DNA of 64,000 nucleotides. It comes from Paragorgia papillata. Its lineage: Eukaryota > Cnidaria > Anthozoa > Scleralcyonacea > Coralliidae. The DNA is taken from NCBI GenBank assembly GCA_035771165.1, contig JAWNZC010000297.1, forward strand, positions 353,501 through 417,500, in the 5' to 3' direction. Positions 1 through 64,000 of this stretch are shown in pieces. A model generated the notes under the pieces. The model saw nothing but the letters and a program-made list of their open reading frames with translations. It was not told the DNA's origin and made no database searches. Made by a program: the position numbers and the translations under genes. The first letter of the stretch is position 1, and every line of letters starts with the position of its first letter.

Positions 1-193
1 TCAGGAACTACGTAGGAACGGTTTTCCTAGGTGCGCCCTAGCGTGACCTTGCAACAAATATAAGCTACCCTATAAATAAGAGCGCACGATGAGTGTTTGA
101 GAGAGTTGAATCGAGTTGGGTAGAGTGACTGATCGAAGAGTGTAACGATTGCCAGTAAATGTATTTTAGAGTGTAGAACGATTGTCGTGCAAG

Positions 194-1510
194 TTATCTG
201 TCATTCAATAAAAGATTGAAACGAAAGATACAGTCCCACGTCATTGTGAAAGCCGGCGACGCGTGCAGAGACTCTGTTTTGAAGAGTTTTGCAACACAAT
301 ACGGCTTCTCGACGTGCTCGACTTGCTCGACCACTCCATGTTTCCTATATCTTTGCTTCACTATAGGCGGAGTAAATGGGTCGACGTTTGGAAAGAATGT
401 TAACATCCCTTTTGTCATGCCATTTAGTGAAAACCAAGGTTTCCTTTCTGCAAACAAAGGATTTCTCTAGCATGCTTGAGTTTGGTACGGGAACATGGCG
501 GCAATCCCTTCCGGTCAACACGCACAGTTCCTTCCTTTAGTAGATCTTCCATCAACTTTGGGGACGCAAAATAATTATCGAAATATACATGATAATTTTT
601 GTTGAAAAATGGACTTATCAAATCCATAACAACTTCATATCCAAGGCCATGTTCACGAACACGATTGTTTTCTTTGCCAAGGTAGGTAAACATGGTGGTT
701 GATGATGAAACAATTCGAAGAATCTGCGGCCATCCAAACTTTTATCCCATATTTCACGGGTTTGGCAGGCATGTATTGTCGAAAGGCTAGTCTACCTTTG
801 AACGCGATCATGCCTTCATCCACCGAGATATATTTTTTGGATGATAGATGTCTTTCAAGATCGCTCTTACTTTGTAAAGGCGATCATAGCCGATTTCACC
901 TTGTCGTTGTTGAAGTGCTGAGTCGCTAAGGTGGAAAAAATTATTTATCTCCTCAAAACGATTCTTTGTCATTACTTTCTGAATGCCAACATTCCCAGTA
1001 AACTCATCAGGCGACCAGTAAGTAATGAGCAGTACATGGCAGACAATTTATGCCCAAAAAATGCGAACACCAAAATAGGCTCTCAGCTCGTTTGCTGTCA
1101 CTGCCGTCCACTTTCCGAGCCTTTGTGCCGAAGGCTTCTCTTGCGCATAGCGATTCGTTTCTACAACAATATGATCCACGATATCGTCACCAAACAGAAG
1201 TTTAAACGAGTCTAACTCTGTTGCGTCTTGAGGGAGTTCAACCGCAATTCCTGTGGGCGAAACGAAGTCACTAACCGCTATGTTTGTGCGTTCACTTGTC
1301 CAAACTTGCTCATCTTCTCGCCGATTCTGTGCTGCCTTCTCCTTCGCTTTCGCTAATTTCAGCACTATCGCTTTCTTCAGAAACATCAACATCAATATCG
1401 GAATCTTCATGTTCATTTTCTGACTCAGAAGATCCAAACATTTCATCGTATTGTTGGTTTTGTTTTTGTTTTTTTTGACCGGCTGAAGTGATCAAGTTGG
1501 CGAAAGCCAA
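194..1510 (-). pseudogene. piggyBac-like transposase, broken
   Basis: This is a remnant of a piggyBac-superfamily (DDE_Tnp_1_7) transposase read right to left. An acidic Ser/Glu/Asp-rich N-terminus lies at about 1510-1310. The start of the catalytic domain follows at about 1280-1050 (an SFKLLF-type block, then NELRAYFGV). The 930-700 stretch, read on the minus strand, gives the typical RQYMPAKPVKYGIKVW block. At 693-424 comes the conserved NYHVYFDNYFASPKLMEDLL segment followed by RKGLPP, and at about 457-300 a further C-terminal piece (FFPNVDPFTPP). At least three frame changes and several stops separate the pieces, and the C-terminal Cys-rich region is missing. The gene is therefore dead. 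I saw no convincing piggyBac inverted repeats or TTAA pair around it. The family call is secure; the exact ends are not. Confidence 0.85.
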
Positions 1511-1539
1511 GAGGGTGCTTCTTTGAGAAAATTACTGCT

Positions 1540-4500
1540 TTGAGTCATGATCATCGCTTAGCAATGGCAGGCATTAGGCGTGTAGTGGCAGTTTCGGTAA
1601 TCTTCATCAATCTCTGGTTGTTGGTTAGTTTTGTTTGCTGTTTCGAAGCAAAATGTGGCACAGCAGTTAGAACAAACACGAATCGCAGTCTATGGTATGG
1701 GAAAGACTATTATGATCGCGAAAAAGCGAGTGGTCGTTCGAACCTTTGGCGGCCACGTCTGGGAAGTGAAGGTATAGAAGGTACTGGTCGTCATTTTCCA
1801 CAAGAACTACGGCTTCGTGAGCTTGGAAGGATATGTGTAGTATCATGTTTGAACGATCAGCTTTTCATTAATGGTTTTAATGTCGCTGAGTGGTTTATAT
1901 CAACAGAGGTATAACAATATTCATTTCAATTTCCCTAGTTAAAAGTAAATGTGTTGGGAAGCTTAAGCTATCAAGACGAAGCGTAGCGTACTATTCAAAT
2001 TCTACAGCAACCAGAAGGATTTTACTGATTCGTAGCGGTGACGTCGAGTTAAATCCCGGTTGGGAAAGTGAAGCTTTAAGAGAATCTGTCTATTTACAGC
2101 ATTTTGCTACGGCAATCGCATGCGGAACGAACAGCTTAAACATCGCTCATGTAAACATTCGAAGTCTAAGGAATAAGGTTGATGAACTTAAAATTTTGAT
2201 GCAGATCTGTCGTTTTGACATTTTAGCAATTACTGAAACCCATTTGAATCACAAAATATCCAACAAACAACTCATTGTGAATATATAGACTTGAGAGAAG
2301 AGATCGACCTTCTGATAATATTGGAGGTGGTTGCTTGGTTGACATAAATAAGGATATCTGCTATACACGGCTCAAATCTCATGAGGTTGATGAGATAGAA
2401 GGAATTTGGTTAAAAGTGTCGGTAAATTCCACCGCCTTCATTATTGGAACTATATACAGACCGCGTTCAGACGCTTTATTTTTTTATCGTTTTAATGCTA
2501 ACTTGGAAAGGATTTGGTTTAAATTAAAAAATGTCGTGATCGTAAATGTCATAGATCTGAATTAATTAAGAATACAAGAACATTGGAACTGGGTATTTCA
2601 GATCATATGTGTTAGTCCACACCTGTTTATCAATTAAAACTAAAAGACCTCCCCATAAAATTGTCAAGGCTCGCACTTACAAGCATTTCAAAGAATCTGA
2701 GTTTATAAAAGATATCGAGGAAGCACCCTGGTCAGTGTGTTCAGTATTTAACGACCCTGATGACTGCTATTATACATGGTTGAGTATCTTTAACGATATA
2801 TGTAACAAGCACGCCCCTTATAGGCATAAGAAGTTAAGACAACAGTCGTTACCCTGGATAACCTCTCAAATTCGTTACACCATGAATTTACGGTACAAGA
2901 CACTTTTAAGAGCAAGACAAACAAACAAGGAAGAACTCTGGGCAAAATACCGATCATTATGCAACAGGGTGACCCAGCAAATCAGATCCGCTAAATGTTA
3001 ATTCTACTCGAAATTATTTGATGAGGTTAAGGATTGTAAGACCTACTGGAATTTAATCAGAAACGCCACTAATACACGGACTATATCATCAATAGTGGGA
3101 ATCAGAAAACAAAATGGTCAAATGGAAACATCTGATATCGGAAAAGCAGATATCTTGAACGAGTTCTTCTCAACAGTCGGTGAAAATTTGGCTAAAGAAT
3201 TTTCTTCATACCATCATAACAAATTAACCCATATTGGTAGAATAACACCAACGGCGATGAATATAACTTTGTCAAGTGATTTCCTACACAATAGCTTGAA
3301 AGGCCTAAAAGCAAACAAAGCGTGTGGGCCAGACAATGTTTCTTCTAAGCTGTTGAAACACGGTGCAAGTGCTGTAGTCCCATCTTTAATGTCTGTTTTT
3401 AAAATTAGTGCTGAGTCGAATAAGGTTCCTAAAACATGGAAGTCTGCCAAAGTCTCATCTCTGTTTAAAAATGATGACGAGACAGATAAACAAAATTATC
3501 GGCCAATATCACTGCTATGTGTTCCCGGCAAATTAATGGAATCAAATGTCAGCTCGACAATAGTTACTCATATCAGCGAAAATCGCTTGGCACACAGTCG
3601 GCAATGGGCATATAGGAAAGGTCATTCGACTGAGTTACTGCTGGCTAAGATGGTTGAGGATTGGAGGAATGCTCTTGATAAACGTAAAGTCGTGGGGATC
3701 GTTTTTGTTGATTTTAGAAAAGCTTTCGATTCTATATCTCATCCAGTGCTCTTACAAAAAGCTACAAGGTCTTGGTATTTCTGGTGATCTTTGGTTATGG
3801 ATTAAAGATTACCTAACGAACCACTCACAGTTTACAGTTGTAAACTGGCAAGAATCACGGTCTAGGAAAGTAAGATTTGGTGTACCTCAAGGATCGGTAC
3901 ATGGGTCCAATTTTGTTTTCTTTATTCTGCAACGATTTACCGGAAATTTGCGAAGACGATGAGGGGGTCATTTATATGTACGCCGATGATACAACGATTT
4001 ATGCTATTGGTTCTGATCCTGACTCAGTTTCCATGGCTTTAAATCAAATACTTGGAAAATTATATGAGTGGTGTTGTGTCAATTTTTTGACACCACATCC
4101 AAGTAAAACTGAATTTATGTTACTCGGCAGTAATCGTTTTGTTGGCCCATTACAAGGTATTAAATTAGGAAACTCCTATATTAAACATGTCAATTCATCG
4201 AGATGTCTGGGTATCGAAATAGATAATGAATTTAAATGGAAAATCCATATAACAGATCTGGTTAAACTATTTTCACAGAAACTCAATTTGTTAAAGTCTC
4301 TATTTTCTACCTACTACAGAAAGAATTCAGTTTTACAACAGTGATATTACCTTCAATCACATATGGATTACTTATTTGGGGATCTTGTGGAAAAACCTTA
4401 TTTGACGAGTTGGAGCATATTCATGTTCGAGCTGCGAAAATTATACATAGTTTGGAGTTACAAACACCGACAGAAGTTGTTCTGCATGAAACAAATTGGA

Positions 4501-4920
4501 AAACGTTAATGGAATTGCACTCTCAGAGATTGCTGTTCTTTGTTTTCAACTCCTATCACGGTTACTATCCAGAATCATTACAGTCGCTGTTTATAAAATA
4601 TAACTGTCTATACAATCTGCGACGAAAAATGACTATTTTGTTGCCTAAACCTCATACAGACTATTTAAAGAAGTCAATATCTTTTCAAGGTGCAAAACTG
4701 TGGAATTCTTTGGAATACGAGAGCAGCAACAAATATAAGTACTTTTAAGAGACAATTGAAAACTTCTGTCTGTTAGTAATTTTATAGTAGTTTTTAATTT
4801 AACTTTTGAATAATATAAATTTAAATGTAACATAATATTAGGTATTTAGTTAATTGTTTAGTTTATATAGACACGACCACATCAGCAACGCTGTAATTAC
4901 ATCGTGGGTAAATAAATGCT

Positions 4921-4976
<56 letters not shown>
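1540..4976 (+). mobile_element. CR1/L2-like LINE, degenerate, with 2A-like motif
   Basis: Non-LTR retrotransposon on the plus strand. A short N-terminal region (1890-2060) ends in a 2A-like SGDVELNPGW. An apurinic endonuclease domain follows (NIRSLRNKVDELK near 2155, then AITETHLN). A linker runs over 2609-3000 and a reverse transcriptase over about 3290-4340, including VDFRKAFDSISH, GVPQGS and the catalytic MYADDTTIY near 3980. The C-terminal thumb-like region (SITYGLLIWG to about 4748) completes it. The frame is broken by stops or shifts near 2288, 2565, 3000, 3770, 3960 and 4344, and part of the endonuclease after 2565 is lost. The 3' UTR ends in a (TAA)n tail, usual for this clade. The true 5' end is unclear: an ORF at 1540-1914 with a hydrophobic N-terminus may belong to the element or to older sequence. 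Confidence 0.85.
4922..4976. repeat. (TAA)n microsatellite, LINE 3' tail
   Basis: About 18 TAA units immediately follow the LINE 3' UTR and most likely mark the 3' terminus of that insertion. Confidence 0.85.
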
Positions 4977-5434
4977 TCCTCACGCGAAATTACATTTGTA
5001 GAAGAGGACGCCATTATGGCGTCGTCTTCGGAAATTAGCAGTGTTCCGCAACCTTTATTAGCATAACAAAGCAGAAACTTTATGCGCAGTAAGCGCCATT
5101 TGATTGGCTAATGACTGGTAATTTATTCTACAACAATATTAGACAAAGATATCCTGTGTAGGGGAGGGGTAATAGCTGCAATTTTGCAGGGCGGTACAGG
5201 GCGGCATAGGAAAATGGCGGTTTTTCTGCGGGCGGTACAAGGCGGCGTAGTAGGGAAAGAGTTAAGCAAAGGTACAGTATAATTTTCTTCAGCTAATCAT
5301 TTAGTAAGAAGTTAGTATGTTTTGGAGAGAAAAGTTAGTTTAGAAAGTTTTTTTGAACATGAGTGTTTTAAAGGACTACGAACATCGTTTTCCCAATACT
5401 ATTAATTTATGGTAGATTTTTGTTTATTCTGCAG
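4977..5434. other. Non-coding stretch before the first KDZ exon
   Basis: No coding region or known RNA is recognisable. A GC-richer patch near 5150-5250 repeats a GGGCGGTACA-like sequence. The stretch ends in a plausible acceptor (TTTATTCTGCAG) for the KDZ exon at 5435. Earlier KDZ exons were not found here. Confidence 0.4.
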
Positions 5435-5574
5435 GAACCTTGCCACAACTTCCAGGCTGGCTCTAGCCTTAGATCCAAGACCAAATCCAAAAAGTTAGAT
5501 GAGACTGCTATTTTTGGAGCTGGTTGCAGACATGAAATTTCATTAAAAATTTTTAGTCTTAGAAGAGGGGAAGA
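5435..5574 (+). CDS. KDZ transposase exon 1 (visible part)
   Basis: The exon runs from acceptor TTCTGCAG to donor GA|GTATGT. It encodes CHNFQAGSSLRSK, then LDETAIFGAGCRHE and LKIFSLRRGEE. This is the conserved KDZ block in which a C-x-H/W-x(n)-RSK segment precedes a D/G-C-R-H-E motif. It ends in phase 2, which fits the next exon 9.5 kb downstream at 15093. The Gypsy element fills most of the gap. Confidence 0.75.
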
Positions 5575-6690
5575 GTATGTGCAGTTTTAATACTAAATAT
5601 TTTTTTATAAAACAAAATTAATTAATTAATTCTTTTTCAAGGCTCTCGTGAGTCATGAACTAATGAAAGCCTTGTCCTAACATTTACCTATATTAAATTG
5701 GCATTAAACAATTTAACATGCAGTACAATAACTTATTTTATTAAATGGCCCGTTGAATTATATTTGATCTTTTTTTCTTTCCTTGAACAGGTTTTGACTT
5801 AATCAATGCAAATGAAAACAAAAGGTACGCATAGCGTACATGTATCTGCGCCAAACACTTTAGAAGAGCATTAGCCTAATAAAGTAATAGATACTTCCAG
5901 GCTTTTAGAACGTACTAAAATAGAAAGGTTGACTATAGATTTTAAACCCAAGATTAGCAGTAATCGAGTCTTGAAGAGACTCAAGTCTATCTCTCTTATA
6001 TACATGTATGTCCCCAGGTCTGAGCAGACTGTTAGTGATGAGACAAGAAAGCATGTCACTAGATGAAATGACTATTCCAAAAGCTTATTATTTACAATAA
6101 TCAACACGAAATGGAAAAGTAAATGACAATAATATGATATAGATTACAATGACAATGATATAAAAAATGTTGTGTGTCAACATTAAACAAGAGTAATTGC
6201 TTTAAACATGTAGAAACAGCAATGTCAGTATCACTTGCAGTGTCAAAATTGTTACAGTGGTATATAGCTAACTAGTAATAACCATATACAACATGTTTCC
6301 AGCAGGACACATTCCAGCAGGACCAATCACGGTAGTATAATACTAGTCACAGCATGTATAAGTTAGACCAGTTTACAAGGTTAGCCAAAGCCCTGTACAG
6401 TATATGGAATATATATACCCTACATATTACAGTATATGGAATCTTGTTGCAGTTTAGTTGTTCCACCAGCTAGAGTAGGAAATAGACACTTCATTTCAAA
6501 GCCTATGAAACAATGGCATGAACAGCCTCAAGGTTGGCAATGAAATTGTAATGCATTCACTATCACCTTTGATATTCAACCTCGATTTCAAGCCATTGTT
6601 CACGCCCATTGAGGCAAATTTGGGAAGTGTCTATTAAAGCCTGTCTACAAAGAGGTAGGGTTACCCTAGCACCCGGGTTACCCTAGCTAT
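5575..6690. other. Intron sequence left of the Gypsy insertion
   Basis: AT-rich intronic sequence with no coding potential that I can recognise. It contains a short repeat of TACAGTATATGGAAT (6399-6435) and a loose foldback of about 165 bp (about 6474-6640), whose arms share AATAGACACTTC at the left and GAAGTGTCTATT at the right. Confidence 0.4.
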
Positions 6691-6830
6691 TGTTGTATTG
6701 ATCTATGTATTTATTTAGTATTTTAAGAACTTCAGTATAATTCAGTTACTCACACATCGTGCTCAACATACCGCGCTCTTCCGTACTACTTGATATCATT
6801 CCAATATAATGAACAACATCTATCCTAACA
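6691..6830 (-). repeat. Gypsy 3' LTR
   Basis: A 140-bp LTR with TG...CA ends, matching 13686-13828 apart from a 3-bp indel (CATACCGCG versus CATAATACCGCG) and scattered substitutions. The CTAT duplication lies just outside it at 6687-6690. Confidence 0.93.
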
Positions 6831-6842
6831 CTCCTCCCTCCC
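6831..6842 (-). promoter_or_regulatory. Gypsy polypurine tract
   Basis: On the minus strand GGGAGGGAGGAG directly abuts the 3' LTR, the expected position for the plus-strand primer of reverse transcription. Confidence 0.85.
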
Positions 6843-6891
6843 AGATATATATAATAGCAACAAAATATGAAGTTTTTAATCCGTTTACTGT

Positions 6892-7426
6892 TCAAAACCC
6901 GGTCTCTGTTTGTTCATCGTTCAATGCTGTATGTAGGCTAACTCGGCCAAATCCATAATGATCCGGTGCTTGTCTTCCTCTTTGTGGTCGAACTGGAGCA
7001 GGTTCTTGAGCTAACTGAGGTCCAGGAATCTCATCACAATCTATATCAAGTCTAAAGTCCTCTGACTGAATAGACTCAGCGTCTGATGCACCGTCACTTG
7101 TATCTTCCAAACTCTGTTCGTTAGTAGTAGGCTGCAGGTGCTGGGATCTCTCGTAGTCTTTCTGCAGTCGGCGATGATTCACAAATCGTTCTCTTTCCCC
7201 CTCGAAAGAGAGGCTTTTCTTGATAGGAAGTATTCCTTATGAGCTTACATACCTTGTATGGGCCCTGAAAACGTTCCACGACTAATTTCTTGGCAGTCCC
7301 TTTGCACTTCTTCGGGTAGAAAATCCACACTTTTTCCCCTAGCTGGAAATGGCTGGAAAAAAAGCGAACGTTTGCTTCTCGTCTATGAGATTCCTGTTGG
7401 CGTTTCTTGAGGATCCGATTTCTCAC
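6892..7426 (-). pseudogene. Gypsy pol C-terminus (post-integrase)
   Basis: Two overlapping frames. The first (7426-7121) contains FQLGEKVWIFYPKK and VERFQGPYKVCKLI, the SH3-like chromodomain-region tail found after Gypsy integrases. The second (7182-6892) is an acidic, proline-rich tail with RPQRGRQAPDHYG ending in a stop near the 3' LTR. A frameshift near 7190 separates them. Confidence 0.75.
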
Positions 7427-7443
7427 TTTTGTATGCAGCTGAT

Positions 7444-7984
7444 TCAGGGAAGACAGTTTATGCTGAAAACTCTTTCGCTGCTGGTCCTTTTGGCTGGTTC
7501 AGTTTTCCAGAGCCAATCATCAGCCTTGTTTCTGCAGGTAAAACCAAATATTACTGAAAATGGAGTCTCGCCAGTTGTTGTACTGCTGGTGGTTCTAATC
7601 GCAGCCAGTGCAATAGGGAGTTTTTCGTCCCAGTCAGTTTGGTCTTGGGCCTCAATTTCCATGGCTAGACGTTCGGCAATGTTTCGATTCATGTGTTCCA
7701 CTTGCCCATTGCACTGAGGATTATACGGCGCACTGCGACTTCTCCTAATATCCAGGCGGCTGTGTACCTCTTGTAACAGTTCAGATTCAAAGTTTCTGCC
7801 TTGGTCACAATGTAGAACCTCAGGTATACCATATCGACAAACAATTTCTCGCAACAGTACTTCGGCCGTGGTCTTTGCTGTCTGATCAGGTACTGGAAAA
7901 GCTTCAACCCATTTGCTGAGAGGATCGGTAAGAGCAAATATGAATTGATTTCCACGTGGAGTCTTTGGTAACGGGCCAACGATA
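7444..7984 (-). pseudogene. Gypsy integrase core
   Basis: The minus strand reads IVGPLPKTPRG at the 7980 end, then LTDPLSKWVEAFPVPD, HCDQGRNFESELLQ and APYNPQCNGQVEHMNRN. The three catalytic acidic residues of the DDE core are visible: D in LTD, D in CDQG and E in QVEHMN. The domain continues smoothly toward 7444 (TGETPFSVIFG). Its upstream side is cut at about 7985 by the nested LINE, so no intact integrase can be made. Confidence 0.85.
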
Positions 7985-10018
7985 TATTTAATCTTTAATC
8001 TTTAATTAAAATTATTTTGACACGGTAGCCTTTCAGCGCAAGCTGGTTTTCAAAGGGCCGTGTATACATACATAAACATAACCAAATACATGTATAACTA
8101 TTTACAGGATACAAAAAATTTAATAATTATTTACAGAAATATTTAAGAATTGTATAAAAATATTAATTTAATCTAATGTAATCACTCAAATGTTTCTTAA
8201 AAGATGAAACTGATTGCGTTAAGTCGTTAGTCAGTTCACTCGGAAATTCGTTCCATGATTTAGCAGCTCTATAAGAAAAGCTTCTTTTCATAAAATTTGT
8301 TTTTGGTTTACCCAAACAAAGTTTAACATTATTACTTCGTAAATTGTAATTCTCATTTTCACATTTAGTGAACAAATTGGCAAGGTAACTAGGCAACTTT
8401 CCGGTTAAAGCTTTAAATGTCATTATATTTTCACGGTTTTTTAGATTCTTATCGACTGTAACCCAGTCTAGTTTTTCCAGTATTTCAGTGGAACGAACTT
8501 CGTAAGTGCTACCAGTTATCACGTGCGCCGCTCTCTTTTGTAATTTTAATAATTTGTTTATATGTCTACAACAGCCATCATTCCAAATATTCGAACAATA
8601 GTTGAAATGGGGCAATATTAAAGCGTTATACAATTTTACAAGGATATTTTGAGGAACAAATAATTTTGCCCTTCTGAGAAGTGCGATGTTCTTCGAGATT
8701 TTCTTACATTGTACCTCGTTATTTTTGTCCCCATTTCAACTGTTCATCAAGTATCATACCAAGGGATTTTTTGTTGGGTACACGCTTGATATTCCCATTT
8801 CCTATTGATATTATAGGACTTTCATCAATTAAGGATAGACGGTGCCTCGAGCGAATGATCATAAATTCGGTTTTATCTCTATTTAATGTAAGTTTATTTG
8901 AAGTAAGCCATTGGTGAACATTTTCAAGGTCTCTATTAAGTTTAGTTTCAATTACTTTAGAATTTAGACCCTTACATGAAAGATTTGTATCGTCTGCAAA
9001 TAGGGTGGCACTAGTTGACTCTAAACAGTTTGGCAAGTCATTGATGTACAAGAGAAAAAGAATAGGACCAAGATTAGATCCTTGTGGTACCCCACAATCA
9101 ATTTCCCTTGCATCTGATAACTTACCATTTATTGCACAAATTTGCTTTCTTTTACTAAGATATGACGTAAACCATGTAAGACTGTATACCATACATTTCA
9201 AGTTTAGAAATTAGAATTTGATGATTAACCGTGTCAAATGCTTTTTTAAGGTCCAGAAATAGGACTCCGTTAATAAGGACCATTATCCATGTTATACAGC
9301 CATTCGTTTGTAGCGCTAAGCAATGTGGTTTCTGTAGAATGTATATGCTGGAACCCAGACTGTTGTTCCGCAATTATGTTATTTTTAGTCACGAACAATC
9401 TCAGTTGTTTGCATACTAGTTTTTCAAATAATTTAGCGACGACAGAAATAATAGAAATAGGACGGTTTTAGACCCTTCTTTGAATATTGGGAAAACCCTA
9501 GCCATCTTCCAGTCATCTGGGAATATTCCCGTTTGAAGCGACAAGTTAAAAATGTTAACCAATGGCTCAACTACAGTATCACCTGCATCTTTTAATAGCT
9601 TCGTGCTTACACCATCAATTCCTTGTGCTTTTTTAGTTTTTAAATTATTTATCTCATCTAATGCTTCAAGGTATACAATATTTCTAAAATGGAATGAATC
9701 TTCTATAGGAGTCACAAAACTTAAAACTTAATGGATTAGTATCACTATCTTGAATATTTTCTGCTAGTTTGCACCCTATCGTTGAAAAATATTGATTAAA
9801 GTTATTTGCAATATTTTTGTCTCCTGTTATAATTTGATCATTGACTTTTAACTCTTTAACCTGAGTGGTTTTTTATTTTTTATTTAATAGTTCATTAATT
9901 GCCTGCCAGCTTTCTTTGCTATTATTAGCATTGCTTAGTTTAGATTTGAAATATTCTTTTTTGGTAGTTTTTATAAGATTGTTCAGGTCGTTTTTACACC
10001 TTTTATAAAAGAGGTTTT
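7985..10018 (-). mobile_element. Jockey/CR1-like LINE nested in Gypsy
   Basis: A 5'-truncated LINE in the same orientation as the Gypsy host. RT blocks appear in order from right to left: KKAQGIDGVSTKLLKDAG (about 9640), DDWKMARVFPIFK (9500), LDLKKAFDTVNH (9250), GVPQGSNLGPILFLLYINDL (9090), catalytic FADD (near 9000) and TLNRDKTEFMIIRS (8870). A C-terminal region (LPHFNYCSNIWNDG to DYIRLN, 8633-8163) follows. Frameshifts near 9450, 9200 and 8700 inactivate it. The 3' end at 7985-8006 is a short TTAAAGA-type repeat. Gypsy sequence resumes on both sides, but I could not define a target duplication. Confidence 0.85.
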
Positions 10019-10019
10019 A

Positions 10020-10594
10020 TTGAAAGGGTTTCTCTGGAATGGGCAATTCTCCAATTGGCGGTCAATCTGGCATCTGTGTACCCTTTCTTCGAAGACACAC
10101 CTCACAAGAATGACACCAGTCCTTCACATCTCGTTTCCAGTTAAACCAGAAAAATCGTGTGCCAACGTTGTACTGTGTTTTGGCTTCGCCAAAATGTCCC
10201 CAGCTGTCATGAAGAAGTTGTAGTATTCGCGGTGCTCCGACTGTGGGACCATCGTTTGTACAATGTTCCGCCCATGACGTTCTGTCTGTAGGACCAGCAA
10301 GTCGTCAACCAGCTTGATGTTCTTGCCGTGTGTCTTGATAAAACTGTTAACGTGACGCTTGATATTCTTCAGCTTCTCTCGCTTGGTAACCCAGTGATAA
10401 ATCATCCCAATATCATCGTCTTGCTTCTGTAATGCGCAGAGCTCTCTATCAGTCCATACACTTTCTATGGTTACTGCATTAACGGGAGCACGACTTAATG
10501 CATCGGCAACAGTCATTAGTGTACTAGGTCGATGTTGAATTGTGAAGTCGTAAATATCAAGGTCGATGTTGAATTGTGAAGTCGTAAATATCAA
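10020..10594 (-). pseudogene. Gypsy pre-integrase region (H2C2 segment)
   Basis: This stretch contains the conserved tether motif VADALSRAP after the RNase H domain. It then runs through the HHCC zinc region; minus-strand GELPIPEKPFQ near 10030 immediately precedes the integrase core. The LINE insertion separates it from 7984. A direct duplication of about 36 bp at 10523-10592 sits at its upstream end. Confidence 0.75.
10523..10592. repeat. 36-bp direct duplication inside Gypsy pol
   Basis: The block beginning AGGTCGATGTTGAATTGTG occurs twice in tandem and nearly perfectly. It looks like a local slippage duplication in the dead element. Confidence 0.8.
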
Positions 10595-10632
10595 GACAGA
10601 CGCGCCATCTGGCGAGTTTTCCTCTTGGCTCT

Positions 10633-11490
10633 TTAAGTTGTCGCAAGTAGGTTAGTGGCTTGTGATCCGTGAGAACTGTGAAGTTTCTCCCTTCCAAAGT
10701 ACATATTGAAGTGATCTAAACTCCAGACAACAGCCAAACATTCTTTCTCTGTTGCAGAATAATTATTTTCGGTCATGGTGAGTGCTCGGGATGCATAAGC
10801 AATTACCTTATTCCTTTGTGTAAGGATAGCACCCAGGCCAAGGTCGCTGCCATCGGTCTCGACAGTAAATTCTTGCTGGAAGTCCGGATAGACAAGAATT
10901 GGTGGAGATGTCAACTTGTCTTTTAACACGCAAAATGCGGTCTCGCAATCTTCAGTCCACAAAAACTTAACATTTGCTCTGGTTAGTGCATGTAGAAGGG
11001 CAGCAATGTCGGCAAAACGGTCAATGAAACGGCGATAATATGACGCCAGTCCGACAAATCGACGAATTTCAGGGACGGTCGTGGGCCGCGGAAACTCCTT
11101 GATGGCTTCAGTTTTCCCGGGGTCAGGCAAAATTTCCTTCGAACCAACCACAAATCCCAAATAGTGGACTTCTGCACGGGCAAAGACACGCTTGGAAGGA
11201 TTCAGTTTCAAGTCAGCTGCTCGCAACTTGTCCAAAACAAGTTAAAGGTGTTGCAAATGTTCCTCAAAACTGCGAGAATAGATTCCAAATAGATCAGAAG
11301 AATTTGTCAGTTTAGTTTCCCTAATACGGACATCATCAACCTCTGGAACGTTGCTGGGGCCCCCTTGAGGCCAAAGGGCATGGTGTTGAACTCAAATAGA
11401 CCTTTATGACACGCAAAAGCAGTTTTTACACGGTCAGACTCTTTGAGAGGAACTTGCCAATAACCCTTGGCCAAATCTAATGTAGTAAAC
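10633..11490 (-). pseudogene. Gypsy RT palm, thumb and RNase H
   Basis: From right to left: minus-strand FTTLDLAKGYWQVPL, MPFGLKGAPATFQRLM (11380-11340) and YSRSFEEHLQHL. Then come DKLRAADLKLNPSK, YLGFVVG and RFVGLASYYRRFI. RNase H follows with FTVETDGSDLGLGAILTQR and YSATEKECLAVVWSL. Where the YLDD/YVDD catalytic box should stand (about 11300-11315) the frame reads NSSD, so the polymerase site is lost. A stop in the HLQHL segment near 11247 and a shift near 10660 also break it. Confidence 0.85.
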
Positions 11491-11493
11491 AGT

Positions 11494-12813
11494 TTAGCCC
11501 CACCAGTGCATCCAAAGTATCATCAATGCGGGGATTGGAAAAGAATCTCCAACTGTACTGTCATTCAAACGACAGAAGTCTACACAAAATTGGGTCGTAC
11601 CATCCTTCCGCACCACCACCAGTGGGCTTGACCAGGGGCTGTTGCTAGGTCTGATCACCCCCTTTGCAAGACCATCTTGTACAAAACTTTCCACCTCCGC
11701 CAATTTATGAAATCGCACTCTCCTTGCTGGTTGGGAAATTGGGTGGGCTCCTCCAGTCGGTATCTCATGCTCAACGACATCAGTAAGGCCTGTGTCATCG
11801 TCAATAGCAAGAACATCCCCGTTCTTTTGGATCACCTTATAAAGACGATGCTTCTCGCTAAATGATAAATCTGCCTCATTTGACTTTTCTCGTGCCAGCT
11901 TATCAACATTTTGTGCCCTGTCCACCTGATCTAACTTGCTTCTGTTACTAGGACATTTCGACAGCTCACCAGTAACAACAGGTTCTGAAACATTGGTTGA
12001 AAACTGTCCAAATAATGTGCCGGCATTCACATGACAAGGTACATTGGTTGGGTTCGTTACATGCATAAGAACACGTTGTTCTTCTCTTACTATGTCAAAG
12101 ACTCTGCCACAGCCCAAACCAAAACGCTCGGAGCCCTTCCCCTCTGCTGACTCAATTAGGCCCACTGTATCAGGTACTATTTCACCGTCCAACTTGCCTT
12201 CCACCACCTGCATTGATCTAGGGGGCACAGGTACTGCTGCTGATACATGTATTTGACATATCTGAGGAGAGGCAATGGTATGTCCGGTACCACTGGCCTG
12301 GTCTGGCAATTTTTCCTTACTGGGAAAGTATACTTGATGGCCTATTGACAGATGCATCTTTAGACGAGACAAAAGATCCATGCCAATAATTGCGGGGTAT
12401 GTTGTCTGTTTAACCACTGTGAACCGATGCTGCTGAATGTACTGATCACCCACTTGACAATCAGTGACTAAATCATAAACTGTGCCCATCCCAGAACCAT
12501 CCACAGTATGGGGTACAAATTGACAACTCACCTTGGACCCTCTGGCAGATGCTGTTAATGACTCGTGTATAACACTAATCTGGGCCCCTGTATCCACTAA
12601 CCAAGTGCAATGGTAACCCCCAATTTCACCCTCAATCTCTATGTTAGTATAATTTGAACTCCCAATATTTGTGGCTGAAACCAAACGATTGTAGTTACCA
12701 GTCTCATTAGTGGCTGAAGAGGACTGGATTTCCTCCCCAGCCACAACTAGTTTCCCGGCTGCGGTGGAGAAGAGGCTGTACATTGGGCAGCTATGTGCCC
12801 AGGCTTTAAGCAT
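11494..12813 (-). pseudogene. Gypsy protease and N-terminal RT
   Basis: A 439-codon open stretch. A retropepsin-like domain carries the catalytic WLVDTGAQISV and, about 85 residues later, AIIGMDLLSRL. A linker follows, then the start of RT (PARRVRFHK, SPWSSPLVVVRKDG, FCVDFCRLND). The open frame ends at 11494, where a frameshift interrupts the palm. The protease DTGA active site appears intact. Confidence 0.88.
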
Positions 12814-13563
12814 CTAAAGCATTGGCCAGGAAACGGTTGCCTAGTTCCCAGGTTACCACGGACAATGGCCTACCTTACCACAGTTATAGCACTTCACTGA
12901 TGGCTTTGTTGAACGCTGGCTCTGGCTCTGGATGGCTGCAACTGATGCAGCAAGCTGCTGCTGACTAGTAGTCAGTTCTGCCAATTTCTGCATGACCTCC
13001 AACCCAGGACTATCACAGGATTGACAGCTGCCCATTCCACTAGCTGAAACAGCATAAACAGTCGAATCTGTTTGCTCAATTTTTGTTGCACGCTTCACCA
13101 ACTCATCAAGTGTTGCTGTATCAGCCATCACCCACAACAGTTTATGTGCAATATCACTCTTCAATGCGTTGCGAAAGTGAGCCAGAGCAATGGAGTCGTA
13201 GGTAGTTTTGCCGGGAAAAGCTTTGCTTACCAGTCGAAGTATGGCGTATTTCAGCTCAATCACGGTCTCTCCTGGTTTCTGGCGACGATCAGCAAGTTCT
13301 TTCTGCCAGTCCGATGCAGTTTTCTTCGATTGGAACCTTTCGATCAATGCTGATTTCCCATGAGCGAAGGTATCTCTTTGACTGGTCGCTAAAACGCTGA
13401 AGAACACTTTAGCTTCTCCTTTTAGCGATAAATGTAGACAAGCCACTTTCTTATCATCATCTTCGATTCCCTTAGCCACAAAGAACGACTCAACCTGATT
13501 TAGGTGACTCTCAACTGTTGTTCCATCCAAGTGATCCCATACGGAGCATGTAATGGACGCCAT
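12795..13563 (-). pseudogene. Gypsy gag with zinc knuckles
   Basis: A gag-type capsid region starting MASITCSVWDHL (ATG at 13563) and passing through HLNQVESFFVAKG, a retrotransposon-gag capsid signature. It is followed by two CCHC knuckles. The first, CYNCGKVGH, loses its frame at about 12855; the second, CFRCLKPGHIAAQC, is in the shifted frame at about 12820-12780. Protease starts in another overlapping frame, so part of the shift may be a natural gag-pol frameshift. Confidence 0.85.
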
Positions 13564-13667
13564 TATTACTATCCGATAATATCTTCGTCACTTCGCTGGT
13601 CTACTCACTGTTCAAGAATAAGTCTTTATTTCTTCTTCAAAACCACTGAGTAAAAACAAAATCGAAT

Positions 13668-13684
13668 AAGCACCGCTGCCACCA
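13668..13684 (-). promoter_or_regulatory. Gypsy primer-binding site
   Basis: One base inside the 5' LTR the minus strand reads TGGTGGCAGCGGTGCTT. It begins with the TGG that pairs with the universal CCA tRNA end. I did not assign the tRNA. Confidence 0.75.
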
Positions 13685-13685
13685 A

Positions 13686-13828
13686 TGTTGTATTGATCTA
13701 TGTATTTATTTAGTATTTTAAGAACTTCAATATAATCCAGTTACTCACACGTCGTGCTCAACATAATACCGCGCTCTTCCGTACTACTTCATATCATTCC
13801 AATATAATGGACAACATCTATCCTAACA
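13686..13828 (-). repeat. Gypsy 5' LTR
   Basis: A 143-bp LTR, TGTTG...AACA on the plus strand, paired with 6691-6830 and followed by the CTAT target duplication at 13829-13832. Confidence 0.93.
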
Positions 13829-13832
13829 CTAT

Positions 13833-15092
13833 CATATATTTCTTGTTTTGTTTTTTGTTTGTTGTGTTTTAACAAGGACACTAACCCTATCACACAACTA
13901 GGGTTACCCTAGTAGCTGGGTTACGTTTTGTTGTTGTAAACACGTTTGGTAGGGATAACTTGCCTACCTGGGACAACTTTTTACTAGTTCCAGCTCTTCT
14001 AAGCTTTCTTGCCTTCTTGTTATTAGTGCTTGGTAACCAGGGCTAATAATGTTGACCTGGTCAAAATTTGGGTTACCCTGCTGCCCGGGTAACTCTTGAC
14101 ATTAAACAAAATAAATCGCGGGACAGATAGTTACAGATTGTGGTTTATTAGATACAACTTTGTTAACTTACAACAAGCTAATATTTAAATAGGCAGTCAA
14201 ATGACTGCATGTGTTTACTGCTGAATGATAATAATAAAAATGTAAAAGAATGCTATACTTGAAATATATGTTTATTATTCTTAACCCTTAACAGGGAAAC
14301 ATACATTTTTATCGCCACATATATTTTAGTCTGTCTATTAACGCCAAGCGATTTTACTCATCAAGTGAGAATGCCAGACGGTTAGAAACTTCCCGATCAA
14401 ACGGTTAATAAGGTTGTTTACCTGGCATGTATGGCACGTATCTATAAGCTAAATAAAAAATAGAATTCATTGTAGTTCAAAATTCTTGGATTGTTTGTCT
14501 TCCCATAGTGGTCTTCCGAAGAGGATTGTTTGTCCCTCGAAGGCGGTCATTCATAAATAAACACGCCTGACTCGATATAAAATCGCCCGAGTTAAAAACC
14601 TTTTGTCAACTTTTCAATGATTCTGTATAACGCACAAAAACTGTGGTAGATCACACTTTCAACTTTACTATAAGTGATGTGTTAAAAATAGTTACCAGCT
14701 ATATCAGCAATATTGTCTTTCTTCGAAAATAATGCGTTGCTCTTCGACTAGCTTCGTACGAAATATTATAAACACGATCGGACTAAAAATACTTGTTTCC
14801 ATCGTTCAAACTGACAGTTCGTAACAGGCTTGTACGGGACGACAAAAAATGCTGAGCTTTGATTGGCCCTGAGCTTTGATTGGCCCTGATTTAATCGTCG
14901 CGCATTGGTTGGAGTTGCACAAAAAAGCTAACATACACACAATACGAATATATCTGCTGCGCAGATACAAAAACTTAACAAATCCTGTGTCCTTATTCTA
15001 ATAAAACTTTAAGCAGTCCATAACTCACGGTATATGTGTTGCAGTCCATAACTCAATGTATATGTGTACTGTATTTTGGGCAATTGCTCTAG
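13833..15092. other. KDZ intron 1, right part
   Basis: No gene is seen. The stretch holds a degenerate copy of the TAACGCCA...GATTTTACTC core (14331-14366; see findings), a tandem GAGCTTTGATTGGCCCT duplication (14854-14887) and a duplicated AGTCCATAACTCA block (15015-15055). It ends in an acceptor TGCTCTAG at 15092. Confidence 0.5.
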
Positions 15093-15574
15093 GATTGGAA
15101 ATGCTGTTTATCTTTTAAACTGGATTAAGCAGAGTGTGCAAAACAAAAATGTGGATATCTACCTGTTTTATGACATTGCGTGTACGTTGAAATCCCATTT
15201 AAAGGTATGCTGTACATTTTCCTTGTTTTCTTAAAATTATTTTAGTATTTCAAACACTGAGGGTTAGCCTCAATGAAATAACTGGCTAAATAAATTAATA
15301 AAGTCGATTTGAACCTACTAATTTCAAACACATCTTGAGTTTTTAAAAAGTATAGTGCAAGTATTATTTGGCTCTAGTGAGTATTGTAATTTAGTAGTCT
15401 GTTGATTACAAATGCAAGCATCTCTAATTTAGTGTAGCTACTTTCAGTACCTTTAATATATGTTTAACTATAGTCAAATATTTGTTTTAGAGAACAAACC
15501 AAGAAGAGCTTTTGCAGAATGTCTGTGTTGCAATTCCTACGTTTCATTGCTATGGCCATACTGCTTCATGTCAG
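15093..15574 (+). CDS. KDZ transposase exons 2 and 3
   Basis: Exon 2 (15093-15204) completes a codon from exon 1 and encodes IGNAVYLLNWIKQ, then DIYLFYDIACTLKSHLK. The Y-D-I-x-C-x-L-x-x-H block is a KDZ catalytic-region signature. After a 286-bp GT-AG intron, exon 3 (15491-15574) encodes RTNQEELLQNVCVAI and PTFHCYGHTASCQ, the conserved P-x-F-H-x-Y-x-H...C-Q block. Both junctions are in phase. The donor at 15575 should join the acceptor at 37986. Confidence 0.78.
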
Positions 15575-15590
15575 GTGCCCATTGTTAATC

Positions 15591-15729
15591 ATTTGTTTAT
15601 TTTTATTTATTCATTTATTTATTTATTCATTCATTCATTCATTCATTCATTCATTCATTCATTCATTCATTCATTCATTCATTCATTCATTCATTCATTC
15701 ATTCATTCATTCATTCATTCATTCATTCT
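15591..15729. repeat. (ATTC)n microsatellite, left flank of the 22-kb insertion
   Basis: About 30 ATTC units preceded by ATTT variants, just inside KDZ intron 3. The same repeat resumes at 37852 after the 15-mer-bounded insertion, which suggests that the insertion split a single microsatellite. Confidence 0.95.
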
Positions 15730-15743
15730 TAGATGAACCGGTG

Positions 15744-16318
15744 GTCCTTTTTGTAACATCAGTTTCAAAAGCACCCTTATTCAAAATTTGATAAATATTT
15801 CCGATACTTTGGTAAAGCACTTGGAAAATAGTACTTTTTAACATATCTGCTCCATGGCAAAACCGAATAAATTCTTTATGACAATTTTTAAGAAATACAA
15901 CGCCAATGTTACAAAAAGGAACCAGGCCGCGTAATCGCTCAATTTTTAACCTTTTTTCCCCGAAATACGCAAGGGTGAACGGTAGCAAGCATCCTTATCG
16001 ATGCTATTATACCCTTGTCCATCCTACACATTTGGTTAAAAAATTACAAGGAGAAATAATCTCGTGGTAATTTTGTTATACCTTTACAAGACCTGCCACT
16101 CTAAAATAAAAAGAGCACAAATTGTTACAGCGAGTAACAATTGACTCAAATGACTTTATATTTAGCGAGCATTTGTATCAGGCACTAGTAATGCTTCGTA
16201 GAAAGTTTTAGCATTTTACGGTAAATACTTTTATTTTTATTTGCGTTTTTATCGCAAAACGTCGTGTTACAAAAAGGAACCGGTTCCTTTTTGTAACATA
16301 AATGTTCCTTTTTGTAAC
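15744..16318. repeat. Left terminal 15-mer cluster of copy 1
   Basis: Copies of GTTACAAAAAGGAAC or its complement lie at 15744-15757 (one base short), 15908-15922, 16266-16297 (a 32-bp perfect palindrome of two copies) and 16304-16318. The palindrome, the next copy and the following GAAAAAAAATAATTT are matched in inverted form at 63975-63905. Confidence 0.85.
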
Positions 16319-16339
16319 ATGAAAAAAAATAATTTCTTA

Positions 16340-16790
16340 AACGACGAATTGTAAAGGTTTTATTTAGGTCTCATATCTATTTAGTTGTTTCTGACAATGT
16401 AGAAATACCCTGACTGCAGCTGTATCTTGCTTATTTTGTCATCAGAAGAAGTTTTTGATTTATTGGCTTTTTACCACATTAGGTAAGTTAACTTACAGTT
16501 TTCCATTTAAAATCAAAACAATATTATAATACGCACACATGTTTTCATTAAAAAATTTTTTGAAAATAATTAAGATATTTTCCCATTTTTCTCAAATCCT
16601 ATTTTTTAGTTAATTTTTTTATTTTGGTCAGAAGGACCAAGTGTCCGAGTGAAAGGACTGGGAACGAGTGAATTTTCCCATTAAATTACACGTGTTAGTA
16701 ATGATGGCGTGAATCCTCTAAGCTACTTTCGTATTTAATAGGACGTTCTTTCTTCTTTTGTAAGGTAAGCCAAGTAATTTGAATAACTAT
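16340..16790 (+). promoter_or_regulatory. Leader block with conserved splice donor (copy 1 left end)
   Basis: A block repeated with divergence at 33680-34085 and, inverted, at 63790-63560. Shared landmarks are TTGGCTTTTTACCACATTAG|GTAAGTT (donor at 16483), GTGTCCGAGTGAAAG near 16640 (shared with 33.9 kb) and AAAGGACTGGGAACGAGT near 16655. Strong conservation of a donor directly inside the terminus suggests a promoter plus untranslated first exon for the recombinase gene. That role is inference. Confidence 0.5.
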
Positions 16791-16835
16791 GAATAATTCA
16801 TAATTTGTATTTATAACTCATTCTTCCCCAGAGGT

Positions 16836-16876
16836 GAATAAAATCGTCTGGCGTTAGCCAGAATAAAATACTAAAG
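16836..16876 (-). repeat. Dispersed two-hairpin core
   Basis: The sequence AAAATCGTCTGGCGTTAGCC followed by AGAATAAAATACTAAAG. Other copies lie at 14331, 34440, 48432 (weak), 62721 and 62830. It contains the stem CTGGC-TAAC-GCCAG. Confidence 0.7.
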
Positions 16877-17499
16877 ACCAATTCGGACAGCAAAGAGTTG
16901 GAGAAATAGTTTATAATGCAATGTTTTTACGAATTGATTTTTTTGGTATTTATAAGAATTAAAGAAAGAAGTTGGAATCTTTAAATGAAATAATATGACA
17001 AGAAAACTACATGTGCATACGTCGTCATCATAGACAAAATATGTGTATTCATTTGATAAATTCTCTAGTCTTTGACAATAATGAAGATTCGATTTAGGTA
17101 GTGACTTGCTTCCATTATTTATTTCTAATACAATCTTGTCAAATTGTCCGCTATTGAGTTTGATAAAATATGGTACTAAACACAATTTAAAACATTTTTG
17201 ATATGAACACTTTTATATCATTTACTAGTTGAATCAAATAGAGTAAACTGCTGCAGTCTTTATATTTCATGACTAATATGGAAGTATCTCGATATATAAG
17301 CAACCAAAATGGCAACCAATAAGTTATTTTAAATATAGTAAGGTTTGATCTTTTGCCAAAACAGGGACACTCATCGATTAGCATCAGTGCGATGCTGACA
17401 TTGATGGCTGGACTTTCGGCAGTCAGGGCAGTTTTTGTATATTATCAGAGTAATCAGACAGCATGTGGAGTTGTGGACCTGTCAGTTGACTTTTGTAAG
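16877..17499. other. Non-coding sequence inside copy 1
   Basis: AT-rich. The short open frames here look like chance and carry no domain. The stretch 16850-16920 resembles 48434-48495 (AGACC-ATTCG-ACAG and GTTTATAAT landmarks). Confidence 0.4.
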
Positions 17500-17572
17500 G
17501 GTGGGCCTAGACTTGAACCAGCACACTGTCCATGCACGGCTCTGCCGCTAACCACTGGACTACACAGGAAGC
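17500..17572 (-). repeat. tRNA-derived SINE head
   Basis: On the minus strand a box A (TAGTCCAGTGG, 17551-17562) and a box B (GGTTCAAGTCT, 17509-17519) are correctly spaced within a tRNA-like 70-mer. It is probably the head of a SINE whose body extends leftward. I cannot assign an amino-acid identity. Confidence 0.6.
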
Positions 17573-18060
17573 TTCGGAAATGCTTGGATAAAATTGGTAT
17601 TTATGGCAGTATTGTGGTTATTGTGCTAATAACATTTCAATCAATTTTCCTCATTCCTGATTGGCTAATCACATCAATATTAAATTTAAATTCTTTTACA
17701 AGGGGTATTTAAGAAAAATACCACATGTGGACCATTTTTTTTTAAATATCATGGCAACATTTGATATGAATAAAGTGTGACAGTAAACAAGTCAGTTTGT
17801 TGTGAGTTGTGCTTCATTCACTGTATCTGAACACTCAAGCAGTTAGCCATGAAGAAAGTTAAGTAAACTTTACTTAAAACAATTTTAAAAATTAAATGAA
17901 GACATTACTCAAATATGCTGTTATCAATGTCACACAGTGGAAGAACTCGATGTCTTTTTTATATACTGTATATGCTGAGTTTGATGTTAATTTTCCTGTT
18001 CGTCAAAATTTTCCATTGTTTTATACAGTATTATTTTGGGAAAAGGTTAAATTGGTGGAA

Positions 18061-18250
18061 ATGTTATTAGAAGGAAATACAGTAACACTTGTTCTCGAAG
18101 AATTAATGAAAAATCACACTTGTGTTTGGCAAAATATTTGTAATACCACTGTTGCTTCACACTCGTGATATTATGAATATTTTGCCAAACACGTGTGTGA
18201 TTTTCCATCAATTCTTCTTGAACAGTGTTGTTTCCTATACTAATATTATA
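18061..18250. repeat. Foldback MITE
   Basis: Two imperfect inverted arms share AAAATCACACTTGTGTTTGG on the left and its near-complement on the right around 18181-18210. Flanking sequence at 17631-17700 recurs at 32520-32590, so the family is repeated in the window. Confidence 0.6.
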
Positions 18251-18381
18251 GTTGCCAGATGAATAACCAAATCCAGTAGGGATCCGTGACTGGACAAATA
18301 ACAACTTCGTAAACTTATCCTGATAATTTTTACTTCTGTGATGCAAAACAGGACTCAGAGTAATTGACTATTCACTTCAGT

Positions 18382-18688
18382 TGTCCCTTAGACAGCTTTA
18401 GACTGTATTTTGACTGCCTTACTTAGCATGCCTTTAGGGTACCTTAGCCCACCTTAGACTGCCTTAGCATGTCTTAGACTGTCTTAGACTACCTTTGATT
18501 AGACTACCTAGCTATAGGACTAAAGGTAATCTAAAGCATACTATAAGGCTGTCTAAGGCATGCTAAGGCAGTTAATTATGGCATGTGAAATATATGCTAA
18601 GGCAGGCTTAGGCAAGGTACAGTAGTCTAAGGACATCTGAGGCATGCTAAGGCAGTCAAAATACAGTATAAAGCTGCCTAAGGGTGAC
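18382..18688. repeat. Foldback of CTTAGACTGCCTTAGCATG units
   Basis: A 307-bp inverted repeat. The left arm starts GTCCCTTAGACAGCTTTA and the right arm ends TAAAGCTGCCTAAGGGTGAC. Internally both arms are built from short CCTTAGACTG/GCATG units, so a minisatellite has been turned into a hairpin. Confidence 0.75.
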
Positions 18689-18977
18689 CTACTGTAAGAC
18701 CTGTAGTGCAAAGGGGCCTGAGGAGGTATCAGAATGTTGAATAAATTAGTTGTTTATTTTGGTTGCTCATATATTGAGAAAGGGATTGCAGCTTGCACAC
18801 ACAATTGGGTTGGGTGGGGAATAGGGTGTATAATTTAACCATTGTTGAGGGCATTCCTGAGGTGTCATTTTTATTATGCAGAAAACTATTTAAATTTTGG
18901 AGACCCAGCCCACCCAAAACAAGATTAATGAACCTTCTCTTACAAGTACTGTATATTCAGTACAGTAGTTAGATGTA

Positions 18978-19564
18978 CAATCAAACCTCTATTAACGAAC
19001 ACCCCCACTTAACTTAAGCAGACATGCTTAGCTGTGGTGTAACTACTTAAAGTGGTTCTCCTAAAGATGTTATGGTACTGTAGTTAGTAATCGTGCAAAG
19101 TTTCATTTTAAAATTCATTGAAGAAAAGGTGATATTTTACGTGTGAACTTTGTATTTTAGAGCACCACCATTAAAGTGGCCAAGCTTGAGAAGAATGAGA
19201 TGAGGAAGCTGATGATGGTCATAGACTAAATAACAACAATGACCCTTTTGTTGACAACAACAATGATCTTTTGTTTTTATTGAGTCTATGATATCAAAGT
19301 TCTCCTCAACTCATTCTTCTCAAACACGGCCAATTTGATGGCAGCACTCCAAACTTACAAACTTTGCACGTACTGTAAAATACAACTCTGTTTTTGAGAA
19401 TCTTGAAATGAAACTTTGCACAATTACCAACTATCATAATATCTTTAAGATTATGCAGAAACACTACCAAAGATATTTTCATAAGACAACCACTTTAAGC
19501 TTAGATGTCTCTTAAAAGGACACCTATAATGTTTCAATGGTGTCTGCTAAATAGGGGTTGACTG
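18978..19564. mobile_element. pogo-like foldback MITE
   Basis: A 587-bp element with TA on each side (18976-18977, 19565-19566). Its ends are CAATCAAACCTCTATTAACG and CCCCTATTTAGC...-type complement GGGGTTGACTG. Long imperfect arms run through most of the element. The CAGT(C/A)AAACC end and TA target fit Tc1/mariner-pogo MITEs. No transposase is present. Confidence 0.7.
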
Positions 19565-19715
19565 TACGAGACAAAATTATGTACAGTAGGTTCTGTACCA
19601 TTGACATGGTTTATAGTACATGACTGTAGAGCATTTTTCTAGTTTACTTCCTTTTTAGAGTTAACTTATTTATATTACTTCCTTTTTGTTAGGTACTGTA
19701 TGTACAGTACATAAC

Positions 19716-22364
19716 ATGGAGGAGGACAAAGTACCTGGACCTACATGTAAGAAAAATCCAGAAGCTAAGCAGGACAAAGGAGCTACATGTACACCTAAGA
19801 AAAATCCAAAGGCTAAGCAGGACAAAGTACCTGGACCTAAAAAAGACCCAAGGGCTAAGCATGCATGTGCATTTCCTTCATGCACATCGGTGGTTGTGCA
19901 TCTTCCTCGTCACATGAGGTTATCTCATAAGTGGGCTAAAGAAGATGCAAATGGAGTTGTAAATTCATTTAGTTTACGGAAAGTATGAAAGTGGAATAGA
20001 GCAAAGCCTGCAAAGCGTGCAAAGCGGATAAGAAATTTCAAAAGTGTTACATGCCCAGTTCCAAATTGTTTTTCCGTAGTCAAAAGGATTCACAATGATC
20101 TTACAGATGTTCACAAGCTCAAACATGAAAGTAAACAATATAAGAGGTACTTAGCTTCTGCTCAATTACATGAAGCTACATGTATTACTATATCTTCAGA
20201 ATCTTCCATGTCTGATGACACGTCAACAGAAAGCCTTGATGAAACTATCTTGGAGAGGAAAATCAAGCAAGTGTCAAAGAGGTCCCAGCAATATCCTGGT
20301 ATATTTGAGAAAGTTTACACCAGAAGATGACAACCAACAAGCTAATGGTCAACCTGCAGAGAAAAGAAAACAGGTATCAAAACATCCAAGTATATTTAAA
20401 AAGGAATCTGATGAGGAACACAGCGAGGATGATTCAGAATACCAAGAAGGAGATTTATTATTCAAAGACACTCCAGCAATGTCATTATCATCACTACCAA
20501 CCAAAGCATATGCTAACAAACAAAGTCTTGAATGCAGCAATGATGGATCAGACAGTGCAGAAAGTCCTTCTGTAGGAACTTCTGGAGAGGATTTTGATTT
20601 TGACACTGATGACAAACACCATGACTCACAAGATAATCTTCCACTACAACTATCAAACAGTGCAATTTTTAAGAGTTTTATTGAGTGGTTGCAAGGTCCT
20701 GATGGTGGTCGGAAAGATCCAAAGTGTGCACAGCAGTGTTCTCGACAGGTTCAGCTGGTTGCTGCAGCCATTCATCCGGAACATCCAAGCATTCTTGACC
20801 TGTTTGACCGGACAACATTAAGGGATGCCTGGTTGGTGGAATTTGAAAAGCAGAAGCAGCCAGGAACCGTAAAATCGTACCTTGGTTCCCTTGCTCTATT
20901 CTATTTGTTTCTAAAATGCGAACAAGTGGATGAAGTGGTTGGTGTTTCATCCCAACAACTTGGAATTCTGGCTGACCAAATGAAGCAGTGGAGCAAGTCA
21001 TGCAAGAATCTTGTCAAAGACAGATTCTGGGAGAAACGAATTGAGGACCTATCCAAACTCAAAACTCCTGAACACGTGCAAGAATTTGATTGCTCCGGAG
21101 TGGCAAGAGATGCAGTAAGGTTACTTGGCGAGTACCAGAATGTCTCACCTGAGAAAGTGCCTACCCATCAGGAATATACAAATGTTAGAGACTACCTTCT
21201 AACCCTGTTGTGTATTAATAATGGAAGTCGGTCAGGCTCACTTGCAAATATGACCTAAGAAGACTATAGGACGGCTCACAGACATGAAGAGGATTTTGTA
21301 GTAAAAGTAAAGAAACATAAAACATTTTCTACTCATGGACCAGCTCATATGATGTCTTCAACCATTTATACGTGGGTTGGCATATTCATCACGCAGTTTC
21401 GAAACAAGCTTGGAGATGTTGACAAGGCTGACAAGGCTACTGTGTTCATCACTTGGAATCTTCGACGAATGGACTCTTCACACATTGGCAAACAGATTGG
21501 TTCCTATTGGGGTAAGGTGTTCGGCAAAGAAGCCTCCGGGGGTGGTGCTACTGCTTTTCGCAAAGCAGCTGTTTCTGCAGTGCAAGATAAGGATGACCAA
21601 GGGAGAGAAAATTTAGCCAGCTTGATGGATCATCACAAAGGGACTGCTGATGGTTATTATGTGCTGCAAAATAAGTCAAAGCGAGCAGCAATTGCATCAC
21701 GTAGTCTATCAAACATTATGCATTCCAAAGAGCCTACATGTAAAACACAGAGTACATGTACCATTACAAGACCACCAGCAGCTGTCAAACAATGGACGGA
21801 TGAACAAGTGCAGATTATAAAGTCTCTCTTTGCCAATGAAATCAAAGAAAAAAATATTACATTGAAAAGAGTACAAGAGCTCACCAAAGATCATCCAGTT
21901 CTAAGTAAATTCGAAGCCAGGAGAATTTCTGACAAGATCAGGTATATAATTTGCAGTGTTCCTGATGCGACACCAGTGCCACCACTTCCAGAAGAAGTTG
22001 AAACATCGGAAGATCGGTTAAAGCGTTTTGGCATTCTGCAAGATGATGTTGTCACCCTTCTACTACCAGAAAGAGAAAGCAGAACGCTAAATCTACATCT
22101 AGTGAGTATACACCAAGCCTATTTTCACCTACTACATGTAAGTCATCAACCTCCAATGCAACTGGAAAATTGTTTGACAAAAAAGAAACAGAAGTTTTCA
22201 GGATTGTCTTCCATGAACTTATTCAAGGCCAACAATCAATAAAGAGAGAAGTAGTGATGAAAAAGATGGACCATCCCAATTTGAAGCATCTCACAAAGCA
22301 ATTTAGTCCATTGCAACTGTGTGACAAAGTTCGGACTGAAAGAAAGATTTACCAGCGTCAGTAA
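19716..22364 (+). pseudogene. Two-zinc-finger tyrosine-recombinase-like gene, copy 1
   Basis: A Lys-rich start (ATG 19716) is followed by two C2H2-like fingers: CAFPSCTSVVVHLPRHMRLSH and CPVPNCFSVVKRIHNDLTDVH. An acidic linker (20380-20640) follows, then a core-binding-like helical domain (CSRQVQLV...KQPGTVKSYLGSL). The catalytic-like part has INNGSRSGSLANM (candidate Arg I), VKVKKHKTF (candidate Lys), ATAFRKAAVSAV (candidate box II Arg) and LMDHHKGTADGYYVL (His and nucleophile Tyr). The C-terminus has two Myb/SANT-like helices (WTDEQVQIIKSLF and a second near 22180-22360). Lesions are a TGA at 19986, a frameshift near 20320, a TAA at 21256 and a frameshift near 22090. It resembles Crypton-type recombinases, but I assign only tyrosine-recombinase-like. 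Confidence 0.62.
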
Positions 22365-22774
22365 GGGCAATATTATGAACACGTATGTACTTTATAAACA
22401 TTAATTATAGTGGTAATTATCAGTTCATATAAAAGATCTGACTGACTTTGACTTACCGTACATACATTTCGACCTATAAATATTTTGGGAACAAACAAAA
22501 TCAGTATAATTATCTATTTTGTGTGAATGCCAATGATTGTATTTTGATTTACTTTTCGCTGACATTTGCATTGTTTATTGATCAACCAAAACACAGTACA
22601 AGTGTGTGCCTGCATACAGGCTAGCCATGCAGTAGCATTTTTGTTTTGATTATTAGAGAAGACCATCTGAACAGATGGAGTCAAGTACTGTAAGATGCAG
22701 CAGACGACATTGATATAGGATTTTTTGACATTTATAATTGTTTTTGTTTGGTAAGAGTTTAGTTTTAGTGTAAG
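22365..22774. other. Non-coding gap between recombinase gene and Kolobok
   Basis: I see nothing recognisable. It ends at the TTAA target (22775-22778) of the Kolobok insertion. Confidence 0.5.
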
Positions 22775-22778
22775 TTAA

Positions 22779-22810
22779 AGGATGAGTGTCACAGTGATGC
22801 ATTGCGCGCT
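22779..22810. repeat. Kolobok left terminal inverted repeat
   Basis: 32 bp identical, in inverted orientation, to 32167-32198. It is preceded by TTAA. Confidence 0.95.
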
Positions 22811-23700
22811 CATTTTCTCGTCGGCAGCCATTTTTTGGGACGCCTAATTCAATGTGTATTTCAATCCATCGATATCATGTGAATCCTCTTTTTAAATTTA
22901 TCAGTTTTCATTTTTCTTGGAAGCAGACATACCCTAGTGAATAGCGTTATTTGTATTTCTTATAAATTTGTTATTCCCTGGAATTTTTTGTGACACATGG
23001 AAGGGTCAAGTAGGTCGACCCCACTGAAGCGTGGAAGACCAAACTATGGCATTGAAACTACGCGAATCAGGTTGAGATTGGACGTATTTGATAATTGGCT
23101 GGCTAGTAAAGACTTGTGGATTTAGTGGAAAAAAACACATAGCGAATTCGCCCAGTATTTACTTCGTGTCAATGATTCACGAACACAAGGTCAACAACAA
23201 CCTTCGTCAGGTGACCCAGGTACAGGTTAGTACTCAAGAGTTTTGTCACTTTTTAGTTTTTCATCAATTTTAAAATTTATTTTCACTGGATTTTATTTGT
23301 TTATTAGTGTTCAACTATCCCGTCCATTCTACTCCTATTCAACAGCCCAAACGACGATCCTTGTTTCATGTAGCAGCTTCACCGATTCTATCTGGGAATA
23401 ACTCGTAAGTAAACCTGTGTGCACAAGTAGATGAAATATAATACTATATAATAATTCAGTGGATCATCAATTGCACCTGATGCAGTTTCATTTGCATTTT
23501 ATTTGCAGAACTCTTGATGTTACAGGTGTTTCTTCGTGTCCTGGAAATGTTAGTCTCATTGAAAGCTTGTCAACAACCATAAACCCGGATTTTGGAATGT
23601 ATACTGGTGACCTATCATCCGATACAGATTCCGAGAGTTCAGATTTTGATGACACAAGGTAAATAAGTTTTTTTACAGCAACTTACAAGACGACTCTCTG

Positions 23701-23719
23701 CCCCCCCCCCCCCCCCCCC
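23701..23719. repeat. (C)19 homopolymer followed by (CT)n
   Basis: A homopolymer tract in Kolobok intron 3. Its length may be affected by sequencing error. Confidence 0.85.
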
Positions 23720-23825
23720 TCACTATTCTTGGATCTCTCTCTCTCTCCCCTCATATAATTGAAAAACCTTTAACATAAGTGATAGTGAATTGAATCTAGA
23801 TAATTATAACTGTAAGTACCTACAC

Positions 23826-24115
23826 CAGTGGTGTAGCTAGGGTTTCAGGGGCCCCGGTTCAAAAGTAAGGGGGTGTAGCCCACCGAGACAAAGTTGTGAG
23901 TCTGAAGTTTTAGGGGGGTTTAGGTGCATGCCCCCAGAAAAATTTTAAAATTTGTGTCATGGAAATTGCGTTCTGACAGACACATTCTTATATGGGTTAA
24001 TTAACTTAATTGTTATGAAGCATGATTGAAGTATATGCTGAATTTTTGAACCTTTGGGGGCCCTGGTTCAATGAACCACCTGAACTCCCTATTGCTATGC
24101 CACTGGTGTACATCG
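23826..24115. mobile_element. hAT-like MITE in a Kolobok intron
   Basis: A 290-bp element with ends CAGTGGTGTAGCTAGGG and CCCTATTGCTATGCCACTG. CAGTGG(C/T)GTAGC ends are typical of hAT MITEs. I could not find a clean 8-bp target duplication. Confidence 0.7.
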
Positions 24116-24304
24116 AGATAGTGTGACCCTTGTGATAAGGCCAACTCTAAATTGGTGAACCCCTTTCTTGGTCACTTAGCTATCTTCAGTTTACAGACGA
24201 TTTGTTGGCATCATTCTCATTTACATGCTTATGTAAACAAAAAGATAGCCGTGCTGCCACAATAACACTAACATTACTAAACTTTTCAATTGACACTAAG
24301 ATCC

Positions 24305-24432
24305 GGGGTGGATTCAGGGAGAGAGGCCATCTCAAACTGAAAAATAGTGGGGCAAAAACTGCTTTTCAGGAGTGGTAAGTAGCTTTCACCTAGTTTTGGC
24401 CCCTCCCAAACATTTAGTCTGAATCCACCCCT
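24305..24432. repeat. Short MITE in the same intron
   Basis: Inverted ends GGGGTGGATTCAG (24305) and CTGAATCCACCCC (to 24432) enclose about 100 bp of non-coding sequence. Confidence 0.7.
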
Positions 24433-24881
24433 GTGTGAGATCAGTGAAATATGATTAGTCTATTGATTTTGTCTCTTGAGTTTTCTAGAGCCTCTAAAAT
24501 AAGTAACTGATTTGTATTGATAAATTCACATGAATGAATTATTTTTTTGTATATGTTTTACTTTATTATCTTTTTTAAATAGGCAACTATAACCATGTAT
24601 ATTGTTTTTATATTGTATTTGTTCTTGCACAAACAGTTCAAATTCAAGTGACTGGTCAGAGACCAGTGAAGAGACCAGTGAAGATTGGAGTGGTAGCAAT
24701 GAAGATACTGATGAAGATAACTTGTAAGTTACCTATTGAAGTAAAACTTGTAAATGTTGCAGAGTGTAAGGAACAAACTTTCCATATATCAAATCCAATT
24801 TTACGCTAGTCTAGGGTGAATTTGGTAAATTATTTTACATGTATTGATCAGCTTTAAAAGCTACTGTCTACATGTATAGGT

Positions 24882-25047
24882 AATCATATATGATAGCGAG
24901 TACAATTAAAGATTTATACTAGGAGAGTGATATTTGAAAATTTTGCCAAAAGTGCATGAGCTCTTAGGCAAGTGCAATTTGGTGTAATTTTCAAATATCA
25001 TGAGTAGTGTAAATCCCTTAATTGTATGAGCAAAATCATATGATTAC
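24882..25047. repeat. Palindromic MITE
   Basis: Imperfect inverted arms run from GTAATCATATATGAT at the left to ATCATATGATTAC at the right, with internal TATTTGAAAATTTTG and AATTTTCAAATATCA complementing each other. Confidence 0.7.
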
Positions 25048-25477
25048 TAATTTATTATATACATGACAAAATTACAACACGTACACCTCATACCCACTCA
25101 CACCTTTAAAAACATCTTGTTTCATTACTTGACAAGAAACATTTTCACTCTGGGTGTTCTCTGTATTCATTTCAAAATATTTACATGGAATTTTTAGTTC
25201 ATAGTGTACCACAGGTTGTTGGAAATATGAAAACTTTCCATTGCAGAATTTGCCACCATTTTGAATTTTGTTGTCAACATCGTTCCCAGGGCCTTCTCTA
25301 TTTTTATTAATTGGACTGCAGTACAAATCAGAATGTAGTAATTTTGTCATGCATATAATAAACAAAGTTACTGTACAAAGTACTGTACCCATTTTGTCTG
25401 ACACTTTAGTGCATGTGTTTAATCTGGTCATAAAGCTTGCAAATAGAAACGATTAATTCTAATATTAACACTTTCAG

Positions 25478-26615
25478 ACCCGGTCCTAAATTAGCTGAAT
25501 TGCTGCAAGCGGAAGTTTTCCATGGTGTGCAGGTTGCAAATCAGCTGCATGAAGATACAACATTGGCCCAATTCAATGATATCATAACTGCGCTCCAAAC
25601 TGCAATGAAGTCCAGATTCAGTGATAGTGGAAAATCAGACCATCTGAACTGGATTGGTTTCCTGAATCTGCACAATTGGCCAGTCAAAGGATGGAGAGGC
25701 AAGCAATTGAATTTCACTAGTCTAGTTAGTAGCATCTATATACATATTATTAATTTTAATTAATAAATTATTCAATCCTAACTCCTGTCACTCCCAAGCA
25801 GCATTATTGTTACCCATTACAAAACAATGACCTTGTTTCATTTTTTTGTAGATTATGGTGATGCAGAAGTGACCAAGCTTCTCAACCACTTCCATCCATA
25901 TTTATCTGCTGTTTGCGAAGATGTGGAAGACTTTGCTGGCGAAGCTCTGATGGAGTGGGATGATCTTAAGTCGCAAATCTATGCACAGTGGGTCTTTCCT
26001 TGAGCAGAAAACATCCTTTTTAGGCTTTCATACCTTTAAATTTAATTTGTCTATATTTAATTATTTTACTTTTTAATTTTTAGGTTTGGTGGTAACAAAA
26101 TAAGCAAAGAATTAGACTGGGAGCAGATCAACATCCAATTCAGGGATACTGCCCCACAATTCCTGTTACTTGTTGACCTGCTCCTCACCATTCCTGCACA
26201 CTCATCGGAGTGTGAAAGAGGGTTTTCACTTATGAAATTAGTGAAAACCGACTGGAGAAATTCTCTAACAGATGAAGCTGTTACCGACCTAATCAGAATT
26301 GCTGTACACTCTGCTGACATCAAAGAGTTCAATCCAGACCAGGCTGTTCGTCAGTGGAAAAAGGCATCCATAAGAGGTCGGCAACCAAATCAAAGGGTTT
26401 GGAAGAAGAAGAAAGAAAGCGAGGGGAGCCAGCAGATCCAGGATTCTAACTCTGTCTCATATGATTCAGATGTTGATGATGTTTTTAATAGTGATACAGA
26501 TAGTGAACAACCGGATGAGGAACTGGGGCACGCTGTAGCAGCTTCACCAGTACCAGATGACTTTGGAGCAATGTTTGATTCTGACTCTGCAGAGTCTGAT
26601 TTTGACGGGTTTTAA
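25478..26615 (+). pseudogene. hAT transposase C-terminal fragment
   Basis: Three exon-like blocks: 25478-25698, 25852-25987 and 26084-26615. The last carries the hAT dimerisation signature IPAHSSECERGFSLMKLVK, followed by TDWRNSLTDEAV and AVRQWKKASIRGR, with an acidic tail to the stop at 26615. The first intron would be GC-AG (AG|GCAAGC), the second GT-AG; phases agree. It lies wholly in Kolobok intron 4 (24724-26935), whose flanking exons join in phase without it. It is therefore an insertion and not part of the Kolobok protein. N-terminal hAT domains are absent and I found no hAT termini. Confidence 0.75.
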
Positions 26616-29600
26616 ATGTGATAATGGTACTGTAGTATGTGCACTATGAAATTACACTAATTTTAAATATACTTATTACAGTTGTAAATATATGAATATC
26701 TTCATTTTGTTTCTTGTTGAACAATCAATCATTATTTATTTTCAGTGTACAGTGTACTTCATTTACACACCTGTCCGGCAGTTATTTACCTTGTTTGGAT
26801 ACTGCTTATCGAAATACCTACTATCCAAATCTGGGATACTAAATTTCAAATAGGGATACTAGATTTTAAGACCCTAGTATCCACTTGGATACTGGTAAAA
26901 AATTCAAATCTTGAGCCCTGTGCTTCTGAACTCAGTCTGGTTGAAACTTCTGATTCATCAGATGATAATGATGGGAAAATAACTGAGCCTATGAACACTA
27001 GTGAGCCTTCACGAAAATATGGACCAGAAACATTGGAAGAAAGGAATAACAGATTAAGAGAGAAGCTCAAAACCTCTTTTGATTCATTAAATGGAACTGA
27101 CAAATATTATTCAACATACTCTAGCCACTTTGAAAAAGATCGTGTGATTGTTGATGTTGACATAATACTAGATATGTTCAACAATGACTGTTTGTACCCA
27201 CCTTGTTTACAGCAGAGCAGAGTGACAAATTGGAAAATGGATGGTGGAGTATTGAGAGTGTCATGGGAGTGCATAGGAGGGCATTCAGGATATTGGGTGT
27301 CATCCAAGGTACTTTGCCAAAAGTCTGGACATGATATTTATGTAAACACTGTGTTGCTAGCAGCAGGAATTGAAGTCACAGGGAACCATTTTGATAAATT
27401 GTCATCCTTCAGCAAGTTTTTGAAGCTTGGATTTCTTTCACGGTCAACATTTAATCGCTTACAGAGAAACTGTATTATACCAGAGATTAAGTGTTTCTGG
27501 GAAGAAATGAAGGCAGAAATATGGAGAATTTTCAGTGATGAAACAGTTATATTGTGTGGGGATGGCAGAAACGACTCACCGGGCCATACTGCAAAGTTCT
27601 GCATTTATGCACTAATGGAACAATTGCTGGATGTAATTGTTGACATCGAGATGGTTGACAAACGAGAAACGAATGGGGTATCAACGAATATGGAAGTATT
27701 TGGCCTTAGAAGGTTGCTAAAAAGACTTGTCGGGAAAATTGTTGTGTCAGAGATGTTACAGATGCATCTGCATCTGGGATACCTTTGGTTAGAAAAATTA
27801 AAGGTACATGCGGACTGTTCATAGAACTGAATAATTTTTGTATTTTGCAAATTGTCATATGTACTGTACTGTAATGTACTGTATACTTTAAAAACCTGTA
27901 TTTTTATTTCAGACTCGTGTTGAGAATCTGAGTGTCCTCAACTGGAATTTACATTATTAACCCAGTGCTTAATTTACCATAATTATATACCTCTTTTACT
28001 GGTAAATCCACTCACCTGGTTAACACTAGGGGGTTTTACCAGTAATTGTCAATTAGAGACTGTTGTTATCTGTATACTGTTAGTATTTATAATAAATGTA
28101 CTGGTGGATAATATTTATTTATCTTTGGCAGTTGCACTCAAATCCTCAGGATTTATTGTCAAATTTGCAGAACATGTGTTATAACCTATTAATTAATGTG
28201 CACAAGTTTTTAAGTGATGACAATTTAGTTGTTACATAAATACTCCAGTTGAGTTTAATCTTTCAAATTTCTTCAATTATTAGATAAATACCCAGTCTAT
28301 TTTGCTGATCTTTTTCATGCTTTGGACATTTGGCATAAGTCAGTCAAAATAACAAAGAAGCTTGCCCAGGTATTATTCTAATCTTCATATTGGATTCCTG
28401 ATTGGGGCAGTCAAATGTTTTATATACCATATTATATTAGTCTGTAAAATCACACATACAGTATCTAGGTATTCTCTCATTCCTTGTGTTATAGCTGTAT
28501 ATGACTTTTTCTGATTTTATTTCATTTCATTTCAGGCTGCAAAAGTGAGGGGTTGCAAGGTCATCAATGAGTGGTCAGAGCCCATCCGTAACCACTTTTG
28601 GTATATTGCACAAAACAGCAAAGGTGACCATGAAAAACTAAAGGTACAGTATGATTATCCAGTAGTGATTTGTGTTCATTATATGCCCTGTATGTGTCTC
28701 TGTTATATTGTGTTAATTGTTTTTGAATTGTTTAAAGTTTTATTATTTTTTTTAAAATTTTTATTATTTTTTATGTAGGACAGCTGGTTTGGGGTGTTAC
28801 ACCATATGGTTGGTGAACAAGAATGGACAGATGGGGAATGTGATCATGGCCCTTTGGTTGCAACCGAAACAGGAAAGACCATATTGCAAAATAATTCCAA
28901 AGCCCTAGAAGCTATTCGCAAAGTGATTCTCGATACACGGTTTGTGCGCAGTCTGCATCACTACACTACTTTCAGGTATACTTATCTAGTATTTCTAATT
29001 GTTCTTGTCTGTATTGTTGTTAATGTGTTTATGCAGGGGAAAGTGCAGTTTGAAATACATGTAAACTGCTTACTTGAAATGATATAAGATTTGCATATAT
29101 CACTTTCTAGATTCTCAAACCTAACTGTACTTAGTACTAATGCATGCTAACTTACTTCAACAGGCACACAAGCAAATTAGAAAATTTTAACTCAATGTTA
29201 TTGAAGTATGCTCCAAAAAGAGTTGGATTTCAGTGAGTAAAATCATGCATCTAATGATTGGCTTGTACTTCTTATCCCATCATTAATTCCAAATTTTGTT
29301 TATAAAGGAATGAGTCATTTATGGTGAGGACTTTATTGGCAGCTATCGACCAGAACTGTCATGCATTTAGAAAGCCAGCACTTAGTGAAGATGGCAAGCT
29401 AAAGTACAACAAGTTGTACAGCAAGAGGTCCAAGAATTGGAGGGTCCAGGTTGTCAAGGACGATAAGACATATCCCTTCTGGCCAGTTCTTGCTTCTCGG
29501 ATATGTCAGAACAGGGTGCAAGATGAAGAAAGTATTGCCCGAAGAGTTGTCATTCCTGCAGACCACCCCAAAAACATTGCCCCATCAATTGCTTTGAAAC

Positions 29601-29728
29601 CAATACCCAAAACATCGGATCTTGTTGAGAAATCATTATCCAGATTTGCCAAAGTTGAGCCACCTATTGAAGAAGCAAACATCACTGGAATTGATTCTTT
29701 TACAGCTGAAGTCATGGAATGTGATTAA

Positions 29729-30844
29729 CCATAATGTAGTATTAAATTTATTGTTATTACTGTACAAAAAAAAGTTAAATATCAAAGTGAAAGATGTTAC
29801 ATCTACAATATTTACAAGATACGTGTATGCTGCAAAAACAACTTTTAACAACTACTGCAACAAGCATCTATTCTAGGGATTTTGTATTTCTCCAAAATAC
29901 TTTAGTATTCATGTGTCCACTTTTTGCCTTGCATAAGAATCACTGTTGCTCTATTAGAGTTTAAAAAATCTCGGCAGTTACCATGTTTTTGCTTATATCC
30001 AAAACACTGCCTATGCATGCAGTACTATACTTTTTTACACTCGTTGGATACAATACCCTCTAACCAGCTTGTGTTCTAGTTAAAAACAAATTTGGTGCTT
30101 AAGTAGTTCCATGTTCTAGTATGACATTACAGTAACCCAAAAGGCATCTTGACTTGTGATTGTTACATGTTTTACAGTGTAGTATAATTTTATAGTATCC
30201 GAAAAGGCATCTTGACTTGTGATTGTATGTATTAGATATTGTATCTTCTCCATTTATAAAATTAATGCTTTTGTTCATGTAAATGCTCAAAGGAAATACA
30301 GTATTTAAGGTCAGTAGTTATGGATTTTCTTCTCCACCATGGAGAAGACAATCCTTAAATACTGTATTTCCTTTATTTAGCCCACCCCAATAACACCCCC
30401 CCTGTTCAGAACAACCATAAAAAAATAAGCACCCAGCCTCTATTAGGCCCTCACCCCCATGGGCATTGTAAAAAAATAAGCCCCCATGGGGCTAAATAGA
30501 GGAAATACTGTATGCATTTTGAGCTTCAATCTTCAGATCTCATGGCAACATTTACAAATAAAGACAAAACATATAGTAACAAGTCGAAATTTTCCCTGTG
30601 GTACCCTAATAGTAGTTAGATTTTCAGTTAGAACAAATTGGAACAACTTTAGATCCAGAGGCCTTTTTTATTTGGAGCATTAATTAATGTCTAGTAGAGC
30701 AACAGTGGTTCACAAAACAACAAAAGGAATTTCTTTTGATTTTTTCTATTTAATGCTAAAGTATTTTTTACGTATTTTAAAATTTGTTAGCATAATTAAC
30801 ACACAACTGTCTTATGTTCAAAAGAAAAATTAATGAAAGAGCAT
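29729..30844. other. Spacer between the two convergent Kolobok genes
   Basis: No coding sequence. A GGCATCTTGACTTGTGATTG block occurs twice (about 30143, 30207). A hairpin lies at 30291-30372 and a MITE at 30359-30512. Both genes would need 3' ends here; no clear polyadenylation signal stands out. Confidence 0.5.
30359..30512. repeat. MITE with TACTGTATTTCC ends
   Basis: The left end TACTGTATTTCCTTTATTTA is mirrored by TAAATAGAGGAAATACTGTA at the right. Inside are CCCC-rich complementary stretches. Confidence 0.7.
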
Positions 30845-32101
30845 TTAAGCTCTTCTGAATCCCATGTAGTTTCCATCTTCAGCAGGGTACATATGTCTAA
30901 TAGCTAAAACTACACAGGAAGGACACACTCTCCTGTTTCCTCTGCCTAATTTTTTGTAACGCCACAAAATATATTGGCGGTAAGCAGCTTTGCGAAAACT
31001 GTTTGTGGAGTAATCTGGTTCTTCCACTCGAAAATCACATTTACACCTGATTGACATGACAAGTACATCCCTATCAGTGCAGACATTTTGGAAAGTCACA
31101 AATGAAGTGACACATCTGATCTTGCCACAACATTTATTCTCCTCCTCATCTGGCATCGGTCGACACACACCACACGTACACCATGCAGGTTTCCCTGTAG
31201 TAGGAGGTATAGAAGGTGGTATAGGTCCGCCAAACTGTACAATGTTTTTTGCATAATCTAGGCTACCTTTACCATTTGATAAGATTTCCAATAAAATTTT
31301 ATTTTTCTGCTGCTCATTTAGACCTCCCACAAATTCCTGGAAACCAAATACAATCGTTATAAAGGCCATGTGATACAATAGATAGTGTTTTTGTAATATG
31401 CCAAAATAGATGCTTCATAAGATAACTGACGAACACTACTACGAAACTTACACACTGGGTGTCATTGATCATTCATACAAATTATTTTCAATCAATCAAT
31501 CAATCAATCATTTATTTACCATATTAAATATTACAAGCGAGATAGAATTTAGATAAAAAAAATAGTACAAGCAAATTGTCTGACTGGCAGATTTTATCCA
31601 CCGAGTCAGAACGCTAGGCTTACCGTAATTTCTTCTTTAGCTTTATCTACAGCAATCTGATGGCGTTCGAATGCGTTCAGTGCTCGTTGATGGCCTTTTA
31701 TTCTTACACGTTGCCTTCTTTGTACCACACGTACACTCAGCAACACATGTCAAGCTCTCGTCGCGACAAGGACAACCACGCTTTTTTCTTCCGCTGCCCC
31801 TGCTACAAGTATTTTTGCAACTACAAAACTAAAAGATAGAAGCACGCGATTAATCATTTGATCTGTTTCGTGTCTTTTATAGGAGGAAATATTCAATAGG
31901 TACATGTATCATCAGTATTTCAATAGGAATGCTTACTTGCGTTCGGTCTGGTTGTCGCCTGGTTGAAGGTTCCCCTTGATCAAGCTGCTCTGCGTTTTGC
32001 TCTTGGGTTGGTGACTCACAACAAACAGGCGATCCGTAATAATTGGGATTGTCTTCAGTGTCATAATGCTCCGACGCCAAGTCAGAATCAGTGTCCGACA
32101 T
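30845..32101 (-). pseudogene. Cys-rich protein with P2X7-type ballast domain, in Kolobok
   Basis: Three exons on the minus strand: 32101-31937 (start MSDTDSDLASEHYDTEDN), 31828-31624 and about 31337-30845. Exon 1 ends CAA|GTAAGC in phase 0. Exon 2 is Cys-rich (CSCKNTC, GRKKRGCPCR, CVAECTCGTKKATC) but shifts frame by one base just after that. Exon 3 resumes in phase and carries WCTCGVCRPMP, NKCCGKIRCVTS, SFRKAAYRQYILWRYKKLG and CPSCVVLAIRHMYP. These match the zinc-binding intracellular ballast domain of vertebrate P2X7 receptors, which is also known outside P2X channels. There are no channel segments here. The gene starts 97 bp inside the right Kolobok repeat, so it travels with the transposon. 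With the exon-2 shift it may be inactive, or have an unrecognised splice. Its function is unknown; DNA or RNA binding is a guess. Confidence 0.78.
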
Positions 32102-32166
32102 TTTGAAATCACTGAAGAGGGATATGGAGCCGGTCGCAGGCTAAGTTCCCGTATGAAAACAACATA

Positions 32167-32198
32167 AGCGCGCAATGCATCACTGTGACACTCATCCT
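32167..32198. repeat. Kolobok right terminal inverted repeat
   Basis: Perfect inverted match to 22779-22810, followed by TTAA at 32199-32202. Confidence 0.95.
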
Positions 32199-32202
32199 TT
32201 AA

Positions 32203-33679
32203 GAGTTTTAACATGTACTGTTTAGCACAACAATTACTTGTAAGAGTGAGATGAATTGACCTATGTGCATTTGTTAATTATCATAATTATATTCACAGGG
32301 AATTATAGTTAGTATCATTAATACAAGGCCAAATCATAAAACATATACATGTACAGTATGGCATGTATTGATGTGGTAACTTGACTTTTGCCATGGCATG
32401 ACAATATACTGTATTGTATATTTTTAGCCCTTGCTGTGTGTGGGCTCAAATGTTACTTCTCAGGCCACATCATGAACAACACACATGCCTGTCAAATGTC
32501 ATGCTATTCTCTTAAATTAGTAACATTTCAATAAATTTTTCTCATTCTTGATTGGCTAATAACAGCAGTATCAAACTCATTTTTTTAAATAAATTAATAA
32601 ATACCTTAAAATCACCCCAGGTTAAAATCAGCAGCCGTGTACTTTTGTAGTACTTTTTCAACATTATCAAGAATATTTAAAATTGACTGAAATGTTATTA
32701 AAAGGAGATAACACTTCTTCATGTGTGCTTTGTACAGTGTACAGTACAGGTACATGTTATATTGCAAATAGTCGGTTTTTATACTGTACTTTTCATTTTA
32801 TTAAGTAAATACATGCTACTGCACAAATAAAAACTATTGAAAGTGGCCCTATATTTTAAGTAGAGACCATTCTTTAATTTTATCTATTCCGTAGTATTTC
32901 TGTAAGCCAAGTGCTAAAACATTTTTGTACAGAACGAGATTGTGTAACTAAAGGCTGTTCATAAGCCTTTGACCTTGTGTTATGGTTTGAATATTACAAT
33001 ATTGATGGAGTTGTATTTTGTCGTTTTGTGTTATTGTTTTCATGATTTTGAATTAATATTATTATTGAAATTTACTAAATTTTATTTCTGACATTTCTAT
33101 AATATTAGTTGGGATGGCAATATTTTTGTGGAGGTATTGCATGACCACTGACAGATGTCATGTTGATTTCGAGTGTTGGTTAGTTGGAAATGTATATTTT
33201 CAAAAGCTGTCATGTAATATCCTATTATATTAAAGTATAGCCATGATTATATGTATATTATCATTCTGTCGAGCTTGCTCTGACTGTTCTAACCCTTTCT
33301 TTAATTAATCCATTGAATTCCATCATGGCAACCCCTGTCTTTTTTGATTTGTCATAAAGGTGCATGCAAGATAATCAGGTGATGTTGCCAGATACCATGG
33401 TAAACGTCACTAGCCAGTTTTTTTCTGCTATGTTAGCAGTGGTCTGGAAATTGCAGTATACACTTTAAGTTTATAATACTGTATTACACTACAGTAAATT
33501 TAATTAATAATATTACACTAATTAAATTAATATTACACTACAGTACTACACTATACCCTATACTTTATACAGCTATACACTATAGCATGCATTATTTTTA
33601 GTGTTGGTGACACATACCACCTGGGTATGGTATGATCCTGAATCCTGCTCGATTATATCAATGAAAAAAAAAATTCTCA
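32203..33679. other. Non-coding interior of copy 1
   Basis: AT-rich with no domain-bearing open frame. 32520-32590 repeats the CATTTCAAT(A/C)AATTTT block of 17631. The ATATTACACTA motif recurs within 33485-33560. Confidence 0.4.
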
Positions 33680-34085
33680 GTATTAAACAGCAAGTTGCAA
33701 AGGTTTTATTCAGGTCTCAGATGTATTTAGTTGTTTCTGACAATGTAGAAATACCCTGACCACAGCTGTATCTTGCTTATTTTGTTGTCAGAAGAAGTTT
33801 TTGATTTATTGGCTTTTTACCGCATTAGGTAAGTTAACTTACAATTTTCACATTTAATTAAAATCAAAACTATTATAATACGCACACAATTTTTTATTAA
33901 AATTCCAAGTGTCCGAGTGAAAGAACTGGGACGAGTCATTGTCCGCCATGTTTTTGTGTAACATTTTAGAAGACACGTTTGTGCTTTAGAAAACCAAGGG
34001 AATTTCCTTTTATTTCTGAGGATTACTTTAATATTTGGACGTTCTGATTGCTTTTTATTATCTTCCAGTCAAGGTAAGCTAAATA
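33680..34085 (+). repeat. Second copy of the leader block
   Basis: A direct, diverged repeat of 16340-16790. It keeps GTTTCTGACAATGTAGAAAT and TTGGCTTTTTACCGCATTAG|GTAAGTT (donor at 33829), GTGTCCGAGTGAAAG and CAAGGTAAGC. No 15-mer cluster precedes it, so it is probably an internal duplication or a relic of another copy. Confidence 0.75.
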
Positions 34086-34350
34086 TTAATGAATAATTAG
34101 TTAATAATTATGAATAACTCGTGAATGAAATGAAGATTAGGTGAAAATTGTTGGCTCTATTATTAACTACTGTAGACTGCATCTGACAGTCTTTTAATAC
34201 TGAAAACATCTTATTTGAGGCAATTTACTATTATATTTCTACAATTTGATCATTATGTACAGAAGAAGAGAATTGAAGAGTTATGGTTTAATGGTCAATG
34301 CAATTAAATTATCAGTTTAATACATGTAGGAATCAGTCAGAAGTTTTGAT

Positions 34351-34534
34351 AATTATACTACTGTAAAAGCAGAACATGTTAATGATTTAATTTAAATTAA
34401 ATCATTAACCCTTTGAGGCCTGGACCTCTCCCTGTGCTGAATAAAATCGTCTGGCATTAGCCAGAATAAAATACTAAAGACTCGTCTTCAGGCTTCAAAG
34501 GGTTAACATGTTCTGCTTCTACAGTAGTATAATT
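34351..34534. repeat. MITE inside a MITE
   Basis: The outer arms are AATTATACTACTGTAAAAGC and GCTTCTACAGTAGTATAATT. An inner inverted pair, TTAACCCTTTGAGGCCTG and its complement near 34487-34506, encloses a copy of the two-hairpin core (34440-34481). Confidence 0.8.
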
Positions 34535-34558
34535 TCAACAAAGTAGTACATACAGTTG

Positions 34559-34783
34559 TTTGCACCTAAGTGGAAACACTGCCCATCAAAACATGTTCTA
34601 GTTCAATGTCAAACATAAAAGTTTTCCTTGGATATGTTTCCCTTCGATACGTATATGTTTCTGCTCTTAGCCAATCACGTCTCGCCAACCCCACGGTGTC
34701 AATTTCAAAACAGTTCAGTTTTGAACATGTTTGAATTAAACATAAACATGTTTTGATGGGTGGTGTTTCCACTTAGGTGCAAA
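34559..34783. repeat. 225-bp foldback MITE
   Basis: Arms TTTGCACCTAAGTGGAAACA at the left and TGTTTCCACTTAGGTGCAAA at the right, continuing inward through CATCAAAACATG/CATGTTTTGATG. Confidence 0.9.
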
Positions 34784-35596
34784 TGACAGTATTAGATATT
34801 ATTGCTTAAACAAATATCTGTATTACAATTTTAATGTTCATAAATAAATTATGTGTAAATTCAAACACCTCTTCTGTAATGGATTATGGTTATACAATGT
34901 TGAAGAAACAGTGATGTATTTAAGAAAAAGTACTTGAGTGGTTTGAATTGACACATATTGTTACATCATGGTTATACTGTACATGTAGTTCTGACACTGG
35001 ATCTTTAAGTTCAATGGGTATAGATCTGACATTGACATAACGCATGCACAATATGGTTTAATTTGAATTTTACTTGTCAGATCTTTTCAACAATCAGTAC
35101 AAGGTCTGACATTATCACTCAGTTAATCTTAATAGATCATCAAGACATCAAAGCCTAAACACTTACGAAGGCTGACACAGTGCTGTAATTATAGAATGGG
35201 AACATTAAATGTGGTTACTGAACTGATGAACTTGTGGTCATGATTGAATTTAAGTCACTCAATCTGTAGTTTTCGTTTTCTGTTTTGAATCAGACTGGAT
35301 GTGTATGGAAGCATGTTTAGGGTTTAGGTGTAGGTACTGTATAGGTTCTGTCAAATATCGAAACTATCTTCTAAACTTTAATCATTTGAGAGATTGAAAG
35401 ACTGAGGATGTTGACAACGATGTGTCTTTCAGACAAGAAACATCAGTATGAATAAATTTTCCACACCAGTTGAGTTTTCTTACTGACCTTTTGGTTAAAA
35501 CTCAAAAGACTAAACAATGTCAAAATAAATGGTATTGTGCATGCGTTATGTTAATGTTGGATCTATAACCATTAAACCTAAAGATCGAGTGATCCT
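34784..35596. other. Non-coding sequence before the ACTGC array
   Basis: Nothing recognisable beyond short partial repeats such as GTCTGACATT-like copies near 35015 and 35105. Confidence 0.4.
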
Positions 35597-36345
35597 CTGT
35601 ACTGCACTGCACTGCATTGTACTGTACTGCACTACATTGCACTTTACTGTGCTATACTGCACTCCACTGTGCCATACTGTACTGTACTGCACTGTACTGC
35701 ACTGTACTGCACTGTACTGCACTGCACTGTATTGTACTGCACTGTACTGTGCTGTACTGCACTGCACTGTACTGCACTTTACTGTACTGCACTGTGCTCT
35801 ACTGCACTGCACTGTGACTGTACTGCACTGCAACGGCACTGTGCTCTACTGCACTGCACTGTGCTCTACTGCACTGCACTGTGCTCTACTGCACTGCACT
35901 GTGCTCTACTGCACTGCACTGTGCTCTACTGCACTGCACTGTGCTCTACTGTATTGCACTGTACTGCAGTGTGCTCTACTGCACTGCATTGTGCTCTACT
36001 GCACTGCACTGTGCCCTAGTGCACTGCTCTGCACTGTACTGCACTGTGCTCTACTGCACTGCACTGTGCTCTTCTGCACTGCACTGTGCTCTACTGCACT
36101 GCACTGCACTGCACTGCACTGCACTGCACTGCACTGCACTGCACTGCACTGCACTGCACTGCACTGCACTGCACTGCACTGCACTCTACTGTACTGTACT
36201 GCACTGTACTGCAGTGTGCTCTAATGCACTGCACTGTGCTCTACTGCACTGCATTGTGCTCTACTGCACTGCACTGCACTGTACTGCACTGCACTGTGCT
36301 CTACTGTACTGCACTACAGTGTGCTCTACTGCATTGCGGTGCACA
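35597..36345. repeat. (ACTGC)n-derived minisatellite
   Basis: About 750 bp of ACTGC/ACTGT pentamers. Parts are organised as a 20-bp unit, ACTGTGCTCTACTGCACTGC (35838-35950 and 36045-36100); one part is pure ACTGC (36094-36183). Long open frames across it in all six readings are an artefact of period 5. Confidence 0.95.
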
Positions 36346-36536
36346 GTTTTTGAACGCCTAAGCAGGCGTCTTGTTATTGTAAAAGTGCAGTTGATCATTT
36401 AGGGAATATTTAGATATGGTTTATACAGTATTGCATTAAAGTATTTTTCTAATTAAATGTATTTTCTCTTGTTAGGATACTGCGGAGATATCACATGGAG
36501 CAGGACGGTCTTCACTTTCCTTTAAGGGCCTACACT

Positions 36537-36835
36537 TTGGACTTCATTTCTATGCTCTTTACTTCATTTCTACGCTCTTTACTTTACTTTCTACACTCTG
36601 CACTTCATTTCTACGCTCTGTACTTTACTTTCTACGCTCTGTACTTTACTTTCTACGCTCTGCACTTCATTTCTACGCTCTGTACTTCATTTCTACGCTC
36701 TGCGCTTCATTTATACGCTCTTTACTTCATTCATACGCTCTGTACTTTACTTTCTACGCTCTGCACTTCATTTCTACGCTCTGTACTTCATTTCTACGCT
36801 CTGTATTTTACTTTCTGCACTCTTACTCTTCTAAG
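36537..36835. repeat. 20-bp minisatellite TACTTCATTTCTACGCTCTG
   Basis: About 15 units of 20-21 bp, varying between CTTCATTT and TTTACTTT forms. The preceding stretch at 36346-36536 is unique sequence. Confidence 0.95.
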
Positions 36836-37646
36836 AACTACAGTTACGTACTACATGAAATAGTCTAACTCAAAAAGCTTTTTATTCCTGTTTACGTAAT
36901 CAATCATGTATACATGTAGACAATCAGTATGTGTTCTTCTGTTTTTAGCACATATAGAGATTCTTTTCTAGCATATATTCAGTGTTTAATCTAATGTACA
37001 ATGTTAATTGTTGTAATAGACATATATGTATTTGTTCACCTGATGATGAAATATATTGTTATTAAAACCTGTTACTTGTCTTGATTTCTATAATAATCTG
37101 TGCAGGATATATGCCATGACCACTTGGAGATCGATATAATAATCGAACAATGATAATTTCTCTGAGTGATCAAAATAAATCACTAAGGAATATTGTCAAG
37201 ACAGGATAAAAGTCCAGTTTTCAAGTGGTCATGTAATGTTCTGTCATATTAACATGTAAAGATAAACTTATTGCGAGACACACTCGACAAGCTACACACT
37301 GCTTTATGCTACTAAAACTAAATTTTACTATTAATAAAAATTGAGCATTCAAAATTGCTGTTAAAAGTCAGCTGCAAGTGACAAAAATGTATTTGAATCT
37401 TATTGTCTATTAATTTCAGCAATATATCTTAAAAAGTATTATAATAACATATAATATTATATTATTCTATAATATCTCACATTACAATTTATGATAATTA
37501 ATATATCATGATGTGATAAGTTATTTATCCATTTTTGAATAAAATATTTCCTAAACTAATCATATTCTTAACTATGCTGTATTTAAAAGCAAATAAACTT
37601 ACTAAAAAGGCTTAAAATTAACGTAGCCAAAATAGTATAATTGCAT
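36836..37646. other. Non-coding right part of copy 1
   Basis: AT-rich. It holds a foldback with 12-bp perfect arms, CATGACCACTTG (37114) and CAAGTGGTCATG (to 37233). The last 80 bp (AAAAAGGCTTAAAATTAACG and onward) match the interior edge of the other copy's right array, inverted at 48400-48320. Confidence 0.5.
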
Positions 37647-37851
37647 GTTACAAAAAGGACTTACTACATGTTACTAAAGTAACCAATGTTACAAAAAGGA
37701 ACATGCTATGTTACAAAAAGGAACCCATGTTACAAAAAGGAACCATGCTATGTTACAAAAAGGAACCCACGTTACAAAAAGGAACCCGATGTTACAAAAA
37801 GGAACCTCTTATGTTACAAAAAGGAACCCCACCTATGTTACAAAAAGGAAC
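37647..37851. repeat. Right terminal 15-mer array of copy 1
   Basis: Eight perfect GTTACAAAAAGGAAC copies start at 37688, 37710, 37729, 37752, 37771, 37791, 37813 and 37837, plus a shortened one at 37647. All have the same direction, with 4-10-bp variable spacers. (ATTC)n starts at the next base. Confidence 0.95.
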
Positions 37852-37876
37852 ATTCATTCATTCATTCATTCATTTT
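37852..37876. repeat. (ATTC)n, right flank of the 22-kb insertion
   Basis: Five to six ATTC units directly abut the last 15-mer. It is the same motif and strand as the 15591-15729 array. Confidence 0.85.
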
Positions 37877-37986
37877 TTACCTATTCAGCATGTATTTGTG
37901 TATGTATGTATGTATGTATTTAATTTATTTATATACATTCCTACCTACATTAATCTTGTCCCTCCTTACTGTTTTCTTTTACTAAG

Positions 37987-40900
37987 GTTACTTATAGTGG
38001 TAGACGTCTTGATGGATTTGGATTAAGTGATGGTGAAGTCATGGAAAGAATGTGGTCTTTTTTGAGACCAACTGCAAAGATCACAAAATAAATTACTCCC
38101 TCACAGAATTGATGCCATGACTGACTTTTTGCTACATTATGGGAGAAAATCGATGGCACAACTTGGTAATTTTGTTTTAAAAAGCGAAATTATTCTTCAA
38201 ATGATTTTAATTTTATTTCCGTTTCATTTATTTCATTCATTTTATTCATTTTGTAAATTTTCTGTTTTTGTATTAACCATTAGGTATTAATGTTAGCACC
38301 ATGACTATAGAAACATGGGCAAAAACTGAAAAAGATATCATTGGTAAAAAGCCTGGCATCAATAAGAAAGGTTAGTTTGTTTATTATGACGATGTTAATA
38401 TATTTTTGTTGTTTTGTTTTGTTCATACAGTATTTCTATTTCGTTGTGTTTTACTTTATTTGGCTTTCTGTTTTTAATTTAATCATACTCCCTAGAATTA
38501 AATAGTCTAGTAGCGCGGCAAACGTCAAAGCGGCTTACAATCAGTTTATAATCTTTTTGCACTTTCTGCTAGAAATTGCTTCATATTATCATCAACTAAA
38601 GTTTCATCTTGATGCACTTTTTTTCTGCTAAAGTTGGTTTGCTATTCACAGAAAATGAAGTCAACCCATACTTTAGTTGATGATAATATTGAATGTATAA
38701 TATTGCAATAATATTTTCTGCTAGAAATTGCTTCATATTATCATCAACTAAAGTTTCATCTTGATGCACTTTTCTTCTGCTAAAGTTGGTTTGCTATTCA
38801 CAGAAAATGAAGTCAACCCATACTTTAGTTGCTGATAATATTGAATAATTTTTAGCAGAAAGTGCAAAAGATTACAAATATATAAAAGGTCGAAACATGA
38901 AACATGATATAGGTGCTTAAATACATGCTTGTTTTTGTAAAAATAATCAAGTTAGTAATTTTTATCTGTCCTATAATATTTACACACATGTCGATGCATT
39001 ACGATTTTTTCTGTTTCTTGTAGTTATAAATGTTATTAAAAAATAGCGACCAATTTTTCTTTATGTGCATATATATTGGGCTTTATTATCTTGCTATTAT
39101 GTATAAGATTAAAAAAGAGCGATTAAAAAAAACGAGCTTGTTGGATCTCAGGAGTTAGTATTTGAATGGGTGACCACCTGTCCGGGCTTGGAACTCATGC
39201 CAGATATGAGTAGAGTTGTTAGTACTGAAGAGAAATTATATTTTTGTATCTACTGCGCATGCGCGAGTAGATACATTTACCTACTGTGCATGCGCGAGTA
39301 GATACATTACATTACATTACACGCATGACAGCAATGTAAGTTAACAAAAGAATGCCTTCGGAGCCAATCAAAACATAGAATAAAACGATTGACTTACGAC
39401 AAACACCGAAGCCAAAATAAATGTGTCTGTGCCGTTATTCTTGTACATTTGTAGATAGATTACTGTACGGTCAAGAGCCATATTAAACTTAAATGGTAAA
39501 TAATAAATTATGTATTCCTACTGTTGATTTAACTTAATATTTGTAGCCTAGATAGCCAACTTAAAAAATACGAAAATGGACAAGCTTGTTGGCTTCAAGA
39601 CAACCCGGCGTACAGATTGTACATCAGTATGGCTGAAGACAACCGATGGAAAGACTTGTTTGTGATGGTGCGTGGGCGATGCCTAGAGCGGTGGTTTTTG
39701 CTACAGCTTATGAAAAAATACGCCGGTTAGTTGTTTAGAGAAAAAATTTCACGTTTTTTTTCCACGGAATTTTTTTTTATGCACACGTATTTTAGGAAGC
39801 GTAATGTGCAACTTTTGATATCATGTCTCTACTTTGAAAACTCCGGTGTATGGATGTGTTGAAAAAATTGCAGCTCTTCATTCTTGGTCAGAGGAATTAA
39901 GCAATTAGTAGATTTACAGGGCTCCATTTAAACCAGCTTAGCTGAATTGGACAACCCTGTTAAAATATTGCTAATAAATAACCCTGTTAAAATATTGCTA
40001 ATAAAAACACACCGGATTTGTGCAGTTGCATTATGGTATATAAATCAAAACTGGATTGCATTATAATTCTTTTTTGCTTGCGTTTGTGTGTAATTATTAG
40101 GTAGTATGTTATGTGTTATAGCTAAATGCAAGGGTAAATGTAATTGATGGTGGCCCCTATAATACTTCGGGTATGTTAGTAAATATATTAGTCCTCAATT
40201 GGTCAACAACAAATATGAACTAGCTTATTGGAAACAGATTTAGATTTACAATACCTTCTCCTTAAAATGACACTTCCTAATTTTTACTTATATAGATGGC
40301 CAAGCCATAGCAAAGAAACTCTGTGGCCAAATAACAAAGACCACAAATGCCATCAAGAAGTTATTGAAAGACTATGAGAAGAAAGGCGACGAACATCCCC
40401 ACTCAAAGTATCCACCAAAGATCACTTTTGAAGATGTGTCGGACCTGAACTCCTCTATATGGAACCACCTCGAAGATGACGATAATTTGGTTACATCTGC
40501 GGTTCCATACTATGTAAAAAGAAAAGCTATTGATTTTAAACATATGATTAACCGATGTACCGAAGAAGTAGCATTAGAAAAAGCAGAGATGACTAGGGTG
40601 GTGACCTATTACGATACAAAAATTGCAGCTCTTCATTCTTGGTCGGAGGAATTAAGCAAGGAAGATTTGTCGGATACGCGTGGATTGCTGGCGTTGGTTC
40701 TCTTCAAAAAGTATCGCTCGCTTACGTTTTTATTGTATCTGAAGTCGATTTTTCAACCCTATTTTATTGAATGTGGAGAAGTGCCTGAAGAAGAGGGACT
40801 GTTTTCAATGGAGGATAAAGAAGAAAAAGAAGAGCTACAAAATGAGAACGACAATGCAGATGAATTAGAAGAAGGGCTAGAAGAAGGAGATATGTTAGAT

Positions 40901-40996
40901 ATCCTGATTTCAGTACTTAATGAAGAATATGGTAATGACTCAGACTCTCAAAATTCTGACTCTGAAGAAGAGGATGCACAAGACGACCTACCCTAG
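37987..40996 (+). CDS. KDZ transposase exons 4 to 7
   Basis: Exon 4 (37987-38165) continues exon 3 in phase and holds the LSDGEVMERMWSFLR block. An in-frame TAA (38089) and a 2-nt loss (near 38103) follow, before RIDAMTDFLLHYGRK. Exon 5 is 38284-38370 (TMTIETWAKTEKDI). Exon 6, 39552-39725, enters at the second AG of GTAGCCTAG and encodes NPAYRLYISMAED and RCLERWFLLQLMKKYA. Exon 7, 40296-40996, encodes ITKTTNAIKKLLKDYEKKG, VSDLNSSIWNH and KRKAIDFKHMINR, and ends in a Glu/Asp-rich tail. The long intron 38371-39551 contains a repeat and a 5S-like sequence. Confidence 0.78.
38551..38872. repeat. Foldback containing a tandem 155-bp duplication
   Basis: The ends ATCTTTTTGCACTTTCTGCT and AGCAGAAAGTGCAAAAGAT are inverted. 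Between them a block of about 155 bp beginning TTTCTGCTAGAAATTGCTTC occurs twice with few differences. Confidence 0.85.
39131..39200 (+). repeat. 5S rRNA-derived SINE-like sequence
   Basis: The segment GGATCTCAGGAGTTAGTATT followed by TGAATGGGTGACCACCTG resembles the 3' half of 5S rRNA, including the internal C-box (TTGGATGGGTGACCGCCTGG). It is too diverged for a functional 5S gene and is probably a SINE3-type head. Confidence 0.6.
39244..39306. repeat. Tandem palindromic GCGCATGCGC units
   Basis: Two direct copies of about 33 bp, CTACTGCGCATGCGCGAGTA and CTACTGTGCATGCGCGAGTA, each self-complementary and followed by GATACAT, then (TTACA)n-like copies. Confidence 0.8.
39866..39904 (+). pseudogene. 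Duplicated KDZ exon-7 fragment in an intron
   Basis: AATTGCAGCTCTTCATTCTT and the next 18 bases repeat, with one change, the exon-7 sequence at about 40620-40659 that encodes IAALHSWSEELSK. It lies in the intron 430 bp upstream of exon 7 and has no splice sites of its own. Confidence 0.85.
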
Positions 40997-41034
40997 CCGT
41001 TCGCGCGTTTTAATAGTAAAAGTACAGGACAATC

Positions 41035-41115
41035 TAATAATATTTGGCATTTCACTCGATTAAACTGGATGTTCTAGGTATTTTTGGTGAAGGAAAATTT
41101 CGACGGTAGAATATA
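41035..41115 (+). repeat. Conserved KDZ 3'-flank block
   Basis: Just downstream of the KDZ stop, GGCATTTCACT, GTTCTAGG and ATTTTTGGTGAAGGAAAATT recur in inverted form at 62568-62640. It may be a 3' UTR or a terminus shared by a second KDZ copy. Confidence 0.65.
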
Positions 41116-41122
41116 TACATTA

Positions 41123-41228
41123 TAAGACCAAACCGGGACCAGTTGCGAAAAATGCAACATCAAGGCCTCCTTCCTAACTGGAAGGCCTTGATGTTGCATT
41201 TTTCGCAACTGGTCCCGGTTTGGTCTTA
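41123..41228. repeat. Perfect 46-bp-arm hairpin
   Basis: The left arm 41123-41168 and right arm 41183-41228 are exact complements (ends TAAGACCAAACCGGG and CCCGGTTTGGTCTTA) around a 14-nt loop. Its perfection implies a recent origin or gene conversion. Confidence 0.95.
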
Positions 41229-41354
41229 AATTCATAAAGCTGCATTTGAGATTTTGAGTGCTTGATAGCCTCAACTCAACAGCAATATTTATACATACAG
41301 TATTTCATTCCCATCTTATAAAATGCATTTTTTATACTGTACATTACTGTATAT

Positions 41355-41927
41355 CAAGCCTCGAAATTAGTGCCAGTCACCGGTCATTGACCAGTAAAAT
41401 TATCCAGTTTGTCCAGTAAATGTCGTTGCTTACCGGTCATGCATGACCAGTAAAGTTTTGAGTGAAATCGATTTTTTTTGTTTCGGAAAATGTTGCTTTT
41501 ATAATCGTTGCAGACGTTCAGTTTTAAGGTATAGTGTGGATGTCTCGCACTGTATACACCTTAAAACTGCTCTAACGGATGTCAAACCCCGAAAGCACTA
41601 TGCATATTCATCCAAATATAACACCTGCATTTCACATAGCAGCAGTCCGACTCCGAAACAACTGACCAGTGCAACTTGGTTCTAGTTCTTTGATTTCGTC
41701 TTTTTCTTGCCAAAGAAATAACATATTTTTTTGAGATTTGTTGTGTTGTTCAATAAGTAAACTACTGTAACTTATACCAGCTACACAAGTGCACGTTGCA
41801 CTTAAACGTTAATAGACAATAAGTGATAAAACAAATATGACTGGTAACAAATCCTCTGTGACCGGCAAATTTCATTTCTTACCGGTCACAATGACTGGCA
41901 GATTTCCAAGATTTATTTCGAGGCTTG
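41355..41927. mobile_element. 573-bp MITE with CAAGCCTCGAAATTAG ends
   Basis: The left end CAAGCCTCGAAATTAGTGCC pairs with CGAGGCTTG at the right, via AAATAAATCTTGG-like arms. TGACCGGTAAG-type sequences recur in both arms. There is no transposase. Confidence 0.75.
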
Positions 41928-42053
41928 CTGTATATGTTATTTTCTCTCATCTTACGATACAGTAAGACTAGTATAATTTTCAAATTTAATGGTGCACCTG
42001 AAAAAAAAATAACATCTACAATATAACATATTCCAGTTTTAAAATTACTCTAC

Positions 42054-44447
42054 CTCTTTCATCATATTTATTATTTTTTTTGCCCTTGCATTATTTGATG
42101 GCACACAAACATCTTGATGTGAGTCAGAAGCTTTTTTTCTATAAACATCTTTCTCTGCATCAGGTAAGTTTCTCCACTTATCTCCAACTTTTCTAACATT
42201 TTCAGAGCGACTTTCACTGTTTTCTATAAAAAAAGTTTACTATAATTTGAAATATTATTTTGTACTTGCTATTTCAGAATCATCCTTGGAGAAACGTGAA
42301 AAGAAATTTTCAATCATGATTGTTTACACTGCTGCTGATGTCAACTAAAAAAGCTGACTATAGCAAGATTTGTACTTGCAACTTACGGTAGGATACCGGT
42401 CCACCTGTTGAGCTACTTAGTCCACAAGGATTGGAATGATTAAATTTATCCCGCTTGAGTCAACTTTTTTGATTGATAACAGCAGTGTAAGAAAATCATG
42501 ATTGAAATTTTCTCTTCATACATGTATACATGTATGTGTCTGAATGATGAATTCTGAAATAGAATTGAAACACTGCACATCCTCACATGGATAAGCATTC
42601 GAAAAGTTGCTGCAAGAATATCTTGTGCACTATAATAAATAGATAAAATCTGGCCTCCAAACCTTGTGCCACTTAACAAAGACCAATTTCATTCTGAAAA
42701 ATTCTTACTATTTTTACATTTTTAAAAACGTAGAAAAATATTTTTCTTTAAATCGTTATTTCAAATAAAAGTACATGTAATTCAGTACATATACAGTATA
42801 CAATTTTTGACTGATTAAAAGAAGCGTTTACAAACTAAGTGTACTGTTATGTGATAACAACTACTATCGGTACACTTATATAGTGCAATGTCTCATCTGT
42901 TATACTTTATATAGTGACATTTTCCATTTGGCATTTCCAACAATGTGCCATTTTGAATATGACAAGATTTTCCGTTACAAAACATCAATATCTCCAAAAC
43001 TATAAGAATTTTTTTGTCAAAATGATGTGTTTACACTGTCATCTAGTTGAATAAAATGTAAAACATTTTTAGGTTGCATTTCCCCTTTACAGTAGTAATT
43101 ACCACTTCCCTGTTATTTTGTCATTTGAACAGTAAAATCATCTGGCATAGGTTTTGGGTACAACATTTTATATTAAAAATCAATAGAAAAATAACAAATG
43201 AATGCAGCTCTGTTTACCTTTGAAAAGACTCTCACTAGCAAATGAATTGAAACCAGACCTTTTTCTTATTAGTCTACTTTTCACTTTGTTTGCAGATGTT
43301 CGTCCACTTATTTTCCCTTTGTGGTTATTAATCCAATGCTTAAAATACACAAAATAGTTTCAATTAGATTAGCCCCAAGCATGAACCAATTCACTTTTTA
43401 TCTAATGATGTTAAAGTACTTATACAGTACTTTCATAGGGTCAACTTGGGTAGTTGATTATTCATGTAAAGAAAACGTCCCTTGCACCCATCATCACCAC
43501 CAGTAATTGTAAAAAGCTTAGCTCAAAAATTTCCCATTCATTTGATAATTTACATGTTACTATACATGATTGCTCGCATAACAATATTATTTTATTTAAG
43601 TCTTACCAGTAACCTCTTCTGCTTATAGCACCAGCTACAGTATTAACAGCTGAAAGGTCTCTCTTTGACAAGTCATAAAGTTTGGCATTAGACTGAATAA
43701 ATATAGAAAGAGCCATTTCAAGCTGGAGAGCTACAGGTAAAATTAAGAGTTGGTAGTATCAAAGACTCAAAGCTGGGCATGGCTTTTGTCTAACTCCTAA
43801 TTTATCAAAGACTGATGTGTCACACCTAGGATAGTACTATTTAACTGCCAACAGATAATAATTATCCAGTTTCAGTTCTTGGATACTACAATCTTATTCT
43901 ACTTGTAGCTCTCTAGGGAAATTCATACAGTGCATGAACTCAGTGCTGTCATTAAGGGCCAGTAGCCGGCCAAAACAGCCAGCTAGTTACCCATTTCCAG
44001 CCACCTACTTTTGTATCAGCAAAATTATATAAATATAAATAAACAGTGTTTCCTACAAATTGTCACTTGTTATCAATTTGCACCATGTAACCATGCAATC
44101 ATTCAACGAATTAATTCGTTTTTTCCCACTTCACTATTGCTGTGGACGAAAAGCTTGAAAGCAATAAAACTAGCATCTAAAGTACTCGTTAAGTCTCCAT
44201 TTTATCTGAAGTAAAAAAGTGTCTCCACAGCAACGATCCTACTACTGTACATTAAAACAATGTCCGAACAGTTTGAGCCTGAGCCTGGTAACCATTCAGT
44301 GCACATAATTCAAATCAAAATCAAATAAACTTTAGTTAAAGAGGGTTTAGAATATTGCATAGCCAATATACCTGGTAAGTCAAAAGGCTTATCTTCCCCA
44401 GGGCCCATAATTTGCCGAAAGAACATGGTGTTGGCCCCAAATAATTT
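42054..44447 (-). CDS. HMG-box-like gene, partial, at least four exons
   Basis: Minus-strand exons at 44447-44372 (ANTMFFRQIMGPGEDKPF), 43730-43607 (LEMALSIFIQSNAKLYDLSK, AVNTVAGAISRRGYW), about 43345-43218 (HWINNHKGKISGRTS, KRSGFNSFASESLFK) and 42223-42054 (SENVRKVGDKWRNLPDAEK, DVYRKKA). Splices 44372/43730 and 43218/42223 are GT-AG and in phase; the 43607/43345 junction does not fit in frame as read. The last two exons together resemble an HMG box: K/R-x-G-F-N-x-F at helix 1, V-x-x-x-W-x-x-L-x-x-x-E-K-x-x-Y at helices 2-3. Both ends are incomplete. It converges with the KDZ gene and could be a host gene or a KDZ passenger. Confidence 0.55.
42269..42562. repeat. Foldback MITE with a tRNA-like centre
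   Basis: The arms CTATTTCAGAATCATC and GATGAATTCTGAAATAG enclose further complementary stretches (TTTCAATCATGATTG...). The centre, read on the minus strand near 42425-42365, has TAGCTCAACAGG resembling a tRNA A box and a weak B box. The tRNA similarity is marginal. Confidence 0.6.
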
Positions 44448-45145
44448 CTATATGGTATAACAAATTGAAATTCAAAATAAAGTTTACTTGATAACGTATA
44501 GTTACAAAGAAAAGAACTGATAATGATTTTTTAATTTTTAATGATTTAATATTTCTAATGATTTAATATTTCTATTGCGCAAATTAACATGTGGATATGA
44601 TCAAATGCGCATTACAATGTTATGGGTGGCTTATCAGGCAATTTAGAAATTTTCACCGTGGCCGTGTTGAGGCATATCAAATTCTGTGAATTTTATTAAA
44701 GGATTGATATACTATTCTTTACTCTGGTTAATTGTAATTGGATTTTTTTAGGAAATTCCTCTTGAAAAATTATTTCCATTTTCTGTGCTTCTGCATTCCA
44801 AAATTTATTGGGGTACATTATGCCTCTGGACCCTTAGCAACTCATGCTGTCGACATTTGAATAAATTATAGCATGGCATGCTACAACTATTTGGCCACAT
44901 ACTTCAAAAGTTAATGACAGCACTGGTACTTACAATCGGTCTCCAAAGCCCAATTGAATTTAAATTTTCTATAAAGGCCCCAATTACACAATAAATATAT
45001 AATGTCATATACAATTATTACTCTGGTCATGCATGATTGATGTATTGCATTCATACACAACATACACTACAACAAATTGTATTGTGTAAATGGGCCTACT
45101 AAAAACCTGAGCAGTCCATGAGATAATTTGGCATTGCTGTATGAT
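44448..45145. other. No gene recognised
   Basis: AT-rich. A short minus-strand exon-like segment (44975-44934: acceptor TTTATAG, donor ATT|GTAAGT) could be a further upstream exon of the HMG-box-like gene, but its phase does not fit. A TTAATATTTCTAATGATT duplication lies near 44540-44580. Confidence 0.3.
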
Positions 45146-45276
45146 ATAAGTATATGTATAATGTATATGTATAATGTATATGTATAATGTATATGTATAA
45201 TGTATATGTATAATGTATATGTATAATGTATATGTAGTGTATGTATATGTATATGTACTGTATATGTATATGTATA
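45146..45276. repeat. 13-bp minisatellite GTATATGTATAAT
   Basis: About seven clean units followed by degenerate TATATG repeats. Confidence 0.9.
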
Positions 45277-45544
45277 ATAATAATATTTATTGAGGGTACC
45301 CCGCTCACTGGTGATTGTCAAGGGCGACCTATTATTAATCCTTAATTTTTTTGATAATAAAACATCTGAATTATCGATAACGATATATACCTTGTAACCT
45401 TTTATATACACTGGAGTGAAATGTAGTATAACAGAGGCTCTGCTCGATCATCTCAAAGGGTATACATTTGTCGTCATTTGTGAACAATCACACTAGTCAA
45501 TAGACGTATTTTATGAAGAATTTACTATTCACCTTAACCTGCTG

Positions 45545-46790
45545 TTAATGAGTTAAGCTTTCTTTATTGTTGGTAATTACATGGTCAATTAATGTTTTGG
45601 TTTCTTCAGTTATACGAGTTGGTTGTTCAATTAATTGGCACAGTTGATAATTATCTAATAAATCAATTAGTTTCGAGGTGTGTGGTGCAATGTTAGATGA
45701 AATTAAATCACAATTCAAATCACCAAGAATATAATATTCTTTGTACATGGAATCTGCTTTTTTTTTAAATTCAAACTTATCAAAAACTCTATCTGGGGAT
45801 TTGGGTGGTCTGTACCATGTTAATAAAAAAGGGGTTGAATTTCGTTTTGTTATTTCAATTGATATCAATTCTAAATCATTGTCTTCAAGGGCAAATTTTA
45901 TTGTAAAATTGATGGAGTTTCGGACGTAAATACAAACCCCACGTCCAGATTTATTGCGATCCTGACGGACACAAGTATAAACCTGGGAGGTTTATAAGTG
46001 AGTCAGCATCATATTGGTCTAATTTTGTTTCATTTATGGCTAAAACATCAAAAATACCATCTTCCATATAACCTTTAAGTTCATCAATGTGTTTTGAAAG
46101 ACTGTTAATATTTAACGATCCCATCTTAAATCCTCGAGTTTTTGAAAGGTTAATTTCGCAAGGTAATGCAGAACATGGTGATGAATTTTGAATGGTTAAA
46201 TTATCTGCATTGACAACACCATATCAATAATTAATATAAGTTCTGAGGTTGCTGGAAAGCATTTGGATACCCTTAGGATTTAGATGTAATCCTTTAGATG
46301 TAATCCACCAGCATTTAAAGAGTTCTCGAGAACATTATTGTTCTTAATGAAATCAAAGTTATTCTCCTGGCAGAAATTCTCGAGTAAGTTATTTACTTGA
46401 GAGATCTTGTCATTCAGTGACTTCATGAAATTGCAATACTCACAGTTGGATGTTCTTGTTTGATGTCATGAATAACTTTCGCTATCTTGTTCTTGATTTG
46501 TCTGGGGTTGTTACTCTTTAAGTTGTTCGTTCCTGCATGGAGAATAATTTTACTGGGTTTGCGTTTCAAAATCGGTTTGACGTAGTCTTCTAGATCTTCA
46601 ACTGTTGCACCAGGGAAGGAATGTGAGGTTACCTTGCAGGTTCTTGATAACCTTCTACCATTTATTAGTTTTGTCATTGAATCTCCCACCAAGGCAATAT
46701 GTGGCTTGTTTGCTGTATCCGTGGAAGTGTTAGAAGGGTTATTACCACTAGGTATAGCGTTATATTTAGTTGTCTTGGACTGCGTGTTGA
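45545..46790 (-). pseudogene. LINE ORF1 esterase and ORF2 endonuclease fragment
   Basis: From right to left: a 46780-46430 segment with HIALVGDSMTKLINGRR, SFPGATVEDLEDYV and IILHAGTNNLKS. This is an SGNH-hydrolase (esterase) fold with its GDS and G-x-N-N blocks, known from the ORF1 of CR1-like LINEs. After a degenerate stretch (46400-45900) comes the end of an endonuclease domain (LTWYRPPKSPD, YYILGDLNCDLI, LIDHVITN, 45868-45545). RT is missing, so the copy is 3'-truncated or interrupted. Confidence 0.75.
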
Positions 46791-46832
46791 CATGGATGGA
46801 TGGATGGACGGACGGACGGATAGATGGATAAG
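46789..46832. repeat. (GGAT)n/(GGAC)n microsatellite between two LINE fragments
   Basis: A short ATGG/ACGG/ATAG tetranucleotide run at the junction of the esterase-bearing LINE piece and the RT-bearing piece. Confidence 0.85.
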
Positions 46833-46854
46833 ATAAAATAATAAAAAAATTTTT

Positions 46855-47715
46855 CACGGTAATTACATCAGTAGTAATATATTCCTCTTTTGACAATACG
46901 CCATTGACACAGCATTGTTGAGACCTGTCAGATAAATAGGAGCGGAACCATTCAAGTGAAAGACCCTCGATCCCTAAATATTTTAATTTAGTTATTAAAA
47001 GATCGTGCACGATCAACGGTATCAAATGCTTTCTTAAGATCTAAGAAAATTGTACCATTCAACCACCCTCGATCAATATTAAAGTACCACTGATTGGTAA
47101 GATCAAGAAGTGCGGTGACAGTTGAATGAAGTTCTCTAAATCCAGATTGTCTGGGATTGATCATATTGTTTTTTTGTCAAATACAAATACAAATAAAGTA
47201 TTTTTTCAAAAATTCGACTTATGGTAGAAAGTACTGAAATTGGACAGTAATTGTTAGGATCAGTTTTATCAGATTTAAACGGGATTTTAAGGGGTTACTT
47301 ACCTTAGCTCTTTTCCAGTCATCAGGAAAAACGCCGCTTCTGATTGAAAGATTAAATAAGGCCGTTAAATTTTGATAAATAACCAGTGCAGAGATATTTT
47401 AAAGATTTTATTTGTAATACCGTCTAAACCAGTAGCTTTACCAACACGAGCTTTTGATAATAAACGAAGAACTTTTGAATTAGTCACTTCATTTAATTTA
47501 AACTTATTTTGAGATTTCTTCAATATACTGTAGGGTCTAGCGAAGATTCCTGCGCCTTAGATATCAAACTAGGTCCAACATGAGCAAAATGCTTATTAAA
47601 TACAGAAGCAATTTGCTGTGAATCCGTAACTTGATCTATAAGAAGCCCAATCTTCTTCAGAGCCTGATTTGAAAGCACGTTTTTTAAATGCATCCCTAGA
47701 GAACATTTTCTTTTT
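46855..47715 (-). pseudogene. LINE reverse-transcriptase fragment
   Basis: Minus-strand pieces: [20 protein letters not shown] (about 47640-47580), KARVGKATGLDGITNKI (47450-47400), NPRQSGFRELHSTVTALLDL (47155-47100), IFLDLRK (47045) and LGIEGLSLEWFRSYLSDRSQ (46980-46920). Several frameshifts and stops break it, and it ends before the YADD box. Its 5' side runs into the (GGAT)n array. Confidence 0.75.
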
Positions 47716-47717
47716 AA

Positions 47718-48109
47718 GATGGATGGATGGATGGATGGATGGATGGATGGATGGATGGATGGATGGATGGATGGATGGATGGATGGATGGATGGATGGAT
47801 GGATGGATGGATGGATGGATGGATGGATGGATGGATGGATGGATGGATGGATGGATGGATGGATGGATGGATGGATGGATGGATGGATGGATGGATGGAT
47901 GGATGGATGGATGGATGGATGGATGGATGGATGGATGGATGGATGGATGGATGGATGGATGGATGGATGGATGGATGGATGGATGGATGGATGGATGGAT
48001 GGATGGATGGATGGATGGATGGATGGATGGATGGATGGATGGATGGATGGATGGATGGATGGATGGATGGATGGATGGATGGATGGATGGATGGATGGAT
48101 GGATGGACG
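47718..48109. repeat. (GGAT)n, about 98 units
   Basis: 390 bp of an uninterrupted tetranucleotide. It lies directly between the LINE RT fragment and the 15-mer array at 48117. The long Met-Asp-Gly-Trp and His-Pro-Ser-Ile frames across it are repeat artefacts. Confidence 0.97.
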
Positions 48110-48116
48110 GATTCAT

Positions 48117-48299
48117 GTTCCTTTTTGTAACCTAGTTGTTCCTTTTTGTAACCCGCTCAAGTTACAAAAAAGGAACACATGTTCCTTTTTGTAACCTGTG
48201 TTCCTTTTTGTAACCTGGTGTGTTCCTTTTTGTAACCTGGCGTGTTCCTTTTTGTAACCTATGTTCCTTTTTGTAACCTGGTGTGTTCCTTTTTGTAAC
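48117..48299. repeat. Right terminal 15-mer array of copy 2
   Basis: Eight GTTCCTTTTTGTAAC copies (starts 48117, 48138, 48181, 48200, 48222, 48244, 48263, 48285), one copy in the opposite direction with an extra A (48161-48176), and a decayed copy near 48311. Spacers of 4-8 bp are CT/CTGGTGT-like. Confidence 0.95.
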
Positions 48300-48319
48300 C
48301 CAGCAGCTAGCGTGTTCCT

Positions 48320-50469
48320 TTTCGTTGTTTTGATTATAGCATCTCTGTTTTACGTTAAATTGTAGCTTTTTCGCGGCATATTTGTTAACTAAACGCTTCA
48401 GATGAATGTCGTTGTTAAAGTATCGGTAGTTTGTTAGCCAGAATAAACTACTGCTCAAGTCCAAGACCGATTCGTACAGGAAAGTTTATAATAGCGACGC
48501 GCGTGTTGCCAATACAACAACGAAATATTTTACACCATATAGCCAAAATAAAACTGTGGGAATAATCATATGAAGCTCTGCTGGAGTTGTTGAGAATAGT
48601 TCACTAAAAGGACAAGGACCCAAGAAACCAGTTTTAGCAAGAAGAAGCGACGGGTATTAAAGGTAAGGTAAGCTGACTTAAATATTATACGATGAAAATT
48701 TTACCTCGTATAGTTTAATACCTCGTATATTTTAAATGTTTAATATTAGTATACGCTTTAATTTGTATACATATAGCCATAGGGCTATGTTTAGAAGACA
48801 TTTGTCGAACCAAAACAATTAAATGACCCCAAAATGTAATTGCATGTACATGCATGTATATACAGACTATATATTTTTGCAGTGTGTATTATTGTAAATA
48901 TAAATTCTTGATTTCTTTATTTTGTTGAAATGTCATGTACAAACTACACACTATTAAACTATATTAACATTTCCAACTATCATCCCAACCTCATGTTTTT
49001 TTAATGAATTTTTGGATATTTAACAATATTTAAAGCCTTTGAAAATTTTGATATTGAAAAATTTCTCAAATATCTAGTATGTAAACAATAACATTATTTA
49101 TTTACACATTATTCTAAACTATTAAAACAAAGTTACCCAGTTGTGTAGGGTAAGTCAGGCCTTATGCATGTATTATATAATTATTTATTATTGACTTGAT
49201 CCGATCTTCGATCATCAGAGGAATCTATAAAGGGCCGAGTAAACAGGTCGAAAGCTCGTCAGTGAGCAACAAATACTTTAACATTGCATATTTCCACAAA
49301 TCATCTTTTTGGGAGGGTGATATGTAGATCTTACCTCCAATTTTAATATTTGCTCTAACTAGGCAGTGAATATTTTGTAGCCATAAAACAATGCATGTCA
49401 CTAATTTTGCTGTAGGTGTACTGTATGTATAAACAACTAAATTGCAATATTATGGGATTTAATGTTCATGACCCATCTTTTTTGACAAATAATTTAACTA
49501 AAAAATCCCATTATTAGCATAAAATAATGATCATGGTGCCAGTAAAGCCCAATTTACACTATGCTCAACTTTTGGTACAGTTTGAATAAAAATGGTATGC
49601 ATACCAATTTTACCCATGTTTGGACCACCTATTTACAAGGTCAGAGAATGCATAAATTGGTACAGGCACCAGGTTAACCAAGCTGTACCAAAAATCATGT
49701 GTTACTAGTGTAATTATAATTTAATATCTTACATTTCCCCTGTGATAATAAAATGACCAGTCAATCACTGTCACATTCATATAATTAATATATTTAAATA
49801 TATTGTCATATTAAATTCACAGAATCTTAACTAAGTATATGTTATTTAGGTTGAATATCATTCATATAATTATGTCCTTTTCCATTTCTCTATGTCCTTG
49901 CAAATGTGCTTGATTGACAGCAATTAAGGATAAAATGACAGAATCAAGAATGGAAATGCAGCTGTAATTTGGAACACAAAACCTACTGCTGGTTCTAGTG
50001 TATCAATCACTAAGCCTGGGAGCATTTAAACTCCAAAAGGGACACTTTTTCGCACATTTATTAGAAGCAAGATATTTTAAGTTATTATTAAAATTGTTTA
50101 TGGCATATAAACCCCCAGTTGTGGGTGAATGCTCAGCAGGGTGCAAAAGATGTAAATAATTGGGGTGTCATGTATATCAGAGATCATTTATTTATTTAAT
50201 TAAATAAAATTTACATCAACCAATAGTGATTGTTGTTTTGCTGTAATGGCTATCAAGAAAATAACCCACCACTGACCCCCTCCACTGATAATTAATACTA
50301 GTATCTAATAAATGTGTAATATTATGTTGACATTTATCAGATTTAGTACCTACCTTCTGAATTTATTTCTTTACCTACAGTAAAAAGGGGGTGGTTTGGG
50401 GGAGGTGGGGGGCACTGTTAATATATGATGTTAGGGTGATGCCTTCCACCACTGCAGTAAGTTTGAAGC
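48320..50469. other. Non-coding interior of copy 2
   Basis: No gene is seen. It contains a weak two-hairpin core (48432-48460) and a leader-like end AAAGGTAAGGTAAGC near 48660. A MITE lies at 49551-49715, with arms AATTTACACTA and TAGTGTAATT and inner TTTTGGTACAG/CTGTACCAAAA. Confidence 0.5.
49551..49715. repeat. 165-bp MITE
   Basis: The inverted arms AATTTACACTA...TTTTGGTACAG at the left and CTGTACCAAAA...TAGTGTAATT at the right flank about 110 bp. Confidence 0.65.
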
Positions 50470-50540
50470 ACAGTTGGACAGGAGTAACAGAATTGTACTC
50501 AGATGGGTGACTGTCTGGGAATAACCTGGCCTGTTCTCGA
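50470..50540 (+). repeat. Second 5S rRNA-derived sequence
   Basis: TTGTACTCAGATGGGTGACT followed by GTCTGGGAATAACC matches the 5S 3' half (TACTTGGATGGGTGACCGCC-type C-box, then TGGGAATACC). It is better preserved here than at 39131, though the 5' half is unrecognisable. Confidence 0.65.
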
Positions 50541-50933
50541 GCTTGTGACTCATTTGAGTAAATTTGAGTTGGTTAGTCCCCTGTGTGTCAAGGTTTTTTT
50601 TGCAGGGTTCTCAGCTGGTTTTCATGCAAAACCAACACCTATACGTCTATTAATCTGTTTTGATAAAGAGGAGCTTTAGATAAAGGTTTGGGTTGGGCTC
50701 TATCTTTTCTTGCTGTATGTTTTTGCAAAAACACACTTATCGGCTTTTGCATCTCACTCTGTCAACATGCTTGAAGATCGATTTGAAGCAGGAGATACAT
50801 TATTTCTTACTCCCTCACATTAACCTAAATTTATTAATAAATTTCTTAATTAAAATATGTATATACAGTATGTAATTAAAATATGTAAATAAGCTCAGAC
50901 ATAGACAACAGGGGCAAAGTGAGGCCCACTATA

Positions 50934-51102
50934 TATTCATAAATGGCCGTGAAATTAATATTCTTTTATGTGCATATAAATTAGCCCCACTGACCTCGTT
51001 TTCATGCGTGAAATTCAAAAGAATCTTTACTCTAAAACGAGGTCAGTGGGGCTAATTTATATGCACATAAAAGAATATTAATTTCACGGCCATTTATGAA
51101 TA
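50934..51102. repeat. Perfect 69-bp-arm inverted repeat
   Basis: The arms 50934-51002 and 51034-51102 are exact complements (ends TATTCATAAATGGCC / GGCCATTTATGAATA) around a 31-nt loop. It is a recent foldback MITE. Confidence 0.95.
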
Positions 51103-51166
51103 AGGTCTATATGCTTTTAAAAATTAATAGTAATGTAAATTTACATTAGTCTTCTGTCTTTCAATA

Positions 51167-51367
51167 GACCTAATCGGCTAATGCAATGTTTACATTCTTT
51201 GTCCCATTTCAGATCACCTGACCATTCCCCTGAGTGATATTTCTTTTGTTTGTAATTTACGCACGAAAAAATTTCTTTGGTATGGAAAGAACTCAAACAA
51301 AGCATTGAATTCCCAAAAGAACTGAAATAGGACAAAGAATGTAAACATTGCGTTAGACGATTAGGTC
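51167..51367. repeat. MITE truncating the copy-2 recombinase gene
   Basis: Inverted ends GACCTAATCGGCTAATGCAA and TTGCGTTAGACGATTAGGTC. It begins where recognisable recombinase coding sequence stops. Confidence 0.8.
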
Positions 51368-52886
51368 TTTTATTTGAAAAAAAAAAATTTCCATCCACTG
51401 GTGCAGTGATGATGACAAGACAATATGAGCTGGGCCATGTGTAGAGAAAGTCTTGTGTTTCTTCACTTTTACCACAAAACAACCATCCTCCTCCTGTGCT
51501 TTCCGAAATTCGCCGAGTTTCATATTTCCCAGTGCACCGGATCTGCTGCCATTGTTTATGCACAGCAAAGTCAAGAGATAGTCCCTGACGACTGTATATT
51601 CACCTTGGCTAGGTATTGTGCCAGAAGGGAGGTCCTGCAAGTCACCTAGTGCTTTAACTGCTGTTTCTAGCCACATCTGATGCATCGAAAGCTTTCACTT
51701 GCTCAGGAGTTTTTAGACTTGCCAAGTCGTCAAGTCTCTTTTCCCAATACCGCTCTTTCATACGTTTGTGCTGGGACTTGTTCCATACCTTCATCTGGGC
51801 TCTCAAACAACTTAATACTTCCGTTGGAACATCAATTTGCGGAGGACTCTCACACTCTAGAAAAATATAAAACTGGTTTAAAGCACCAAGATACGACTTG
51901 ACTGTCCCGGGTTGTTTTTCTTTTTCAAATTTGGCCAGCCATTTATCCCTCAAGCTTTGCTTGTGGAAGATGTTCGACAGGTTGGGCTGTTCTTTGTCAA
52001 TGTATTCTATGACCAGTTGCACTTGTCGTGAACACTGAACTGCACAACGTTCATCCTTTCTTCCACCATCTGGACCCTGCAGCCACTCTTCAAATTTTGT
52101 GAACACCCCTTCATGCTGTGGATGGAGAGTTTTCGTTAGAACTGAGCAGTCTTTGTCAATCTCCATACATGTATCACTTTCATCTGACAAATCTTCTTTG
52201 TCACTGGTAGCAGCTGTTCCTTGATCTGGAAACAATTGGGATGAAGTTGACGAAAGATCATTTTTCTCTGCCAACTGTGCCACTCCTGTCACTTTTCCCT
52301 CTTTACGAAAAATTTCAGGATAATTCGGGCAGTCGTCCTCTGAGCTATCCTCGTCACTTGTGTACACTTTTTTAAAAATACTTTCATGCTTTTTCTTTTG
52401 TTTAATCTTTTTCTTACAAGGGACGTTTTCTTGTTCTTCAGAAGAGCTTGAGTCAGGAGATTCAGAGGATGATATAACTACGACTTCATGTCGCACAGCT
52501 GAAGCTAAGATACTCCTGTATATTTGACTTCCACGTTTCATCTCGTGGAAATCTGTGAGGTGGTTATGTAGCCTTTTGACTACAGAATGACATTCAGCTA
52601 CTGGGCATATCATGCTCTTAAACTCCCGTTTTGCCTTCCCTTTCTTAGATGTTTGTTTTTTATCTTTTCGTAAACCAAACGAATTAAGGACGCCATTTGC
52701 ATCTTTTGCGGTCCATTTGTGACGTTGTCTCATGTGGCGGGGAAGGTGGACTACAACAGCGGTGCAGGATGGAAAAGGGCATCTATGCTTGGTCCTAGCA
52801 CTCTTTTTATTTTCTTCAATGACTTCTTCACCTCCGGGATTCTCACCGGTATCCACATTCTCGTCAGCTTGGGCTAATTCCTCCAT
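51353..52886 (-). pseudogene. Two-zinc-finger tyrosine-recombinase-like gene, copy 2
   Basis: 410 codons are open from ATG 52886. An acidic start is followed by two fingers, CPFPSCTAVVVHLPRHMRQRH and CPVAECHSVVKRLHNHLTDFH. A Ser/Asp/Glu-rich linker with Lys-rich patches (KKKIKQKKKH) comes next, then the helical core-binding region (CSRQVQLVIEY, KQPGTVKSYLGAL, RYWEKRLDDLASLKTPEQ). A frameshift near 51660 leads into 51685-51370, with VVRDYLLTLLCINNGSRSG (candidate Arg I) and FVVKVKKHKTFSTHG (candidate Lys). The gene ends at the MITE at 51367, so the C-terminal Arg, His and Tyr blocks present in copy 1 (21500-21670) are gone. The N-terminal half is much better kept than in copy 1. Confidence 0.65.
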
Positions 52887-53039
52887 TTGCTTAATAAAGA
52901 CAAATAAATCAATAATTAAAAAAACTGTACATACTTACTTACTGTTAAGATTGATTGAACCACAACATACAGTGTACGTCAAAATTTATATGGATATATG
53001 TCAAAATTTATCTAACATTGGAAATGAAAATTAGACTGT

Positions 53040-54655
53040 ATTACACTGCGCTACATTGTATTACATTGTATTACATTGCATTAGACTGCATTGCACTGCA
53101 TTAGACTGCGTTACGCTGCATTACACTGCATTAGACTGCATTACACTGCGTTACACTGCGTTACACTGCATTAGACTGCATTACACTGCATTAGACTGTA
53201 TTCATGCATTGCAAGACATTACGCTACATTGTAAGACATTACGCTACATTATAAAACGTTACGCTACATTGTAAAACATTACGCTTCATTGTAAGCCATT
53301 ACGCTACATTATAAAACGTCACGCTATATTGTAAGACATCATGCTACATTGCAAGACATTACGCTTCATTGTAAGACATTATGCTACATTGTAAGACATT
53401 ACGCTACATTATAAAACGTTACGCTTCATTGCAAGACATTACGCTACATTGTAAGACATTACGCTTCATTGCAAGACATTACGCTAAATTATAAGACATT
53501 ACGCTACATTGTAAGACATTACGCTACATTGTAAGACATTACGCTACATTATAAAACGTCACGCTACATTGGAAGACATTACGCTACATTGTAAGACATT
53601 ACGCTACATTGTAAGACATTGCGCTACATTGTAAGACATTGTGCTTCATTGTAAAACATTACACTACACTGCGTTACACTGCATTACACTGTATTGCACT
53701 ACAATGCACTACAATGCACTGCATTACGCTGTATTGCACTGCATTACAGTAGAGTACATGCATTACACTGCGTTACACTGTATTAGACTGCATTAGACTG
53801 TGTAACACTGCATTATACTGTATTAGACTGCGTTACACTGGATTGTACTGCATTACACTGCATTAGACTGGATTAGACTGTGTTAGACTGCATTACACTG
53901 CATAATACTGTATTATACTGCGTTAGACTGTATTAGAGTGCGTTAGACTGCGTTAGACTGACGCAGTTTAATGCATGTAATGCAGTGTAACGCAGTCTAA
54001 TGCTGTCTAATGCAGTCTAACGTAGTCTTATGCAGTCTATTGCAGTGTAATTTAGTCTAATGCAGTCTCACGTAGTCTAATGCAGTCTATTGCAGTGTAA
54101 TTTAGTCTAACGCAGTGTAATCCAGTTTAACGCAGTGTACTGTAATACAGTGTTAAAATACAGTGTAATGCAATCTACTAGAGTGTAAAATGTAACGTGC
54201 GTTAGACTGCATTAGACTGCGGTAGACTGCATTAGAAAGCCGTAAGACTGTATTAGACTGCGTTAGACTATATTAGGCTGCATTAGGCTGCATTACTGTA
54301 CACGGCGTTAGACTGCATTACACTGCGTTAGATTGCATTACACTGCATTTTTCACTGCCTTACACTACATTGCACTGCATTGCACTACAATGTACTGCAT
54401 TAGAGTACATTAGAGTGCGTTACATTGCATTTGACACTGCATTAGACTGCATCAGACTGCGTTACACCGTGTTACATTGCATTTTACACTGTATTAGATT
54501 GCATTACACTGCATTTTACACTGCATTACACTGCATTACACTGCATTACACTGTATTGCACTACAATGCACTGCATTACACTGTATTGCATTGCATTACA
54601 GCAGAGTACATTAGACTGCATTACACTGCATTAGACTGTGTTACATTATAATGCT
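53040..54655. repeat. 10/20-bp minisatellite with internal inversion
   Basis: About 1.6 kb. First come TTACACTGCA/TTAGACTGCG decamers, then a strict 20-bp unit TACATTGTAAGACATTACGC (about 53215-53650), then decamers again. From about 53960 to 54195 the decamers are in the opposite orientation (ATGCAGTCTA-type), after which the original direction returns. Confidence 0.93.
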
Positions 54656-54671
54656 GTGTAATGCATTCTAA

Positions 54672-57600
54672 CACATAAATAGCACTGCACTAAGTTAACA
54701 CATTATTAAACAACACCGCACTAAGATAACACAGTATTAAACAACACTGCACTAAGTTAACACAGTATTAAATAGCACTGCACTAAGTTAACACAGTATT
54801 AAATAGCACTGCACTAAGCTAACACAGTATTAAATAGCACTGCACTAAGTTAACACATTATTAAATAGCACTGCACCAAGTTAACACATTATTAAATAGC
54901 ACTGCATCAAGTTAACACAGTATTAAATAGCACTGCACTAAGTTAACACATTATTAAATAGCACATTGCACCAAGTTAACACATTATTAAATAGCACTGC
55001 ACCAACTTAACACAGTATTAAACAGCACTGCACTAAGTTAACACATTATTAAATAGCACTGCACTAAGTTAACGCAGTATTAAATAGCACTGCACTAAGT
55101 TAACACAGTATTAAATAGCACTGCACTAAGCTAACGCAGTATTAAATAGCACTGCACTAAGTTAACGCAGTATTAAATAGCACTGCACTAAGCTAACACA
55201 GTATTAAATAGCACTGCACTAAGTTAACACAGTATTAAATAGCACTGCACTAAGTTAACACAGTATTAAATAGCACTGCACTAAGTTAACACAGTATTAA
55301 ATAGCACTGCACTAAGCTAACGCAGTATTAAATAGCACTGCACTAAGTTAACGCAGTATTAAATAGCACTGCACTAAGCTAACACAGTATTAAATAGCAC
55401 TGCACTAAGTTAACACAGTATTAAATAGCACTGCACCAAGTTAACACATTATTAAATAGCACTGCACTAAGTTAACACAGTATTAAATAGCACTGCACTA
55501 AGTTAACACAGTATTAAATAGCACTGCACTAAGTTAACACATTATTAAATAGCACTGCACTAAGTTAACACAGTATTAAATAGCACTGCACTAAGTTAAC
55601 ACAGTATTAAATAGCACTGCACTAAGTTAACACAGTATTAAATAGCACTGCACTAAGTTAACACAGTATTAAATAGCACTGCACTAAGTTAACACAGTAT
55701 TAAATAGCACTGCACTAAGTTAACACAGTATTAAATAGCACTGCACTAAGTTAAGGCAGTATTAAATAGCACTGCACTAAGTTAACACAGTATTAAATAG
55801 CACTGCACTAAGCTAACGCAGTATTAAATAGCACTGCACTAAGTTAACGCAGTATTAAATAGCACTGCACTAAGCTAACACAGTATTAAATAGCACTGCA
55901 CTAAGTTAACACAGTATTAAATAGCACTGCACTAAGTTAACACAGTATTAAATAGCACTGCACTAAGTTAACACAGTATTAAATAGCACTGCACTAAGTT
56001 AACACAGTATTAAATAGCACTGCACTAAGTTAACACAGTATTAAATAGCACTGCACTAAGTTAACACATTATTAAATAGCACTGCACCAACTTAACACAG
56101 CATTAAACAGCACTGCACTAAGTTAACACATTATTAAATAGCACTGCACCAAGTTAACACAGTATTAAATAGCACTGCACTAAGTTAACACATTATTAAA
56201 TAGCACTGCACCAACTTAACACAGTATTAAACAGCACTGCACTAAGTTAACACATTATTAAATAGCACTGCACCAAGTTAACACATTATTAAATAGCACT
56301 GCACTAAGTTAACACATTATTAAATAGCACTGCACTAAGTTAACACAGTATTAAATAGCACTGCACTAAGCTAACGCAGTATTAAATAGCACTGCACTAA
56401 GTTAACACAGTATTAAATAGCACTGCACTAAGTTAACACAGTATTAAATAGCACTGCACTAAGTTAACACAGTATTAAATAGCACTGCACTAAGTTAACA
56501 CAGTATTAAATAGCACTGCACTAAGTTAAGGCAGTATTAAATAGCACTGCACTAAGTTAACACATTATTAAATAGCACTGCACCAACTTAACACAGTATT
56601 AAACAGCACTGCACTAAGTTAACACATTATTAAATAGCACTGCACCAAGTTAACACATTATTAAATAGCACTGCACTAAGTTAACACAGTATTAAATAGC
56701 ACTGCACTAAGCTAACGCAGTATTAAATAGCACTGCACTAAGTTAACGCAGTATTAAATAGCACTGCACTAAGCTAACACAGTATTAAATAGCACTGCAC
56801 TAAGTTAACACAGTATTAAATAGCACTGCACTAAGTTAACACAGTATTAAATAGCACTGCACTAAGTTAACACAGTATTAAATAGCACTGCACTAAGTTA
56901 ACACATTATTAAATAGCACTACACCAACTTAGCACAGTATTAAACAGCACTGCACTAAGTTAACACATTATTAAATAGCACTGCACCAAGTTAACACATT
57001 ATTAAATAGCACTGCACTAAGTTAACACAGTATTAAATAGCACTGCACTAAGCTAACACAGTATTAAATAGCACTGCACCAAGTTAACGCAGTATTAAAT
57101 AGCACTGCACCAAGTTAACACAGTATTAAATAGCACTGCACTAAGTTAACACAGTATTAAATAGCACTGCACTAAGTTAACACAGTATTAAATAGCACTG
57201 CACCAACTTAACACAGTATTAAACAGCACTGCACTAAGTTAACACATTATTAAATAGCACTGCACCAACTTAACACAGTATTAAACAGCACTGCACTAAG
57301 TTAACACATTATTAAATAGCACTGCACCAAGTTAACACATTATTAAATAGCACTGCACTAGGTTAACACAGTATTAAATAGCACTGCACTAAGCTAACGC
57401 AGCATTAAATAGCAGTTATAGCACTGCACTAAGCTAACGCAGTATTAAATAGCACTGCACTAAGTTAACGCAGTATTAAATAGCACTGCACTAAGCTAAC
57501 ACAGTATTAAATAGCACTGCACTAAGTTAACACAGTATTAAATAGCACTGCACTAAGTTAACACAGTATTAAATAGCACTGCACTAAGTTAACACAATAT

Positions 57601-60600
57601 TAAATAGCACTGCACTAAGTTAACACAGTATTAAATAGCACTGCACTAAGTTAACACAGTGTTAAATAGCACTGCACTAAGTTAACACAGTATTAAATAG
57701 CACTGCACTAAGTTAACACAGTATTAAATAGCACTGCACTAAGTTAACGCAGTATTAAATAGCACTGCACTAAGCTAACGCAGTATTAAATAGCACTGCA
57801 CTAAGTTAACACAGTAATAAATAGCACTGCACTAAGCTAACACAGTATTAAATAGCACTGCACTAAGTTAACACAGTATTAAATAGCACTGCACTAAGCT
57901 AACACAGTATTAAATAGCACTGCACTAAGCTAACACAGTATTAAATAGCACTGCACTAAGTTAACACAGTATTAAATAGCACTGCACTAAGCTAACACAG
58001 TATTAAATAGCACTGCACTAAGCTAACACAGTATTAAATAGCACTGCACTAAGTTAACACAGTATTAAATAGCACTGCACTAAGCTAACACAGTATTAAA
58101 TAGCACTGCACTAAGTTAACACATTATTAAATAGCACTGCACCAACTTAACACAGTATTAAACAGCACTGCACTAAGTTAACACATTATTAAATAGCACT
58201 GCACCAAGTTAACACATTATTAAATAGCACTGCACTAAGTTAACACAGTATTAAATAGCACTGCACTAAGCTAACACAGTATTAAATAGCACTGCACCAA
58301 GTTAACGCAGTATTAAATAGCACTGCACCAAGTTAACACAGTATTAAATAGCACTGCACTAAGTTAACACAGTATTAAATAGCACTGCACTAAGTTAACA
58401 CATTATTAAATAGCACTGCACCAACTTAACACAGTATTAAACAGCACAGCACTAAGTTAACACATTATTAAATAGCACTGCACCAAGTTAACACATTATT
58501 AAATAGCACAGCACTAAGTTAACACATTATTAAATAGCACTGCACTAAGTTAACACAGTATTAAATAGCACTGCACTAAGCTAACGCAGTATTAAATAGC
58601 ACTGCACTAAGTTAACGCAGTATTAAATAGCACTGCACTAAGCTAATACAGTATTAAATAGCACTGCACTAAGTTAACACAGTATTAAATAGCACTGCAC
58701 TAAGTTAACACAGTATTAAATAGCACTGCACTAAGTTAACACAGTATTAAATAGCACTGCACTAAGTTAACACAGTATTAAATAGCACTGCACTAAGTTA
58801 ACGCAGTATTAAATAGCACTGCACTAAGTTAACGCAGTATTAAATAGCACTGCACTAAGTTAACACAGTATTAAATAGCACTGCACTAAGTTAACACAGT
58901 ATTAAATAGCACTGCACTAAGTTAACACAGTATTAAATAGCACTGCACTAAGTTAACACAGTATTAAATAGCACTGCACTAAGTTAACACAGTATTAAAT
59001 AGCACTGCAACTAAGTTAACACAGTATTAAATAGCACTGCACTAAGCTAACACAGTATTAAATAGCACTGCACTAAGTTAACACAGTATTAAATAGCACT
59101 GCACTAAGTTAACACAGTATTAAATAGCACTGCACTAAGTTAACACAGTATTAAATAGCACTGCACTAAGTTAACACAGTATTAAATAGCACTGCACTAA
59201 GTTAACACAGTATTAAATAGCACTGCACTAAGTTAACACAGTATTAAATAGCACTGCACTAAGTTAACACATTATTAAATAGCACTGCACTAAGTTAACA
59301 CAGTATTAAATAGCACTGCACTAAGTTAACACAGTATTAAATAGCACTGCACTAAGTTAACGCAGTATTAAATAGCACTGCACTAAGTTAACACAGTATT
59401 AAATAGCACTGCACTAAGTTAACACAGTATTAAATAGCACTGCACTAAGTTAACACAGTATTAAATAGCACTGCACTAAGTTAACACAGTATTAAATAGC
59501 ACTGCACTAAGTTAACACAGTATTAAATAGCACTGCACTAAGTTAACACAGTATTAAATAGCACTGCACTAAGTTAACACAGTATTAAATAGCACTGCAC
59601 TAAGTTAACACAGTATTAAATAGCACTGCACTAAGTTAACACAGTATTAAATAGCACTGCACTAAGTTAACACAGTATTAAATAGCACTGCACTAAGTTA
59701 ACACAGTATTAAATAGCACTGCACTAAGTTAACACAGTATTAAATAGCACTGCACTAAGTTAACACAGTATTAAATAGCACTGCACTAAGTTAACACAGT
59801 ATTAAATAGCACTGCACTAAGATAACACAGTATTAAATAGCACTGCACTAAGTTAACACAGTATTAAATAGCACTGCACTAAGTTAACACAGTATTAAAT
59901 AGCACTGCACTAAGTTAACACAGTATTAAATAGCACTGCACTAAGTTAACACAGTATTAAATAGCACTGCACTAAGTTAACACAGTATTAAATAGCACTG
60001 CACTAAGTTAACACAGTATTAAATAGCACTGCACTAAGTTAACACAGTATTAAATAGCACTGCACTAAGTTAACACAGTATTAAATAGCACTGCACTAAG
60101 TTAACACAGTATTAAATAGCACTGCACTAAGTTAACACAGTATTAAATAGCACTGCACTAAGTTAACACAGTATTAAATAGCACTGCACTAAGTTAACAC
60201 AGTATTAAATAGCACTGCAACTAAGTTAACACAGTATTAAATAGCACTGCACTAAGTTAACACAGTATTAAATAGCACTGCACTAAGTTAACACAGTATT
60301 AAATAGCACTGCACTAAGTTAACACAGTATTAAATAGCACTGCACTAAGTTAACACATTATTAAATAGCACTGCACTAAGTTAACACAGTATTAAAATAG
60401 CACTGCACTAAGTTAACACAGTATTAAATAGCACTGCACTAAGTTAACACAGTATTAAATAGCACTGCACTAAGTTAACACAGTATTAAATAGCACTGCA
60501 CTAAGTTAACACAGTATTAAATAGCACTGCACTAAGTTAACACAGTATTAAATAGCACTGCACTAAGTAACACAGTATTAAATAGCACTGCACTAAGTTA

Positions 60601-62150
60601 ACACAGTATTAAATAGCACTGCACTAAGTTAACACAGTATTAAATAGCACTGCACTAAGTTAACACAGTATTAAATAGCACTGCACTAAGTTAACACAGT
60701 ATTAAATAGCACTGCACTAAGTTAACACAGTATTAAATAGCACTGCACTAAGTTAACACAGTATTAAATAGCACTGCACTAAGTTAACACAGTATTAAAT
60801 AGCACTGCACTAAGTTAACACAGTATTAAATAGCACTGCACTAAGTTAAACACAGTATTAAATAGCACTGCACCACTAAGTTAACACAGTATTAAATAGC
60901 ACTGCACTAAGTTAACACAGTATTAAATAGCACTGCACTAAGTTAACACAGTATTAAATAGCACTGCACTAAGTTAACACAGTATTAAATAGCACTGCAC
61001 TAAGTTAACACAGTATTAAATAGCACTGCACTAAGTTAACACAGTATTAAATAGCACTGCACTAAGTTAACACAGTATTAAATAGCACTGCACTAAGTTA
61101 ACACAGTATTAAATAGCACTGCACTAAGTTAACACAGTATTAAATAGCACTGCACTAAGTTAACACAGTATTAAATAGCACTGCACTAAGTTAACACAGT
61201 ATTAAATAGCACTGCACTAAGTTAACACAGTATTAAATAGCACTGCACTAAGTTAACACAGTATTAAATAGCACTGCACTAAGTTAACACAGTATTAAAT
61301 AGCACTGCACTAAGTTAACACAGTATTAAATAGCACTGCACTAAGTTAACACAGTATTAAATAGCACTGCACTAAGTTAACACAGTATTAAATAGCACTG
61401 CACTAAGTTAACGCAGTATTAAATAGCACTGCACTAAGTTAACACAGTATTAAATAGCACTGCACTAAGTTAACACAGTATTAAATAGCACTGCACTAAG
61501 TTAACACAGTATTAAATAGCACTGCACTAAGTTAACACAGTATTAAATAGCACTGCACTAAGTTAACACAGTATTAAATAGCACTGCACTAAGTTAACAC
61601 AGTATTAAATAGCACTGCACTAAGTTAACACAGTATTAAATAGCACTGCACTAAGTTAACACAGTATTAAATAGCACTGCACTAAGTTAACACAGTATTA
61701 AATAGCACTGCACTAAGTTAACACAGTATTAAATAGCACTGCACTAAGTTAACACATTATTAAATAGCACTGCACTAAGTTAACACAGTATTAAATAGCA
61801 CTGCACTAAGTTAACACAGTAATTAAATAGCACTGCACTAAGTTAACACAGTATTAAATAGCACTGCACTAAGCTAACACAGTATTAAACAACACTGCAC
61901 TAAGTTAACACAGTATTAAATAGCACTGCACTAAGTTAACACAGTATTAAATAGCACTGCACTAAGTTAACACAGTATTAAATAGCACTGCACTAAGTTC
62001 ACACAGTATTTAAAATAGCACTGCAACTAAAGTTAACACAGAGTATTTACATAGCACAGCCACTAAGTTAACACGTAAAAGTACAGGTATTCGTATTAAA
62101 TAGCACTGCACTAAGTTTAACTCAGTATTAAATAGCATCAGCAACTAAAG
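54672..62150. repeat. 31-bp satellite, about 240 units
   Basis: The unit is AGCACTGCACTAAGTTAACA followed by CAGTATTAAAT. The left part (to about 58650) mixes variants (AGCTAACGC, CATTATTAAA, CACCAACTT) that recur in fixed multi-unit blocks, i.e. higher-order repeats. The right part (about 58700-61900) is nearly uniform. The last 170 bp is degraded by indels. There is no coding potential. Confidence 0.97.
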
Positions 62151-62188
62151 CTAAAAGTACAGTATTTTAGAGATATGTAACACTGCCT

Positions 62189-62524
62189 TAAAGCCTGGAT
62201 CAAACGAGGATGAGAGTCAATGAGAGTTGTAAGCAAGGTTTGCATGGGAGTTTCCTCAACTTTCATTGCTCAGTTAAACAAGGAGGGAAGAATTGCATGA
62301 GAATTTCCTCAACTCTCATTGCTCGGTCAAATAAGCTGTAAGAGTTACATGAAAGTGCTAAACCATTTATAATTCTCATTGACTCTCATGCTACTCTTAT
62401 GACTGGTGATAAACCTCTAATTGACTGTCATAAGAATTTGAACTAGCTCAAAGTTGATGAGAGTTGGCACTCAAATGAGATAGTGACTCTTATCCACTGT
62501 CATCCTCGTTTGATCAGACCTTTA
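62189..62524. repeat. 336-bp MITE
   Basis: Inverted ends TAAAGCCTGGATCAAACGAG and CTCGTTTGATCAGACCTTTA. Internal GAGAGTCAATGAGAGTT-type repeats complement AACTCTCAT-type ones. Confidence 0.8.
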
Positions 62525-62567
62525 GCCACAGGCATAAAAAATCTCACAGCTTAATATAATTATATTC

Positions 62568-62640
62568 TACACTCGAATTTTCCTTCACCAAAAATCCCTA
62601 GAACATGCTGTTATCAAGTGAAATGCCCAATATTACTTTA
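62568..62640 (-). repeat. Inverted copy of the KDZ 3'-flank block
   Basis: Read on the minus strand it matches 41035-41115 (GGGCATTTCACTTGATA, TGTTCTAGG, ATTTTTGGTGAAGGAAAATT, GTAGAATATA). Confidence 0.65.
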
Positions 62641-62692
62641 ATATTAATATTAACAGTTGTGTTCGCAACAAGTTTGCAGAAAGCTTCTTTAC

Positions 62693-62913
62693 AACTCTTT
62701 AATACACTGCCAAAGTCGACTTTTAATATTTTACTCTAGCTAATGCCAGACAATTTTACTCGTCAATGGGAGAAGTGTGGCAGTGAAAGAGTTATAGTGC
62801 ATCTTAACTCTTTCACTGCCAAAGTCGACTTTTGATATTCTACTCTGGCTAACGCCTGACGATTTTACTTGTCAAAGCCCTGAGAAGTGTGGCACTGTGG
62901 CAGTGAAAGAGTA
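62693..62913. repeat. Two tandem CTCTTTCACTGCC MITEs
   Basis: Two units of about 100 bp (62693-62794, 62805-62913), each with AACTCTTT(C)ACTGCC/GGCAGTGAAAGAGTT ends and one two-hairpin core (62721, 62830). TTAA-like sequences lie at the junction. Confidence 0.85.
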
Positions 62914-63031
62914 AATGTATAGCTAACACAGTATTAATGTATACTCGTCAATTTGTAAAAAACGTATGTGTAAATAAAATCTTTTAATTTAATACCAATA
63001 TCATTGATATATAAAAGTGGATGCGAAGTAA

Positions 63032-63172
63032 TATATCCAACACGAGTCAGTGTTCTTCCTCCGATTTCTAAATACAGCCAAGCGGGTTGAAAATAGCGGG
63101 TTAAAAAAACTCGGCTTCGCCTCGTGGCTGTATTTAGACATCGGAGGATGAACACTGACGAGTGTTGGATAT
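63032..63172. repeat. Foldback MITE
   Basis: Near-perfect arms, ATATCCAACACGAGTCAGTG and CACTGACGAGTGTTGGATAT, continue inward through TCCTCCGAT/ATCGGAGGA and AATACAGCCA/TGGCTGTATT. Confidence 0.9.
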
Positions 63173-63559
63173 AGCTTCTCAAACGAATCAATATTTTAAG
63201 AGAAAATCAACCTCAAACTTTGCTAAATCTGACTGTAATCTTCCTCCGATTTCTAAATACTGATTAAATATTGATTTCTTTTGAATTTTCTCATGAATTA
63301 TTAATGAGTTTGAGAATAAAGAGGCAACCATTTTTTGGTCTTCACTCAATCATAAATTATATTAACATAATAACATTTACTCAAAAACACTTAGCATACC
63401 TTGATCAAAAGTCACCCAAAAGCCTTCATAACATCAGAATAACGAATAATCCTCAAAGAATACCACTGATTCCTTCAGATTGTTTTCTCGTTCGACCACA
63501 GTTCGACAAAGACAGAAAAAGAAGCAGAATCGATCCTATATATCGAAGTGTAAACAACT

Positions 63560-63800
63560 CGATTATGAATTACTAGTTCCCAGTCCTTTTAATCAAAAGC
63601 GTTGCCTTGCTATCATCCTCATATTTGCCTAGACGTTTATGTAAAGAAATTGAAATGGGAAAATATTTTTGTCATCTCTTAAAAAAATAATAATTGAATA
63701 GGAGACGTATATTATGATATAGTTTCTATTTATATTTACAAAATATTAAATGAACTTACCTAAAATGATAAAAAGACCAAAAACCAAAATATCGCTTTGC
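63560..63800 (-). promoter_or_regulatory. Leader block with conserved donor (copy 2 left end)
   Basis: On the minus strand TTTGGTCTTTTTATCATTTTAG is followed by GTAAGTT, and further on AAAGGACTGGGAACTAGT. These match 16460-16490 and 16655-16672 of copy 1 in order and spacing. I infer a 5' untranslated exon. Confidence 0.5.
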
Positions 63801-63923
63801 TGTCAAAATTAGTGAGTTCCAGCTACGGCTTTAGTATTTTCTAACTTCTATAGGAATATAAGTGCCACTCATACTTGAAAAATGGCTTTGCAGTTGGCCA
63901 TTTAAAAAATAATTTTTTTTCGA

Positions 63924-63975
63924 GTTACGAAAAGGAACATTCAGGTTACAAAAAGGAACAGTTCCTTTTTGTAAC
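63924..63975. repeat. Left terminal 15-mer cluster of copy 2
   Basis: GTTACGAAAAGGAAC at 63924, GTTACAAAAAGGAAC at 63945 and its complement at 63961 (palindromic pair with a 1-nt gap). Outside it, GCGTTTTTAGCGTAAAA resembles TTTTTATCGCAAAACG outside the copy-1 palindrome. Confidence 0.85.
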
Positions 63976-64000
63976 CTGCGTTTTTAGCGTAAAAAACGTA

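Follow-up and report, generated by a model that had tools for sequence, protein, structure and literature searches.

E1 interrupts a KDZ transposase gene

The window (the whole stretch of 64,000 nucleotides analysed) contains a KDZ transposase gene interrupted by a 22-kb interval, which is a mobile element (E1), and a second, reversed element (E2). The features of E1 and of its host gene are:

15491..15574, + strand: KDZ transposase exon left of E1, matching PF18758 positions 142-164
15605..15728, + strand: (ATTC)n microsatellite in the KDZ intron, left target-site flank of E1
15729..37855, + strand: element E1, with the left terminus TTAGAT at 15729 and the last 15-mer ending at 37851
15743..16318, + strand: left site cluster of E1, pattern -, +, + - -, the triple being conserved across subfamilies
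16316..16588, + strand: conserved stretch adjoining the left triple, with a conserved TTAGGTAAGT donor-like sequence
~19716..22365, + strand: tyrosine-recombinase gene of E1 with zinc fingers, disrupted by stop codons and frameshifts
22775..32202, + strand: Kolobok-like nested insertion, with 42-nt inverted arms bounded by TTAA
35597..36827, + strand: minisatellites of E1, 5/40-bp and 20/61-bp units
37647..37851, + strand: right array of E1, eight exact direct 15-mers at 37688-37851 and one with two mismatches at 37647
37852..37876, + strand: (ATTC)n, right target-site flank of E1
37987..38165, + strand: KDZ transposase exon right of E1, its frame broken within the exon; 37987-38085 matches PF18758 166-197

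The initial annotation had described 15-mer clusters of different design closing the 22 kb, and such clusters are indeed present: a left cluster of mixed orientation, at 15743 (-, one mismatch), 15908 (+), 16266 (+), 16283 (-) and 16304 (-), and eight exact direct copies at the right. The cluster that it took as the left boundary stands, but the boundary itself moves outward, the conserved terminus TTAGAT at 15729 lying 14 nt beyond the outermost 15-mer. At the right, the terminal arm, retained in the sister copy C87, was lost into the ATTC repeat, which leaves a few bases of doubt about where E1 ends. A chance origin of the clusters was rejected: the window holds 25 matches to the 15-mer (up to two mismatches) versus 0.36 expected, and none of 100 shuffles came near this number (largest count, 3).

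The flanking KDZ exons join in phase, as had been proposed, their matches to PF18758 being contiguous and in phase across E1, with each piece below the gathering cut-off. An allele devoid of the insertion was looked for and none was found; the sole other copy of the KDZ flanks (C381) has the same insertion. We also considered, and rejected, subterminal repeats of KDZ itself as the source of the 15-mers: the 618 Mb source genome contains 341 exact copies (0 for the reversed control), with a different gene or none in the places seen, and the KDZ flank pair recurs once only. The single zinc-finger tyrosine-recombinase-like gene noted earlier is present inside E1 but broken by stops and frameshifts; E1's own recombinase gene is dead. 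The arms of the Kolobok-like insertion (22775-22816 and 32161-32202; 42 nt, 95% complementary, TTAA at both) agree with the earlier calculation that its subtraction leaves about 12.7 kb.

E2, with the same ends and the gene reversed at 48106-64000, had been overlooked. Its features are:

47718..48105, - strand: (CATC)n microsatellite (minus-strand sequence), right target-site flank of E2
48106..64000, - strand: element E2, reversed, its left terminus beyond the contig end
48117..48299, - strand: right array of E2, eight exact 15-mers, and an extra inverted copy with an indel near 48161
51356..52886, - strand: recombinase gene of E2, frameshifted and shortened, in two pieces 77% and 84% identical to intact P0007
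53030..62074, - strand: minisatellites of E2, 10-, 20- and 31-bp units
63924..63975, - strand: left triple of 15-mers of E2

The 31-bp minisatellite unit of E2 is found again in C12, C82 and C193, and a 20/41-bp minisatellite type occupies 17 kb of C87.

A family of 12-26 kb elements with one recombinase gene

A genome search with the arrays, as the initial annotation had advised, delimited 11 complete elements of 12.5-25.9 kb, their ends in the same relative orientation. The identical five-site left cluster is present in 10 of these and a right array in all 11; the recombinase gene lies inside 10 of 11, always in one orientation. Left clusters consist of five 15-mers of mixed orientation and right arrays of 7 to 10, mostly direct. 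C87 (22 kb) keeps the right array without a recombinase match. E1 and E2 are thereby members of a family of mobile DNA elements of 12-26 kb with one tyrosine-recombinase gene, for which copy architecture, gene linkage and orientation are established, and support is gained for the proposal that such large recombinase elements with asymmetric arrays form a lineage in animals. In several copies, minisatellites or a nested transposon make up much of the total size.

The annotation had also named, as evidence that would speak against this proposal, arrays occurring mostly without the recombinase gene. This is not the case among the places visible: of 27 compared, a nearby recombinase match is listed for 14 and not for the other 13 (four of these being single 15-mers). 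The comparison covers 100 of the 341 15-mer places and the 53 recombinase candidates scored out of 197, and the lack of a match refers to this listing.

Segmental duplication of a single insertion was rejected as the origin of all copies, since their flanks differ. Duplication or allelism accounts for some pairs: C381 equals E1, C437 is near C51 (81%), C53 equals C82 (278 kb) and is near C87, and C100 (540 kb) is near C87. No flank match of at least 80 nt is listed for C193, C245, C314, C261, C452, C383 and C170; several of these flank pieces are mostly repeat, so that the missing match does not establish independent insertion.

Insertion into tetranucleotide microsatellites in a fixed register

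The initial annotation had not remarked on the tetranucleotide microsatellites that flank E1 on both sides and E2 on the right, the most telling feature of the locus. Among eight elements with unlike flanks, all 16 ends lie within four-letter repeat tracts, compared with a background figure of 0.3-0.7%. The targets are (ATTC)n, (CATC)n and (ACTC/ACTG)n, and all 15 left and all 15 right ends that were tallied share one fixed register of insertion. These tallies include C381, C437, C53 and C100 (540 kb), none of which is among the eight. They leave out the E1 right end (arm lost) and C82 (278 kb), the left flank of which is in the same register, as well as C52, C67, C100 (3177 kb) and C206, the examined pieces of which showed no recognisable terminus; the right end of C437 is outside the piece examined and the left end of E2 beyond the contig.

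The tetranucleotide tracts might derive from the element ends, or simply be regions that tolerate insertions, with no targeting at all. Insertions do survive in microsatellites and the right arm of E1 has merged into the repeat. Yet the fixed register, the low background and the identical end arms of C51 and C86, which sit in repeats of different type, make this explanation very improbable. The elements insert into microsatellites with a fixed register.

The words CATTC/CATCC are present on both sides of the insertions; because they sit inside the microsatellite, direct repeats of 1, 5 or 9 bp are equally compatible with the data. No target duplication of fixed length was seen outside the repeat.

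The tips are short imperfect inverted arms, TTAGAT... at the left and ...ATCTGAT or a related arm at the right, and the left-terminus pattern is TTAGAT-N8-GKTMCTTTWTGTAAC. The outermost 15-mer is 14 nt from the tip in 16 of 16 recognised left tips, a distance that one search took for granted; at intact right tips, 11 nt separate it from the repeat.

Such constant spacing bears on whether the arrays are promoter or silencer elements, movement requiring the tips only. Of five aligned copies, four extend far enough (E1, C51, C12 and C18), and in each of them the left triple adjoins a conserved block that resembles an exon and carries a GTAAGT donor; E2 also has this block beside its left triple. 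The 16316..16588 stretch is a putative promoter with a 5' noncoding exon. The right array, in contrast, stands at the far end, beyond the sole gene found, and is present in C87 without a recombinase match. With the regular spacing to the tips, this renders a purely regulatory function of the 15-mers improbable.

The recombinase and the gene content of the elements

Full open recombinase frames were found in five copies read, and the family has intact recombinase genes under constraint. The aligned proteins share two C-x4-C-x9-H-x4-H motifs, fingers of the C2H2 type. Protein matches came from Paramuricea and Dendronephthya assemblies, and the source genome is octocoral-like by its protein relatives. 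The core is predicted to be Cre/Xer-like, the fold matches including Tn1549 and lambda Int, and the C-terminal region has confident predicted helices at 671-722 and 784-846. A search of a viral fold library gave five matches at E <=0.001, three of them named integrases. A profile search of PDB sequences found nothing. No DUF3504 match is listed among the proteins scanned, nor any DUF3435 match up to E 1 in six proteins. No relatives of P0007 were found in viral contigs; the 15-mer search there gave 106 stretches, of which 80 are listed with one match each and were taken as chance. In C19 there are two recombinase copies of distant relationship (30-34% identity); 30 kb of sequence there contain no 15-mer, up to two mismatches being allowed, and the ends of these copies were not found.

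C51 and C18, the two of the 11 complete copies covered by such a listing, have no stop-to-stop ORF of more than 100 codons outside the recombinase gene, arrays and minisatellites; no cargo gene, viral gene set, excision-factor gene or reverse transcriptase was found in them. These results are pertinent to the idea that the ends are mobilised by a DDE-type or rolling-circle transposon, the recombinase being only carried along or serving as a resolvase, a proposal made for ciliate Tec elements (PMC3212892). The short imperfect inverted termini, and the lack of a listed recombinase match near 13 of the 27 places, would fit. On the other hand, there is no second convincing gene in C51 or C18, DNA-level alignment between subfamilies (C51 versus C12, E1 and C18) is confined to both ends and the recombinase region, and no fixed-length duplication was seen outside the repeat. 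We hold it to be highly unlikely that another transposon provides the movement.

Discussion

To our knowledge, few transposons with a tyrosine recombinase are known from eukaryotes, and it is poorly defined where they end and what they target. We consider it likely that E1 and E2 are DNA transposons moved by a self-encoded tyrosine recombinase through the element tips, core exchange and 15-mers serving as arm-type sites. The recombinase would act on the short inverted arms and excise the element as a circle, in which the arms, now joined, would lie on either side of a core roughly five bases long (CATTC or CATCC); this core would then recombine with an identical word inside a tetranucleotide microsatellite. 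The 15-mers would work like the arm-type sites of lambda attP: either the zinc fingers or the helical modules at the C-terminus would bind them, and their arrays would set synapsis and direction. Binding of the 15-mers, the circular intermediate and core exchange are steps that we infer.

A broader proposal, which we make tentatively, is that the family represents a distinct eukaryotic class with a full lambda-attP-like layout, the tips bearing the core arms and the arm-type sites forming asymmetric arrays, for which tetranucleotide microsatellites act as attB. Its subfamilies would be keyed to (CATC)n or (ATTC)n, and it would spread minisatellite DNA, also by way of recombinase-less copies such as the 22-kb C87.

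Numerous copies of the family are available within a single genome; some are recent and intact, and C51, C124 and C86 are young. The copies supply precise ends, a defined target and candidate binding sites, which opens the mechanism to direct test. If the model is true, fixed-register insertion into common four-letter repeats would be a way to spare genes, even inside an intron; microsatellites would serve as landing sites, and the elements as a route by which minisatellites spread. The family may also supply a new animal-adapted recombinase for genome work.

Titles and abstract openings in the literature revealed no element of this kind, which is not proof of its absence in print. For lambda and Tn916-type integrases, arm-type sites are separate from core sites, and coupling bases are carried over from the donor site. 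The anatomy of the present elements fits that of lambda, with core sites and separate arm-type sites in asymmetric arms, binding being putative; the coupling bases may be echoed by the ATTC unit at the left end of C86. The present elements differ in that their host is a eukaryote, zinc fingers replace the arm-binding domain found in those integrases, and no excision-factor gene was seen in C51 and C18. Fungal Starships are likewise large and recombinase-driven, but here the host is an animal and C51 and C18 have no gene cargo. The Starship captain recombinase carries DUF3435. DIRS/Ngaro elements pair a reverse transcriptase with the recombinase, whereas C51 and C18 have no further sizeable ORF.

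The elements might be divergent Cryptons enlarged by minisatellites and nothing more. Like CryptonA, described as a recombinase-only DNA transposon, they have one recombinase gene and no reverse transcriptase in the copies read (ORFs of C51 and C18); short direct repeats are possible, and cnidarians are known Crypton hosts (PMC3212892, where a circular intermediate is proposed and direct repeats of 4-6 bp are described). However, animal Cryptons are reported in the same paper to be without a C-terminal domain or terminal repeats, unlike the C-terminal helical region, imperfect inverted tips and arrays seen here, and the size of 12-26 kb and the microsatellite target also differ. We regard a mere enlarged Crypton as rather unlikely.

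The closest precedent for the transposons proposed here is that of telomere-inserting endogenous nimaviruses with a tyrosine recombinase, found in crustacean hosts (PMC10871703). Those are viral genomes with many genes, targeting (TAACC/GGTTA)n or 28S rDNA, and the available passages do not describe 15-mer arrays; the present elements have one gene (C51, C18), target tetranucleotide microsatellites and reside in a cnidarian. Both are large elements of animal genomes that insert into short tandem repeats, and both have a recombinase with C2H2 fingers and a SAM-like domain, seen here as fingers in the alignment and a predicted core (PMC10871703).

Results

Terminal 15-mer arrays delimit complete elements

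The 15-mer GTTACAAAAAGGAAC had 25 matches in the window with at most two mismatches, versus 0.36 expected, and 341 exact occurrences in the 617.9-Mb source assembly versus none for the control sequence read backwards. The window forms the end of contig C297, which is 417,500 bases long. The initial annotation had noted two clusters, and these do bound the interval of E1, the element interrupting the KDZ gene, but the window holds four in total, the second pair (48117-48299 and 63924-63975) being the ends of E2, a second family member in reverse orientation. The copy counts rest on the first 100 of the 341 15-mer places, those that were listed. Eleven complete elements were delimited from genomic DNA of the assembly.

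Complete elements, named after their contigs except E1: size; target; minisatellite content (15-mer arrays counted in)
E1: 22.1 kb; (ATTC)n; 1.2 kb
C12: 22.6 kb; (CATC)n; 13.0 kb
C18: 15.5 kb; (CATC)n; 5.0 kb
C51: 12.5 kb; (ATTC)n; 0.3-0.6 kb
C82: 20.7 kb; (CATC)n; 11.1 kb
C86: 19.1 kb; (ACTC/ACTG)n; 5.6 kb
C87: 22.1 kb; (ATTC)n; see text
C124: 12.8 kb; (ATTC)n; 0.3-0.6 kb
C193: 19.1 kb (from coordinates)
C245: 13.0 kb (from coordinates)
C314: 25.9 kb (from coordinates)

At the left end, all eight elements compared had an outer site in minus orientation, followed 165-168 nt further in by one in plus orientation, and seven of them a plus-minus-minus triple 520-590 nt in from the end; the left block of C87 carries an insertion and has just one later site in place of the triple. 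Five sites were also present at the left ends of C193, C245 and C314. Right ends carried between 7 and 10 sites, most of them direct; the examined portion of C314 had 8. One inverted copy recurred there (C12, C18, C82, C193, C51 group). As had been anticipated, such intervals, with both ends in the same relative orientation, mostly enclosed a recombinase: a match, always running left to right, was found in 10 of the 11. No recombinase match to C87 was seen among the genome search matches listed or in its sequence, 18 kb of which is minisatellite; the minisatellite share varied strongly between complete elements.

E1 and E2 align at the left-end block (69.5% over 351 nt), at two parts of their recombinase genes (67% and 64%) and at the right array (75%). 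E1 also contains a 9.4-kb Kolobok-like insert, which possibly holds a further nested hAT because of two ORFs inside it:
22775-32202, Kolobok-like insert, inverted ends bounded by TTAA
26061-26612, hAT dimerisation ORF within the insert
30848-31414 (minus), P2RX7_C-domain ORF within the insert
33661-33902 and 34430-34481, right part of E1, second copy (87%) of its left-end exon-like block, without 15-mers

Other repeats in the window were as follows:
1048-1488 (minus), piggyBac-type transposase fragment matching PF13843
1890-4748 (plus) and 8163-9210 (minus), non-LTR retrotransposon-like ORFs, called from sequence reading alone
7121-8001 and 10124-11241 (both minus), gypsy-like retroelement pieces, likewise called by reading
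11497-13587 (minus), gypsy-like piece, of which 11497-12813 (minus) matches aspartyl protease profiles in Pfam
45548-45991 (minus), non-LTR retrotransposon-like ORF with an endonuclease profile match

Elements occupy tetranucleotide microsatellites in a fixed register

The left tip consists of TTAGAT and 8 nt, followed by the first 15-mer, and the right tip of 11 nt past the last 15-mer. Joined circle-fashion, the tips form imperfect inverted arms flanking a repeat core, matching at 9 of 10 positions in C51, C86 and C124, 8 in C18 and C87, and 6 in C12 and C82. The right tip of E1 is gone, merged into the ATTC repeat, and is still present in its sister C87.

All 16 ends of the eight elements with mutually unlike flanks lay in tetranucleotide microsatellites, not all of them pure: strictly periodic runs were short at the left ends of C18 and C87 and at the right ends of C86 and E1. 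The same was true of all eight further left ends with a recognised terminus (C193, C245, C314, C437, C381, C383, C53 and C82 at 278 kb), of 6/6 further right ends (C245, C314, C261, C452, C100 at 540 kb and C170) and of the right ends of E2 and C193; no left terminus was recognised in the portions examined of C52, C67, C100 (3177 kb) and C206. Such tracts made up 0.28% of the window without those beside elements, 1.15% with them, and 0.7% of a 30-kb stretch of C19. The insertion register is fixed: left flanks ended ...A-x-x-C and right flanks started C-A in 15/15 tallied each, some of these flanks being alleles or duplicates.

With subfamilies assigned by tips, C12-like copies (C12, C82, E2, C193, C245, C314, C261, C452) were in (CATC)n or (CATC/GATC)n, and copies of the E1 and C51 types in (ATTC)n, C86 excepted. 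The latter has tips as in C51 and C124, yet occupies another type of repeat and has one lone ATTC unit at the left tip; in this one case, by analogy with coupling sequences, the unit may be a carry-over from an earlier (ATTC)n site.

E1 lies in an (ATTC)n tract between KDZ exons matching PF18758 142-164 and 166-197. A genome search with both flanks found no empty site or uninterrupted KDZ allele. Both flanks recur in only one other place, on C381, where the same insertion is present (98% identity across 3.3 kb on the right, 90% across 1.4 kb on the left); this is an allele or a duplicate of the locus. This second copy (C381:406472-445411) spans about 39 kb versus 22 kb in the window; therefore, large internal length differences exist at one site.

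Recombinase relatives

Searching the genome with an intact relative yielded at least 83 matching pieces (53 of 197 candidates scored). At 13 of 27 15-mer places, four of them single 15-mers, no recombinase match was among those listed; these places may represent non-autonomous or fragmentary copies, or reflect gaps in the list. The nearest named relatives were from the octocorals Paramuricea and Dendronephthya, and more distant ones from Hydra and Hydractinia, which points to a probable octocoral host. In a tree of 66 recombinases, built by a quick method, containing no Crypton or nimaviral sequence and with E1 on a long branch, several lineages from the source genome were interspersed with other sequences, and a separate branch held hydrozoan sequences.

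Five pseudogenes (C72:143132, C280:2040759, C288:301548, C439:156061, C86:885892; 57-60% to P0007, an intact recombinase) had many stops and similar match boundaries, and resemble broken copies that some other process has multiplied. Two distant relatives (30-34%) with open frames at C19:434500-464499 had no 15-mer nearby; their ends and targets may show a different site motif.

Discussion

Anatomically, these elements match a self-mobile tyrosine-recombinase DNA transposon. In a lambda-like working, the tips would act as core arms and the 15-mers as bound arm sites, with crossover at the microsatellite word and a circular form of the element. We class the elements with tyrosine-recombinase DNA transposons generally and not as Cryptons, because animal Cryptons are reported in PMC3212892 to have neither terminal repeats nor a C-terminal domain, and here both are present. 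For target choice, the closest precedent is provided by the nimaviral recombinases, as described in PMC10871703.
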